Positions 1 through 64,000 of a DNA stretch of 64,000 bases are shown in pieces. The stretch covers positions 434,001-498,000 of the forward strand of contig JACAAK010000014.1 in NCBI GenBank assembly GCA_025093985.1. Reading direction: 5' to 3'. A program made the position numbers and the translations under genes. This DNA comes from Calvatia gigantea (taxonomy: Eukaryota > Basidiomycota > Agaricomycetes > Agaricales > Lycoperdaceae). The notes beneath the pieces are model-generated. The model ran no database searches and was not told the DNA's origin. It saw only the letters and a list, made by a program, of their open reading frames with translations. Position 1 is the stretch's first letter, and every line of letters starts with the position of its first letter.

Positions 1-5
1 GAGAA

Positions 6-3000
6 GGATTTTTCTGAAGACTCCGAGTAGGCACTACCTTGAGAGTCAAAAAACTTGTATCTAGGATATTAGACAAATTCTACACGATTCCTCAGAGAAG
101 AAAGCGCGAAACTAAATCTAAAAGGGAAAATACAAACGGCAGAGAAGGAGATAACAGTCAACACCAGTCATAGACTCAGAGTGCACAACCAGCAGCATCA
201 GCAAAAAACTAGTAGATGAAGAAAGACTTCCTACCTGGAAATTGGAACAACAAATTTTGGTGCTTAATGCTGGACAGAACACCTAACCAAGGTGGAAGAG
301 TAACAGAGACCACCATGATCAACATCGACATCCAGGGACATAAGGAACAAATCGAAGGCCTCAGTTGTACAGCTACAAAATAGAGCAGAAGTCTTCCTAG
401 GACATGATTGGCTAGTCAAACATAACCCAGAGATAGATTGGAACAATGAAGAGATCAAGTTCACCCGATGTCCACCAGGCTACAAATTCCCCCATTCAGA
501 ACATTCCTATCACTGAAAAAATACTGAAGCATAGCCACTATGGAAGACCTATGGGAGGAAGAAGATAAACTAGACCCAACCAAACCAGAAGACCTACCAG
601 ACTATATACAACCATTCATGCACTTATTCAACAAAACAATATTCGACAAGCTCCCAGAACGAACTGAATGGGACCTATGAGATAGTTCTAACCGAAGATG
701 CCCCAAAAGAAATAAGTGCGGGGACATACAACATGACGGTCAAAGAACAGGACGAACTTAAATCATTCATCAAGGAGAACCTAGAATCAGGATGAATATG
801 ACCATCAAAATCCCCATATGTAGCACTGACATTCTTCATCCCAAAGAAAGACGGATTTAAAAGGCTAATCCAAGACTACAGACAACTAAACAACTGTAGT
901 AATCAAAGATAAAACACCATTACCAAGAATCAGTGAAGTAATTGACAAGCTTCAGAAAAGCAAAATACTTCAATAAGTTGAACATCAAATCTGGGGATAC
1001 AACAATGTCAGGATCAAAGAAGGAGACGAATGGAAAGCCGCCTTCCTCACCAATGAAGGGCTCTTCGAACCAACAGTCATGTATTTTGGCCTAAGCAACT
1101 CACCAGGAACGTTCTCCAGGATGATGACAAGCATCTTCCACAACCTCTTACAAAACGGAGACATCATAAACTATATGGATGACTTTGCCATCCCAGGAGA
1201 CACCAAGGAGCAACTAAAAGAATGGACAATATGATTTCTGGAACGAGCAGCCCAGTACAATTTATGCTTCAAGCGAACCAAGTGTATCTTCAATGCAGAA
1301 GAAATCCCAATACTAGGAGTTCAGGTAAGACATGGACTGAATCGAAATGGAAGAGGATAAAGTAAAAACAGTACTGGGAATGGCCCTGAACCCAAGAACA
1401 CCAAAGGGGTAGAAAGGTTCCTGGGTTTTGCAAACTACTATTGATGTTTCATCAAAAACTTCAGTATGATTGTGGGGCCCTTAAACAAACTCAAAGGAGC
1501 AACCACATAGGAATGGACACAAGAGCACCAAGACTCGTTCAACCTAACTCAAGAAATGTATCACCAAAGAACCTGTCCTGACATTGCCACTAGAGACACA
1601 GCCAATTCAGAGTAGAAGTCGATGCTATTGGACTATGCATTAGGAGGGGTACTTTCACAGCTGCAAGAAGACAAATGGCACCCAATCGCTTTCACATCAT
1701 GAACACTGTCACTGGCAGAACTGAAACTATGAAATATACTGACAAAGAATTGCTAGCCATTGTCCACACTCTGAAGGAATGGAGACACTACCTCCTAGAC
1801 TGCCAAAGAACAATTCGAAATCTGGACTGACCATGAAAATCTCAAGTATTACTGAGAACCACAGAAGCTAAATGGACTGACAAGCATGGTAGGTACCTAC
1901 AGCTGCAAGACTACAACTTCACACTATGACATGTGCCAGGAAAAACAAACACTGAAAGCCGATCTGTTATCCCGAATCCACCAAATACCAGAAGGACAAG
2001 AAGATAAACTAGTCACTATGATCCAAGAAAGCTGGCTACAGACAGAAGGCACAGACAACATGGTACTCTTACTGGGCAGAATTGTTCATCGAACCAAACT
2101 TCCTAGAACGAATCCAAGGCCTGAACTCAATGAGAAACAACAGTCCTAACTGAACTAAAGAAACAAGGATCCCTAGCTCACTGAAGATGGTGGAGTCATC
2201 TACAAACAGAATAGTGCATATGTCCTGTCCAACCAGAAACTACGAAGAAGAAATCCTAATACAGTACCATGACACCCCAGACACAGGACACCCAGGACAA
2301 CACAGGATGACAGAACTAATCAGCCGAGACTACTGGTGGCCATCAATATGAAAGGATGTAAAAAGATATATCTGAGGATGCCAAGCCTGCCAAAGAAACA
2401 AGTCAAGAACTGATGCTGCTCAAATCACCACTACATCCCCTCCCAATACCAAATGGACCTTGGGAAGAAATCAGTGTCAACATGATTGGACCACTGCCAG
2501 AGTCTAAAGGAAAAGACTGCAATACTAGTCATTGTGGACTGCTTCACAAAAATGATACTGACTCTCAGCGACAACTACGGATGCTTCATCTAAAGATGTC
2601 GCAAGGAATATATCGAGACTGAAATATGGAAGCTACATGGATTACCGAGGAAAGTACTTAGTGACTGAAGGACCTCAATTCACATCAGAATTCACCAAAG
2701 AGTTATTCAAGGGGCTCAGCATTGAACAAAACCTATCAACGGTGTATCATCCACAAATAGATGGACAAACCAAACACATCAACAGAGAAGTGGAAACCTA
2801 CATCCGCCTGTACTGCAACTATGACCAGGACAACTGGGCAGAATGGCTCCCCATCACAGAATTTCAGTACAATGACAAGCAACACGGAGGAACACAGGAA
2901 ACACCATTCTTCCTAAACTATGGAAGGAATCCATGGAAAGGCAAGAATGAGCCGGCAACAAACAATCCCGTTGCCACAGCATTCCTGGAACAATTACAGG

Positions 3001-3585
3001 CCACCTGAGACAACACCTCATCAGCACTACGGACATACCAAGAGAAGATGAAACAGCAACACAACTGCAGTAGAACCCATGCCAACATATATCAAATAGG
3101 AGATAAAGTATGGTTAGAGAACACCAATATCCATACCAATCAATCATCAAAGAAGCTAGGCCAAAAATGGTATGGACCTTTCCTTATTAAGGAAAAGATA
3201 GGAGAAGCAGCATATCGGCTGACACTACTGGACGGATGGGCCATCCATGATATATTCAACAAACAGCTCCTGACATCAGCACACCATGCGGAGTTCCCGA
3301 GTCAAAAACAGCCATCAGTGCCTGACCCAGTGATCATCAACAATGAGGAAGAGTACGAAGTGGAAGAGATCCATGGACAATGAAAACGAGGAAGGGGTTA
3401 TCAATTCCTGGTCCACTGGAAGGGGTACAGCAATGAAGAAGATACATGGACAGTGGAGTCCAATTTGGAAAATGCGAAGGATGCCATAAGAGACTACCTA
3501 AAAAGGCATCCTGGAGAATACCCATAAAAGAGGGGGCAGAAAACACAAAAAAGCATCAAACAAGCAACCCAGACAAAGAAACTAA
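6..3585 (+). pseudogene. A1 pol remnant (protease, RT, RNase H, integrase, chromodomain)
   Basis: Pieces of a Ty3/gypsy polyprotein can be followed in order by comparison with A3. RT lies around 830-1290, with a YMDD box near 1172-1183. RNase H lies around 1620-1960. The integrase zinc-binding region is near 2260-2400 and the integrase core at 2410-3010. The C-terminal domain and chromodomain-like end lie at 3050-3530. The natural pol stop is TAA at 3583-3585. At least several frameshifts and many in-frame stops are present, so it cannot encode a working polyprotein. Its stops are largely TGA at CGA positions. Confidence 0.9.
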
Positions 3586-3591
3586 ACAGAC

Positions 3592-4583
3592 ATGCCTGCC
3601 TCCCAGCCTAACTGCATCGCTATTGATTCCCTCATTCACCCCACTCCTACCAGGATCTCTTCCCTACCATTCCCAGAACCAGGCAGCAGCAGAGCACTAG
3701 CCCTCCAGGGGACTTGCTTCAACCTCGCAAAAACACCTGTCCCCAGCACAAGGCCTCCTCGAAGCCTTACTTAAAGACATCGACAAGGCAACCAACAGTG
3801 AAATCGAGAATATCACTGCCCAGAACAAACAGCTAGTAGTAAACCGAACACATTACCCTCACCACCGCTTGCATCACCTTTGCCAACATGTATGCTGGAT
3901 TCACCAATGCCTCTTCCTCCACCAACCAGTATATTCCCACTATCTTCCAAGCACTAGACCAGTCTACTCTCACCCCTAATGAACAAGATCATGTCCAAGG
4001 GCTCCAGAGCCAAATCGATCTGGGCCTTGAGGTCTTTAACCACCTTGACATCACCAACATATTCTTGGAGCTCACTGACATAGCTATGAAACTACTTGGG
4101 AGAGACAAGTCAAATGAAGACCCTGACATCAACACCTTGGTTGACAGGATTCACATCACCCTCTCTGAACTACACGACACCATCAACCCCATGTCACCAA
4201 GCCGAGCTGATACCCCTATAGATGAAGAAACCACAGTTTCCATGAAAGAGGAAGTCAATGCCCTTCATTGTTTCATAAAGACCATCACACCACCACAGCT
4301 TGTATCGGTTTTTCTTCCACCTGCAAGATTCCGCACTGTGCTGCCAGGACAAGAAAAGGACCAACACTATTGGAACTTGATAGTCAAGAACTACTGGGAC
4401 AGCTCCACCACCACCAACTTCCCATACAATGGCATCCCAGTCCCTATCCAACAAGATGGATGAAGCCACTTGCCTGTCTTCTTAGCGCGTTCCAATGAAG
4501 GAAAATTCCTCATCACCACCACTAAAAAAGCACTCGCTGCTGCAGTAGTAAACAGAGACTTTGATGAGCTTCCTGAGGCATGA
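3592..4583 (+). pseudogene. A1 ORF3 (family-A extra 3' ORF), frameshifted
   Basis: This extra ORF follows pol by two codons (TAA ACA GAC ATG), in the same frame as the pol stop. It is homologous along its length to the intact 328-codon ORF at 7054-8040 and ends with the same residues, L-P-E-A. One extra base near 3740 and another frame change near 3850 break it. The long open part is 3888-4463. I recognise no known domain: no membrane segment, zinc knuckle or protease motif is visible. Its presence at the same place in two differently decayed A copies argues that it is a real component of the family. Confidence 0.8.
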
Positions 4584-4601
4584 AGCTTAATCAGGGGGTA
4601 T

Positions 4602-4692
4602 TGTTGTGAACTTTCACCGATCATATCGCATTCTTTGTCCATCTATATTCCTATCACCTGTATACCTGTTTCAGCTACTTCCTAATGAGCGA
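4602..4692 (+). repeat. A1 3' LTR, left fragment
   Basis: It starts TGTTGTGAAC right after a purine tract (CAGGGGGTAT) and matches the first 91 bp of the A2 5' LTR at 19656. It stops where C is inserted. The last four bases, GCGA (4689-4692), reappear as TCGC at 25336-25339 beside the other C end, giving the C target duplication. The remaining LTR part is at 25122-25339. Confidence 0.92.
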
Positions 4693-5491
4693 TGAAGAGG
4701 GAGATTACGGCTAGGTGCACGAGCACGTCGGCGTCCATCCGACGTTGTTCTTGACCAAAGGGATTGTGTTAGAAAGGGCAGGTAGGAGTGGAGATCACGA
4801 AAATGATGAGACAACGGAACGGAGGATAAATCTGTTCTGAAGGCTCGGAACAATAAGAGAAGGGTCCGGAAATGTGTCGAGAGCGATTACTGAATGTTCG
4901 GAAGGCGGCATTTACAATTGCGTGGCGATTCGGTGTTGAGATGAGAGAGAGAAGAGAGAAAGAGAGATAGATTAGAGAAATAGGCTAGAGACAGAGACTT
5001 CGAGTCGAAACTTGGCTAATTCGTAGCTACCTGACTACAACAAAGTATACAGGTTTTTATAGAGGAGAATGGTGGGCTGTGCACCCAAATTACAAAGAGT
5101 AGAATGTAAATTTTAGAGAGAGAACAAAGAAAAACATACTAGCAGGGATGAAGACGGGCCAGAAGCTCATTCTATGAGGTTCTAAATTATGAGGAATGTA
5201 GAAAAAGTATAATAAGTGAATAGAAAAGCGGTCCGTAAGTTTTTTAGAGTCGGAAATGAGAAGTACGGGCGGGCGAGGTGGAGTTCGGAGGTTGGAGCTT
5301 CCGTGGTCGGGACTTCCGAATTAGGAAATTGTGTATGATCTGGACTTCTGGATGGCTCGGAAATGGGATTTTTGGGGTCAGTGTCTTGGTCATCGTTCTC
5401 GGAAGTGAAAGGTGTCATCGGTGAAGTGGAGTAGTGGGAGGAGGACACGTACATGACACTTTTCAGTGTCAGGTGCCGTCCGATCTCCACA
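4693..5491 (-). repeat. Family C 3' LTR (799 bp)
   Basis: On the minus strand it begins TGTGGAGATC and ends CCCTCTTCA. It has the same length as, and is nearly identical to, the 5' LTR at 25340-26138. A short inverted repeat, ACACTGAAAAGTGT, lies near its start. Open frames seen inside it (for example 5182-5490) are also present in the other LTR and are not genes. Confidence 0.93.
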
Positions 5492-5523
5492 TGTATGGGG
5501 GACTTTTCGTACTGACTTCCCAG

Positions 5524-6728
5524 TCAGTCCGAAATGTGACTCCTGATGGATTTTTTGAGAGCACTGGCATCGTCATAGATTGCGGGCATCGTTCCGGGAT
5601 CATGGGTGATGTCTTCGAGGTCGGTAGGTGATAAATCTGTAATCTTCATCACGGGAACTGATCGCAAGTCACGAGGGTGATAGGGCACGAGGTGGAATGC
5701 TGCAAATTGGAGTTTGGATACTGACCCATCGAGTTCTGCCAATACATAGAATCCTCCCTTTGTTCGTCACAGAACAACCATGGGGCTGAAGTAGCGAGGT
5801 TTGGCCTTTCCTCCTACATCTCCATCAACGTGGGAATTTCATACCAAAACGAGTGCTCTGGGATCAAAATTGTAGTCGCGTATAAGGTTCTTGTTTGCCT
5901 CTTCAAAATGCCGAACTGACTCCCATCGTGCTTTCAGTAGTAGTCATTTGGCTTCAGCAAGGTCTTGTGGGCGTTTCTGTAGTTGGATGGCACGGTATGC
6001 CATGAGTTCGAGGGTAGGAATGGGTTTAGAGAGTGGAGGTGCCAGATATATGGCCTCTGTGAGATCGAAGGGGAATAATGGCTCGATGCCATGGGCTAGG
6101 TAGTACGGTGAATATCCAGTCGACTTCTGGATTGAAACATGCTCCGCCCAGAATACTGAGGGGGCTACTGTCGTCCATTTCGACTCCTCACCTTCTGCTG
6201 CCTTAACTAGTGCCTCTCAAACATCGAAATGGCGTCGTTCGACTATCCCATTTGCACGTGAGTTGTATGGCGAAATTTTAATGTGATTGATCTGATATTT
6301 CTGTGATAGGTATTCGGCTGCTTGTACGAATGCAGGTCCGTTGTCAGTGAGGATTTCCTCAATTGCTCCCCATCGGCACAAGATCTCTTCGAAGATGAAT
6401 GCTCCAAGGGACTGGCCATTCTTGTTTCTCAACATCCGCCACTCTGGGTATGATGATAGTGAGCACCACGCGTGCACAATGTATCGGAATCCATTGGACT
6501 TTGGCATGAACATTGTGTCGATATGGACTTTTCGGAACAGGGAAAGTGGAATTGGAACTATCGGAGGTATGTATATGTGTTTCATAGATTGTGTTTGACA
6601 TTCATGACAGGTTTTGATAAACCAGCGCACATTGTCATCGAGCCGAGGCCACCAGAACCGCTCGAGCAGCCGGTTTCGTGTTGTGAAGATCCCCTTGTGT
6701 CCGAGCTCGTCGTGAGCTTGTTTCAGTA
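5524..6728 (-). pseudogene. Family C integrase and pol C-terminus
   Basis: The reading runs from the H2C2 zinc-binding module (a GHKG motif, then C-x2-C near 6595-6615) through the integrase core. A T-D-N-G-P box lies near 6335 and the R-x-N-G-x-V-E-R box near 6245. A conserved C-terminal region typical of agaricomycete Ty3/gypsy elements follows, ending at the stop 5524-5526. In-frame stops at 6217-6219 and near 5770-5940 break it. The N-terminal part of the same pol is at 27574-30902. Confidence 0.87.
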
Positions 6729-7035
6729 TGTTACGACCTTAGTCAGTTTAGACCTCAGGTTGCAGCTCTGGCTAAGTCTTGAGGGCGAGTAAGGGAAAGA
6801 GAACAAAGGTGGTTAAGCGTACCGAATACAACAGGGTGTATGTACGCTTAAATACGTCTAGATCTATCCGGTTGAACGGATGGAGTAACTACATGAAACG
6901 TCCGGTCAAGGCGTGGTAGTTGGTACGAGTCATATCATCGGAGAACGCTGGACTAGAATAACTGAAACAGGTACGTAGATAGTTAGGAATGTAGAATAGC
7001 ACGGAACTCGTTATGATCGGTGGAAACTCATAACA
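6729..7035 (-). repeat. A3 3' LTR (307 bp)
   Basis: It runs TGTTATGAGT to GGTCGTAACA on the minus strand, with the same length as the A3 5' LTR at 30903-31209. I noticed three differences between the two, all C/T or G/A changes at or next to CpG. Both LTRs thus look young, consistent with a single insertion later split by B and by the inversion. Confidence 0.95.
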
Positions 7036-7053
7036 ATACCCTCTGATTAGACT

Positions 7054-8040
7054 TCATGCCTCAGGAAGTTTGTCGAACTCTCCATTGACCACGGCTGCAG
7101 CGAGGGCTTTCTTGGTGGCCCCGATGAGGTACTTTCCTTCGTTGGAGCGTGCGAAGAAGATGGGCAAGTGGCTGCGGCCATCTTGACGGATAGGGACTGG
7201 GACTCTGTTGAAAGGGAACTCAGTGATGGTTGAGTTGTCCCAATAGCTCTTGACTATCGCGTTCCAATAATGTTGGTCTTTTTCTTGGCCTGGTAGTACA
7301 CTGCGGAATCTTGTTGGTGGGAGAAAAACCGACACGATCTGTGGTGGGGTGATGGTCTTTATGAATCGTCGGAGTGCATTGACTTCCTCCTTCATTGAGA
7401 CGGTGGTTTCTTCGTCCATGGGCGTGTCTGCTCGTTTGGTTGGTGGGGAACGGATGGTGGTGTGTAGGTCAGCGAGAGTGATTCCGATGCGCGTAACGAG
7501 TTGATCGATGTCTGGGTCTTCTGTGGTCTTGTCACGTCCTAGTAAGTTCATAGCGACGTCTGCGAGTTCTAGGAAGATGTCGGCAATATCGAGGTGGTTG
7601 AATACCTCTAGAGCGAGGTCAACACGACTCTGAAGGCTGTGAACTCGATTTTGTTCGCTGGGTGTGAGGGTGGATAATTCCAACGTGCGGAAGATGGCGG
7701 GGATGTGCTGGCTAGTGGAGGACAATGCATTGGCGAATCCGGCGTACATGTCCGCGAAGGTGATGCAAGCGGTGGCGAGGGTGATGTGGCGGTTTACTGC
7801 GAGTCGTTTGTTTTGGGCCGTGATTGTTTCTACTTCATCGTTTGTGGCTTTGTTGACATCTTTGAGGAGGGCCTCGAGGAGTCCTTGTGCTGGAGATGGG
7901 GTGGTTGCGAGATTGTAACGGGTGCCTTGGGGTGCGGGTGCTTGGCTATTGCCTGGCTTTGGGAGAGGGACTGAGGAAATTGTGGTCAGGTTGGGGTGGA
8001 CGAGGGAGTTGATAGAGATGCGGTTGGCTTGGGAGGACAT
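7054..8040 (-). CDS. Family A ORF3, intact, 328 aa, unknown function
   Basis: This is an intact ATG-initiated ORF located between pol and the 3' LTR of A3, in the sense direction. The pol stop TAG (8049-8047) is in the same frame and only two codons upstream of this ATG, so reinitiation or stop read-through are possible expression routes (inference). The protein is soluble-looking and Thr/Ser/Leu-rich. It contains a conserved central block with M-K-E-E-V-N-A-L and L-P-G-Q-E-K-D-Q-H-Y-W motifs and ends in L-P-E-A. There is no signal peptide, transmembrane segment or zinc finger. I do not recognise its family. A decayed homologue sits at the same position in A1 (3592-4583). Codon use is CpG-rich like A3 pol. 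Confidence 0.8.
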   Translation of the reverse strand: MSSQANRISINSLVHPNLTTISSVPLPKPGNSQAPAPQGTRYNLATTPSPAQGLLEALLKDVNKATNDEVETITAQNKRLAVNRHITLATACITFADMYAGFANALSSTSQHIPAIFRTLELSTLTPSEQNRVHSLQSRVDLALEVFNHLDIADIFLELADVAMNLLGRDKTTEDPDIDQLVTRIGITLADLHTTIRSPPTKRADTPMDEETTVSMKEEVNALRRFIKTITPPQIVSVFLPPTRFRSVLPGQEKDQHYWNAIVKSYWDNSTITEFPFNRVPVPIRQDGRSHLPIFFARSNEGKYLIGATKKALAAAVVNGEFDKLPEA

Positions 8041-8046
8041 GTTTGG

Positions 8047-8125
8047 CTAGTATCTTTGTCTGGGGTTTGACTTGGCTGATGTTTTCTTGGATTTCTTGCC
8101 CCCCTTTTTATAGGTATCCTCCGGA
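8047..8125 (-). CDS. C-terminal tail of A3 pol (fragment)
   Basis: These are the last roughly 26 codons of the A3 polyprotein, basic (Lys/Gly/Ser-rich), ending at TAG 8049-8047. They continue the chromodomain reading frame that stops at 35898, once the B element and one TCCGG copy are removed. The aligned tail is visible in A1 (about 3510-3585) and A2 (about 25050-25121). Confidence 0.85.
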
Positions 8126-8751
8126 TGTTACATGTGTTACCTTACTTCGCAACCGGGCCCAGATCGTCTCCACTTAGGGAGAGGTTCAACGCTATAGCCC
8201 AGGAGTATTCGACAAGTCTCAATGACTTCTGTACAGGCTTCGGATCGCTCCCTCGAGTAGAAGCTCACGCTTGCCTGAGAAGTCCAAGTTAAATGTCACT
8301 GCAGTCCCCAAGGTTGTTAGCCTTGTAGCAGACGAGCGAAGATAAGGAAGCTTGTTACTAGAATAACCTAAAGTAATACAAAGTACTACCTAAGGTTTAT
8401 ATACTAGCTGCGAATAGGAGATGAGAGATTACGTAGTAAGTAGATATGAGTCAATGAGAACTACTACGGGTTAATTGGTAATCTAAGGAATCATGGGGGA
8501 TAGGTGAAATGAATAGAAGAACGAGTACGAGTCATAAGAAGATGGAGTCAGGTAAAGAGAAGTACAATGGTGGAAAAGATGAAGATGAAACAGGAACATG
8601 ACTCAGAATGAGTCATAAGAAGAGAAGGTAGAAGTACATGTGATAGATAAATAAAGAACGGACCGGGGTATACGGGAAGAAGAATGGAAAGTTCGTACGG
8701 AAGGTTAATACGTTAATGCAGAGAGTCCGGGGGTGTGGTAAGTTCGTAACA
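8126..8751 (-). repeat. Family B left copy, 3' LTR (626 bp)
   Basis: On the minus strand it runs TGTTACGAAC to ACACATGTAACA. It is nearly identical to the three other B LTRs in the window. Confidence 0.96.
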
Positions 8752-8783
8752 TTAGCCCGTCTCTAGGTAAATTACTCCGAAAT

Positions 8784-9137
8784 TTACGCAGATAAGACTG
8801 AATAGTCCAAGGATACTCCGTCGTCGTAATATTCGTCGTCGAAGGCATCACGGGGGTTTTCCAGGACTTGTTCTTGGAAACGTTGTTTCATATTTTCCAC
8901 GGCTTGAACGTGGTCGACGTATTTTGGACAATCTTCTGGTTTATGTTTCGGGTTGAGAGTTTCGCAGAGTCGGCAGAAGTATTGGGGGCAAGTCCAGCGG
9001 TAATGGCCAGGGCGGGTTTTTCGACAGATGGGGCAAGTGGTATGGGCACAATCACTGGCCCAGTGACCTACGGCAGGGAGGTGAAGTTTGGCACATTTTT
9101 CACAAAAGGCCTTCAGGTTGAAGTTCGGGTTGTTCAT
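8784..9137 (-). CDS. Family B 3' zinc-knuckle ORF (117 aa), left copy
   Basis: A small ORF near the 3' LTR carries three successive CCHC-type knuckles. The first is C-x2-C-x9-H-x4-C (about residues 12-30), the second C-x2-C-x6-H-x4-C (about 35-50) and the third C-x2-C-x6-H-x4-C (about 55-70). An acidic tail follows. Nucleic-acid binding is the likely property, from knowledge of retroviral nucleocapsid knuckles. The ATG overlaps the TGA of the upstream 411-codon frame (ATGA), an arrangement compatible with coupled termination and reinitiation. It is a separate entity from the Gag knuckle of this element (about residue 275 of the 319-residue Gag ORF). Confidence 0.72.
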   Translation of the reverse strand: MNNPNFNLKAFCEKCAKLHLPAVGHWASDCAHTTCPICRKTRPGHYRWTCPQYFCRLCETLNPKHKPEDCPKYVDHVQAVENMKQRFQEQVLENPRDAFDDEYYDDGVSLDYSVLSA

Positions 9138-10369
9138 AGCTCGGGGTTGGATTGGGGTTCTTCCTCGTCCTGAGTTGGGGCCGAGGGGTTTTCGAATAGA
9201 CTTCTGAGGCTCAGAAGTTGGTCCAATTGGCCCATTAAGTTGTGTATGGCCGTTTCGAATCGTTCAGGTGGGATGTGCCCGTCTGGATGGGAGAGATGTG
9301 GAGGAGGAAGGTACATGCAGTTCGGGGGAGGAGTTTCTCGCGGGGGAATCGGTTCGTTGGTGTGGTCTGACCTTAGAAGGGCCAGTTCGCTAGTTGGGTG
9401 GGATAGGCTTAACGCTATGCTCGTTGAGGTAGCGGGCATAAGTCTGAGGTAATCCAAGGCTTCGTGATGCCTGGATAAATAGGGCCGCTCGATCGGTAGT
9501 GTGCTCATAATCCCGAGAAAGATGTTCGAGCTGTGAAATGGCGTCGCAGATAAAGCGCCAGTGATTTCGCTGATTGGCATTATGTAGATATTCGGTGCGG
9601 AAGCGAGTTCGATGGCCTCCCTTGAGGACCATCGTGCGGAGGGATCCCTCAGATGAGAAATCAGTTCTAGCCCATAACTCCATGGGCGAAGGTCCATCGT
9701 TCGCAGAGGAGGGCTTGGGGGAGAAGCGGCTTCGCCTGTTGGGATCTCGGTCGGATGGGTTGGCTGCGACATAACCCGCGGCCGAGTGTTCGGTGGGGTG
9801 TTGTTCGTCCCAGGCTGATCTGGGGGGTTCCGGATTGACGGTGGTAGTGGTGGGGGACTTTGGAGAGGGGCCGGCGGTGGAGGGGGGAATGTGTCGTTGG
9901 TCGAGGACAGGAAGTTCCGCCCTAATAGATTTCGGGACCCCAGCTTGCTCCGAGGGGAGTGTTGGGGTGGGGTTGTCGGCCCAGATTGGGTAGACATACT
10001 TTGGTTTTGGCGACCAGAGGAGCCGCTGTGGGGTTGATTTCGTATCATAGGTGGCGGTATGGGGAGTGGCTCCGGCGACGACGTTGGAGAAGGAGACTGG
10101 CGGGTCTCTTGGCTCGGGGTTGTTGGGTGGATTTGATACGTTTGGCTGCTGGGAATGAAGTTGGGATACAGCGGAGCTGCTTCCCATTCTTGTTGGGTAG
10201 GTGAGTTTATCCCAGGGGGCACTGGGAGATGACTCGGTGGAGGGGGGAATGTAGACGCAATCTGGACCGACGAAGACGTTGACCCAGAATTGTTTGTTCT
10301 GGTCCGCGAATTGTTGGAGCTTGTCTTTGGTGAAGACGGCATTCGGGAGGGTGATGATAGGCTTTTCAA
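9134..10369 (-). CDS. Family B 3' ORF, frame 2 (411 codons, Pro/Ser-rich), left copy
   Basis: This long open frame lies between pol and the zinc-knuckle ORF and overlaps a second long open frame (9390-10601) for about 980 bp. The first part is Pro/Ser/Thr-rich; the C-terminal part has an ordered-looking stretch before an acidic end. I recognise no domain. The DNA here is C-rich and T-poor, so stops are rare by composition, and an open frame alone is weak evidence. Protein-like stretches appear to alternate between the two frames. One of the two may be a shadow, or the true product may need a frame change or splicing. Confidence 0.45.
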   Translation of the reverse strand: MKSLSSPSRMPSSPKTSSNNSRTRTNNSGSTSSSVQIASTFPPPPSHLPVPPGINSPTQQEWEAAPLYPNFIPSSQTYQIHPTTPSQETRQSPSPTSSPEPLPIPPPMIRNQPHSGSSGRQNQSMSTQSGPTTPPQHSPRSKLGSRNLLGRNFLSSTNDTFPPPPPAPLQSPPPLPPSIRNPPDQPGTNNTPPNTRPRVMSQPTHPTEIPTGEAASPPSPPLRTMDLRPWSYGLELISHLRDPSARWSSREAIELASAPNIYIMPISEITGALSATPFHSSNIFLGIMSTLPIERPYLSRHHEALDYLRLMPATSTSIALSLSHPTSELALLRSDHTNEPIPPRETPPPNCMYLPPPHLSHPDGHIPPERFETAIHNLMGQLDQLLSLRSLFENPSAPTQDEEEPQSNPEL

Positions 10370-10601
10370 GCAGTTCGTTAATTTGGACGGTAGGGAGAAT
10401 TGGGGTTTCGTGGCCCACAGGTGTGACGGTGGGAGGGTAGGATATAGAAATATGAGGGGAGGAGGGGAGAGAATGGGCTTTTCTGACTGGGGAATTGTTT
10501 TTAGTAGAAAGGGAGGAGATGGAAGAGAGGGAAGGAGAGGGGGATGAGGCTACAATAGCTGCTTTCTTTCCCTTCTTGTAGTTTTTCTGGGTTGGTGCCA
10601 T
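9390..10601 (-). CDS. Family B 3' ORF, frame 1 (403 codons, truncated versus right copy)
   Basis: It begins with an ATG 62 bp after the pol stop. The N-terminus is Lys-rich then Ser/Pro-rich. An ordered-looking region in the last third contains R-T-M-V-L-K-G-G-H and W-R-F-I-C-D-A-I. In the right copy the frame is 445 codons. Here a CAG-to-TAG change (9392-9390) shortens it, one of the few differences between the two B copies. It is in the same frame as the zinc-knuckle ORF downstream, separated by a stop. Function unknown. Confidence 0.5.
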   Translation of the reverse strand: MAPTQKNYKKGKKAAIVASSPSPSLSSISSLSTKNNSPVRKAHSLPSSPHISISYPPTVTPVGHETPILPTVQINELLEKPIITLPNAVFTKDKLQQFADQNKQFWVNVFVGPDCVYIPPSTESSPSAPWDKLTYPTRMGSSSAVSQLHSQQPNVSNPPNNPEPRDPPVSFSNVVAGATPHTATYDTKSTPQRLLWSPKPKYVYPIWADNPTPTLPSEQAGVPKSIRAELPVLDQRHIPPSTAGPSPKSPTTTTVNPEPPRSAWDEQHPTEHSAAGYVAANPSDRDPNRRSRFSPKPSSANDGPSPMELWARTDFSSEGSLRTMVLKGGHRTRFRTEYLHNANQRNHWRFICDAISQLEHLSRDYEHTTDRAALFIQASRSLGLPQTYARYLNEHSVKPIPPN

Positions 10602-10662
10602 TGGTAGTTCGGTTTGTAGAAGTGCTGTTAAGGAATGATGGAGAAGTTGAGTGAATCCTGGA

Positions 10663-13600
10663 TTATTTATATCTTTTAGGTGGGATGGGAATTAGGTGGT
10701 GTTCTCGTTGGTATTTTCGTAACATTTCTTGGGCATGTGGTAAGAGTTGTGCTTCGTTTTCCCAAGAGTTTTCTTCATGGCTGTAACCTTTCCACTTGAT
10801 GTAGTATTCCCTTTGTTTATTCTTGGTTCTATGGTTCAAGATGCCTTCGATTTCGTATTCTTCTTCTCCTTCTATTATGTCAGGGAGAGGTGGTTGTGGG
10901 TTTGATCCATGGGTATTGTTTTCGGTGTATTCGGAGAGAAGGGTAGCGTGGAATACGTTGTGAATCTTCCATGTTTCAGGTAGTTTCAGTCGGTAGGAGA
11001 GCGGCGATAAGACTTCTTTGATAGCGAATGGTCCAAGGCGTTTTGGTGCGATCTTGTTTGATTTGAATGGGAGTTTCAGGTTTCTCCGTTCAAGCCACAC
11101 CTTTTGTCCTAGGGCGAAGGGTTTGAATTTTGCTTTGATTCGTTGTTCCATGCGTTCCATAGCTAGTTTGTGGGCAGCAATTGCTTCTCTTCGTGCATGG
11201 TCTAAGAGTTCTATTCGTTCTTCAGTAGTGGTGAAGTTTGATTCCTCTAGAATAGTGGGTATTCCATGGGGTTTTGTTCCGTACATGAGTTCAAAAGGGG
11301 TTTGTTTCCGGTCTGAATGTGTTCGTGAATTGTGGGAGAATTCGAGGATTGGGAGTGCTTTAGACCAGGAGGAGGGATTTCCTGTACAGTAGATAGATAG
11401 GTACGCTGCAATTTCCTGATTGAATCGTTCTGTTGTTCCATCCGATTGAGGGTGGTAGGCTGATGAGAATGATTGGGTGATTCCAAGTCGTTTCATGAGA
11501 GCTTGACTGGAGTTTGCTCGGAATCTGGGGTCACGGTCGGAGATTATCTTGTCCGGTAGTCCGAATCTGGTGTAGACCTTGTCTATAATTATGTTGGCAA
11601 TTCCTTTGGTGGTGATTTCCTTTGTACAAGGAGTGAGAATTACCCCCTTCGTAAGTCCATGGTCCACTATGGACAGAATTGAGTCGAATCCGTGGGATTT
11701 TGGTAAATCGGTCAGCAGATCCATAGCGATATGGGCGAATGGTCTAGTCGATATCGGCGGTGGTATCGGTTGCAATGAGGGGTGGGAAGGACTCCGGTTG
11801 ACTTTGAATTGTTGGCATTCGCTGCATCCTTTAACGTAATTTCGTATGAAGGTACTCATTCCTGGCCAATATACTTCAGCTTTGGCGAGGCGATAAGTTT
11901 CTTGTTCTCCAGGGTGTCCGACCGAAGGGTGGTCGTGGTATCGTTGGATGACACGTCGGCGGAGTTCCATGTCTTCTGGGATGATGATCTTCCCTTCGAA
12001 TGTCATAAGATGTCCATATGGCCTGGGAATCATCCCGTATTTCGGATTTATTGCTTCTGGTGATTCTGATAGAAGTCGTTTCATGGCTTCCATGGTGATT
12101 TCGTCATATTTCGATGATTTTACGATGTCGTCCTGTAATTTCTGATCAACCATGGAGATGAACAGTTCGTCTGGTAATACAGTGATTTCCCTGAGGAATA
12201 CTTCCTCGGGTAAGACAATAACATTTTCGTTGTCATTGTCATCATCTGGGGTGTGATCTGGTCGACGTGAGAGGGCATCGGCGGCAGGTATTTTAGTTCC
12301 TGGGACGTGTTCAATTGCGAAGTCGAAGTGTGAGAGGAAACCAAGCCATCGAGCTTGTCTCCTGGAGATATTTTGGGGTTTTCTCCAAAAGGTGAGGTTC
12401 TTGTGATCAGTTCGTATGGTTACGCGATGTTGGGCTCCTTCTAAGTAATGTCGCCATTCTTCTAGTGCCGTGATTATGGCAAGGAGTTCCCTGTTGTGTA
12501 TTTCGTAGTTTCATTGGGTAGGATTGAATGCTTTGGATAGGAAAGCTACTGGGTGGTAGTTTCCGTTCATGTCTTGCTGTGATAAGACTGCTCCCAAGGC
12601 GTACTTTGAGGCATCAGTTTCGATAAAGAAGGGTTTTGTTTGGTCTGGCATCAGCAAAACGGGTTTCTTCATGAATTCGGATTTTAGTTGGCTGAAGGCT
12701 TCGTTTGCTTTGTGTTCCCATTCGAATTTCTTTGTTTTGGATAGAAGAGCATTAAGCGGTCGAGAGATATCGGCATAGCGATGTATGAATTTTCGGTAGA
12801 AGTTACAGAATCCCATGAATTTTCTGACATCGCGGGTAGTGCGGGGTAAGGGCCATTCTTCTATTCCACGGAGTTTGGTGTTGTCTATTTCGATCTTGTC
12901 GGGGGAGATTATCATGCCGAGATATTCTAGATGGGTTTTATCAAATTCGCATTTTTCTAGCTTCAGGTATAGGTCGTTGTCTTTCAAGATCTGAAGTGCT
13001 TCCAAAGTAAGGCGATCCATTTCTTCCTGAGTTTTTGCGTAGATGAGAATGTCGTCCATATAGATTATAATTCCTCCTTTATCTAGCATTTTTGCGAATA
13101 TGGTGTCCATCATCTTTTGGAAGGTGGCTGGGGAGTTGCACATTCCAAAGAACATTACGTTCGGTTCGTAAAGTCCAATTGGAGTTTTGAATGCAGCTTT
13201 CCATTGGTCTCCTTCTCGAATACGGATGTTGTTGTATCCGAGTCGGACGTCCATTTTCGTGAATAGTTTTGCTCCTTGAAGTTTGTCCATAATTGTTGTT
13301 ATCATAGGAATAGGGTACGCGTTCTTCTTGGTATGTTTGTTTAGATAACGGTAATCTTGGCATGGCCGAAGTTTCCCGTCCTTCTTTCCTACGAAAAAGA
13401 AGGATGAGGCCATGGGAGATTCAGATTCTCGGATGTATCCTTTTCGGAGGTTTTCGTTTATGAACTTCTTGAGTTCTTCGGTTTCAAGGGGTGATAAGGG
13501 GTACGTTTTTCCTAGTTCTGGTTTAAAGGTATCCAAGAGTTCGATTTTATGGTCGTATGGCCTGGGAGGGGGGAATCGTTCGGATTTCTTCGTATCGAAG

Positions 13601-14431
13601 AGTGAAGCGAATTTCTTGTATTTCCTGGGTACCTTTGTATCGGTTTTTGGGGTTGATTTTTGTGCAAGACTTGTAGCTTGGGTGATCTTCGTATTGATTT
13701 CGAGTTCATGTGGAGTTTGAGTGATTTCGTAGAGTTCGTGTTCCAAATGGAATTCGTCGAAATCAATGTTTTCCAAATAGAGTTTGAGTTCATCGATAGA
13801 GAGTTCAGGTTCTTCCGAATGGACGATCGCTTCAAAGACTTTTACAGCAAGTGGGTCAAAGTCTTCATCTAGGTAGGTGTAGCGTTCGGTATCATTCATT
13901 CCCTGGATATCTAAGGCGATTTCATTGATGGTGGTAGGTCCATTTGTGGATTTTACGATTAAGGGTACGATGTTGTTGTTGTTTCGCCATTTGAACTCTT
14001 GAGTAGTCCAATTTATGTCTGGGTTCGTTTGTTGTAGCCATGGGTATCCTAGGATTAGATCTTTAGATCCTATTCCTGAGACGTAGGCTTCGAATTGGCA
14101 TTGTTTTCCATCGACTAAAGCGTTCAATTCTACGCTTTCATAGATTGACCCATTTTCATTGGGAGTTCCATCCGCATTGGATACTTTGATAGGATGTTTG
14201 ATAGGGCGTGTTCGTAGTCCGTAGGTATTTGTAAAATTCGAGGAGATGAAGTTTCCTTGGGCTCCCGAGTCAATTAGAGCGGTGACTGGGATATTTCGTA
14301 GATGGTTCTGATTGAGTTTGATAGGGAGGAAGATTGATGCTTTATTGTCCGAGGTAGGGAGTTTTATTAGATTAATTTGTGGGTCACCCAGCGATTCCTT
14401 TACAGGATCGGGTGACGCTTTCAAAAATCCC
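10663..14431 (-). pseudogene. Family B pol, left copy (one in-frame TGA)
   Basis: This is a Ty3/gypsy polyprotein in the -1 frame relative to gag. An aspartic protease with L-I-D-S-G-A-Q lies near residue 52. The RT active site is I-Y-M-D-D near residue 455. RNase H follows (E-T-D-A-S). The integrase has a GHPGE/H2C2 module, catalytic D, D and E with S-D-R-D-P and T-E-R-F-N-Q, and a C-terminal chromodomain (E-Y-E-I-E-G, W-K-G-Y). The frame is broken by TGA at 12513-12511, where related elements have Arg in the R-N-Y-E-I motif of RNase H. The rest is open. There is no ATG at the 5' end, so it is expected to be made by frameshifting from gag. The right copy has the same lesion. Confidence 0.9.
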
Positions 14432-14537
14432 CGAAGGGCTTGAGTGTTGGATCAGAGATATATACTTCTCTGAATTCCATTCTTTCATCCATTGGGAGTT
14501 CTCTGATCATTGCTTGGATATCAAGTGCAGAGATCTT

Positions 14538-15854
14538 TCAGGTTTGATTAGGAGCGGCACCGGAGTAATTCCTGGAGGCTTGAGGTTGTGAGGGTTGTGC
14601 ATAATGGGGTGGTTGCATGAATCTTCTTTGTGGCGGGTGGGGTCGTCTAGGAGGTGGTTTTTCCTTGGACAGGTTTGGGTCAGGATTTGGACAATTGCTG
14701 ATAAGGTGTCCAAATTTCCCGCAGCCTATGCATTTCCCAGCTTTGTAGCGAGCGACTTGCTCAGCAGTAAATACAGCGTTTAGTTGTAATTCGGGGTCAT
14801 CCAAGTCGTAGCCTTCATGAGTGTAGTCTTGCTCTGGGGGATACGGTTCTTCGTCTTTGTAAGGTGGTTCGTAGGGGTCTTGAGGTTCTGCCTGTACTTC
14901 ATGTATGGTTCGTGCAGGTTGGCGATTTGGTTGAAAACGAGTGTGGTAGGTTGGTTGGAAACGGGGTGGTTGGTAGGGGGTTGGGTTTCGAGGGAAGTTT
15001 CTAGGCCACATTGCGTCGGCTTGACGATTGACAGAGTCTCGTCGTACTGCATCGGTATACCATTCAGCAATGGTTTCGGGTGGTCCTTCTTTTCTAGTCC
15101 ATACTTCTCTTGCGAGATTAGGATTGAGTCCTCGTTTATATTGTTCAATTAATGCTTCATTGTCTTGAATTCCTCCAATAGATGCAAGGCGTTGGAATTC
15201 AAGATTAAAGTCTGCTGCTGAGGACTTATTTTGCTTTAATTCGTACCATTGCCTTCGCACAGTGATTTGTTCATCTACTGGAGTGAAATGTTTCAAGATT
15301 TCAATTTTGAATTCTTCGAAGGTAGAGTATCTCCAAGGGATGGGTTTTCCACGGGCATCGGTAATTCGGCTTTTGTAATATTGTTCAGACCAGGATCCGG
15401 CTTTCCCTTCGACCATAAGGCCGAGGACGAATCTGATCTGTCGCTGGTCATCCGTAAATGCTCTGGGGTTCATTTCGAGATAGTTTTTGACTAGCATCCA
15501 CCAGGTTTTAAATCGGGGGTTTGTTCCGTCGAAGTTTGGCGGCTTTTGTCCGATTTCTTTTGAATTTCCATCGTTTCCTACAAATTGAATGGCTGGAGTA
15601 CAATGTCTTTGTCGACCTCCTCCTTCTCTTCCAATGGAGAAAGAGGACGGAGTGAATGAACCATGGCTGGAGTTTCGTGATGAGGGAGGGGAGGGAGAGG
15701 GCGCTCTTCCTTGTCGACCTCTGCAGGGAGGATCTTCTCCTGGTGTTCTTCATCGTCCAATTCCGAAGATGGGGGTTGTAGTTCCTGATCGGGGTGGTGG
15801 TTGGTCGGTTGGTTCATTATTTGTTTCAGTTTGCGTTTGAGTGGAAGTAGCCAT
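14538..15854 (-). pseudogene. Family B gag, left copy
   Basis: The Gag core (from about 15580 down to 14538) has a capsid-like region beginning with F-D-G-T-N-P-R-F-K-T-W-W and a CCHC zinc knuckle, C-x2-C-x4-H-x4-C, near 14690-14730. The first in-frame ATG is at 15854. A TGA at 15752-15750 interrupts the frame between that ATG and the core. A second TGA (14540-14538) precedes about 37 more codons that resemble a normal Gag C-terminus. The natural Gag end is then the TGA next to the GGATTTTT run at the pol overlap. A middle stretch looks better coded in another frame (about 15790-15580), suggesting compensating indels. All of this is shared with the right copy. Confidence 0.8.
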
Positions 15855-16632
15855 GCCTTCGATTTCTGGATGAATTGGTTCTTGTGATTCAAAACCCGGG
15901 ATATCTGGGTATTCGAGGGTGTCTGGAGTGTATATAAGATGGGTTCCTTTTTGATTGAGGATGTCTTGGAAGTCAAATGGATGTTCGGGCAGCTGATGGA
16001 ACGTCTCGTTGTCTTCGTTGTCTTCAAGGACGGATGGTAAGGTGTGGGGGTTTTCGATTCCGAATTGGGAAGGGGATACGGCTCTGGATGGTGTCTGTGG
16101 CGGTGACTCTTGAGGTGGACCTTGCTTGGGCGAATCGGGTCGAAAATAGTCAATTTTGCCACTTTGTGTTGGTTTCGGTGGTTCAGGCTCAGTGGATTTT
16201 CTAGTAGGTGCTGGTAATTCTTGCAGTAGTTTTGGTTTTTGTGATCTAGTGCGTGGGGTATGATAAATCCTTTCTAAGAATGGTGCAGAAGGTCCTTCTG
16301 GTTGATGAGTTTGTTTAGGTGGGGGAGTAGTAGGAGACTCAAATGAGTGTTGGGTTGGTGTATGGAATGATCGTTCTGGAGATGAGGAAGGAGGGTGTAA
16401 GGGACGTTTCCCTTTTCGCGACGTGGTGAAGAAAGATAGATAGCGGTAGCCAGGCCCGCTCTTCTCAACGCTACTTGGCGGAGGACAGATAAACAAATTA
16501 GTGGACCCGAAGTTCCACTCTTCTTAACCCTATTACCGGGAAGGCTTCTCGACGTCAACTGGACAGAGGGATAGTCGGCAGAAGCTGGCCGTAAGAGACT
16601 GGAGTCATATAGAAACGAGAGAAAAGAGGTTG

Positions 16633-16642
16633 AGGTTATTCT
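16633..16642 (-). promoter_or_regulatory. Family B self-primer binding site, left copy
   Basis: AGAATAACCT (minus strand) lies two bases inside the 5' LTR. It is an exact 10-nt complement of AGGTTATTCT at 16879-16888 in the LTR, at the position expected for the transcript 5' end. This is the arrangement of Tf1/sushi-type self-primed elements. Confidence 0.75.
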
Positions 16643-16644
16643 TA

Positions 16645-17270
16645 TGTTACGTGCGTTACCTTACTTCGCAACCGGGCCCGGATCGTCTCCACTTAGGGAG
16701 AGGTTCAACGCTATAGCCCAGGAGTATTCGACAAGTCTCAATGACTTCTGTACAGGCTTCGGATCGCTCCCTCGAGTAGAAGCTCACGCTTGCCTGAGAA
16801 GTCCAAGTTAAATGTCACTGCAGTCCCCAAGGTTGTTAGCCTTGTAGCAGACGAGCGAAGATAAGGAAGCTTGTTACTAGAATAACCTAAAGTAATACAA
16901 AGTACTACCTAAGGTTTATATACTAGCTGCGAATAGGAGATGAGAGATTACGTAGTAAGTAGATATGAGTCAATGAGAACTACTACGGGTTAATTGGTAA
17001 TCTAAGGAATCATGGGGGATAGGTGAAATGAATAGAAGAACGAGTACGAGTCATAAGAAGATGGAGTCAGGTAAAGAGAAGTACAATGGTGGAAAAGATG
17101 AAGATGAAACAGGAACATGACTCAGAATGAGTCATAAGAAGAGAAGGTAGAAGTACATGTGATAGATAAATAAAGAACGGACCGGGGTATACGGGAAGAA
17201 GAATGGAAAGTTCGTACGGAAGGTTAATACGTTAATGCAGAGAGTCCGGGGGTGTGGTAAGTTCGTAACA
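16645..17270 (-). repeat. Family B left copy, 5' LTR (626 bp)
   Basis: This is the upstream LTR of the minus-strand copy. It contains TATATAAA and, about 30 nt downstream, AGGTTATTCT (16879-16888 on the plus strand as AGAATAACCT). Confidence 0.96.
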
Positions 17271-18336
17271 GGAACCCCATATTCCCCTTCAATAATCTCC
17301 GATCCATGCGAGGATGAGTTATTTGGCCGAGTGGAGCAATGCTTCTTCAGGCTTCAGGCTTCATTGGTTCATTTTGGAAAGGGAAGCACAATATCACCCA
17401 AGACCGATAGGTGGCAAAGGGAGACTGTTTCGGGGTGATCAAAAATCTCGGAGTCGACAGCATTTGGGCTGAGTATTCTGGTGATTTATCAAAAAGCAGG
17501 CATTAAACTTGGAGCAAGATTGAGATGCTTGCTGGACCTGCAGGTGGAATGACATCTGACCCAGAGAAATGGAACTTCTGTTATGACTTCTTATTCTAGC
17601 ATTCTCCTCTTTTGGACTGATTCCATTTATAGTCCTCCCTTTATTTAGTAACATCCTTGTATGTACAATAGTTTGCTTCTTTCGCCTTCCTCTTTGTTAT
17701 CCCGACTTGCCACCATTCCCCTCCCTGTTTGACTTGATATGGTGATTCCTAGTACAGACATTCTCTCCCTATATGATGCATGTTCAACACATGTACATAT
17801 CCTTTGTCTTTATCTTTCTTCCAACTTACCTAGTATAAGTAGTTAGATAGATACTCATTGTAATCTTCAGTTTGAAATATTCAGTTAACACCCTCATCTC
17901 AACTCACTCTTGCCTGAACTAAGGCCCATTGGATTTGCCTTATATTCTTGACCAGCTTTATACAGAGACAAGTCCCTGAGAGGATCCCCTCTATATATAG
18001 ACCTCCAGTTCCAATCATTGGGAAGAAGTCTGTATAGATGCCCATTGACTGAGAACAACCCTGAGGTAAGTGTGCATATAACAACTTCCATTAGAGAAAA
18101 AAAAAAGAGTAAGGTTCCAACAAGATTCTAACCCACTGGGCCAAAGCAAGAGGTATTCCAGGATGGGTGCTCATAAAACTAGATTGAGTCAGGGATCCCA
18201 GAGTCTAATGGGTGGGTGGAGTTGCAGGATACTATCCTTCAAAGTTTTATCCCTGTTTGGCAACAGGTGAATGAAGTTCTTGTCTGCAGACAATGTCACA
18301 CTTTACTAAGTGAGTGTGATAACCTCAGCAACCCCC
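17271..18336. other. Non-coding stretch with B target duplication and an LTR-like remnant
   Basis: GGAAC at 17271-17275 is the other half of the GTTCC duplication at 45044-45048. From 17276 to about 17350 the minus strand is open in a frame that continues past 45049 (see findings). A block at 17579-17889 begins TGTTATGA, ends GTTAACA and holds a TATAAGTAG box, so it may be an old LTR of another family. No matching duplication or partner was found. From 17890 to 18336 I recognise nothing. Confidence 0.4.
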
Positions 18337-18497
18337 TGTGGAGATTGGATGGCACCTGACACTGAAAAGTGTCATGTACATGTTCTTCTCCCACCATACC
18401 ACTCAATTGACAAGACTGTTCATTTCCATGAACAATGACCAAGACACTGACCCTGAAAATCTCATAGAATGTGATTCCTGCCCATTTGCAACCCCAC
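18337..18497 (+). repeat. Family C LTR fragment
   Basis: It begins TGTGGAGATTGG and follows the C LTR for about 130 bp, with an internal deletion that joins it to sequence near C-LTR position 320. It is cut by the B-like LTR at 18498. It is CpG-poor compared with the C LTR at 25340, so it is an older copy. Confidence 0.8.
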
Positions 18498-19120
18498 TGT
18501 CATGAACTTACTCCCCTGTTCTCTCCTTAGCAAATCACTCTTAGCAAATTATCTCTTTTTCTCCTTGGACTTATCTTTTCTCCATTGCTTTATTTATTTA
18601 ACATATGTAGTTTTAGTTTGACTTCTTATGACTTGTTCTGAGTCATATTTCTGTTTATACCTTGTATTCCCACTATCAGACTTCTATTCACTTGTCCCCA
18701 GCTTCCTATGACTCATATCTGACTTCTTTTCTATTTATTACTTATCCCTATGACTCCATAGAATTACCAATTAACCTGTAGTAACTCTCACATTAACTCA
18801 TCTCTTATTACTATGTAATTACTCAGCCTTATTTATAGCTAGTATATAACTCTAGTAGAGTATGTTGTATTACTCTAGGTTATTCTAGTAACAAGCTTCC
18901 TTATCTTCACTCATCTACTACAAGGTTAACAACCTTGGGGACTGCAGAGACATTTAACTCAGACTTCTCAGACAAGCACAAGCCCTTATTGAAGGAGCAA
19001 TCCAAAGTCTGCACAGAAGTCATTGAGACTTGCCAATTCTCCCAAGCTATAGCATTGAGCCTCCTCTTTGAGTAGAGGATGATCCAGGCTCAGTTGTGAA
19101 GTAAGATAACACATGTAACA
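18498..19120 (+). repeat. B-family-like solo LTR, old
   Basis: It begins TGTCATGAACTTAC and ends ACACATGTAACA, 623 bp against 626 in the young B LTRs. It keeps the AGGTTATTCT primer-like segment but has lost most CpG sites. No internal B sequence adjoins it, so it is a solo LTR or half of a tandem LTR pair with the next entry. Confidence 0.85.
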
Positions 19121-19122
19121 AA

Positions 19123-19655
19123 TATTATGAACCTACTCCTTTCTATTCCCCTTCATAGTGAATTACCTTTTCCTCAGACTTGTTTTCCCTCTATTTTTTA
19201 TTTATTAATACATGTAGTTCTAGTTCTATTTCTTATGACTCATATTGTGAGTCATGTTCCTGTTATAACTTGTATTCTCACTCTTGGACTTCTCTTTACT
19301 TGTGTCCACTCTTCTTATGACTTATATTATGCTTCCATTGACTTATACCTCATCTCTATGACTCCTTAGATTACCAATTAACCCATAGTAACTTCTGTCT
19401 TGACTCATCCCTCTTTACTATATAATGACTCATCCTTATTCATAGCTAGTATAACTCTAGTAAGATATACTGTATTACTCTAGGTTATTCTAGTAACAAG
19501 CTTCCTACTATCCACTCATCTGCTACAAGGTTAACAACCTTGGGGACTACAGTGACATTTAACTCGGACTTCTCAGACAAGTGTGAGCTTCTACTTGAGG
19601 GAGTGATCTAAAGTCTGCACAGAAGTCATTGAGACTTGTTGTATACTCCTGGGCT
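19123..19655 (+). repeat. B-family-like LTR, truncated by A2
   Basis: It begins TATTATGAACCTACTCC, a decayed B LTR start, two bases after the end of the previous LTR. It is cut at CTCCTGGGCT where the A2 5' LTR begins. In a full B LTR the sequence continues GGGCTATAGCG; that remainder should follow the far end of A2, outside the window. Confidence 0.82.
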
Positions 19656-19959
19656 TGTTGTGAACTTTCACCGACTGTATCGGCTCCGTACTTGTCTACA
19701 TTCCAATCATCTTCTGTACCTATTTCAGCTATCCATATCCCAGCGATCTCTGAGTGGTGACTCATAGAACTACTATGCCATTATCATCAGATGTTTCATG
19801 TAGTTAATTCCATTCATTCAACTGGATGTCTCTCATATTTAAGTATACATATATACTCCTGTATTCAGTATACTTAACCACTTGGTTCTCTCCCCTTACT
19901 CACCCTCAAGACTTAGCCTAAGCTGCAACCTGAGGTCTTAACAGACTAAGGTTGTAACA
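19656..19959 (+). repeat. A2 5' LTR (304 bp)
   Basis: It runs TGTTGTGAAC to GGTTGTAACA. The primer site TGGTTAAGCAT follows at 19962-19972. The matching LTR segment is ATACTTAACCA, with one mismatch caused by decay. Confidence 0.93.
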
Positions 19960-20040
19960 TTTGGTTAAGCATCCCCACCTCATCTTGCAAGGAGTAAGCT
20001 GAAACAGACCTGAACAAACAAGACAACTAGGAGCTAGTAT

Positions 20041-21201
20041 ATGAGCTCAAACCCAGATGAATATAGAGAGCCCAACCTCGAAGTTATAGATGACGAGTCA
20101 GAAACATCAGACGAGTCAGAAACAGGGAACCCTGAAGTACCTGTTGAATATGACAAACCCAAAGAACCAACTCAGGAGAACCCAGCAGGAGAAGAGGAAG
20201 CACTATTAGAGCTTCTAAATGAACTTGACTTAGCAGAAGGAGAATTAATACATTAGGAGAACCCAACACAAGAACAAGAGAAATCAGAATCAGACGAATC
20301 AGGCTTAGAAGAAACAGAGATAGAATCAGACACCAACTCAAATATGACTGACAACACCGTAGCACCCACAACTGCACCCAGTAGGAAAGGCTTAGTGCCA
20401 GACCCTGGGTTCTTCAATGGTACTCAAACCAAATTCAATGATTGGTGGAGAGCAATGATGCTCTTCATAAAGTTCAACAAGATAGCTTCAGCAGACAACA
20501 AAGCCATAGCAGTCCTGGCTAGGTTATGAGGAGGAATGGCGGGAGCATACACTGCCATGAAAGCACCAACAATCATAGACTTAGAAGACTCAGTAGACTG
20601 GGTAAAATTCTCAGATGACTTCAAAAAGACCTTCTCAGATGATGCCTTGAATAGCAAGGCAGAATGGCAGATTGAAAAATTCAAGCAAGGCAATAATAAC
20701 ATGGTGGACTACCTGATCAAATTCGAAGTCCTAAGAAGCAAGGCAAAAACTGACAGCAAACATGCCATATTCTTACTCAAGAAAAATGCTAGACAAGACA
20801 TCATCCACACTATTACAGGATACCCACCCATTGCCAGACCAGACACCTACGCCAAATGGAAAGAGGCTATACTCTCCATCGGGCAAGGATACGAAGCCTC
20901 TGAATACCATGGAGACAAGAAAACCAGTACTGGCACCACATACAGAGGAATGGGAGAACCCATGGAGATAGGAAGCCAACACCACATTTTCAATGCCAAA
21001 GGAAAACCCAAATGCTACAACTGCGGCATCTTCAGACATATGGCAAAAGATTGCAAGAAACCCAAAGGGTTAACCTACTATAATTGCAGCAAGACAGGCC
21101 ACATAGCAAAGACCTGCACTGTACCCAAGAAGATACAGGTCCAAGGAGTTGAAGAAGTTGATATGAAAGAAAAGATGGATTTTTCTGAAAACTCTGAGTA
21201 G
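20041..21201 (+). pseudogene. A2 gag
   Basis: It is homologous to the A3 Gag, with the same N-terminus M-S-S-N-P-D-E-Y-R-E-P. Two in-frame stops are visible: TAG at 20254-20256 and TGA at 20527-20529. The second of the two zinc knuckles has lost its first Cys (Y-Y-N-C). The natural stop TAG is at 21199-21201, after the GGATTTTT run. Confidence 0.9.
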
Positions 21202-24200
21202 GTGCTACCTCAAGAGTCAAAAAACTTGTATCTAGGATATCAGACAAATTCTACATGATTCCTCAGAGAAGAAAGCATGAACTAAACCTAAAAGGAAAAA
21301 TACAAATGGCAAAAAAGGAGATAACAGTGAACACAATCATAGACTTGGAATGCACAACCAGCAGCATCAGAAAAAAACTAGTAGATGAAGAAGGACTTCC
21401 CACCCAAAAACTGGAACAACAAATCCTGGTATTAAACGCAGATGGAACACCAAATCAAGGCAGAAAAGTAACAGAAACAACCATGTTCGACATAGATATC
21501 CAAGGGCACAAAGAGTGGATCAAAGCTTCAGTTGTACAACTACAAGACCATGCAGAAGTTTTCTTAGGATATGACTGGCTGGTCAAGCACAATCCAGAAG
21601 TAGATTGGAACAATGGAGATGTTGAGATGAGTACACCACAGTAGCTACACTAGTGGTGGAGGGTAGTCATACTCACTGGGTTTGTTGAGATGTTGGTTGT
21701 AGACAGTTGCTAGAGGATATCTTAGAGGAATGGTGGGCAGTGGATAGACTTAATTGTCTAAGGAATGTATGCATACTACATAGGTCTTATATATCTAATG
21801 TCTCTGGTCTGTGTGCCATTCTACCTAATACAGGTGAGGACTTATCTGCCAGTAGCATATACAGAGCATACTGCATACATTGTTCTATTTAATAGACTAT
21901 GACCAGCAACCTAGAGTGTGGTCTAGTACATTGTTCATTATCTCTCTTCAAGAGTGAAGTACTCAAGAACCCGTTTCAGCTATAAATAGACTGAACCAAC
22001 ATAGTGGTATAGATTGAGATTCAACAGGAGAAATCAAGTTCACCCGATGCCTGCCAGACTGCCAAATCCCCCATTGGAATATCCCCATTATAGAATAAAT
22101 ATGAAGCATGGTCACTATAGAGGACTTATGGGAAGAAGAAGACGAACCAGACCCAACCAAACCAGAAGATTTACCAGATTATGTGCAACTGTTCATGCAT
22201 CTGTTTAACAAAACAATGTTTGACAAACTCCTAGAACAAACTGAATAGGACCATGAAATAGTCCTAACAGAAGATACCCCAAAGAAAATAAGTGCAGGAA
22301 CATACAACATGACGGTCAAGGAACAGGACGAACTCAAAGTGTTCATCAAGGAAAACCTGGAATCAGGACGAATATGACCATCAAAATCCCCATACACAGC
22401 ACCAACCTTCTTCATCCCCAAGAAAGACAGCTCCAAGAGGTTAATCCAAGACTATAGACAACTAAACAATGTAGTGGTCAAGGACAAGACACCACTACCA
22501 AGAATTGGCAAAGTAATCAACAAGCTTGGAAAGGCCAAGTATTTCAACAAACTCAACATTATCTGGGGATATAACAATGTCAGGATCAAGGAAGGAGATG
22601 AATGGAAAGCAGCATTCCTCACCAACGAAGGGCTTTTTGAACCAACAGTCATATACTTTGGGCTTAGCAACTTGCCAGGAACCTTCTCTAGAATGATGAT
22701 GAGCATCTTCCACAACCTCCTACAGAATAGGGATATCGTAAACTACATGGATGACTTCACCATCCTGGGCAACACCAAGGAACAATTAAAAGAGCAAACA
22801 ATACAATTCCTAGAATGAGCAGCCCAGTACAACCTATATTTCAAACACACCAAATGTATCTTCAATGCAAAAGAAATTCCAATGCTAGGAGTCAAAGTGG
22901 GGCATGGGTGAATTGAAATGGAAGAAGAAAAAGTAAAATCAGTATGAGATTGGTCTGAACCAAAAAACACAAAAGGGGTAGAAAGGTTTCTGGGCTTCGC
23001 TAATTACTACCGACGTTTCATCAAGAATTTTAGCAAGATCACAGGACCACTAAACAAACTCAAAGGAGTAACTACATGGGAATGGAACCAAGAGCATCAA
23101 GCTGCATTCGACCATCTCAAAAAATGTATCACTGAAGAACCCATCCTAATACTGCCACAAAGACAATGCCAGTTTAGGGTAGAAGTCGACGTGTCAGACT
23201 ATGCATTAGGAGGTATACTATCACAGCTTCAGGAAGACAAATGGCACCCAATTGCTTTCACATCATGAACACTATCACCAGTGGAATGCAACTACGAAAT
23301 ATATGACAAAGAACTGCTGGCCATCGTCCACACCCTGAAGGAATGGAGACACTACCTACTAGATGCCAAAGAAAAATTTGAAATCTGGACCAACCATGAG
23401 AACCTGAAGTATTACCAAGAACCACAAAAATTGAACAGACACCAAGCCCAATGGTACCTACACCTACAAGACTACAACTTCACACTATGACATGTACCCA
23501 GAAAGACTAATACAAAGGCCAACCTATTGTCCAGAATCCATCAGATACTAGAAGAACAGGAGGATAAACTAGTTACTATAATCCAAGAAAGCTGGCTATA
23601 GACAGAAAACACAGATGACACTATGCTCTTATGGGCAGAATTGTTCCTCAAGCCAACATTCCTAGAATGAATCCGGAACAAGCCTCAGTGTGAAACAGCA
23701 GTTCTCACCGAGTTAAGAAAGTAGGAGTCCAAGCTCACCAAGGATCATGGAGTTGTCTACAGACAAAATAGTACATATGTCCCACCTGACTAGAAACTGT
23801 AGGAAGAAATTCTAGCACAATATCATGACATCCCAGATACTGGGCACCCAGGCCAGCATAGAATGATGGAACTAATAGACCATGACTACTGGTGGCCAAC
23901 AATTCAGAACAATGTAAAAAGGTACATCTGAGGGTGCCAAGCCTGCCAGAAAAATAAAACGAGAATAATGCCACTCAAATTGCCACTCCACCCCCTCCCA
24001 ATACCAAATGGACCTTGGGAAGAAATCAGCATTGACATGATTGGACCATTACCAGAGTCAAAAGAGAAAGACATAATACTAGTCATCATCAACTGGTTCA
24101 CAAAAATGATACAACTCATAGCAACAACAACAGATGTTTCATCCAAAGATGTTGCAAGGGTATATCGAGATGAAATATGGAAGCTACATGGATTACCAAG

Positions 24201-25121
24201 GAAAGTGCTCAGTGACCAAGGACCTCAGTTCATGTCAGAATTTACCAAGGAGCTGTTCAAAGGGCTCAGCATAGAACAAAATCTATCAATGGTATACCAT
24301 CCACAGACTGATGGACAGATGGAATGCATCAACAGAGAAGTAGAGACATACATCCACCTGTATTGCAATTACAATCAAAATGACTGGGCAGAGTGGCTCC
24401 CTGTCATGGAATTCCAATACAACAATAAATGACATGGAGGAACACAGGAAATGCCATTCTTTCTAAACTATGGAAAAAACCCATGGAAAGGCAAGAACGA
24501 ACCAACAACAAACAACCCCATTGCCACAGAGTTCCTAAAACACCTTCAGGCTGCCCAAGATAATGCCACATCGGCACTATGGACATATCAAGAGAAGATG
24601 AAACAGCAACATGACTATAGTAAAATCTACACCAGGACATATCAGATAGGCAATGCAGTGTGGCTAGAGAACACCAACATCCATACTAATCAAGCATCAA
24701 AGAAACTAGGCCAGAAATGGTATGGGCCTTTCCTTATTAAGGAAAAAATAGGAGAAGCGGTATATCGGCTAGCACTACCAGATGGATGGGCCATCCATAA
24801 TGTATTCAATGAACAGCTTCTAACACCAGCTCACAAGGCTGAGTTCCTGAGCCAGAAACAGCCATCAGCACCCAACCCAGTCATTGTCAACAATAAAGAG
24901 GAATATGAAATAGAAGAGATCTACGGACGAAGGAAACGCGGAAGGGGCTATCAATTCCTGGTCCATTGGAAGGGGTACAGCAATGAAGAAGATATGGACA
25001 GTGGAATCCAACTTGGAAATGCAAAAGATGCCATACAGGACTACCAAAAAAGGCATCCAGAGGATACCCATAAAAAAGGGGGCAAGAAACACAAAAAAGC
25101 ATTGAACAAACCAACCAGACC
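21202..25121 (+). pseudogene. A2 pol, interrupted by a solo LTR
   Basis: The protease region is at 21300-21620, where the catalytic D-S-G has become D-L-E. RT spans about 22250-22950, with N-Y-M-D-D at 22740-22754. RNase H is about 23160-23490. The integrase is about 23820-24760, with the core open at 23968-24432. A chromodomain-like end lies at 24900-25060. Stops are mainly TGA where A3 has CGA (for example 22377, 22817, 22909), plus TAG from CAG or TGG. It is not functional. Confidence 0.9.
21620..22026 (+). repeat. Ty1/copia-like solo LTR (407 bp) with 5-bp TSD GGAGA
   Basis: It begins TGTTGAGATGAG and ends GATTCAACA, the TGTTG...CAACA termini usual for Ty1/copia LTRs. It is flanked by perfect GGAGA repeats (21615-21619 and 22027-22031). 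Removing it with one GGAGA joins A2 pol sequence collinear with A1 and A3. A TATAAATAG box lies near the 3' end. No copia internal region is present. Confidence 0.88.
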
Positions 25122-25339
25122 TGTGACAACCTTAGTCTGATAAGACCTCAGGTTACAGCTTAGGCTAAGTCTTGAGGGTGAATAAGGGGAGAGAAACTAA
25201 GTGGTTAAGCGTACCAAATACAGGAGTATGTATGTATGCTTAAATACTACAGGAACATCCAGTTGAATGGATGGGGAACTACATGAAATGTCCGATAGGG
25301 ATGGTGTTGTAGTTAGTTGGAGTCATACTTGGAGATCGC
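25122..25339 (-). repeat. A1 3' LTR, right fragment (displaced by inversion)
   Basis: On the minus strand this is the remaining roughly 218 bp of a family-A LTR, ending TGTCACA at 25122. It starts GCGATCTCC, which continues the fragment at 4602-4692 after the shared GCGA. It retains the ACGCTTAACCA segment. It lies between A2 pol and the C 5' LTR, exactly what is expected if C had inserted into the A1 3' LTR and the segment were later inverted. Confidence 0.92.
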
Positions 25340-26138
25340 TGTGGAGATCAGACAGCACCTGACACTGAAAAGTGTCATGTACGCGTCCTCCTCCCACTAC
25401 TCCACTTCACCGACAATGCCTTTCACTTCCGAGAATGATGACCAAGACACCGACCCCAAAAATCCCATTTCTGAGCCATCCAGAAGTCCAGATCATACAC
25501 AATTTCCTAATTCGGAAGTCCCGACCACGGAAGCTCCAACCTCCGAACTCCACCTCGCCCGCCCGTACTTCTCATTTCCGACTCTAAAAAACTTACGGAC
25601 CGCTTTTCTATTCACTTATTATACTTTTTCTACATTCCTCATAATTTAGAACCTCATAGAATGAGCTTCTGGCCCATCTTCATCCCTGCTAGTATGTTTT
25701 TCTTTGTTCTCTCTCTAAAATTTACATTCTACTCTTTGTAATTTGGGTGCACAGCCCACCATTCTCCTCTATAAAAACCTGTATACTTTGTTGTAGTCAG
25801 GTAGCTACGAATTAGCCAAGTTTCGACTCGAAGTCTCTGTCTCTAGCCTATTTCTCTAATCTATCTCTCTTTCTCTCTTCTCTCTCTCGTCTCGACACCG
25901 AATCGCCACGCAATTGTAAATGCCGCCTTCCGAACATTCAGTAATCGCTCTCGACACATTTCCGGACCCTTCTCTTATTGTTCCGAGCCTTCAGAACAGA
26001 TTTATCCTCCGTTCCGTTGTCTCATCATTTTCGTGATCTCCACTCCTACCTGCCCTTTCTAACACAATCCCTTTGGTCAAGAACAACATCGGACGGACGC
26101 CAACATGCTCGTGCACCTAGCCGTAATCTCCCTCTTCA
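25340..26138 (+). repeat. Family C 5' LTR (799 bp)
   Basis: It runs TGTGGAGATC to CCCTCTTCA and pairs with 4693-5491. The TCGC before it (25336-25339) matches GCGA at 4689-4692 in reverse complement. The duplication is 4 or 5 bp, depending on where the LTR end is set. Confidence 0.93.
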
Positions 26139-26140
26139 TT

Positions 26141-26156
26141 TGGAGCCCACTGCGAG
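26141..26156 (+). promoter_or_regulatory. Family C primer binding site, tRNA type
   Basis: TGGAGCCCACTGCGAG begins two bases after the LTR. Its complement ends in CCA and has the lengths of a tRNA acceptor and T-stem 3' strand. I found no complement in the C LTR, unlike families A and B. The tRNA identity was not determined. Confidence 0.6.
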
Positions 26157-26227
26157 GGAGGCTTCTTGACCAATTTAATCACCTATCCTAATCACACAAG
26201 CCCCTATCCTTATCTCGCCAGTCATCT

Positions 26228-27573
26228 ATGCCTATGCCATTGCGACCAGAATCACCCGAACCACAGCCATTACCATTCCGACCCCGATTTGTGGCTGATG
26301 ATGCCAACAACCCATTCCAAACACCATTGTGACCATCATTTATTCCTGCCCACTGGACTCCAGGCATTCCAGCACCTCATCAATCAGTTCCCTTTCCAAC
26401 TCCGAGACATGCTATGCCTGCGCCGCATGACAGGAGTACTCCGAGATTTGATGGACATCCCCTCTCGTTGAAGCGCTTCTTTGATGAAATTGATATTCTT
26501 GGACAAAACAGTCAGCTTACTGGTCGAGAAAAGATTCAGCACTCACTTCGGTACCTCGACTGGAAAGAGTATGAAATCTGGCGAAGCCAACGCGCAGCCC
26601 AGGGAAATGACTGGGACACTTTTAAAAAGGAAATTATGGCACTTTACCCTGGAGCCAATGAAGATCGCAAATATACTATCATTGACCTCGAAATTCTCGC
26701 TGATAGGCAATCCCGGGAGCCCATGCATTCGCGATACCAATATGGAGAGTATTACCGGAATTTTGTCACCATCACAGAGTGGCTCTGGATGAGTGGCGAA
26801 ATCTCTCGATGAGAACGTGACACCTTATTCCTCAATGGTTTCGACCCGGCATTCAAGCAAAAGGTGCTTTCATGGCTACAAATCAAGTATCCTGATCACC
26901 CCCTGTACAAACCATGGTGTATGGAAGACATTCACGAAGCTGCGAAATTTTTCCTATCTGTGAACTCAGCTTTGAGCGAGCCAGGACCTCACCTCATTTC
27001 ACCAACAATTCCCCAACCTCACTATACAGTCCCAGCAGCCATAGAACAACCACGAGAGACCTATGATCTCACATTGCTTGAACAACTTATTGTCTCTGAT
27101 GCCTTTGTCTCCAAGCTCGCAGGGAAGTTGGGAATTGGACACCAAGGAAACTCTCAATCCACTCCTTCAATATCTAGCCAACCATCCATGTCTGAATCTT
27201 CGAGCCGATGACCATGCATTGAGGGATGTATAGGATGTCTCGACCCATCCCACTATCTCTCTGCATGTCCAGCTATCTCTGACTACATATCACGAGGACT
27301 CTGCAAACGCGATGCCACTAACCAAATTATATTACCTGATGGGACTCTTGTCACCAATCGCCTTGCACCTGGAAGATGTATCAAGGAGCGAATTGATAAC
27401 CATTACAAGACCAAGGGAGCATCCGCTGTCTCAACCAATATGTTCGAAGCTGTTCCCACTCCCCAACATCTCAATATCAGTACCTTACCCCTTCTGAAGT
27501 CAAAGAACCAGTCGAGACAGCTCTCAATGAAATCACCTCTCATGATCTTGAAGAACTTCGCCTTCTCGATAAT
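26228..27573 (+). pseudogene. Family C gag
   Basis: It begins at ATG 26228 with a Pro-rich stretch, followed by a capsid-like region (F-D-G-H-P-L-S-L-K-R-F-F) from about 26440. A CCHC knuckle, C-x2-C-x4-H-x4-C, lies at 27227-27268. Stops at about 26330, 26810 and 27209-27211 are all TGA at expected Arg or Trp positions. The frame changes after about 27440. Confidence 0.82.
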
Positions 27574-30500
27574 GTGGCTGTAACCTCACTCAAACAGGCT
27601 GAAGAACTCCGAAAACGTGTTGAAAATGCAACCAAGGCTAAGTCCAGCTCAGCCATGAACACTCGAGGATCATCTAAGGGCAAAAATGATGGCCCAGCCT
27701 TGAAGAACCCTCCGCAGAATTCCCCAGCAACCCAAGGTGCAGCCGACAACAAGAATAGTGCTCCGAATACCCATACTCCACAATTCCGCTACACAACGCC
27801 AATCGAAGACCCGAACATTGTCCAAGAAGTAATCCAGAAAGGACTCGAAAGCACTATCACGCTTACCCAGCGAGAACTCCTTGCAGTCGCACCTGATGTT
27901 CGTCGCTTCATCAAGGAACAAGTCACCACAAAACGAGTACCCAGCACCAGCTCAGTATCGACACTTGAAGATGCCACGGCAAGTAAACCACTCGAATCAT
28001 TTACTAATCACACCTCCCAACCCGCTGGCCTTATCGTCGTGAACACAGTCGAGGACCTACGAACTATCCAACTTAATATTGAGGGAAAAGTTGATGTTGA
28101 TGCAATCTTGGATGAAGGGTCCCAGATAATTGGGATTCGACATGACGTATGGGAACGATTAGGACTAGCTATGCGACCTGACCAAGTTATGGTTATGGAA
28201 TCAGCAAATGCATCGCGAGACTCAACAATTGGACTCTTACCAAATCTCAAGGTATCTATAGGCAATTGTGACTTCTACCTTCAGGTCCAAGTCATCGAAC
28301 ATGCTTCGTATGAAATGTTACTTGGGTGACCATTCCTCACCCTCACACAGGCAAGTACTTGACACTTCACCAATGGGGACTCTCATATCACCCTCGTTGA
28401 TCCCAATACCCACTCCGTTATCACCATTCCCACCAAGCCTCGTATTCGTTCCACCCAACCTAGGAATTCAGGTTTTTAAAGGTCAATGATTCGGCCAATA
28501 GTCGAGGAGACAAACAAATATATCAGTCAAAGAAGACAAGTCAAGTTAATCAGCTCACCTTATCAGTTTCACCACTATCCTGCTCTATGATCGCCCCACT
28601 CGCATTTACTACTACCCCCTTTGAAACACTCCAGAAACCCAAGGAAATCTATGAAATATCAATCAGCACGTTACAAGAAATCTCGAACCCAGTATCCTCA
28701 CTCACATACAAGAAAGTCGCCAACCAAGTCAAGCCCGTCACAACCACACTACCAGAGGACTTCCGAATAGTCCATCACATCCCATCTAATCCCCTCGAGA
28801 CACTCCCTATACTCCCTACACATCCACCCGACTTCTCCCCAGGAAATCACTACACCAAGGAGCGAAAAGAGGCTATGAATATCAATAAGAGTGGATTTCT
28901 CTGGCCAGAGGAGGAAAAGCTAGTGCATTACCTTATCAGAGCACAGGAGGAAGGGTTTGCCTGGTGCGAAGAAGAAAAAGGAAAGTTTTCGTCAGATTAT
29001 TTCGACCCTATAGTCATCCCAACAATCGAACACGTACCGTGGAGTCTCAAAAACATCCCCATACCACCAGGAATCTTTGATCACGTCGTCGAAATCATAA
29101 AGGCCAAGATCGCGGCAGGAGTTTATGAACCATCAAGTTCTTCTTATTGATCGCGATGGTTTTGTGTGTTGAAGAAAGATGGAAAATCATTATGACTAGT
29201 GCATGATCTCCAACCACTTAACGCAGTCGTAGTCAAGGACAGCGGTGTCCCACCCATCGTCGAACAGTATGCGGAGTCATTTGGAGGTTGAGGATGTTAT
29301 GGAATCTTCGATCTTTTCATCGGATTCGACCAACGCGAGCTCACAGTGCAGTCTCGGGACCTTACCACCTTTCAGACACCCCTCGGAATGCTTCGCCTCA
29401 CATCTATCCCTATGGGGTACACCAATTCCATGCAAGTCCAGCACGGAGATCTCACATTCCTACTTCAAGATGAAATTCCCCATATCGCAGTCCCTTTCAT
29501 TGATGATGTCCCAGTCAAAGGACCCCTTACACGCTACGAAACCAACAATGGAGGCTTTGAGACCATTCCCGAAAACCCAAAAATCTGCCGCTTCGTATGG
29601 GAACACCTACAAAATGTCAATCAAGTTATACAACGCATAAAGCACACTGGAGGTACCTTCTCGGGGATCAAGTCACATATATGTGTCCCCTCCGCTCTTG
29701 TTGTTGGTCATCTATGCACGTACGAAGGCCGTCTACCTGATACTATGCAAGTACAGAAAGTAGTGGACTGGCCGCCCTGCAAAACACTCAACAAAGTCCG
29801 GGGATTCCTGGGAACAGTAGGAACAATCCGAATATTCATCAAGGACTATGCAAAGATAGCCCGACCACTCATAAACCTCACCCGAAAAGCTGTTGAATTT
29901 GAATTTGGAGAGGATCAGCAAATAACAATGGAAAAGTTAAAGGAGATGGTGAAGAACTCACCAGCTATACACGCAATCGACTATACAAGTGGCCGAGAAG
30001 TTATTCTAGCAGTCGACACCTCAATAATTGCAGTCGGGTACATTATATCCCAGCTCGGCACCGATAATTGTCGCTATCCCTCTCGATTCGGGTCCCTTGT
30101 ATTATCAGAAAGGGAGTCCAAGTATTCACAAGCGAAACTCAAACTCTTCGGCCTATTTTGTGCGTTGAAGGATTGCAGAATCTGGATAATTGGAGTGAAG
30201 AATCTTGTTGTTGAGGTCGATGCAAAGTACATTAAAGGAGTGATTAATAACCCAGATATCCAACCCAATGCCACAATCAACTGATGGATTGCAGCAATCC
30301 TCCTCTTCGATTTTCACCTATGTCATGTTCCAGGACATTCACATGGCCCAGATGGTCTATCGCGACGACCCTGAGCACCAGAAGACCCAGTTGATGACAA
30401 CAATGACTACGAAGAATGGATTGACCAAGCGGCGGCCCTCCTCCACGAGTGCGACTATCAGTCTGCACCACAGGAACACCAGGGCAACCCAAGTCTGCCT

Positions 30501-30902
30501 CGATGGATAGAACGAATGAACGCCTTTGGAACTGAAATTCTCAATGCGCCGTTGCAGCTGTTAAGTATCCTATCTACCCCGAAAACCCTCCCACATCTTG
30601 CACAATCTTCATCATCCAGTGCGACTGTAGCCGTGTTAACAAACTCAAGTCCCGGACAAGACCAGACTCAACCATCGCTAATACTGCGATCAGATAAGGT
30701 GCACAAACAAGATACGGACCTACTGAAAATCAAGAACTTCTTGAAGGACCCTTGAAGGAAGGAAGGGATGAGTGAAGATGAGTTCTGGAACCTGGTTAGA
30801 AAGGCTACGAAGTTTTTCTTGAAGGATGATCGGTTATGGCGAAAAGATCCTACAATGAAGCATAAGTTAGTAGTTGATGAAGATAAACGATTGGACTTAC
30901 TG
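27574..30902 (+). pseudogene. Family C protease, RT, RNase H and integrase start
   Basis: The protease-like segment has I-L-D-E-G-S-Q near 28105 (frame open 27574-28329). A linker follows at 28587-29150. The RT has W-F-C-V-L-K-K-D-G near 29160 and the F-I-D-D-V active site near 29496. RNase H shows A-V-D-T-S near 30010. The integrase N-terminus (30768-30902) reads up to the A3 insertion point and continues in frame at 6728 on the minus strand. Breaks include TGA at 28327 and 29148 and frame changes between domains. Confidence 0.88.
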
Positions 30903-31209
30903 TGTTATGAGTTTCCACCGATCATAACGAGTTCCATGCTATTCTACATTCCTAACTATCTACGTACCTGTTTCAGTTATTCTAGTCCAGCGTTCTCCGA
31001 TGATATGACTCGTACCAACTACCACGCCTTGACTGGACGTTTCATGTAGTTACTCCATCCGTTCAACCGGATAGATCTAGACGTATTTAAGCGTACATAC
31101 ACCCTGTTGTATTCGGTACGCTTAACCACCTTTGTTCTCTTTCCCTTACTCGCCCTCAAGACTTAGCCAGAGCTGCAACCTGAGGTCTAAACCGACTAAG
31201 GTCGTAACA
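30903..31209 (+). repeat. A3 5' LTR (307 bp)
   Basis: It runs TGTTATGAGT to GGTCGTAACA, preceded by TACTG (30898-30902), the target duplication. A TATTTAA box lies at 31084-31090. Confidence 0.95.
31118..31128 (+). promoter_or_regulatory. Family A self-primer segment in the LTR
   Basis: ACGCTTAACCA begins about 30 nt downstream of the TATTTAA box, where transcription should start. It is the exact 11-nt reverse complement of 31212-31222. The transcript 5' end could therefore fold back and prime its own reverse transcription, as in Tf1. Confidence 0.75.
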
Positions 31210-31211
31210 TT

Positions 31212-31222
31212 TGGTTAAGCGT
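31212..31222 (+). promoter_or_regulatory. Family A primer binding site
   Basis: TGGTTAAGCGT, two bases after the 5' LTR, pairs over 11 nt with 31118-31128. It also starts TGG like a tRNA primer site. Self-priming is preferred because an 11-nt match in the LTR at the expected start site is unlikely by chance and family B has the same layout. Confidence 0.75.
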
Positions 31223-31290
31223 CATCACCTCACCTTGCAGGAAACAGAGTTGAAAAAGACTCGAACCACGATGAACCCAGGAGCTATTAT

Positions 31291-32439
31291 ATGAGCTCGA
31301 ACCCCGACGAATACAGAGAACCGCAGCTTGAAGTTACAGACGACGAACTTGAAACAGACAGCGAAACCAAATCATCAGACGAAGAAGCAGAGAACCCCGA
31401 AGTACCTGCACCAGAAACGGCTGTAGCAAGCAACGAACCCGGAGAAACCACACAAGGAGCAAACCCAACAGGAGTAGAAGCAGTTATATCAGAACTCTTC
31501 GACGAACTCGACATAGCAGAAGAACAACTAGAACAACAGGAGAATCAAGACACCGAAACAGAATCAGAATCAGGAGACTCAGTAATGACGGACAATACTG
31601 CACCTACCACAGCCCCGAGCACAAAAGGGCTCGTACCTGACCCAGGGTTCTTTGATGGAACACGAACCAAATTCGACGACTGGTGGAGAGCCATGACACT
31701 CTTCATGAAATTCAACAAAGTCAGCACGGCAGATGATAAAGCTATAGCAGTCTTGGCCAGACTGAGGGGAGGAACAGCAGGAGCATATGCAGCAATGAAA
31801 GCACCACAAATCCTGGAAGGAGAAGACTCTGTAGACTGGAAGGTCTTTGCAGAAGAATTCAAATGAACCTTCTCGGATGATGCCATGAACACAAAGGCAG
31901 AATGGCAAATCGAAAAATTCAAACAAGGAAATAGGAACACGGCCGACTACCTCATCGAATTTGAGGTACTGAAGAACAAGGCAAAAACTGACAACCGACA
32001 TGCCATGTTCCTATTACGAAAAAATGCCCGACAAGATATCATCCACACCATCACAGGCTACCCTCCAGCCGCACGACCCGATACGTACCCAGAATGGAAG
32101 GAGGCCATACTAGCAGTTGGACAAGGATACGAAGCATCCGAATACCGAGGAGATAAGAAAACTAACTCGGGAACTACTTATGGAGGAATGGGAGAACCCA
32201 TGGAGATAGGAAGCAGGCGACATGTGTTCAATGCAAAAGGGGAACCCAAATGCTACAACTGCGGAATATTCGGACACATGTCCAAAGACTGCAAGAAACC
32301 CAAAGGATTAACATGCTACAACTGCGGCAAAATCGGACACATAGCCAAAGCATGCACCGCACCAAAGAAAGTACAGATCCGAGCAATAGATGAGGCAAAA
32401 CCAGAGGAACACCAGGATTTTTCCAGAGACTCCGAGTAG
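31291..32439 (+). pseudogene. A3 gag (one in-frame TGA)
   Basis: This is a Gag polyprotein with an acidic N-terminal region, a capsid-like core from about residue 115 (F-D-G-T-R-T-K-F-D-D-W-W) and two CCHC zinc knuckles. The knuckles are C-Y-N-C...H...C near 32250-32290 and 32315-32355. TGA at 31864-31866 interrupts the core at a position where A2 has Lys. The rest is open to the TAG at 32437-32439. The GGATTTTT run at about 32417 lies at the overlap with pol, which is in the -1 frame. Confidence 0.9.
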
Positions 32440-35400
32440 GCGCTACCTCGAGAGTCAAGAAACTTGTATCTAGGATATCAGAAGAATATTACACGATTCC
32501 TTAGAAACGAAAGCGCAAACTAAACCTAAAAGGAAAAATCCAAACCCCGACAAAAAGAATAACAGTAAACACTATAGTCGACTCGGGATGCACCACCAGT
32601 AGCATCAGCAAAAGACTGGTAGACGAAGAGAAAATCCCCACAGAAAAATTAGGACAAGAAATCACGGTACTTAACGCGGACGGCACGGCAAACCAAGGAG
32701 GAAAGGTCACGGAAAAGGCAACTATACACATGGAAATTGAAGGACACAAAGAGACAATCGAAGCGTCGGTCGTGCAACTCCAAGACAGAGCAGAAATATT
32801 CCTAGGACACGACTGGCTCATCAAACACAACCCGGAAGTCAACTGGCGAACAGGAGAAATAAAGTTCAATCGATGCCCAGAAGACTGCAAAGTCCCACAT
32901 CAAAACATTCAGGTAACAAACAAAATCCGAAGCATGACCACCAAGGATATATGGGAAGAGGAAGAAGAGCCTGACCCCACCGAGCCATCAGACCTGCCAG
33001 ACTACGTACAACCATTCACACATTTGTTCAACAAAACTACATTCGACAAGTTACCTGAACGAACAGAATGGGACCATGAGATAGTCCTAACAGAAGACGC
33101 ACCCAAAGAAATCAATGCAGGAACTTACAACATGATGATCAAGGAACAGGACGAGCTCAAGACATTTGTTAAAGAAAACCTCGAGTCAGGACAAATACGA
33201 CCATCGAAATCACCATATGCTGCGCCCACCTTTTTCATCCCAAAAAAGGATGGCTCAAAACGACTCATTCAGGATTACCGACGATTGAATAACATAGTCA
33301 TCAAGGATAAAACACCGCTGCCTCGAATCGGAGAGGTCATTGACAAATTAGGAAAAGCCAAATATTTCAACAAACTGGACATCATTTGGGGTTACAACAA
33401 CGTCCGAATCAAGGAAGGAGATGAGTGGAAAGCAGCCTTCCTAACCAACGAAGGGCTATTCGAACCTACGGTAATGTTCTTCGGTCTTAGTAATTCACCA
33501 GGGACGTTCTCCAGAATGATGGCGAGCATCTTCCAAGACCTGCTATGCAACGGAGACATAGTGAACTATATGGACGACTTCGCAATCCCGGGAGACACCA
33601 AAGAGCAATTACGAGAACGAACCATTCGGTTCCTAGAAAGAGCAGCCGAGCACAACCTGTGTTTCAAACGATCCAAATGCATCTTTGACGCCGAAGAAAT
33701 CCCAATGCTAGGAGTAACAGTAGGACACGGACGCATTGAAATGGAGGCCGAGAAGGTAAAATCGGTACGGGAATGGCCCCAACCGCGCAACAAAAAAGGA
33801 GTAGAAAGATTCCTTGGGTTTGCAAACTACTACCGCCGATTTATAAAGAACTTCAGCAAGATAGCAGCCCCACTGAACAAACTAAAAGGATCAGAAGAGT
33901 GGGAATGGAAAGAAGAACAACAATCAGCATTTGACGAACTGAAGCAACAAATCACAGAAGAACCTATCTTAGCACTACCTCAGAGGAAAGGTCAATTCCG
34001 AGTAGAAGTCGACGCATCAAACTACGCACTAGGAGGAGTACTCTCACAAGAACAAAATTCGAAATGGCACCCAATCGCATTCACATCCCGCACACTATCG
34101 CCAGCAGAACGAAATTATGAAATTTACGACAAAGAACTGTTGGCCATCATGCACGCACTAAAAGAATGGCGGCACTACCTACTAGACACAGAAGAAAAAT
34201 TCAAAATCTGGACCGACCATGAAAACCTGAAATACTATAGGGAGCCCCAAAAACTAAACAGCCGACAAGCGAGATGGTACCTACGGTTACAAGACTATGA
34301 CTTCACACTGCGCCACGTGCCAGGAAAAACAAACACAAAAGCAGACCTCCTCTCCCGAATCTACCAAGAGCCAGAGCAGGACGAAGAAAAACTAGTCACC
34401 ATGATCCGAGACACTTGGCTAACAAACGAAGAAGATGACGAACCATCAGAAGGGACCATCTTACTCCGCGCCGAACTGTTTATGGAACCCACCCTCAAGG
34501 AACAAATCAAGGCGAACAAAGGACGAGAAACGGCCATCATCCAAAAAATACGCAACCAAGACCCTGACATCACCGAACACGACAGGATAATCTACAAAAA
34601 TGCCAGCATATATGTACCACCCGAACCGACACTTAGAGAAGAAATACTACACCAGTACCACGACGCCCCCGACGCAGGACACCCGGGACAACACCGAATG
34701 ACCGAGTTGGTGACCAGGGATTACTGGTGGCCAACAATCTGAACGGACGTTCAAAAGTACATCAGAGGATGCCAAAATTGTCAACGAAATAAGCCACGCA
34801 AGACACCTCTAAAGACACCCCTACACCCGCTTCCCATCCCCGACGGTCCATGGGAAGAAGTGAGCGTTGACCTCATTGGGCCATTACCCGAATCAGAGGG
34901 AAAGGACGCTATCCTAGTCATTGTCGACCGGTTCTCAAAAATGATACGACTCATAGCGACAAGGACGGACGTTTCCTCAAAAGAACTAGCACAGCACTAC
35001 CGAGATGAAATATGGAAGCTACACAGAATACCGAGGAAAGTTCTCAGCGACTGAGGACCACAGTTCGCGTCCGAATTCACCGGCGAACTGTTCAAAGGAT
35101 TAGGGATAGAACGAAACCTGTCAACGGCCTACCACCCACAGACCGACGGACAGACAGAAAGGATTAACAGAGAAGTCGAAACGTACCTGAGGATATACTG
35201 TAACTACAACCAAAACGACTGGGCGAAATGGCTACCCATGGCCGAATTCCAATACAACGACAAGAAGCACACCGGCACTCAGATGACACCGTTCTACCTG
35301 AACTACGGAAGACACCCCTGGAAAGGAAAGGAAAGCGGAATAACGAACAACCCTAGCAGCACGGAGTTCCTAAAACAACTCCAGAATGCAAGAGACAACG

Positions 35401-35898
35401 CCACTTCCGCACTACGATCATACCAAGAAAAGATGAAACGGACACATGATAACAGCAAGATGAACACAAGGACATATCAGATCAACGATGAAGTATGGCT
35501 AGAAAACACCAACATCCATACCAATCAATCATCAAAGAAGCTAGGCCAAAAAAGGTATGGACCTTTCCGAATTAAGGAAAAAATAGGGGAAGCGGCGTAT
35601 CGGCTGGCGATACCAGAAGGATGGGCCATCCACGATGTGTTTAACGAACAGCTGCTAACACCGGCACAAAAAACATCATTCCACATCCAGAAAGAAGCAC
35701 CAGCGCCCGAACCGATGATCATCAACAACGAAGAAGAATACGAAGTAGAAGAAGTCCGAGGAAAACGAAGAAAAGGAAGGGGATATCAATTCCTTATACA
35801 CTGGAAAGGATACGGCAACGAAGAAGATACGTGGACAGCGGAGTCAAACTTGCAAAACGCCCAAGATGCGATAGCGGAGTACCACAAAAGGCATCCGG
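32419..35898 (+). pseudogene. A3 pol (three stops, interrupted by B)
   Basis: It is in the -1 frame relative to gag. The protease has V-D-S-G-C-T at 32577-32594. RT spans about 33130-33800 with N-Y-M-D-D near 33565. RNase H is about 34000-34330 (E-V-D-A-S). The integrase zinc module is 34650-34790 and the core about 34860-35300 (V-D-L-I-G-P; T-D-G-Q-T-E-R). A chromodomain (E-Y-E-V-E-E; H-W-K-G-Y-G) lies at about 35735-35895. Lesions are TAG 32502-32504 (CAG in A2), TGA 34740-34742 and TGA 35052-35054. The C-terminal tail is at 8047-8125. Confidence 0.92.
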
Positions 35899-36524
35899 TG
35901 TTACGAACTTACCACACCCCCGGACTCTCTGCATTAACGTATTAACCTTCCGTACGAACTTTCCATTCTTCTTTCCGTATACCCCGGTCCGTTCTTTATT
36001 TATCTATCACATGTACTTCTACCTTCTCTTCTTATGACTCATTCTGAGTCATGTTCCTGTTTCATCTTCATCTTTTCCACCATTGTACTTCTCTTTACCT
36101 GACTCCATCTTCTTATGACTCGTACTCGTTCTTCTATTCATTTCACCTATCCCCCATGATTCCTTAGATTACCAATTAACCCGTAGTAGTTCTCATTGAC
36201 TCATATCTACTTACTACGTAATCTCTCATCTCCTATTCGCAGCTAGTATATAAACCTTAGGTAGTACTTTGTATTACTTTAGGTTATTCTAGTAACAAGC
36301 TTCCTTATCTTCGCTTGTCTGCTACAAGGCTAACAACCTTGGGGACTGCAGTGACATTTAACTTGGACTTCTCAGGCAAGCGTGAGCTTCTACTCGAGGG
36401 AGCGATCCGAAGCCTGTACAGAAGTCATTGAGACTTGTCGAATACTCCTGGGCTATAGCGTTGAACCTCTCCCTAAGTGGAGACGATCCGGGCCCGGTTG
36501 CGAAGTAAGGTAACGCACGTAACA
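35899..36524 (+). repeat. Family B right copy, 5' LTR (626 bp)
   Basis: It runs TGTTACGAAC to GCACGTAACA. TATATAAA lies at 36247-36254, and AGGTTATTCT at 36281-36290 is the putative transcript start and self-primer. Confidence 0.96.
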
Positions 36525-36526
36525 TA

Positions 36527-36536
36527 AGAATAACCT
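36527..36536 (+). promoter_or_regulatory. Family B self-primer binding site, right copy
   Basis: AGAATAACCT, two bases after the LTR, is the exact 10-nt reverse complement of 36281-36290. Confidence 0.75.
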
Positions 36537-37314
36537 CAACCTCTTTTCTCTCGTTTCTATACGACTCCAGTCTCTTACGGCCAGCTTCTGCCGACTATCC
36601 CTCTGTCCAGTTGACGTCGAGAAGCCTTCCCGGTAATAGGGTTAAGAAGAGTGGAACTTCGGGTCCACTAATTTGTTTATCTGTCCTCCGCCAAGTAGCG
36701 TTGAGAAGAGCGGGCCTGGCTACCGCTATCTATCTTTCTTCACCACGTCGCGAAAAGGGAAACGTCCCTTACACCCTCCTTCCTCATCTCCAGAACGATC
36801 ATTCCATACACCAACCCAACACTCATTTGAGTCTCCTACTACTCCCCCACCTAAACAAACTCATCAACCAGAAGGACCTTCTGCACCATTCTTAGAAAGG
36901 ATTTATCATACCCCACGCACTAGATCACAAAAACCAAAACTACTGCAAGAATTACCAGCACCTACTAGAAAATCCACTGAGCCTGAACCACCGAAACCAA
37001 CACAAAGTGGCAAAATTGACTATTTTCGACCCGATTCGCCCAAGCAAGGTCCACCTCAAGAGTCACCGCCACAGACACCATCCAGAGCCGTATCCCCTTC
37101 CCAATTCGGAATCGAAAACCCCCACACCTTACCATCCGTCCTTGAAGACAACGAAGACAACGAGACGTTCCATCAGCTGCCCGAACATCCATTTGACTTC
37201 CAAGACATCCTCAATCAAAAAGGAACCCATCTTATATACACTCCAGACACCCTCGAATACCCAGATATCCCGGGTTTTGAATCACAAGAACCAATTCATC
37301 CAGAAATCGAAGGC
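36537..37314 (+). other. Family B leader, open in the gag frame but without ATG
   Basis: The gag frame is open from about 36670, and the translation is Pro/Glu-rich and protein-like. No ATG occurs in that frame before 37315. Either this is leader with chance openness, or Gag has an N-terminal extension started at a non-AUG codon or after splicing. The same holds in the left copy (15855-16500). Confidence 0.5.
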
Positions 37315-38631
37315 ATGGCTACTTCCACTCAAACGCAAACTGAAACAAATAATGAACCAACCGACCAACCACCACCCCGATCAGGAACTACAACCCCCAT
37401 CTTCGGAATTGGACGATGAAGAACACCAGGAGAAGATCCTCCCTGCAGAGGTCGACAAGGAAGAGCGCCCTCTCCCTCCCCTCCCTCATCACGAAACTCC
37501 AGCCATGGTTCATTCACTCCGTCCTCTTTCTCCATTGGAAGAGAAGGAGGAGGTCGACAAAGACATTGTACTCCAGCCATTCAATTTGTAGGAAACGATG
37601 GAAATTCAAAAGAAATCGGACAAAAGCCGCCAAACTTCGACGGAACAAACCCCCGATTTAAAACCTGGTGGATGCTAGTCAAAAACTATCTCGAAATGAA
37701 CCCCAGAGCATTTACGGATGACCAGCGACAGATCAGATTCGTCCTCGGCCTTATGGTCGAAGGGAAAGCCGGATCCTGGTCTGAACAATATTACAAAAGC
37801 CGAATTACCGATGCCCGTGGAAAACCCATCCCTTGGAGATACTCTACCTTCGAAGAATTCAAAATTGAAATCTTGAAACATTTCACTCCAGTAGATGAAC
37901 AAATCACTGTGCGAAGGCAATGGTACGAATTAAAGCAAAATAAGTCCTCAGCAGCAGACTTTAATCTTGAATTCCAACGCCTTGCATCTATTGGAGGAAT
38001 TCAAGACAATGAAGCATTAATTGAACAATATAAACGAGGACTCAATCCTAATCTCGCAAGAGAAGTATGGACTAGAAAAGAAGGACCACCCGAAACCATT
38101 GCTGAATGGTATACCGATGCAGTACGACGAGACTCTGTCAATCGTCAAGCCGACGCAATGTGGCCTAGAAACTTCCCTCGAAACCCAACCCCCTACCAAC
38201 CACCCCGTTTCCAACCAACCTACCACACTCGTTTTCAACCAAATCGCCAACCTGCACGAACCATACATGAAGTACAGGCAGAACCTCAAGACCCCTACGA
38301 ACCACCTTACAAAGACGAAGAACCGTATCCCCCAGAGCAAGACTACACTCATGAAGGCTACGACTTGGATGACCCCGAATTACAACTAAACGCTGTATTT
38401 ACTGCTGAGCAAGTCGCTCGCTACAAAGCTGGGAAATGCATAGGCTGCGGGAAATTTGGACACCTTATCAGCAATTGTCCAAATCCTGACCCAAACCTGT
38501 CCAAGGAAAAACCACCTCCTAGACGACCCCACCCGCCACAAAGAAGATTCATGCAACCACCCCATTATGCACAACCCTCACAACCTCAAGCCTCCAGGAA
38601 TTACTCCGGTGCCGCTCCTAATCAAACCTGA
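37315..38631 (+). pseudogene. Family B gag, right copy
   Basis: The first in-frame ATG is in the context GGCATGGCT. TGA at 37417-37419 separates it from the Gag core, which is open through 37672-38631 with a CCHC knuckle near 38440-38480. TGA at 38629-38631 is followed by about 37 Gag-like codons in frame, up to the natural TGA (38746-38748) beside GGATTTTT. A middle block is better coded in another frame. Lesions are identical to those of the left copy. Confidence 0.8.
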
Positions 38632-38738
38632 AAGATCTCTGCACTTGATATCCAAGCAATGATCAGAGAACTCCCAATGGATGAAAGAATGGAATTCAGA
38701 GAAGTATATATCTCTGATCCAACACTCAAGCCCTTCGG

Positions 38739-41700
38739 GGATTTTTGAAAGCGTCACCCGATCCTGTAAAGGAATCGCTGGGTGACCCACAAATTAATCT
38801 AATAAAACTCCCTACCTCGGACAATAAAGCATCAATCTTCCTCCCTATCAAACTCAATCAGAACCATCTACGAAATATCCCAGTCACCGCTCTAATTGAC
38901 TCGGGAGCCCAAGGAAACTTCATCTCCTCGAATTTTACAAATACCTACGGACTACGAACACGCCCTATCAAACATCCTATCAAAGTATCCAATGCGGATG
39001 GAACTCCCAATGAAAATGGGTCAATCTATGAAAGCGTAGAATTGAACGCTTTAGTCGATGGAAAACAATGCCAATTCGAAGCCTACGTCTCAGGAATAGG
39101 ATCTAAAGATCTAATCCTAGGATACCCATGGCTACAACAAACGAACCCAGACATAAATTGGACTACTCAAGAGTTCAAATGGCGAAACAACAACAACATC
39201 GTACCCTTAATCGTAAAATCCACAAATGGACCTACCACCATCAATGAAATCGCCTTAGATATCCAGGGAATGAATGATACCGAACGCTACACCTACCTAG
39301 ATGAAGACTTTGACCCACTTGCTGTAAAAGTCTTTGAAGCGATCGTCCATTCGGAAGAACCTGAACTCTCTATCGATGAACTCAAACTCTATTTGGAAAA
39401 CATTGATTTCGACGAATTCCATTTGGAACACGAACTCTACGAAATCACTCAAACTCCACATGAACTCGAAATCAATACGAAGATCACCCAAGCTACAAGT
39501 CTTGCACAAAAATCAACCCCAAAAACCGATACAAAGGTACCCAGGAAATACAAGAAATTCGCTTCACTCTTCGATACGAAGAAATCCGAACGATTCCCCC
39601 CTCCCAGGCCATACGACCATAAAATCGAACTCTTGGATACCTTTAAACCAGAACTAGGAAAAACGTACCCCTTATCACCCCTTGAAACCGAAGAACTCAA
39701 GAAGTTCATAAACGAAAACCTCCGAAAAGGATACATCCGAGAATCTGAATCTCCCATGGCCTCATCCTTCTTTTTCGTAGGAAAGAAGGACGGGAAACTT
39801 CGGCCATGCCAAGATTACCGTTATCTAAACAAACATACCAAGAAGAACGCGTACCCTATTCCTATGATAACAACAATTATGGACAAACTTCAAGGAGCAA
39901 AACTATTCACGAAAATGGACGTCCGACTCGGATACAACAACATCCGTATTCGAGAAGGAGACCAATGGAAAGCTGCATTCAAAACTCCAATTGGACTTTA
40001 CGAACCGAACGTAATGTTCTTTGGAATGTGCAACTCCCCAGCCACCTTCCAAAAGATGATGGACACCATATTCGCAAAAATGCTAGATAAAGGAGGAATT
40101 ATAATCTATATGGACGACATTCTCATCTACGCAAAAACTCAGGAAGAAATGGATCGCCTTACTTTGGAAGCACTTCAGATCTTGAAAGACAACGACCTAT
40201 ACCTGAAGCTAGAAAAATGCGAATTTGATAAAACCCATCTAGAATATCTCGGCATGATAATCTCCCCCGACAAGATCGAAATAGACAACACCAAACTCCG
40301 TGGAATAGAAGAATGGCCCTTACCCCGCACTACCCGCGATGTCAGAAAATTCATGGGATTCTGTAACTTCTACCGAAAATTCATACATCGCTATGCCGAT
40401 ATCTCTCGACCGCTTAATGCTCTTCTATCCAAAACAAAGAAATTCGAATGGGAACACAAAGCAAACGAAGCCTTCAGCCAACTAAAATCCGAATTCATGA
40501 AGAAACCCGTTTTGCTGATGCCAGACCAAACAAAACCCTTCTTTATCGAAACTGATGCCTCAAAGTACGCCTTGGGAGCAGTCTTATCACAGCAAGACAT
40601 GAACGGAAACTACCACCCAGTAGCTTTCCTATCCAAAGCATTCAATCCTACCCAATGAAACTACGAAATACACAACAGGGAACTCCTTGCCATAATCACG
40701 GCACTAGAAGAATGGCGACATTACTTAGAAGGAGCCCAACATCGCGTAACCATACGAACTGATCACAAGAACCTCACCTTTTGGAGAAAACCCCAAAATA
40801 TCTCCAGGAGACAAGCTCGATGGCTTGGTTTCCTCTCACACTTCGACTTCGCAATTGAACACGTCCCAGGAACTAAAATACCTGCCGCCGATGCCCTCTC
40901 ACGTCGACCAGATCACACCCCAGATGATGACAATGACAACGAAAATGTTATTGTCTTACCCGAGGAAGTATTCCTCAGGGAAATCACTGTATTACCAGAC
41001 GAACTGTTCATCTCCATGGTTGATCAGAAATTACAGGACGACATCGTAAAATCATCGAAATATGACGAAATCACCATGGAAGCCATGAAACGACTTCTAT
41101 CAGAATCACCAGAAGCAATAAATCCGAAATACGGGATGATTCCCAGGCCATATGGACATCTTATGACATTCGAAGGGAAGATCATCATCCCAGAAGACAT
41201 GGAACTCCGCCGACGTGTCATCCAACGATACCACGACCACCCTTCGGTCGGACACCCTGGAGAACAAGAAACTTATCGCCTCGCCAAAGCTGAAGTATAT
41301 TGGCCAGGAATGAGTACCTTCATACGAAATTACGTTAAAGGATGCAGCGAATGCCAACAATTCAAAGTCAACCGGAGTCCTTCCCACCCCTCATTGCAAC
41401 CGATACCACCGCCGATATCGACTAGACCATTCGCCCATATCGCTATGGATCTGCTGACCGATTTACCAAAATCCCACGGATTCGACTCAATTCTGTCCAT
41501 AGTGGACCATGGACTTACGAAGGGGGTAATTCTCACTCCTTGTACAAAGGAAATCACCACCAAAGGAATTGCCAACATAATTATAGACAAGGTCTACACC
41601 AGATTCGGACTACCGGACAAGATAATCTCCGACCGTGACCCCAGATTCCGAGCAAACTCCAGTCAAGCTCTCATGAAACGACTTGGAATCACCCAATCAT

Positions 41701-42506
41701 TCTCATCAGCCTACCACCCTCAATCGGATGGAACAACAGAACGATTCAATCAGGAAATTGCAGCGTACCTATCTATCTACTGTACAGGAAATCCCTCCTC
41801 CTGGTCTAAAGCACTCCCAATCCTCGAATTCTCCCACAATTCACGAACACATTCAGACCGGAAACAAACCCCTTTTGAACTCATGTACGGAACAAAACCC
41901 CATGGAATACCCACTATTCTAGAGGAATCAAACTTCACCACTACTGAAGAACGAATAGAACTCTTAGACCATGCACGAAGAGAAGCAATTGCTGCCCACA
42001 AACTAGCTATGGAACGCATGGAACAACGAATCAAAGCAAAATTCAAACCCTTCGCCCTAGGACAAAAGGTGTGGCTTGAACGGAGAAACCTGAAACTCCC
42101 ATTCAAATCAAACAAGATCGCACCAAAACGCCTTGGACCATTCGCTATCAAAGAAGTCTTATCGCCGCTCTCCTACCGACTGAAACTACCTGAAACATGG
42201 AAGATTCACAACGTATTCCACGCTACCCTTCTCTCCGAATACACCGAAAACAATACCCATGGATCAAACCCACAACCACCTCTCCCTGACATAATAGAAG
42301 GAGAAGAAGAATACGAAATCGAAGGCATCTTGAACCATAGAACCAAGAATAAACAAAGGGAATACTACATCAAGTGGAAAGGTTACAGCCATGAAGAAAA
42401 CTCTTGGGAAAACGAAGCACAACTCTTACCACATGCCCAAGAAATGTTACGAAAATACCAACGAGAACACCACCTAATTCCCATCCCACCTAAAAGATAT
42501 AAATAA
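38739..42506 (+). pseudogene. Family B pol, right copy (one in-frame TGA)
   Basis: It has the same organisation as the left copy: protease D-S-G-A-Q, RT with Y-M-D-D near 40108, RNase H, integrase and C-terminal chromodomain (W-K-G-Y near 42380). The only break is TGA at 40656-40658 in the RNase H motif, where Arg is expected. The two open parts are 38745-40658 and 40659-42506. The first has no ATG near its start, as expected for a frameshift product. Confidence 0.9.
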
Positions 42507-42567
42507 TCCAGGATTCACTCAACTTCTCCATCATTCCTTAACAGCACTTCTACAAACCGAACTACCA

Positions 42568-43905
42568 ATGGCACCAACCCAGAAAAACTACAAGAAGGGA
42601 AAGAAAGCGGCTATTGTAGCCTCATCCCCCTCTCCTTCCCTCTCTTCCATCTCCTCCCTTTCTACTAAAAACAATTCCCCAGTCAGAAAAGCCCATTCTC
42701 TCCCCTCCTCCCCTCATATTTCTATATCCTACCCTCCCACCGTCACACCTGTGGGCCACGAAACCCCAATTCTCCCTACCGTCCAAATTAACGAACTGCT
42801 TGAAAAGCCTATCATCACCCTCCCGAATGCCGTCTTCACCAAAGACAAGCTCCAACAATTCGCGGACCAGAACAAACAATTCTGGGTCAACGTCTTCGTC
42901 GGTCCAGATTGCGTCTACATTCCCCCCTCCACCGAGTCATCTCCCAGTGCCCCCTGGGATAAACTCACCTACCCAACAAGAATGGGAAGCAGCTCCGCTG
43001 TATCCCAACTTCATTCCCAGCAGCCAAACGTATCAAATCCACCCAACAACCCCGAGCCAAGAGACCCGCCAGTCTCCTTCTCCAACGTCGTCGCCGGAGC
43101 CACTCCCCATACCGCCACCTATGATACGAAATCAACCCCACAGCGGCTCCTCTGGTCGCCAAAACCAAAGTATGTCTACCCAATCTGGGCCGACAACCCC
43201 ACCCCAACACTCCCCTCGGAGCAAGCTGGGGTCCCGAAATCTATTAGGGCGGAACTTCCTGTCCTCGACCAACGACACATTCCCCCCTCCACCGCCGGCC
43301 CCTCTCCAAAGTCCCCCACCACTACCACCGTCAATCCGGAACCCCCCAGATCAGCCTGGGACGAACAACACCCCACCGAACACTCGGCCGCGGGTTATGT
43401 CGCAGCCAACCCATCCGACCGAGATCCCAACAGGCGAAGCCGCTTCTCCCCCAAGCCCTCCTCTGCGAACGATGGACCTTCGCCCATGGAGTTATGGGCT
43501 AGAACTGATTTCTCATCTGAGGGATCCCTCCGCACGATGGTCCTCAAGGGAGGCCATCGAACTCGCTTCCGCACCGAATATCTACATAATGCCAATCAGC
43601 GAAATCACTGGCGCTTTATCTGCGACGCCATTTCACAGCTCGAACATCTTTCTCGGGATTATGAGCACGCTACCGATCGAGCGGCCCTATTTATCCAGGC
43701 ATCACGAAGCCTTGGATTACCTCAGGCTTATGCCCGCTACCTCAACGAGCATAGCGTTAAGCCTATCCCACCCAACCAGCGAACTGGCCCTTCTAAGGTC
43801 AGACCACACCAACGAACCGATTCCCCCGCGAGAAACTCCTCCCCCGAACTGCATGTACCTTCCTCCTCCACATCTCTCCCATCCAGACGGGCACATCCCA
43901 CCTGA
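42568..43905 (+). CDS. Family B 3' ORF, frame 1 (445 codons), right copy
   Basis: It starts at an ATG 62 bp after pol. It is Lys-rich at the N-terminus, then Ser/Pro-rich, with an ordered-looking region near residues 320-390. No known domain is recognised. The last roughly 40 codons look like shadow sequence, and frame 2 looks better there. It overlaps the 411-codon frame for about 1.1 kb. The left copy stops earlier through CAG to TAG. Confidence 0.5.
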   Translation: MAPTQKNYKKGKKAAIVASSPSPSLSSISSLSTKNNSPVRKAHSLPSSPHISISYPPTVTPVGHETPILPTVQINELLEKPIITLPNAVFTKDKLQQFADQNKQFWVNVFVGPDCVYIPPSTESSPSAPWDKLTYPTRMGSSSAVSQLHSQQPNVSNPPNNPEPRDPPVSFSNVVAGATPHTATYDTKSTPQRLLWSPKPKYVYPIWADNPTPTLPSEQAGVPKSIRAELPVLDQRHIPPSTAGPSPKSPTTTTVNPEPPRSAWDEQHPTEHSAAGYVAANPSDRDPNRRSRFSPKPSSANDGPSPMELWARTDFSSEGSLRTMVLKGGHRTRFRTEYLHNANQRNHWRFICDAISQLEHLSRDYEHATDRAALFIQASRSLGLPQAYARYLNEHSVKPIPPNQRTGPSKVRPHQRTDSPARNSSPELHVPSSSTSLPSRRAHPT

Positions 43906-44035
43906 ACGATTCGAAACGGCCATACACAACTTAATGGGCCAATTGGACCAACTTCTGAGCCTCAGAAGTCTATTCGAAAACCCCTCGGCCCCAACTCAGG
44001 ACGAGGAAGAACCCCAATCCAACCCCGAGCTATGA
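42800..44035 (+). CDS. Family B 3' ORF, frame 2 (411 codons), right copy
   Basis: Pro-rich frame overlapping the previous ORF. Its stop TGA (44033-44035) overlaps the ATG of the zinc-knuckle ORF (44032-44034). It is identical in translation to the left copy although the DNA differs by some bases. Whether both frames are translated cannot be decided here. Confidence 0.45.
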   Translation: MKSLSSPSRMPSSPKTSSNNSRTRTNNSGSTSSSVQIASTFPPPPSHLPVPPGINSPTQQEWEAAPLYPNFIPSSQTYQIHPTTPSQETRQSPSPTSSPEPLPIPPPMIRNQPHSGSSGRQNQSMSTQSGPTTPPQHSPRSKLGSRNLLGRNFLSSTNDTFPPPPPAPLQSPPPLPPSIRNPPDQPGTNNTPPNTRPRVMSQPTHPTEIPTGEAASPPSPPLRTMDLRPWSYGLELISHLRDPSARWSSREAIELASAPNIYIMPISEITGALSATPFHSSNIFLGIMSTLPIERPYLSRHHEALDYLRLMPATSTSIALSLSHPTSELALLRSDHTNEPIPPRETPPPNCMYLPPPHLSHPDGHIPPERFETAIHNLMGQLDQLLSLRSLFENPSAPTQDEEEPQSNPEL

Positions 44036-44385
44036 ACAACCCGAACTTCAACCTGAAGGCCTTTTGTGAAAAATGTGCCAAACTTCACCTCCCTGCCGTA
44101 GGTCACTGGGCCAGTGATTGTGCCCATACCACTTGCCCCATCTGTCGAAAAACCCGCCCTGGCCATTACCGCTGGACTTGCCCCCAATACTTCTGCCGAC
44201 TCTGCGAAACTCTCAACCCAAAACATAAACCAGAAGATTGTCCAAAATACGTCGACCACGTTCAAGCCGTGGAAAATATGAAACAACGTTTCCAAGAACA
44301 AGTCCTGGAAAACCCCCGTGATGCCTTCGACGACGAATATTACGACGACGGAGTATCCTTGGACTATTCAGTCTTATCTGCGTAA
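44032..44385 (+). CDS. Family B 3' zinc-knuckle ORF (117 aa), right copy
   Basis: It has the same three CCHC-type knuckles as the left copy, with identical protein sequence. It is followed by about 30 bp and the 3' LTR. Confidence 0.72.
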   Translation: MNNPNFNLKAFCEKCAKLHLPAVGHWASDCAHTTCPICRKTRPGHYRWTCPQYFCRLCETLNPKHKPEDCPKYVDHVQAVENMKQRFQEQVLENPRDAFDDEYYDDGVSLDYSVLSA

Positions 44386-44417
44386 ATTTCGGAGTAATTT
44401 ACCTAGAGACGGGCTAA

Positions 44418-45043
44418 TGTTACGAACTTACCACACCCCCGGACTCTCTGCATTAACGTATTAACCTTCCGTACGAACTTTCCATTCTTCTTCCCATATA
44501 CCCCAGTCCGTTCTTTATTTATCTATCACATGTACTTCTACCTTCTCTTCTTATGACTCATTCTGAGTCATGTTCCTGTTTCATCTTCATCTTTTCCACC
44601 ATTGTACTTCTCTTTACCTGACTCCATCTTCTTATGACTCGTACTCGTTCTTCTATTCATTTCACCTATCCCCCATGATTCCTTAGATTACCAATTAACC
44701 CGTAGTAGTTCTCATTGACTCATATCTACTTACTACGTAATCTCTCATCTCCTATTCGCAGCTAGTATATAAACCTTAGGTAGTACTTTGTATTACTTTA
44801 GGTTATTCTAGTAACAAGCTTCCTTATCTTCGCTTGTCTGCTACAAGGCTAACAACCTTGGGGACTGCAGTGACATTTAACTTGGACTTCTCAGGCAAGC
44901 GTGAGCTTCTACTCGAGGGAGCGATCCGAAGCCTGTACAGAAGTCATTGAGACTTGTCGAATACTCCTGGGCTATAGCGTTGAACCTCTCCCTAAGTGGA
45001 GACGATCCGGGCCCGGTTGCGAAGTAAGGTAACGCATGTAACA
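44418..45043 (+). repeat. Family B right copy, 3' LTR (626 bp)
   Basis: It runs TGTTACGAAC to GCATGTAACA and is followed by GTTCC (45044-45048). Confidence 0.96.
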
Positions 45044-45819
45044 GTTCCTGGGGAGGTCCTTGCGAGGTTCTTTGTCAACACCCTGCCAGATCAGAGCCCT
45101 TCAGGCGCTTCACGGAATCCTCGAGCATCCGTGCACCCTGAAACAATCTCCGTTCAGGACTAATGAGACAATATCCGGGTATAACCAGGTATAACCCCGG
45201 CTTTCCACCTGCCCTAGACTCAAAGGATCGCACGATCCGCAAGCCTCCGAGTAGACGTGGTGACTGATCATTTCCTAGTGCTCCTTGCATGCTCCCGGCC
45301 TCACCCGCACAACCCATCCGACATGAGTGTCTCCAGTCAACTCCATACCCCTCCGTAAACAGGCAGCGCACCCACACTGGCTGCGTTCGGGCTGCGTAAT
45401 ACCTAAGTGGAGACTCCACGTGCCTCTGGTTGGCAACAGAAACGTCTTTCCCCTTGATGGTGCCTGTCCCCCAAGGGTCCGAATGCGGGGTTCATATTAC
45501 CTTCTCATCCCATCGCTCAATATGTGCTTCCAGACTAGCTATTTCAGAATGCTTATTAAATTTGGACTCCGGCGGACGCGCAGTTTCAAGGGGCTTCTAA
45601 CCTGTGGAAGGGTCGTTAGAGTCCCACTGCCCTTCGAGAACATCGATCGTTCCCACTAGTCTTAGATCCTCGGGTCATCCTGCCCGCAGTGTCAGCTACC
45701 ATCCCACCCCATATGGTAACTTTCGCGGGGGGTGTTTTTTTTTCTCTTCAATCATTGGGAAGCGTGGGCGGGTGTAATCCATAAAGATGACCAGGTGATT
45801 AAAGTACTGCCGGATGCCC
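45044..45819. other. Flank of B: possible interrupted exon, then unassigned DNA
   Basis: The plus strand from 45049 is open to TAA 45161-45163 in the frame that continues from the minus strand at 17276 when B and one GTTCC copy are removed. The joined frame looks protein-like (G-V-P-G-E-V-L-A-R-F-F), but I do not recognise it. A 114-codon antisense frame (45075-45419) has no supporting feature. Nothing else was recognised up to the methyltransferase promoter. Confidence 0.35.
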
Positions 45820-45826
45820 TATATAA
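45820..45826 (+). promoter_or_regulatory. TATA box of methyltransferase 1
   Basis: TATATAA lies 62 bp upstream of the ATG at 45888. A similar box precedes the paralogue at a similar distance. Confidence 0.55.
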
Positions 45827-45887
45827 CCTCTCAAGATCTCTGGACCAATCCTTCAGATAACTTCTTGTCGTTACCACCACACCTACC

Positions 45888-46907
45888 ATGTCAGGTGTTG
45901 AACCTCCGACTGCTGTTGAAGCGAAGTCGAAGGAGGCTCAACGATATTTTGTCTCTTCCGAGGCTTCAAAAGCTTCCGGATACTTGCTTCCCGCCGACGA
46001 TAAAGAGAGAGAACGGTGAGCTTGCTTACACGGTTAGAAGGAAGTGACCGAATATGCTTTAGTTTGGAGCGCCAAAGCGAAGCTATCAACGCCGTCTTTG
46101 ACAATAAGCTCATTTGGGCCCCAGCAACTCTCAAAGATGGGGACACTGTCCTCGACAGTGGAACAGGATCTGGTCTGTAACTCCCCAGGTAGCCCAATAT
46201 CCCCCATTTACTCAATACCGTTATTAGGTCACTGGCTACTTTCACTGGCAGACCAGGTTCCATCAACCATCAACCTCCGTGGGACTGACCTCTCGCCTCG
46301 CATGTTCCCTCCTCCATCCCTGACACCGCCAAACGCAACCTTTGCACCTTTTTCCATCACCTCCCTCCCTGCGGACTGGACCAACAGTCTCACACTCATC
46401 CACCAACGCCTCCTCATGGTCGCGCTTCAATCTCACCAATGGAAAACTGCTTTATCCGAAATGTATCGTGTCCTCGTTCCAGGCGGCTGGGTCCAACTCT
46501 TTGAACCAAGCCACCTCTTTGTTTCACCCGACGAGGCCATCATTAAACACAAAGCGGTTAAGATTCGTGACACGTTGTCCCTCGATGTTCGCAACATCGT
46601 AGTCGATATTGTCGACCACCTACCTGGTTGGATTGAGCAAGCAGGCTTCATTAACCTGAAGATCGAGAAGAGGGGATTGCCTATGGGATCTTGGGCAGGT
46701 GAATTGGGGAAGAAGGGTTTATATTCAACCATAAACGTTTTTCGTTCTATCAAAGAGCCCACGATGAAGGAGGGTGGACTCGGGTTGGTAAGAACCGAGG
46801 AAGAGTATGATTCCGTTATGGATGATTTCGAGAGGCTCTTTGAAGAGACACCCGAGTCGTATGCCCAATACTGGGCATTTGTCGCACAGAAGCCCACATA
46901 TGCTTAG
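45888..46907 (+). CDS. SAM-dependent methyltransferase, 305 aa, 3 exons
   Basis: Exons 45888-46015, 46063-46172 and 46228-46907 (128, 110 and 680 nt) give 305 residues. Introns are 47 and 55 bp with GT-AG ends. The N-terminal region has the Y-L-L-P-A-D and E-R-x-R-L-x-x-Q pattern common before the methyltransferase fold in fungi. Motif I is V-L-D-S-G-T-G-S-G-H-W (about residues 70-80), formed across intron 2, and binds S-adenosylmethionine. An acidic residue follows in R-G-T-D-L-S-P, and the post-I region has P-G-G-W-V-Q-L. It is a class I methyltransferase, probably cytosolic, with unknown substrate. Similar proteins act in secondary metabolism or regulation, but no cluster of such genes is visible. 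The paralogue at 51673-52704 has the same intron positions. Confidence 0.88.
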
Positions 46908-48674
46908 TGTTCAAAATGTGAATGATAATTTTCACATGGTATCCGCTATCAGGAAATTCCACCCCATGCCTAGTTCCAGTCTGGAAGATGAACCACGCGG
47001 TATCAGATGGCTGATGTGAAAACGATATGGTTAGAATGATAACCCGAGAAGTCGAAGGCACACCGGCGGAAATATCGAAGCCGATGTCGTCTTTGATCAT
47101 ATCAACACCGGTTTACTTCGGACCAATGTGACTGACGAAATGACGACGGACACCCGAATTCCTACACATACCTTCTGACCTCCCATCCCTATTCAAAATT
47201 CCAATATTAAACCTCTTGTTGCTATTTCATGGGCCTGCGTAAACCGAATACATGGTCGGTCATCTACATAGTGGGTACCAGTGCTTCCAGTGAAAGAAAA
47301 ATCCCAACCGAAATTAGAGACGAGAGTATGCCTAAATTTATCACAATAATACATCGCTGAGGTGCGAGAAGATAAGCTAGCCGCGACACACGGAGGCTCT
47401 CAAGGAGAAGGACTGAGAGTTGTAAGTTCGCTTCGAACCCTCCTAAGATACTCACCCCAGGCTATCTCAACCAAAATAAGGCCGTGAAGCATGCTCACGT
47501 CTTGTGCGTTACATAAACCTGTACTACTGCAAGGGCAAGAACGGAGGACACGGGGAATGCTCATTTTCGTTCCCCAGCTTCGTTACTTTGCAAGACGGTG
47601 TATTCTTATGCCCTCAAGCGTTCAACGATGGGTTCTGTTGAAATTTAACATTAGACCTTAGACCTTGCACCTCCAAAATTGCGAATTTCCGGTTGAGCGC
47701 ATGTCAACACATACCTGTCCCTAACAATTACCTCCAAACTGCCTCACCTCGTCATCTTGGGCGAAAGCAGCCTTGGTGCCTTTTGAACTCTAAGCTCGCC
47801 CACCAGATCGGTCAACCCCTTCGGGTTGCTCTTGCGTTAGGTTAAGGCGACAAAAACACCTCCGTGCAGCAATGCGATCCGGGACCCTTCTTGGCACATA
47901 CACCCCCCCACTACTGTATCGGACTTATCCTTTGGCCAGACCCATCCTTCGGACACCTTGAATTATCTCGTTCGTTTCTTAACTGTTCCACATTAAATAT
48001 TGCAGACAACATCCAGTACCCAGTTACATGATATTTCAAGTGTTTTAGAGAGGTGAGGTGAAGTTCTCTATAAGATTAAAAAATGGCTCTCTGTTACGCC
48101 TGCCGAGTTAGGCCGTGGCGGAGTTCGCTTTGTTGATCAATCGATCAATGATCATCATGGAGATGACCGTCAGGGTTGTACTTCTGCCCTGTTAACGGTG
48201 GTTGCTGGGCGGTGTTCAACTCAGTGAATGTGACGTATACGTGACTGTCTGAAGGAGGGGTCAGACCGAACGTTGGGTACGATACAGTATGCATATTCCA
48301 TCAAGTTTCGACAAACGATTGACAATTTATGGCAGACTCACGAGCCTCGACTGTTCAATCCATTCGCGAGTCGTCAAAGACTCCATCCATTATTATATTA
48401 ACCTATGTATTGCTACGAGCTAGGCGCAATTCGGGTGGTAGCGCATGGTGTCTCGACCTTTTGCGCCCTGGGGTGTGGAAATTAAGCCCAGTGCTCCAAG
48501 GACCTGAGGTGCTGGCGTATTGTAATCTAGGCTCGGGTACATCAAAACAACCCATCTGCTTCCCAAAGGCCCCAAACTAAAATAAAGAGTGCATAAATTA
48601 TCAATAATTAAACCGTAGGATGCATGGTTCGGTATACTGTAAACAATCCCCCAACAGCATGCGTGTCACAGGCC
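46908..48674. other. Intergenic, no gene recognised
   Basis: There are only short ORFs, none with a recognisable motif. This is AT-balanced unique-looking DNA between the 3' ends of methyltransferase 1 and the DUF7918 gene, which converge. Confidence 0.5.
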
Positions 48675-49843
48675 TCAAGTCAAATCGATGATTTGACCAG
48701 GAACAAATGCCGGCGGAGACTTCTCCTTCTTCACTTTCTTTCGAGGTACTTGAACTGCTTTCTTCTTTCGTTTCTGCGCCCTCTTTTCTTCAGCCTTGGC
48801 CCTCATTCGTTCAGCTTTGGCCTTGTGTATATTTCAGAACGTGTGGATGGGTATGAATAGCAAGAGCCGCATACCAGGAGAGCCCAGATTTCAGCATCAT
48901 CCTCGTCTTCTGAGATCTCGACGTATTCTTCTTTCACCGCCACTTTTGGTTGACGTCCATCTAATACTGACCCACCCGGCCTAGGGCCGCGTTCATCCAA
49001 GGCTGCATCAGCTCCGGAAGTTGCGCCGAGTTGTGGGGGGTCAAGAGGTGCAATCCCCTGTGCTTGAAGGTAATCTATATATTTTTTAGCCAGATAGACC
49101 GAAGCTGGATACTTGAACAGAGTACGTACCAATGGGTCGATAACGGAAAACAAAGGTAACAACACGATCCGTCCGTTTGATGTCAACGAATTGAACTTGG
49201 GATGATATCACCCTTCCGAGTCTGCCACAAATACATCAAATTCAAGTTTCAAAAGCGCCCTCATGGGTGCTCACCCTATATGCTGCCCAACACCCTTTTT
49301 AGACCGTTCATGGACTTTCTTATTCTCCGGAAAAGTTCGCTTGTAATTTGGGTCGTCACGCGTCTCCAGCCTTTCGAAATTCCAGCATACGAGCTCTATT
49401 TCTCCGAGATGAGCCTCTGCAGTGTCGAGGAGATCGTCATCATCTACAAGCCCAGAATTAGTCAAAAACGGGGGCTCAACTGAACTCATACCAACGAGAT
49501 CAAGCTTTGCAAAAATAAAAGGCCGCTTGACTGACTGCGATTCGCAGTAAAAGGCCACATTTCTCGTGGTGGCGCATTTCATTATGGTATCGTCAGTAGT
49601 GGTTCCGTCCGCCTTAACCGTGACAGAACATTCATCTTGGCGTTCATTCGTGAACATAATCGCAAACCCCTGTAGAGAATGTAAGAATATGCATTCACGG
49701 AGTCCCCGCATGCTCACTTTTCCAATTTGTGACGGTATCCAACACGTTATCTTCCTCTGTACCAGGTCTTTCTCGACCAAATACTCCGGTATTTCCGTCT
49801 CGTCCACAAAGATTTTTACTTTGATCCCGTCGTGCACTATCAT
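48675..49843 (-). CDS. DUF7918 domain protein, 335 aa, 4 exons
   Basis: Exons on the minus strand are 49843-49275, 49221-49130, 49074-48875 and 48821-48675 (569, 92, 200 and 147 nt). They are separated by 53, 55 and 53 bp GT-AG introns, and frames agree at every junction. The start is the ATG at 49843, where family members usually begin (M-I-V-H-D-G then V-x-x-x-x-E-I-P-E-Y). The N-terminal half has C-W-I-P-S, typical of this basidiomycete family. Exons 2-3 give V-T-F-V-F-R-Y-R-P-I and then L-Q-A-Q-G-I-A-P. An acidic stretch and a Lys/Arg-rich tail lead to the terminal I-I-D-L-T. The function of the family is unknown; a nuclear location is plausible from the basic tail. Family assignment is from memory of its conserved pattern. 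Confidence 0.82.
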
Positions 49844-50567
49844 ATTGAGGCGTGAAGGAGAGCGGATGGGATTAGAACTGAACAACGCGACGGGTTGCAG
49901 ACGCGAGAAAGGGTCGGGGCTCAAATATTCAAGACCCGGCTCTCATTAATTGCATTACCTTAAAAAAATTAACTTTTTGATGCCAAGTCGGGGTTTTATG
50001 GGATCGTGATTCATAACCGATTTATCCTAGTTTACCCTCCGCTAAAGTTCAGTGCTCATGCATGGCCCAACCTGATAGATTCACACTCAGTCTTGTAACG
50101 CGAGAACTGAGTACTGAGGCCTGAGGCCTGAGGTGTCGGGTGATCTTTATCGTTCTCTTATAATGAGAAACCGGGAGAACGCGAGATCTCAGAACAAGAA
50201 ATCTTAGTTCGTGTGTCGATAACGTAACGTTTTTGTTCCGTCGTTCCCACCCTATCTTCCGGGCACCGACCCGCGTTTGGTCCCAATCTGTCCCCAATTG
50301 TCCAAATACCGAGCAGATAAAGGATCATTGCGGGCTCCTTTATGTACTGTTTTTATTGCCATTTCGCTGTCCAGTCCACCTCTAGTTCAAAAAATGCTAG
50401 TGCCCCATTGGCCTTCTGCACAAGATACCAAGGGTCACATTGGCAACTGTTTTGATCAGCTCTGAGCGCAAACACCAACACAAAACCACAGAACATTGTG
50501 CTAATTCCCAAAGAAAATCCGAGCAGGCCTAGGGTACACCAAGATCCGCCAGATCCCCGTGTAATGA
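49844..50567. other. Intergenic, no gene recognised
   Basis: It contains a short direct repeat (GGCCTGAGGCCTGAGG near 50118). A minus-strand frame (50586-50353) has one hydrophobic stretch but no other support. Confidence 0.4.
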
Positions 50568-51212
50568 TTGTTGAAATTCTGCTCATCCTTGACCCAGGCC
50601 GACACACCACGCCCGTTGAGAATTGAGTTAATTCTAGAGGCACTGAGAACAATAATGCACTATCGAATAAAAACTGTTGCTTCTTATCATATTTACCGTG
50701 AAGTACGGAAATGGCAGATGTGCGAGGACACGGGAATCAACCGCCGGAATGTCTGGTTTTGTGGTACTGATGAGGAGGGTGAGAAAATATTCGTGGGATG
50801 TTGGTCGAAAGATGTAGAAGTGAGTTTTTCCCTGGGATCACACCGAACTGGGCGCACCCCAGTGCAGAAGCGAACCCCTAACACAGTCCCGTTGAATATT
50901 GTCGTAGGCGACGACAGTGAACCCCAGGCTTCCCGGGGCCACGCGGATCCACTGCTATATTCAAATAACCGCCACCTTGCGCCGGAACCTTCGGAACCAA
51001 GGTCACTCAGCAAACAACAAGACGAGAGGAAACTCGCTATTACTCTTGCTCCTCTCTCCAACGTTGCGAGAACAGACAAGACGGTGCAAAACTCTCAATT
51101 TCTAGAGGTGAGCTGGAGAACTTCCCACGTCCGTAAATGGATTGCGGCTTTAAAGAGGGGAATGAGGCAGATGCTGTGGCGATTTATTGACAGAAGTTCG
51201 GAGCCACGGTAG
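50568..51212 (+). CDS. Hypothetical protein, 214 aa (weak)
   Basis: This is the longest open frame between the DUF7918 gene and methyltransferase 2. It has an ATG start, mixed composition, a central acidic/aromatic patch (V-W-F-C-G-T-D-E-E-G) and a basic C-terminus. There is no recognised domain or homologue in the window. It could be one exon of a gene or a chance ORF. The antisense frame (50693-51079) is also open, which lowers confidence. Confidence 0.25.
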   Translation: MLKFCSSLTQADTPRPLRIELILEALRTIMHYRIKTVASYHIYREVRKWQMCEDTGINRRNVWFCGTDEEGEKIFVGCWSKDVEVSFSLGSHRTGRTPVQKRTPNTVPLNIVVGDDSEPQASRGHADPLLYSNNRHLAPEPSEPRSLSKQQDERKLAITLAPLSNVARTDKTVQNSQFLEVSWRTSHVRKWIAALKRGMRQMLWRFIDRSSEPR

Positions 51213-51672
51213 CACGACCGATGAAATGACATTTGGAGGAAAGTGGTGGTGTATTCCTGTAGAGCGGGTGCAGTTCTCAAAATAGCTTCGCCTGGAAAGC
51301 TTCGCCCTCATGCGTTAATGAGTACAATTGATCAAAGTTGTGTCATTAATGCTCAAACCCGTATGGCAATATTGAAAGAAAAACAGAAACTACCATCTGA
51401 TAGAGATGGCACGTCGAAAGTTATTTTTGGTTCGTCAGTGAGAAGTCTTTAGGAGGTCAGTATTGAGTGCGGTCGAATTCAGTGCCTTCCCTCCGTCCCT
51501 GAGAACGGTACTTCTCTGTCCCTAACGATTGGAAGGATGTTGACATGTTGCTACTTCTACAGTGGTTTTCTATGACTTTACTGTGTTCTCGGGTATTCAT
51601 AAGTTGCACAAGTTAAACTCCTTATGTACTTGTAGGTACGCCAAGCTGGACTATTGGCCGAAGTTTAGCATT
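51213..51672. other. Intergenic, nothing recognised
   Basis: Only short ORFs. It lies downstream of methyltransferase 2. Confidence 0.4.
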
Positions 51673-52704
51673 TTAGGCATTCACAGGCTTCTGTGCAACA
51701 AAGATCCAGTACTGATTATACGACTCTGGCGTCTCTTCGAAGAGTTTCACGAAATCTTCCAAGACGGCATCATACTCCTCTCCGGTCTTCACGAGCCCGA
51801 GCCCACCCTCCTTCATCACATGCTCCTTGATAGCGTGGTAGACATCTATAGTAGAGCGCAAGCCCTTCTTCCCAATTTCTCCTGCCCAGGCTCCCATAGG
51901 TAACCCCCTCTTCTCGATCTTCACGTTAACGAAACCAGCTTCCTCGAGCCACCCACCCAGGTGGTCGACAATATCAACCACAACGTGGCGAACGTCGTAG
52001 CACAATTTATTACGAATCTGGACTGCTTTGTGTTTCGGGATGGCCTCGTTAGGTGAACGGAAAATGTGGTCAGATTCGAAGAGTTGAACCCAACCACCCG
52101 GAGCGAGAGTTCGATACATTTCAGAAACGGCAGATTTCCATTGGTGGGCTTGGAGCGCGACCATGAGAAGACGTTGATGGATAAGTGTGAGATTGTTCGC
52201 CCAATCTGCGGGCAACGAGGTGATGGAGAGGACATCAAATTTTGCATTGGTGGGTGCCAAAGATGGAGGCGGGAACATGCGGGGTGAAAGATCAATTCCT
52301 CGAAGATTGATAGTCGATGGGACTTGGGATGCAAGCGAGAGGAGCCAGTGACCTAATCGATATTTTTAGGTTACTGAAGGATACTGGGCAACATGATGAA
52401 CTACATACCGGATCCAGTTCCGCTGTCGAGGACGGTGTCCCCGTCCTTGAAGTTGATTGGGGCCCAAACAAGTTTGTTATCGAAGACTGCGTTGAGGGCT
52501 TCGCCTTGAAGGTTCAAACTAGCGGAATGTTCTGTTTACTTCCTTCTGATAAATGCTGTAGGACGGGGGTGGGCTCACCGTTCCCTCTCCTGTTCGTCTG
52601 CTGGGAGCAGGTACGCGGAATCTTTTGAAGCCTCTGAAGAAACAAAGTATCTTTGATTCTCCTTCGACTCGTGGTTACTGGTTTGGGGCTCCACAGACAA
52701 CATA
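51673..52704 (-). CDS. SAM-dependent methyltransferase, 304 aa, 3 exons (paralogue)
   Basis: Exons on the minus strand are 52704-52580, 52518-52409 and 52352-51673 (125, 110 and 680 nt). Exons 2 and 3 have exactly the lengths of those in the gene at 45888-46907, with introns at the same positions (61 and 56 bp). Motif I, V-L-D-S-G-T-G-S-G-H-W, is again built across intron 2, and P-G-G-W-V-Q-L-F-E follows. Both proteins end in Q-Y-W-x-F-V-A-Q-K-P and are clearly recent duplicates in inverted orientation, about 4.8 kb apart. The substrate is unknown. All key residues are present, so both copies look functional. Confidence 0.88.
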
Positions 52705-52771
52705 GTGAAAACGATGGTAGCAATGAAGTAGTTGAGAGGTCAGCTTGGATGTTAGGTGAAGAATTCTTGCA

Positions 52772-52779
52772 CTTATATA
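52772..52779 (-). promoter_or_regulatory. TATA box of methyltransferase 2
   Basis: TATATAAG on the minus strand, 68-75 bp upstream of the ATG at 52704, matching the spacing in the paralogue. Confidence 0.5.
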
Positions 52780-55557
52780 CGGTATAATCACCCGGACATA
52801 TTTTTAAAGAAAAACGGGTTCCACGGTTTTCGCGACCAACTGGATATAGTTCCACCCATGGGCAACCCCACGCACGAGGCCTAGACACAAATCTCTGGAT
52901 TATCAACAAAGTGATCGGGTTCTTGGAAATAGCGACGGCAGAACCCAAACCCCAGAAGTCCCTAATTATGCACAACCTGGAGTCGAAATTCCCAGACGAT
53001 ATGGCCCTGAGCTTAACTTCGTACCGAAGCATAAGGACCAGGGAGCTTAATATGTACGCTATGCCCAAGGACTTATTTGGTTTGCGGGGTTTGGGCCACA
53101 AGCGCGATAGAGTGGGACTGGGACAACTGAGTGCACGGCTGCAGTTACATCTACCCTGTCATATCCGCGGTGGTCGTTTGGTCGTAACGGCATTTCGTGT
53201 GTACTTTCACTTTAATATGCACCTACGATTGATGGCGAGTATGGCAGGTTGTGGGGCAAGGGGTGCTCCTTTCTGCCGAGAAGGGTGAGAATGCCGGAAG
53301 CACCAAAGGGAAAAAGTGGTTGATGATCAATGATGAATATTGAATATTGATTAATCAATAGCCAGCAGCTGCGCAAACGCTGACAAGCTCAGTTTCTAAA
53401 CATAACTGGTTTTGACTGTGAGGAGACTTCGCGTTGGATCGCGGTCTTGTCGGGACCACGTGAGCCCGTTGTGCGAAAATGGTAATTTTGAGTTGGGCTG
53501 TGCATCATCGCAATATTTAGATGATCACCCGCAAATGTTACTGGAGCCGACAATCTGGGATTACGTGAGTGGAAGAGTGCGTATGACCGTCATACCCATA
53601 CTTACGCATGGAGGAGCTAAGTGAAAAAGAAAGGCATATACAAACGCGTGTACACAAGAGTGTGGTGCGAATGGGAAATTGGGAATAATGGAAGGCTGCT
53701 ACCTCCAAGGTCTCAGGCAGCAACATAGTGAATCCTTGAGTCGGGAGGTGACAGTGACATTTACTATTTTGGAAATGGTGATCGTGTCCGAATATGGGTA
53801 CAATTTCGTTGCCTGTGTATTTGACTTAAGGAGCGCGGCGTATACGGTTCTGTTGCCGAACAGCAAGTGCTATTGGGAACGTCGGATATGAGGGCAACGG
53901 TGAAACTTGAAGTGGTGAGAAAAGCATCTAAATTAGTCTGCGGTTTTACTCTAAGCTCCAAGTGGTAAGTCGGATGGATGTTAGGCTGCCAATTGCGCTA
54001 GGAACGACCAAAACTGTAGATATTATTGATGGGTAAGACATCAGGAAAGCGTGAACCAGGGCAAGGAATGAAAATGGGCTGACCGTCGAACGTTGAACGT
54101 TGAGCACGCATCCATTACTCCGCTGGTTTGGCTCGTTGTTCGAATCACTTTAAGGTAACCAAGGGTTTACCTCCAGAAGATATAACTAGTGTGGATGTAC
54201 CCACCAGCAGTGTTATTAAAATCTGTCCGGAAGATTAGATTGTCCGACTCGGACAGAACGTGCCTGGCTTGCAGCTGCTTTCCGTCTTATGTGCACTCTG
54301 CCCGGTTTCCCCGGAGCGAACCCAAACCAGACCACCTTGGCAGCTTCGCTTCGAGGTCTTTTTGCCGCCGCAGACGGCTGCGAGAACGCCGTCCACACGT
54401 CTGTACCAAAATGTTCAGAGGGCTAGTAGACAAGACAGGATTTTGCTTGTGTAGGATGACGCCCCGGGGGTGTTGAGTTCGACTCCGAAGAAACACGGGG
54501 AAAGATCTGTCATGGAACACAACGGGTTGGGGGGGGGGAGGGTGAGATTAACGATTTGGTGGTTACCTCTAGTAGTATCGCGAAGGGGAAGAAGAAGAGG
54601 CGAAAAGAACGGAAGAACGTGGAAAAGGTGAAAACGGGGAAAGGGGGCGCAGATTGGTTGTCCATGCCGAAGCGCTAAACGGTCAGAAGTGCCCTGGTCT
54701 GGTCAGGTTTTGTAGCTTGAAGCTTGAAGCTTCAGCTACTGTCGTTGATGACCGGTTTGAGGAGTCGCGAGTAATTCTCTCATCATCCTGACCACATATC
54801 CACACGTTGGTTGGCATGACGATCGAGGGGTGTGTAGTGAACCAGTTTACCATTTTTCCAGAATTTCAGAACAATCTTGTAGAGTGAGAGACGAAACCCC
54901 AGAGGTCATCACCCGTTTGAAAATTCTGTCACACGAATGTCACGGATTATTTCAGTCCCGCTCTCCAAGCCTCACCTGGCCACCCAGTCGGAGTTTGTGA
55001 GATGCCAACAGTATAATCGGAATGGAAACGCTGGCCAGCCCAGCCGCCACGCTGACGGGTGGGCACCAGCAATTCTTAATTTTCACTTCATCCGGCTTGT
55101 CCTGTGCTTTGAAATCTCCGGAGATGATAGGGTGAGAGGTGTAAATTATGGCGTGCAGTTTTCTCCGTGAATTTCCCAAGGGATCTCGTAGGGTCTTTGT
55201 TCTGATGGCAAATTCTGCTTTAAAAATGCATTGCCACTTGAAAATTTTCATGTTTCGTGTTTCCAAGTCTTTAGGCAGCCCCAAACTTTCTGCATAGGGA
55301 CGTAACTATACCCCAGATAAATACTACAAAAAATTGTCATAACCAACAGTTACGTGTAGCATCGGTAAATCTCGGTTTTCAAACAGGTGATCAGCGACAG
55401 TATAGCAAAGGTTGTAATGCCATGACTTAAAATCAACTTAAAAACAATGATGTAGTGACGGATTATATTGAATAGTGGATTGGTGTCAAGAAACCGCAAG
55501 GAACGTAAATGTGAACGTAAATGTCACGGTGGCCGGGGAGGGGGTTAACACCTGGGC
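52780..55557. other. Intergenic, no gene recognised
   Basis: There are several short ORFs (for example 52911-53288, 54189-54476) without motifs. There is an AT-rich patch with a perfect 14-bp palindrome, ATTGATTAATCAAT, at 53346-53359, and a G-run near 54529-54538. No transposon ends were seen. Confidence 0.45.
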
Positions 55558-57554
55558 CTAATATTGCTCTATCTCCCCCAATGTATTTATCCTGTGGATC
55601 AGGTGCCGCAACGGCCTCCATATCAAGTTCCTCCATATCAAATTATACCGCTCAATTTGCCTGAAATCTTCATAATCGATGACGTGGATGTGGCCAACAT
55701 TCTCTATAATGATTTTTCTGCTATTCTTTCCCAAAACAAAAGGGAAACCAGCTTGCTTGTTTTCCCGAAGCAGTTTTCGTGAGAGCAGCGAAGAATATGG
55801 TCGTATAATTTTCTGTCGCCGTATAACTGGGATCTGAACCCAACCGTGAGCATTGTGGTGCGCATGCAACAATAGGACCACTCGCATTGCTGAAGAACCT
55901 TTCAGCGTCTTCCTGACGGATTTTCCAGCCATACAGAATTTTCCGGAAATCAAATTCCGAGAGTTGTTGGAGGAGAACCTCGTCAAACATTGCATGGGAC
56001 CCCAAATGCCAAAACATATCGAATGCGGCGGACTCTAACCGCCGTTTCATCTCATCCACAAAGCGGGAGTCGTGCCAAGGGACAACGACTAAGAATCTCT
56101 CATCTATCAACGGGTTTCAGCGGGGAGAGTAGGTACGTACCCTTGTCAACCCCGTTTACAAAAAATGAGACCACCTTCGCAAGTACCATCGCACAGCGTT
56201 CGGGCGTTCTAAGATAAAAATTCCCCGACCGCTCTGGGTTCATCAGAAAATCCATGAACGACGTGTGGTAGAAGCTGATGTCGAGGGGGAATCCATCATC
56301 AGACTGTGTCAACTTGACGACCGAATGGAGCCCGTTCAATGTCGCAAGAAAAGTTGACATCGAGAACCCAAGGATGGCAGCTGCGGTCACGGGAAATTGG
56401 AGCTCCACGACCTGGAACGACAAAAGGAGTGTCAAAGTGTTGGGCAGCATTTCCTTCGGAACTTGTTTCATGATAAGAATGTAAAACGCGTCCAGATGAG
56501 TCCATGGATTCCCGGGTGACTTGCCTGGATGTCGGAGGACCTGTTGAAGCCGCTCCTCTGATCCAAGTGTGTCGCCCTTGCTGACGTATCGGACGATGCT
56601 CGTTGGGTAGATGAACAATCCGGCGGATCGATCAACGAGTTCCTGTAGATCGCTGTCCGTTGGCCACTTGACTGCTGGATGGACGTTGTATTGGGTGCAG
56701 ATGCTCCCAAATGCACCGCGAAGATAGAGTTTGATCTCTCCCTCAGCATCGAGGGACATCGGCAGGGTTAGTTGCCAGCACAAAGGATGGACGCGGGGTG
56801 CAGAAAATTGTGCCACAATCCAAGGTTCGGGGCGGCTGAAGAAGGCCCAGATGAATGGCGTGGTCTGATCGCGAACGGAGGTGGCAATAACGTCGATTAT
56901 AGCGCATTGCGCATCTCCTCTGGCACATTCATCAAAGCCAGCAATGAAGATGATTCCTTCCTTCACCCCCCTCCCCTCCTTTTGCAACTCCTGAAGAGGA
57001 GCAACGATCAGCTCCCGGAATTGTACGGCGATGGACTTCTGGAGAAGACTACTGTCCTGACAAACTTTCTCATTCAACTTGTCACGATACAGGGGGTATC
57101 TCGTCGTCAATTGGTAGGCAATCGAGGTGAAAAGACGTGCCGGTTCATCACGAGTATTTGGGCGAGAGAAAAAGAACGCTGCGGCGAGCTTTTCACCAAC
57201 TTCCTGAGCACAGCTTTGGGCCAAAGCAGACTTCCCGACGCCGGCAGGCCCCTGCAACCACATCATCTTGAAGTGTCGTTCGCTTGCGAGTGCCCAGGCC
57301 CATCCAGTGATGTCTTGCATGTGCTGTTGACGTATACCGGGGTAGCACTGTGTCGGGCGGGTCGAAGGATTGTGAACGGCATCTGGATACGAAGCCTTGA
57401 GGAGGGCCTTGAGGCCTGAACCTAGTGGTGATTTAGCCACCCATATTTATCGAAGCTTACAGACCATCTTACCAGTCTCATGGGCCTGGCCGTTCTCAAC
57501 TTGGGTGGGGTCACCATCTACCACAAAATCATGCGCCGCTTGCGGAACAGACAT
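55558..57554 (-). CDS. NACHT-type P-loop NTPase, 613 aa, 4 exons
   Basis: Exons on the minus strand are 57554-57473, 57421-56141, 56088-55879 and 55826-55558 (82, 1281, 210 and 269 nt), with introns of 51, 52 and 52 bp. The frame is continuous throughout. The first intron joins an N-terminal leader to the NTPase part. Walker A is G-P-A-G-V-G-K-S (about residue 87), and a Walker-B-like F-I-A-G-F-D-E-C lies near residue 188. A sensor-like F-I-W-A-F-F-S-R-P-E-P follows. Such NTPases are abundant in agaricomycetes and are viewed as NLR-like sensors in non-self recognition, though this one lacks a visible repeat domain. The C-terminal region has a 14-nt near-duplication (N-L-I-W-R-N-L-I-W-R). Intron 3 placement is less certain than the others. 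Confidence 0.82.
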
Positions 57555-57615
57555 TTGGGAGTTTCGGAGTAGGAAGTGTAGTCGTTGTGGAGTCTTATCG
57601 ATGCATGCTGTAGGG

Positions 57616-57623
57616 TTTATAAA
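57616..57623 (-). promoter_or_regulatory. TATA box of the NACHT gene
   Basis: TTTATAAA, 62-69 bp upstream of the ATG at 57554. Confidence 0.5.
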
Positions 57624-60283
57624 GGACCAGGACAACGGGGGAAAGGCATGGGCACAGCCCTCCAAGTCGCCGTAGACAATTATAGAGCCGGGGAACGAAA
57701 GAAGTCGTCTGACGTCGGTGAAATGTTAATCACCCAACGAAACTCCACGACGGTGGGAATGGACTTGTAACCTTTGGGGTGTGGCGGGTGCCCAAAGATT
57801 TAGGCACTGGTTGAAATCCGGATGCACATAGCATCTTTTAACGCAAGGTTTGAGGTGAAACGTTATTGTAACAGTAGTCAGGCCACCATTTCATAGCCGT
57901 TTATATTGCTGGCACTGCTGGCAAAGTAGAGGCAGCGTAGAAAAAGCCTCAACGCTCGTATCCGATTAGTCAGCGGTGTACTAAGTCGCCTTTCGGCCAA
58001 GCCGATTCGGACAAACCGAGGAAGAGAACGAGAGAACGGCTGATCCCAGCCATACAAGAAGGACAAACACAAGAGGATGGGCGAAATTCATGTGAGGAAA
58101 TGCCAACAGGTGTTCAAAGCATGTGTTTATACAGAAAGCCGGAGCTGTACATGGATACCTTCAGACGTGGAAGAGGTAGAGAGATATATCCATGGCAACA
58201 AAGGCGAAGGCGCAACGGTTAGTTATTCTCGGAGACCAAAGATAGTGGACCATCGCCTATTTTGGGGCCCTAGGTACCCAGGTGCTCCGTGCGAGCACAA
58301 GAGTTCCGGTGTGAATAACGCGATGACGTGCGAAACTACACAGGTGGAGAAGCTGGTGCACGAGTCCGGCCACAAGGCGTTCACAGCATGATCCACCACC
58401 CTCAAGCACCTGGGGGAAATAACAGAGCGCATGTGCGAAGCGATGTGGCTTTCTGGCAACAGCATGATAGGCTATAGTGCAAAGGCACAGGTGACTTGGG
58501 TTCGATTCGATGGGTGTGCGGATATATCAAGGTGTTGAATGTTGCAACTTGGGCGCGAACGACGTGGCCCAGAAAGGTTTAGCCCAGGAATAGGCCATAG
58601 GAAATGCTCTCCGAGCAGGGCACTCGAAGGACCAAGGGGAGTTGGGGATTGGGGTCGTCAGACCATCTGTCGTCGCTGAGTCTGCGCGCAGTGTGATGCT
58701 GAGGATCACCCTACATGAGTATTTCAGAAAGAACCACTTCGAAGATTGTGGTTGGACTGACCTACGGATCGTAGTACCCAACACGTCAGGGAGGGCTACG
58801 AGTTGAATCGCGTTAGTACCTGTTTGACATCGGTGCGGGTACTTGGTGGACCGACCAGATCAGCCGTTGGGGACAATGTAACGTTAATGACGCTCAAGCG
58901 CTCACCATTGACAAGTTACGAACCGCGGAAAGAGTGTCCTATTTCCAATTAATCAAAGCTTAAACGAACAAAAGGATCTTCGTTTTGAAGCAAGTGAGAG
59001 AAGGTTTAACGTTCAGGTCCGATGCAAACTCAGTCAAGGAACGGTGCTTACCCCCGGTCTTCCTAATAACACGACGGATGTGATGCAACGAGCACCCAAA
59101 AGTCAAATAATATGATCGGGGAGTCGTTGAGAATCTAAGACGACTTCAGTATTCCAGTTACGTTACGGTCATAATGTACAGTATGCCATAGACAGTTACA
59201 AATTTTGGGTTTTCAATTGAGTTTGTGGGTGGTATTCACACCTACCTTTACCACATTCACGTCGTCTCTAAGTCCACTTCACTAAGAGCGTTTGAGTTTT
59301 ATGGCTACAGTTCGCCTCCGCCCGACGCGTGATTGCACATGTCTGGTCAGGTAAATTATTGGGTTGGATCAAGGACACCACAAACAAGCGATTGGCGCTG
59401 GTAGGGGTGGAAGGGAAAGTCGATTCCACCTCAAACTTCGATTGTGGGGATGCCTTAATTCTTCGTCGACGTCCTACAATGCAGAAGGAATTGGGTATTG
59501 CCTTCGCAACGAAATGTTCTTGAATCTCCATGAAACAATATCGAATGTCGTGGTCTAGCGCCCGATATAAGCCATTAGAGTTGTAGGAATCGAAAAGAAT
59601 CCGGGAGGGGGGGGCGAAAAATCATTTTCTTCAACCCCTAAGCAAATCAGCTAAACCTCCAAGAACAATGAAGAGCCATGAATTAGGTGAAGCCAAGCGG
59701 GAGTTGCGACAATACGTAGGGTCCAGCAAAAAGAAGACTTTCTGGAAACATCTAGGGGTGCAGCACTCTGCAAATCGAAGACAGGACACAACAGAAACCA
59801 TCGCAGTACGTTCTCACTCAGATAAGAATCCACTTCTTGATCCAAGCCTGAGATAAAGGGGGCCGAAAATCAACAAGCAGTTAGGCCATAGGGCTAGGTC
59901 CTAAAGGTTGCTAGGATGCATGAGAGGACAAGTAAACTCAAAACCAATCGGTCTCTCCAACGATGGTATCATCGAACTCAAAGGGCTGACGAAGCTGAAT
60001 CTTCTGATGCGGTGTTGAGTACATGGGTATATATCGAGTTTTGTGTGACGCCCGCTGGCACCATGCCGATGGGTTAACAAAGAGACCATCTTGTCATCGA
60101 GTAGCAAAGGGATAGACCATGATTGTTTGGCGAACTGCGAAGCGGTCTCACCAACGACTGACGCACATACAGGCCACTCTAACCCCATGGTTTGATATGG
60201 GTCACGCGCAGATGACTCCTTCAGGAAGCACCTGGGAACTCATGTTGAAGTTTGAAGCTTGAAAAATTACCGCTAATCCACCG
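57624..60283. other. Intergenic, no gene recognised
   Basis: Short ORFs only (for example 58077-58391 plus, 58527-58784 minus, 59901-60188 minus), none with a domain I recognise. No repeats shared with the retrotransposon region were noticed. Confidence 0.4.
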
Positions 60284-61617
60284 ATGCGCGTGCGCGACAT
60301 CCAGTCCGGTTGCTGCTATGTCATCATCAATGCCAGGAACTCCGGACGAGTTCTTGATCTTTCCGCAGGTGATATGCGTACGAGTGTGTCTTTCCACCAC
60401 ATTTTTTCCGGAATATGTATAAACACGTACTTCGCAGTCTTTGGCTTTGGGCCACACGGGGGAGTCAATCAAAAGGCAAACATCTTTAATTTCACACTGC
60501 CGCGGTGGTAACATTGACGTGATTCCTAGTGGCTGTTCCTTCAAGATGGCACAGGGTGGGTCATTAGGAGTCTTTTCAGTGCCGAATATGTCGGCCTCGA
60601 CAATTACCACCCTGAGAAGAGGGACCATCCGAATGGCACCAAAGTCATTAGTAACCACCAAGCACCCAAGTGGCATATTTCGAAAGAGAATGACGCCGAA
60701 TTGAACAGTGACCCTCATGCACCGGCTAAGTTTCGGTACGGTGAACACTCCCGCCCTCTGAGTCCAGGTGATCATGCAGGCTACCAGAGTGTCTTTATTA
60801 AACACCGAGAAGAGTTTCCAATTCTCAGACCACGGCAAAGACCCTGACCTCGAAATCTGGGGTAACTCGCATAGTGAAAATCAGCTCTGGTATTTCGAAC
60901 GTGGTCAGCTTGCAATTGTGCCTCGTACAAACATCTGGTTCTTGACGTCCGATATACTAGTGCCGCTCGCCCGCGATCTGCAGCCGGACTGCTGCTACAA
61001 GTTGACGAATGTCAAATTAGTCCACCGCGCTCTCGATCTTTCTGGTGGCGACCAGCGCGCAGGTAGGTTACTTGCACTTCTCAATGAGAACAAAACGCGC
61101 AGTAAGCACTCATTTCGTAGTCATCGGCTGGGAAGCACATGGAGGTGATAACCAGAAAGTAAGGTGCTCCTACCCTCATGCTGTTGTACTGACAGGGTTT
61201 GGGTGATTGTTAGTGGGATCTCTACAAGGATAGTAAGGGATGGATGTTGAGATGTGTATATTCGGGAAGCTACCTTGGCCCCGAGGGCTATCACCCAAGT
61301 AAACAAAACTATCCAAATGGCACCGCGGCCATCGCTAGCCGACAGATGTACAGATGGCACATCAGAAAAGAGAACGAAGACGAACTGAAAAGCAACTCTG
61401 AGGCACCTGCTAAGTTTAGGTATAGTAGTTGTTCTTTTCCCTTGTTTGCATGTATGTATTGATTGGCGCAACCAGGTTATCTTTACCAAAGAGTAAGAAG
61501 TGCCTTGATCTTACAAACTATGGCAAAGGTTGTAATGGTGAGCTTTGGGATCAATCGGAGGAGGAGAGTCAACTCTGGTACTTTGAAGTTTTATCAGGGC
61601 CTAGGATATTTACATGA
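60284..61617 (+). CDS. Ricin-B-type lectin, two tandem beta-trefoil domains, 315 aa, 8 exons
   Basis: Exons are 60284-60383, 60438-60475, 60530-60735, 60788-60903, 60961-61062, 61121-61158, 61214-61419 and 61476-61617. The frame agrees across all seven introns (52-58 bp). Exons 2 and 6 are both 38 nt and exons 3 and 7 both 206 nt, showing internal duplication of a four-exon domain unit. Each domain begins with C-C-Y then A-L-D-L-S-G-G-D (V-L-D-L-S-A-G-D in the first) and G-G-x-N-Q-K-W. Each ends with a second Q-x-W (Q-L-W-Y-F-E). Q-x-W repeats mark the R-type lectin fold, which binds sugars. No enzymatic chain is present. Intron 2 has a GC donor (AAG/GCAAAC). No signal peptide is visible, so the protein is probably cytosolic like other fungal lectins of this type. 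Such lectins are often defensive, but the role here is inferred only. Confidence 0.85.
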
Positions 61618-61713
61618 GATAGTGTCTGAGATTAGTTATAATGGCAATCATTTCAATGTCCGGAAGTAGACTAAACAACAGAGCTAATACATCCTGATCT
61701 CAAAGGTACATAT

Positions 61714-63673
61714 CTAACCGCGTGGTGGGCCCCGAAATGGCTTCCGTATGAAATTCCACCGCTCAACTCGCTTAAAATCTCCACAATCCGTGAGGCGGAG
61801 GTTACCAGCATCTTCCAATATAACTTTCTTGCCGCCCTTTCCCAGAACGTAAGGGAAGCTGGTTTGATTGTTCTTCTGAAGTAGTTTTTGTGAGAATAGT
61901 GAAGAGTACGGTCGCATAATCTTCCCCCGCCAAGTAGTCGGTACCTAAACCTAAGCATGAGTATCACGCCTAAACAGTATCTGCACACGAGGAATAGCTC
62001 ACGTTGTTGAAAAACCTCCCAACATCTTCTTGACGGATTTTCCAGCCATACAGAATTTTCCGGAAATCAAATTCCGAGAGTTGTTGGAGGAGAACTTCGT
62101 CAAACATCGCGTGGGACCCCAATTGCCAAAACATATCGAATGCGGCGGACTCTAACCGCCGTTTCATCTCATCCACCAAGCGTGAGTCATGCCAAGGGAC
62201 AACGACTAGGGGACCTCCCGTTTATTGAAGTGCTTCAGCAAGAAGTGTAGGTACGCACCTTGGTCAGCCCCTTTGTCAAAGAACGAGACCACATCTGTAA
62301 GCAGTGTCGCACAGCGTTCGGGTGTTTTGAGATAAAAGCTCTTCGACCGCTCGGGGTTCATCAAAAAGTCCATGAATGACTGCGTGGTAGAAGCTAACTT
62401 CGCGGGGTAAACCCTCATCAGAACGTGTCAATTTGATGACCGAATGGAGCTTGCTCAGTGCTGCTGAAAAAGTTGACATCGAAAAGCCAAGGATGGCGGC
62501 GGCGACAACAGGGAACTGGGGTTCTACGACCTGGAACGATAAAAAAAGCTTCAGGGTATTAGGGAGCATTTCCTTCGAAACTTGTTCCATGATGAGGGTA
62601 TAGAACGCGTCCAGGTGGGTCCATGGGTTTCCCACCGCCTTGCCTGGATGGCGGAGGACCTGTTGAAGCTGCTCTTCAGGTCCCAGTGCACCACCCCTGC
62701 TGACGTATCGGACGATACTCGTCGGGTAAATGAACAGCCCGACGGATCGATCGACCAATTCTTGTATATCGCTGTCCGATGGCCACTTGACTGCTTGAGG
62801 GATGTCGTACTGGGTACAGATGGTCTCAAATGCACCGCGGAGATAGAGCTCGATCTCCCCATCAGCCTCGCGGGATACCGGCAGGGCTAATTGCCAGCAC
62901 AAGGGGCGGACGAGGGGTGTGGAGAATCGTGCAACAATGCGAGGCTCGGGACGGCTAAAGAAGGCCCAGATGAATGGTGTAGTCTGATCGCGAACAGAGG
63001 CGGAAACGATGTCGATGATGCCGCACTGTGCATCTTCCCCATTGCATTCATCAAGGCCATCAATGAAAATGACGCCCTCTGCCATTCCCCGCCCTTCCTT
63101 CTGCAGCTCCTGGATAGGATCAACGATCAACTCTTGGAACTGTACGGCGGTAGATTTCTGGAGGAGGCTGCGATCCCAATAGACTTTCTGATCCAACTTA
63201 TTACGGTACGAGGGATATCTTGTCGTCAATTGGTAGGCGATTGAGATGAAGAGGCGCCCTGGGTCATCACGGGTGTTTGGGCGAGAGAAAAAGAACGAGG
63301 CAGCGAGCTTTTCACCAACTTCCTGAGCGCAACTTTGGGCCAAAGCGGATTTCCCGACGCCAGCAGGACCCTGCAACCACATCATACTAAAGTGTCGTTC
63401 GGCGGTGAGTGTCCAGGCCCATCCGGTGATGTCCTCGATGTGTTGCCGACGTGTACCAGGGTAGCACTGTGTTGGGTGAGTCGAAGAATCATGGGTGGCA
63501 TTTGGATACGAGGCCTTGAGTAGGGCCTCAAGACCCATGCCTACTGGCGTTTCAGCAATTCGGGCAGAAGGAGCCGATGAAATCTCCTTACCGGCTCTGA
63601 AGCCCCCGCTGTTATCAATTTGGATGAGATCACCGTTCACCACGAAATCATGTGCCCCTTGCAGGATAGACAT
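61714..63673 (-). pseudogene. NACHT-type P-loop NTPase paralogue, frameshifted
   Basis: It has the same exon layout as 55558-57554: 63673-63592, 63540-62259, 62205-62003 and 61944-61714 (82, 1282, 203 and 231 nt), with introns of 51, 53 and 58 bp. Walker A G-P-A-G-V-G-K-S and Walker B F-I-D-G-L-D-E-C are intact. Exon 2 is one base longer than in the paralogue. The extra base near 62388, in the S-F-Y-H motif, shifts the frame and ends translation at 62276. With that base discounted, the total coding length is again a multiple of three, so a single-base insertion (or a sequencing error) is the simplest reading. The first intron is by chance open in frame. The start ATG lies only 8 bases from a TTTATAAA box, unlike the paralogue. 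Confidence 0.8.
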
Positions 63674-64000
63674 TGGAGAGTTTATAAAGTGGACGTAGAG
63701 TTGCTGCGGAAGGTAAGTTGTCGGCTGTGAGAGTTTGTAAAAGGATAGAGAACGAAAGTACATACTAGACAACGGAAGTAAGTGCAACGAGTGAGGTTCG
63801 GGCAGGCGAAGTGTCGTGTCGGTAGGGTCCAGGTAGGTTATATAACAACGACAGCATGTGTCCTGCACGGTGGCAGTCCAAACTTTTAGTATCTGTAACG
63901 TTACAGAATTCAACACACATGCGGCCTCTGTGAAGCACGGAGCCACGATCAGGGACGGGAAGAAGTTTGATGGCTTGATTGTAATGTGTCACCACACCTT
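63674..64000. other. Upstream region of the broken NACHT paralogue
   Basis: TTTATAAA is at 63681-63688. The minus strand is open for 91 codons upstream of the ATG at 63673, but this extension is not conserved in the paralogue and was not taken as coding. Nothing else was recognised. Confidence 0.35.

Follow-up and report, generated by a model that had tools for sequence, protein, structure and literature searches.

Two copies of one retrotransposon lie in opposite orientation in the window, the 64,000-nucleotide stretch of Calvatia gigantea DNA analysed here, and each is flanked by short sequences that match those of the other copy rather than each other. What event exchanged these flanks, and did it take place in the organism or in the assembly? 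We favor an inversion that is real and arose when the inverted copies of this element, here called B, recombined ectopically, with the exchange closer to an LTR end than to the middle, and we give this reading a probability of about 0.72. An Rfam search of the window returned nothing at gathering scores. For one protein of the window the nearest named relatives, behind higher-scoring unnamed entries, are from Macrolepiota fuliginosa (55%) and Leucocoprinus leucothites (42%), a placement no finer than an Agaricaceae-like mushroom.

Structure and divergence of the B copies

Ty3/gypsy chromoviruses are recognized by a gag, the order protease-RT-RNase H-integrase, a C-terminal chromodomain, TG..CA LTRs, and a 5-bp target duplication. 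Element B is a member of this group. Copy 1 carries gag, protease, RT, RNase H, integrase zinc, SH3_Tf2-1, and chromo domains, and the B integrase core (rve) scores 31.1 bits, just below the Pfam cut-off of 32.6. An exact 5-bp duplication of its own flanks 17 of the 29 two-ended B copies in our first comparison, indicating that 5 bp is the usual length.

8126-17270, coding strand minus: B copy 1, a Ty3/gypsy chromovirus LTR retrotransposon with interrupted protein frames
16645-17270 and 8126-8751, minus: 5' LTR and 3' LTR of B copy 1, with 3/626 differences between them
35899-45043, plus: B copy 2, in the opposite orientation to copy 1
35899-36524 and 44418-45043, plus: 5' LTR and 3' LTR of B copy 2, with 4/626 differences between them

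The copies are collinear at 9145 bp each, as the preliminary description had it, with 13 substitutions and no gaps (99.86% identity). They differ by 0.14%, compared with at least 3.48% from the 13 other B copies compared. Ten of the substitutions fall within the first 2435 bp and three in the last zone, a weak imbalance (P 0.09), and no difference is found between B positions 2435 and 8482. An SNP-free interior of this length (6047 bp) has a chance probability of 5e-6 under a uniform model and 5e-5 under a weighted one. The ratio of LTR to interior divergence is 7.4 for this pair, where the median of 105 pairs is 1.07; another young pair, L022/L027, shows an LTR excess too (2.7-fold, P 0.02), and part of the 7.4-fold excess may therefore be a trait of young copies. 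The SNP-free 6-kb stretch is the stronger sign of conversion, and this sequence pattern points to either recent gene conversion or assembly collapse.

Exchanged target duplications

None of the flanking 5-mer pairs matches within a copy (0/2), whereas both pairs match across copies at all five bases (2/2). The coordinates and 5-mers given earlier for these sites, here named X and Y, were exact on recheck.

8121-8125, plus: CCGGA, left half of the X duplication, directly before B copy 1; its partner lies at 35894-35898
35894-35898, plus: TCCGG, the reverse complement of CCGGA and other half of X, directly before B copy 2
17271-17275, plus: GGAAC, one half of the Y duplication, directly after B copy 1; its partner lies at 45044-45048
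45044-45048, plus: GTTCC, the other half of Y, directly after B copy 2
17271-35898, no strand: inverted segment of 18628 bp, whose flip restores X, Y, and the elements A3, C, and the A1 LTR

Flipping this segment gives each B copy its own duplication, as had been proposed, and restores both target sites. When the X flanks are joined in this way, all 40 of the scored A3 matches genome-wide (554 first-look candidates) run through the join without interruption, and the X flank pairs as they now stand end at the junction or at most 3 bases from it in the four A3 loci that were realigned. The joined Y flanks continue across the join at two paralogous loci, C6:355320 and C6:357654, with 70% and 67% identity; in local realignment the join is crossed in L036, and L035 is only collinear, in two pieces. 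The restoration of Y is weaker than that of X. The Y target lies in host DNA, some 1 kb upstream of a reading frame that resembles a methyltransferase.

Nested elements reunited by the flip

Elements that are split in the present arrangement were also said to be reunited by the flip, and this held for A3, for C (with a 4-bp flank match only), and for the 3' LTR of A1.

30903-35898, plus: larger piece of retrotransposon A3, with the 5' LTR from 30903 and pol up to the X site
6729-8125, minus: smaller piece of A3, with the end of pol and the 3' LTR (6729-7035)
25340-30902, plus: larger piece of element C, with an LTR (25340-26138) and a DUF4100 and aspartyl protease frame
4692-6728, minus: smaller piece of C, with the second LTR at about 4693-5491; base 4692 is flank and part of the 4-bp match
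1-4692, plus: retrotransposon A1, with pol and the first part of the 3' LTR
25122-25339, minus: remainder of the A1 3' LTR, now adjoining the pol of A2

The A3 LTRs are 3/307 apart, and TACTG stands on both sides of the element after the flip, once at 30898-30902. Upstream of X, the A3 pol frame (ORF from 35055; last 24 codons re-read) stays open as far as the insertion, and beyond X it runs for 23 codons to a stop. The earlier claim that pol is rejoined in frame agrees with arithmetic, both native pieces having been read separately. In element C the LTRs are 17/799 apart, and the flank match after the flip is GCGA, 4 bp only, a candidate duplication; no clear duplication was found at a solo C LTR upstream. 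For A1, where a family 5' LTR begins about 1.49 kb before the first base of the window, the joined 3' LTR pieces align in a single stretch to five of the six family LTRs tested and are 82% identical to the A1 5' LTR and 79% to that of A2. The outer A1 flanks, TGAAT and GGTCT, gave no match as an additional duplication test. LTR divergence after the flip declines in the order of nesting, from 2.1% in C through 1.0% in A3 to 0.5 and 0.6% in the two B copies.

A second exchanged pair and the B family

The same genome holds a second reciprocal exchange, between two inverted B copies 93.7 kb apart on contig C77.

C77:1092551-1206865, inverted pair: second locus with swapped duplications

One copy is flanked by GTTGA on the left and ATTGT on the right, the other by ATTGT on the left and GTTGA on the right. 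The copies are about 1.8% divergent (154 mismatches in 8,944 aligned bases; 98.3% and 98.0% identity over the two longest aligned stretches), and at that divergence the pair should be hard to misjoin. At the first ancestral site the flanks together rebuild an old B-like LTR that the insertion had cut at bases 61-65, and at the second they are contiguous in 38 of 44 matches. Both pairs have opposite-orientation copies at the breakpoints, exchanged duplications, and empty sites that are restored.

Our census of the family, drawn from the best 40 candidates per search, contains 31 two-ended B copies. Exact duplications of their own flank 18 of these, so the assembly is not as a rule mistaken where it passes through a B copy. 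In six of the 31 the ends are unmatched and a partner was not found, partner patterns having been tried for two of the six at one end each, so B copies that lack a duplication of their own are not rare. For those two, L013 and L014, the one-ended search, allowing up to two mismatches, gave no exact match. A translocation pair of L014 with a C45 copy was ruled out, as the latter has its own TCAAC duplication.

LTR alleles and the position of the exchange

At LTR site 209, both LTRs of copy 1 have G and both of copy 2 have A. A crossover in the middle of the element predicts chimeric copies, and site 209 makes such an exchange, whether in the organism or in the assembly, less likely, barring a double change or a conversion at that site. 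At site 7 of the window pair, left LTR groups with left and right with right, which fits neither pairing. Across both pairs, three sites back the present within-copy linkage (one in the window, two on C77), none backs the swapped linkage, and one fits neither. These few sites, 3 to 0, favor non-chimeric copies, although such sites often change in parallel (18 of 115 variable sites differ between LTRs in two or more copies). The suggestion that SNPs between the B copies could map the crossover was realized in part: site 209 argues against the middle, and the exchange point itself probably lay nearer an LTR end, in a terminal LTR part.

Origin of the probable inversion

How could this arrangement have arisen? 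Two near-identical B elements would have inserted in opposite orientation, one at X within A3, which already sat inside C, itself inside the A1 LTR, and the other at Y, in host sequence near the methyltransferase-like frame. Ectopic recombination between the inverted copies would then have flipped the intervening 18.6 kb and exchanged the target duplications, with the exchange probably in a terminal LTR part and much of the interior homogenized by a long tract of conversion. The preliminary description had named non-allelic recombination between inverted repeats; its inversion is well supported by the empty sites genome-wide and by the second case, and its warning of a misjoin was sound, a misjoin keeping some probability.

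In a misjoin, the organism would be non-inverted and the assembler would have switched between the 9-kb copies in their identical middle. The near identity of the copies favors this reading, their SNP-free middle is what an assembler failing on this repeat would leave, and the raised LTR/interior ratio fits collapse of an unresolvable middle. However, a switch in the middle predicts chimeras, and site 209, a single and changeable site, is G/G versus A/A as assembled. The lopsided SNP-bearing zones weakly oppose a misjoin as well, as do the second swap between copies about 1.8% apart and the intact duplications in more than half of the two-ended copies. We regard a misjoin as unlikely, though with a substantial minority share of the probability.

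Recombination can be distinguished from inversions born at integration by whether the copies are chimeric. Two sister cDNAs could have inserted together with their ends paired crosswise at two targets, one target receiving the left end of one cDNA and the right end of the other, and the second target the two ends left over, the segment being inverted during integration and the elements left non-chimeric. The LTR linkage fits such a crossed integration, as do the equal LTR ages of the window copies and their closeness to each other relative to other B copies. Simultaneous arrival is, however, opposed by the LTR ages of the C77 pair, 12 versus 1 differences (P 0.003), unless LTRs were converted, and the scheme leaves unexplained why the interiors of the window copies differ so little. 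We noticed no precedent in the literature surveyed, within a narrow search for this mechanism itself. Crossed integration seems improbable; if true, it would parallel, among retroelements, the aberrant transposition known from DNA transposons. Two unrelated insertions, with duplications decayed or never formed and cross matches by chance, could draw on the six unmatched copies of the census, but are for practical purposes refuted by empty sites that are restored independently and by the rarity of such matches, with about 7e-5 reciprocal double matches expected among the 78 pairs that can be formed from the 13 copies lacking an exact duplication of their own (12 of the 29-copy set plus the C77 partner) and two seen.

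Comparison with known systems

Recombination between inverted B copies would be an event of a kind already known, seen here with unusual clarity; what is new is the second swap, on C77, in the same genome. Swapped duplications together with the restoration of both empty sites allow insertion and inversion to be placed in order of time from a single assembly, and two swapped pairs among 31 two-ended copies suggest that inverted B copies rearranged this genome more than once. A search for swapped duplications is also a cheap screen for inversions or misjoins.

Inversion 2z3 of Drosophila buzzatii, generated by the transposon Galileo, resembles the B pair in having opposite-orientation copies at the breakpoints and exchanged target duplications (PMC2775673). 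Galileo is a DNA transposon, whereas B is an LTR element. The account of 2z3 demonstrated chimerism of the Galileo copies and included the sequencing of non-inverted chromosomes (PMC2775673), whereas the B copies show no chimerism at the LTR sites and are known from one assembly. A gibbon provirus, a recombined endogenous retrovirus with mismatched duplications, is likewise a case of recombination between copies recognized by duplications that do not match (PMC11379458). As described there, its LTRs cluster discordantly, its flanks lie on two chromosomes (a translocation), and a solo LTR is mentioned (PMC11379458), whereas the B case involves an inversion, with two full copies that are reciprocal to each other. 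Like the host of B, Marasmius oreades is a basidiomycete with structural change linked to transposons; in its report, one of at least 63 transposon-related variants is an inversion, and some deletions are attributed to non-allelic recombination between element copies (PMC9674265). That inversion involves hAT copies and, in the account given, was seen by comparison of sister clones (PMC9674265), whereas the inversion between B copies is read from their swapped duplications.

The window copies of B and their flanks

Element copies and target sites were compared within a single genome assembly of 45.95 Mb in 77 contigs (C6, C77 and so on), in which the window corresponds to C6:434001–498000. Two copies of the element B and one gene product within the window are listed here.

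8126–17270, minus strand: B copy 1, 9145 bp, 626-bp TG..CA LTRs, inverted relative to copy 2
35899–45043, plus strand: B copy 2, 9145 bp, 626-bp TG..CA LTRs, inverted relative to copy 1
62276–63988: NACHT-type protein, with Macrolepiota and Leucocoprinus proteins as nearest named relatives, which makes the source an Agaricaceae-like mushroom

Copy 1 contains gag, protease, RT, RNase H, parts of an integrase, SH3_Tf2-1 and chromo domains, which identifies B as a Ty3/gypsy chromovirus; reading frames in B are interrupted. Pairwise alignment over 9145 bp shows 13 substitutions and no gaps between the copies. The four flanking 5-mers reported in the preliminary description are exact, with duplication X (CCGGA at 8121–8125, TCCGG at 35894–35898) and duplication Y (GGAAC at 17271–17275, GTTCC at 45044–45048) each matching across the copies and neither within a copy. 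At the level of sequence, the signature of rearrangement is genuine.

Restoration of nested elements and empty target sites

Flipping 17271–35898, and thereby undoing the proposed inversion, gives the host element A3 two LTRs in direct order (3/307 bases different) with TACTG on both sides. Host element C likewise acquires an LTR pair (17/799 different) with a 4-base match, GCGA, and the rejoined pieces of the A1 3' LTR, which is split by C, align as one stretch to five of six family LTRs. LTR ages of C, A3 and B agree with a nesting of C in A1, A3 in C and X in A3.

To represent the empty X site, we used a 500-base query made of the flank to 8125 and the reverse complement of the 35893 side, with a single copy of the duplication. 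All 40 scored genome matches cover the joined flanks without a break, over the full query or almost all of it. Realignment at four loci shows exact agreement around the join, and at the same loci the present flank pairs break off at the junction or within 3 bases of it. Evidence from Y is weaker than that from X. The Y query gave four matches: two are the present flanks, and two are single matches elsewhere on C6 covering query bases 172–492 (70%) and 212–480 (67%). Upon local realignment only one of these loci, L036, crosses the join; the other, L035, aligns as two collinear pieces on either side of it. The Y site lies about 1 kb upstream of a methyltransferase-like frame at 46038. Such frames are repeated at 45925–46907 and 51673–52669 (Pfam Methyltransf_25, slightly below cut-off), and sequence related to this region occurs at C6:355320–357950.

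Target duplications across the B family

The B census is a sample, with the best 40 of more than 500 candidates scored per search. Flanks were compared for 29 two-ended copies (the two window copies, 13 others fully read and 14 for which the ends were read, or completed, in a separate step). An exact duplication of its own flanks each of 17 copies; in three more it is off by one or two bases, with no other sign of a swap. The nine that do not fit are the window copies, L011 and six others. One-ended copies (11 left, 15 right) lie outside this count, save for two right ends, on C45 and C77, that were later paired with their left ends. With these two included, the 31 copies comprise 18 exact (the C45 copy carries its own duplication), three near, four in two reciprocal swaps and six clearly unmatched and lacking a known partner. 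These six (L009, L013, L014, L026, C40:10331 and C11:1373) may stem from deletions or translocations that recombination caused; partner patterns were tried for L013 and L014, and neither yielded a partner. Separately, a left B end at C11:190581 and a right B end at C11:214039, 23 kb apart and both with CCAGA, probably belong to a single copy that later insertions broke apart.

A second swap on C77

The ends of L011 differ at two bases, yet this copy is a member of a second swap.

C77:1197731–1206865: L011, left GTTGA, right ATTGT
C77:1092551–1104066: partner of L011, an inverted B copy, left ATTGT, right GTTGA

The reciprocal swap over C77:1092551–1206865 (loci L011, L089, L091 and L093) implies a putative 93.7-kb inversion. 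Flipping it reunites an old, B-like LTR that now lies in two pieces, with a single alignment running from base 191 to base 1 (79%), and the present flank pairs at that site end at the junction. At the other ancestral site, 38 of 44 matches run uninterrupted across the join; three of the rest are partial, and the others comprise both present flanks together with a duplicate of one flank lying nearby.

Over the two longest stretches in which they align, the C77 copies show 98.3% and 98.0% identity (8,944 bases with 154 mismatches), with a third stretch of 391 bases, overlapping in L011, at 96.2%. L011 diverges by at least 3.9% from each of 14 other B copies compared. The partner is about 2.4 kb longer and has a second, separate match to L011 bases 1229–1617. 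The right flank of L011 is present twice (C77:1206866–1207165 and C77:1209668–1209966), 2.8 kb apart, 100% identical and starting at the duplication, which could reflect either tandem copying of the junction or a doubling introduced by the assembly.

Possible position of the exchange and the assembly alternative

An exchange inside the element would have separated the LTRs that share a duplication, leaving one in each copy, and these LTRs should then agree in their insertion-time alleles. For the window pair, the present pairing is favoured by one site (209) and the swapped pairing by none, while site 7 groups left LTRs with left and right with right; in the C77 pair the counts are two (23 and 117) and none. 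Taken at face value, these counts would place the window exchange in a terminal LTR part, either the first 209 bases of the copies or the last 417. The test could go astray through parallel change or through conversion of LTRs, as 2 of 13 other B copies have A at site 209 and, of 115 variable LTR sites, 18 show a difference between a copy's own LTRs in at least two of 15 copies.

The window copies differ at 7/1252 LTR bases and 6/7893 interior bases, a ratio of 7.4, against a median of 1.07 and a next highest value of 2.7 over the 105 pairs of 15 copies. LTR divergence predicts about 44 interior differences, and the stretch bounded by B positions 2435 and 8482 is free of them (P = 5e-6 assuming uniform placement, 5e-5 with weighting by the sites that vary among other copies). 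Private LTR changes alone, with sites 7 and 209 left out, give 5/2504 versus 6/15786 for the interior (P = 0.011). This homogeneity may reflect either recent conversion or repeat collapse in the assembly. Another young pair, L022 on C74 and L027 on C16, is 0.30% apart, with LTR divergence 2.7-fold that of the interior.

A misjoin through the repeat would produce the window arrangement as well. Because the same signature is found between the clearly distinguishable C77 copies, and because the LTR linkage is ill-suited to a misjoin in mid-repeat, the inversion is likely real in the organism.

Relation to known systems

Neither this locus nor crossed integration, in which two cDNAs would have their ends paired crosswise at two targets, turned up in the literature searches made here. 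Gene conversion among human LTRs is treated in PMC4921805, and PMC11379458 and PMC9674265 offer further comparison. The kind of event proposed here is already known: inversions of the swapped-duplication type are described for Galileo in Drosophila (PMC2775673).
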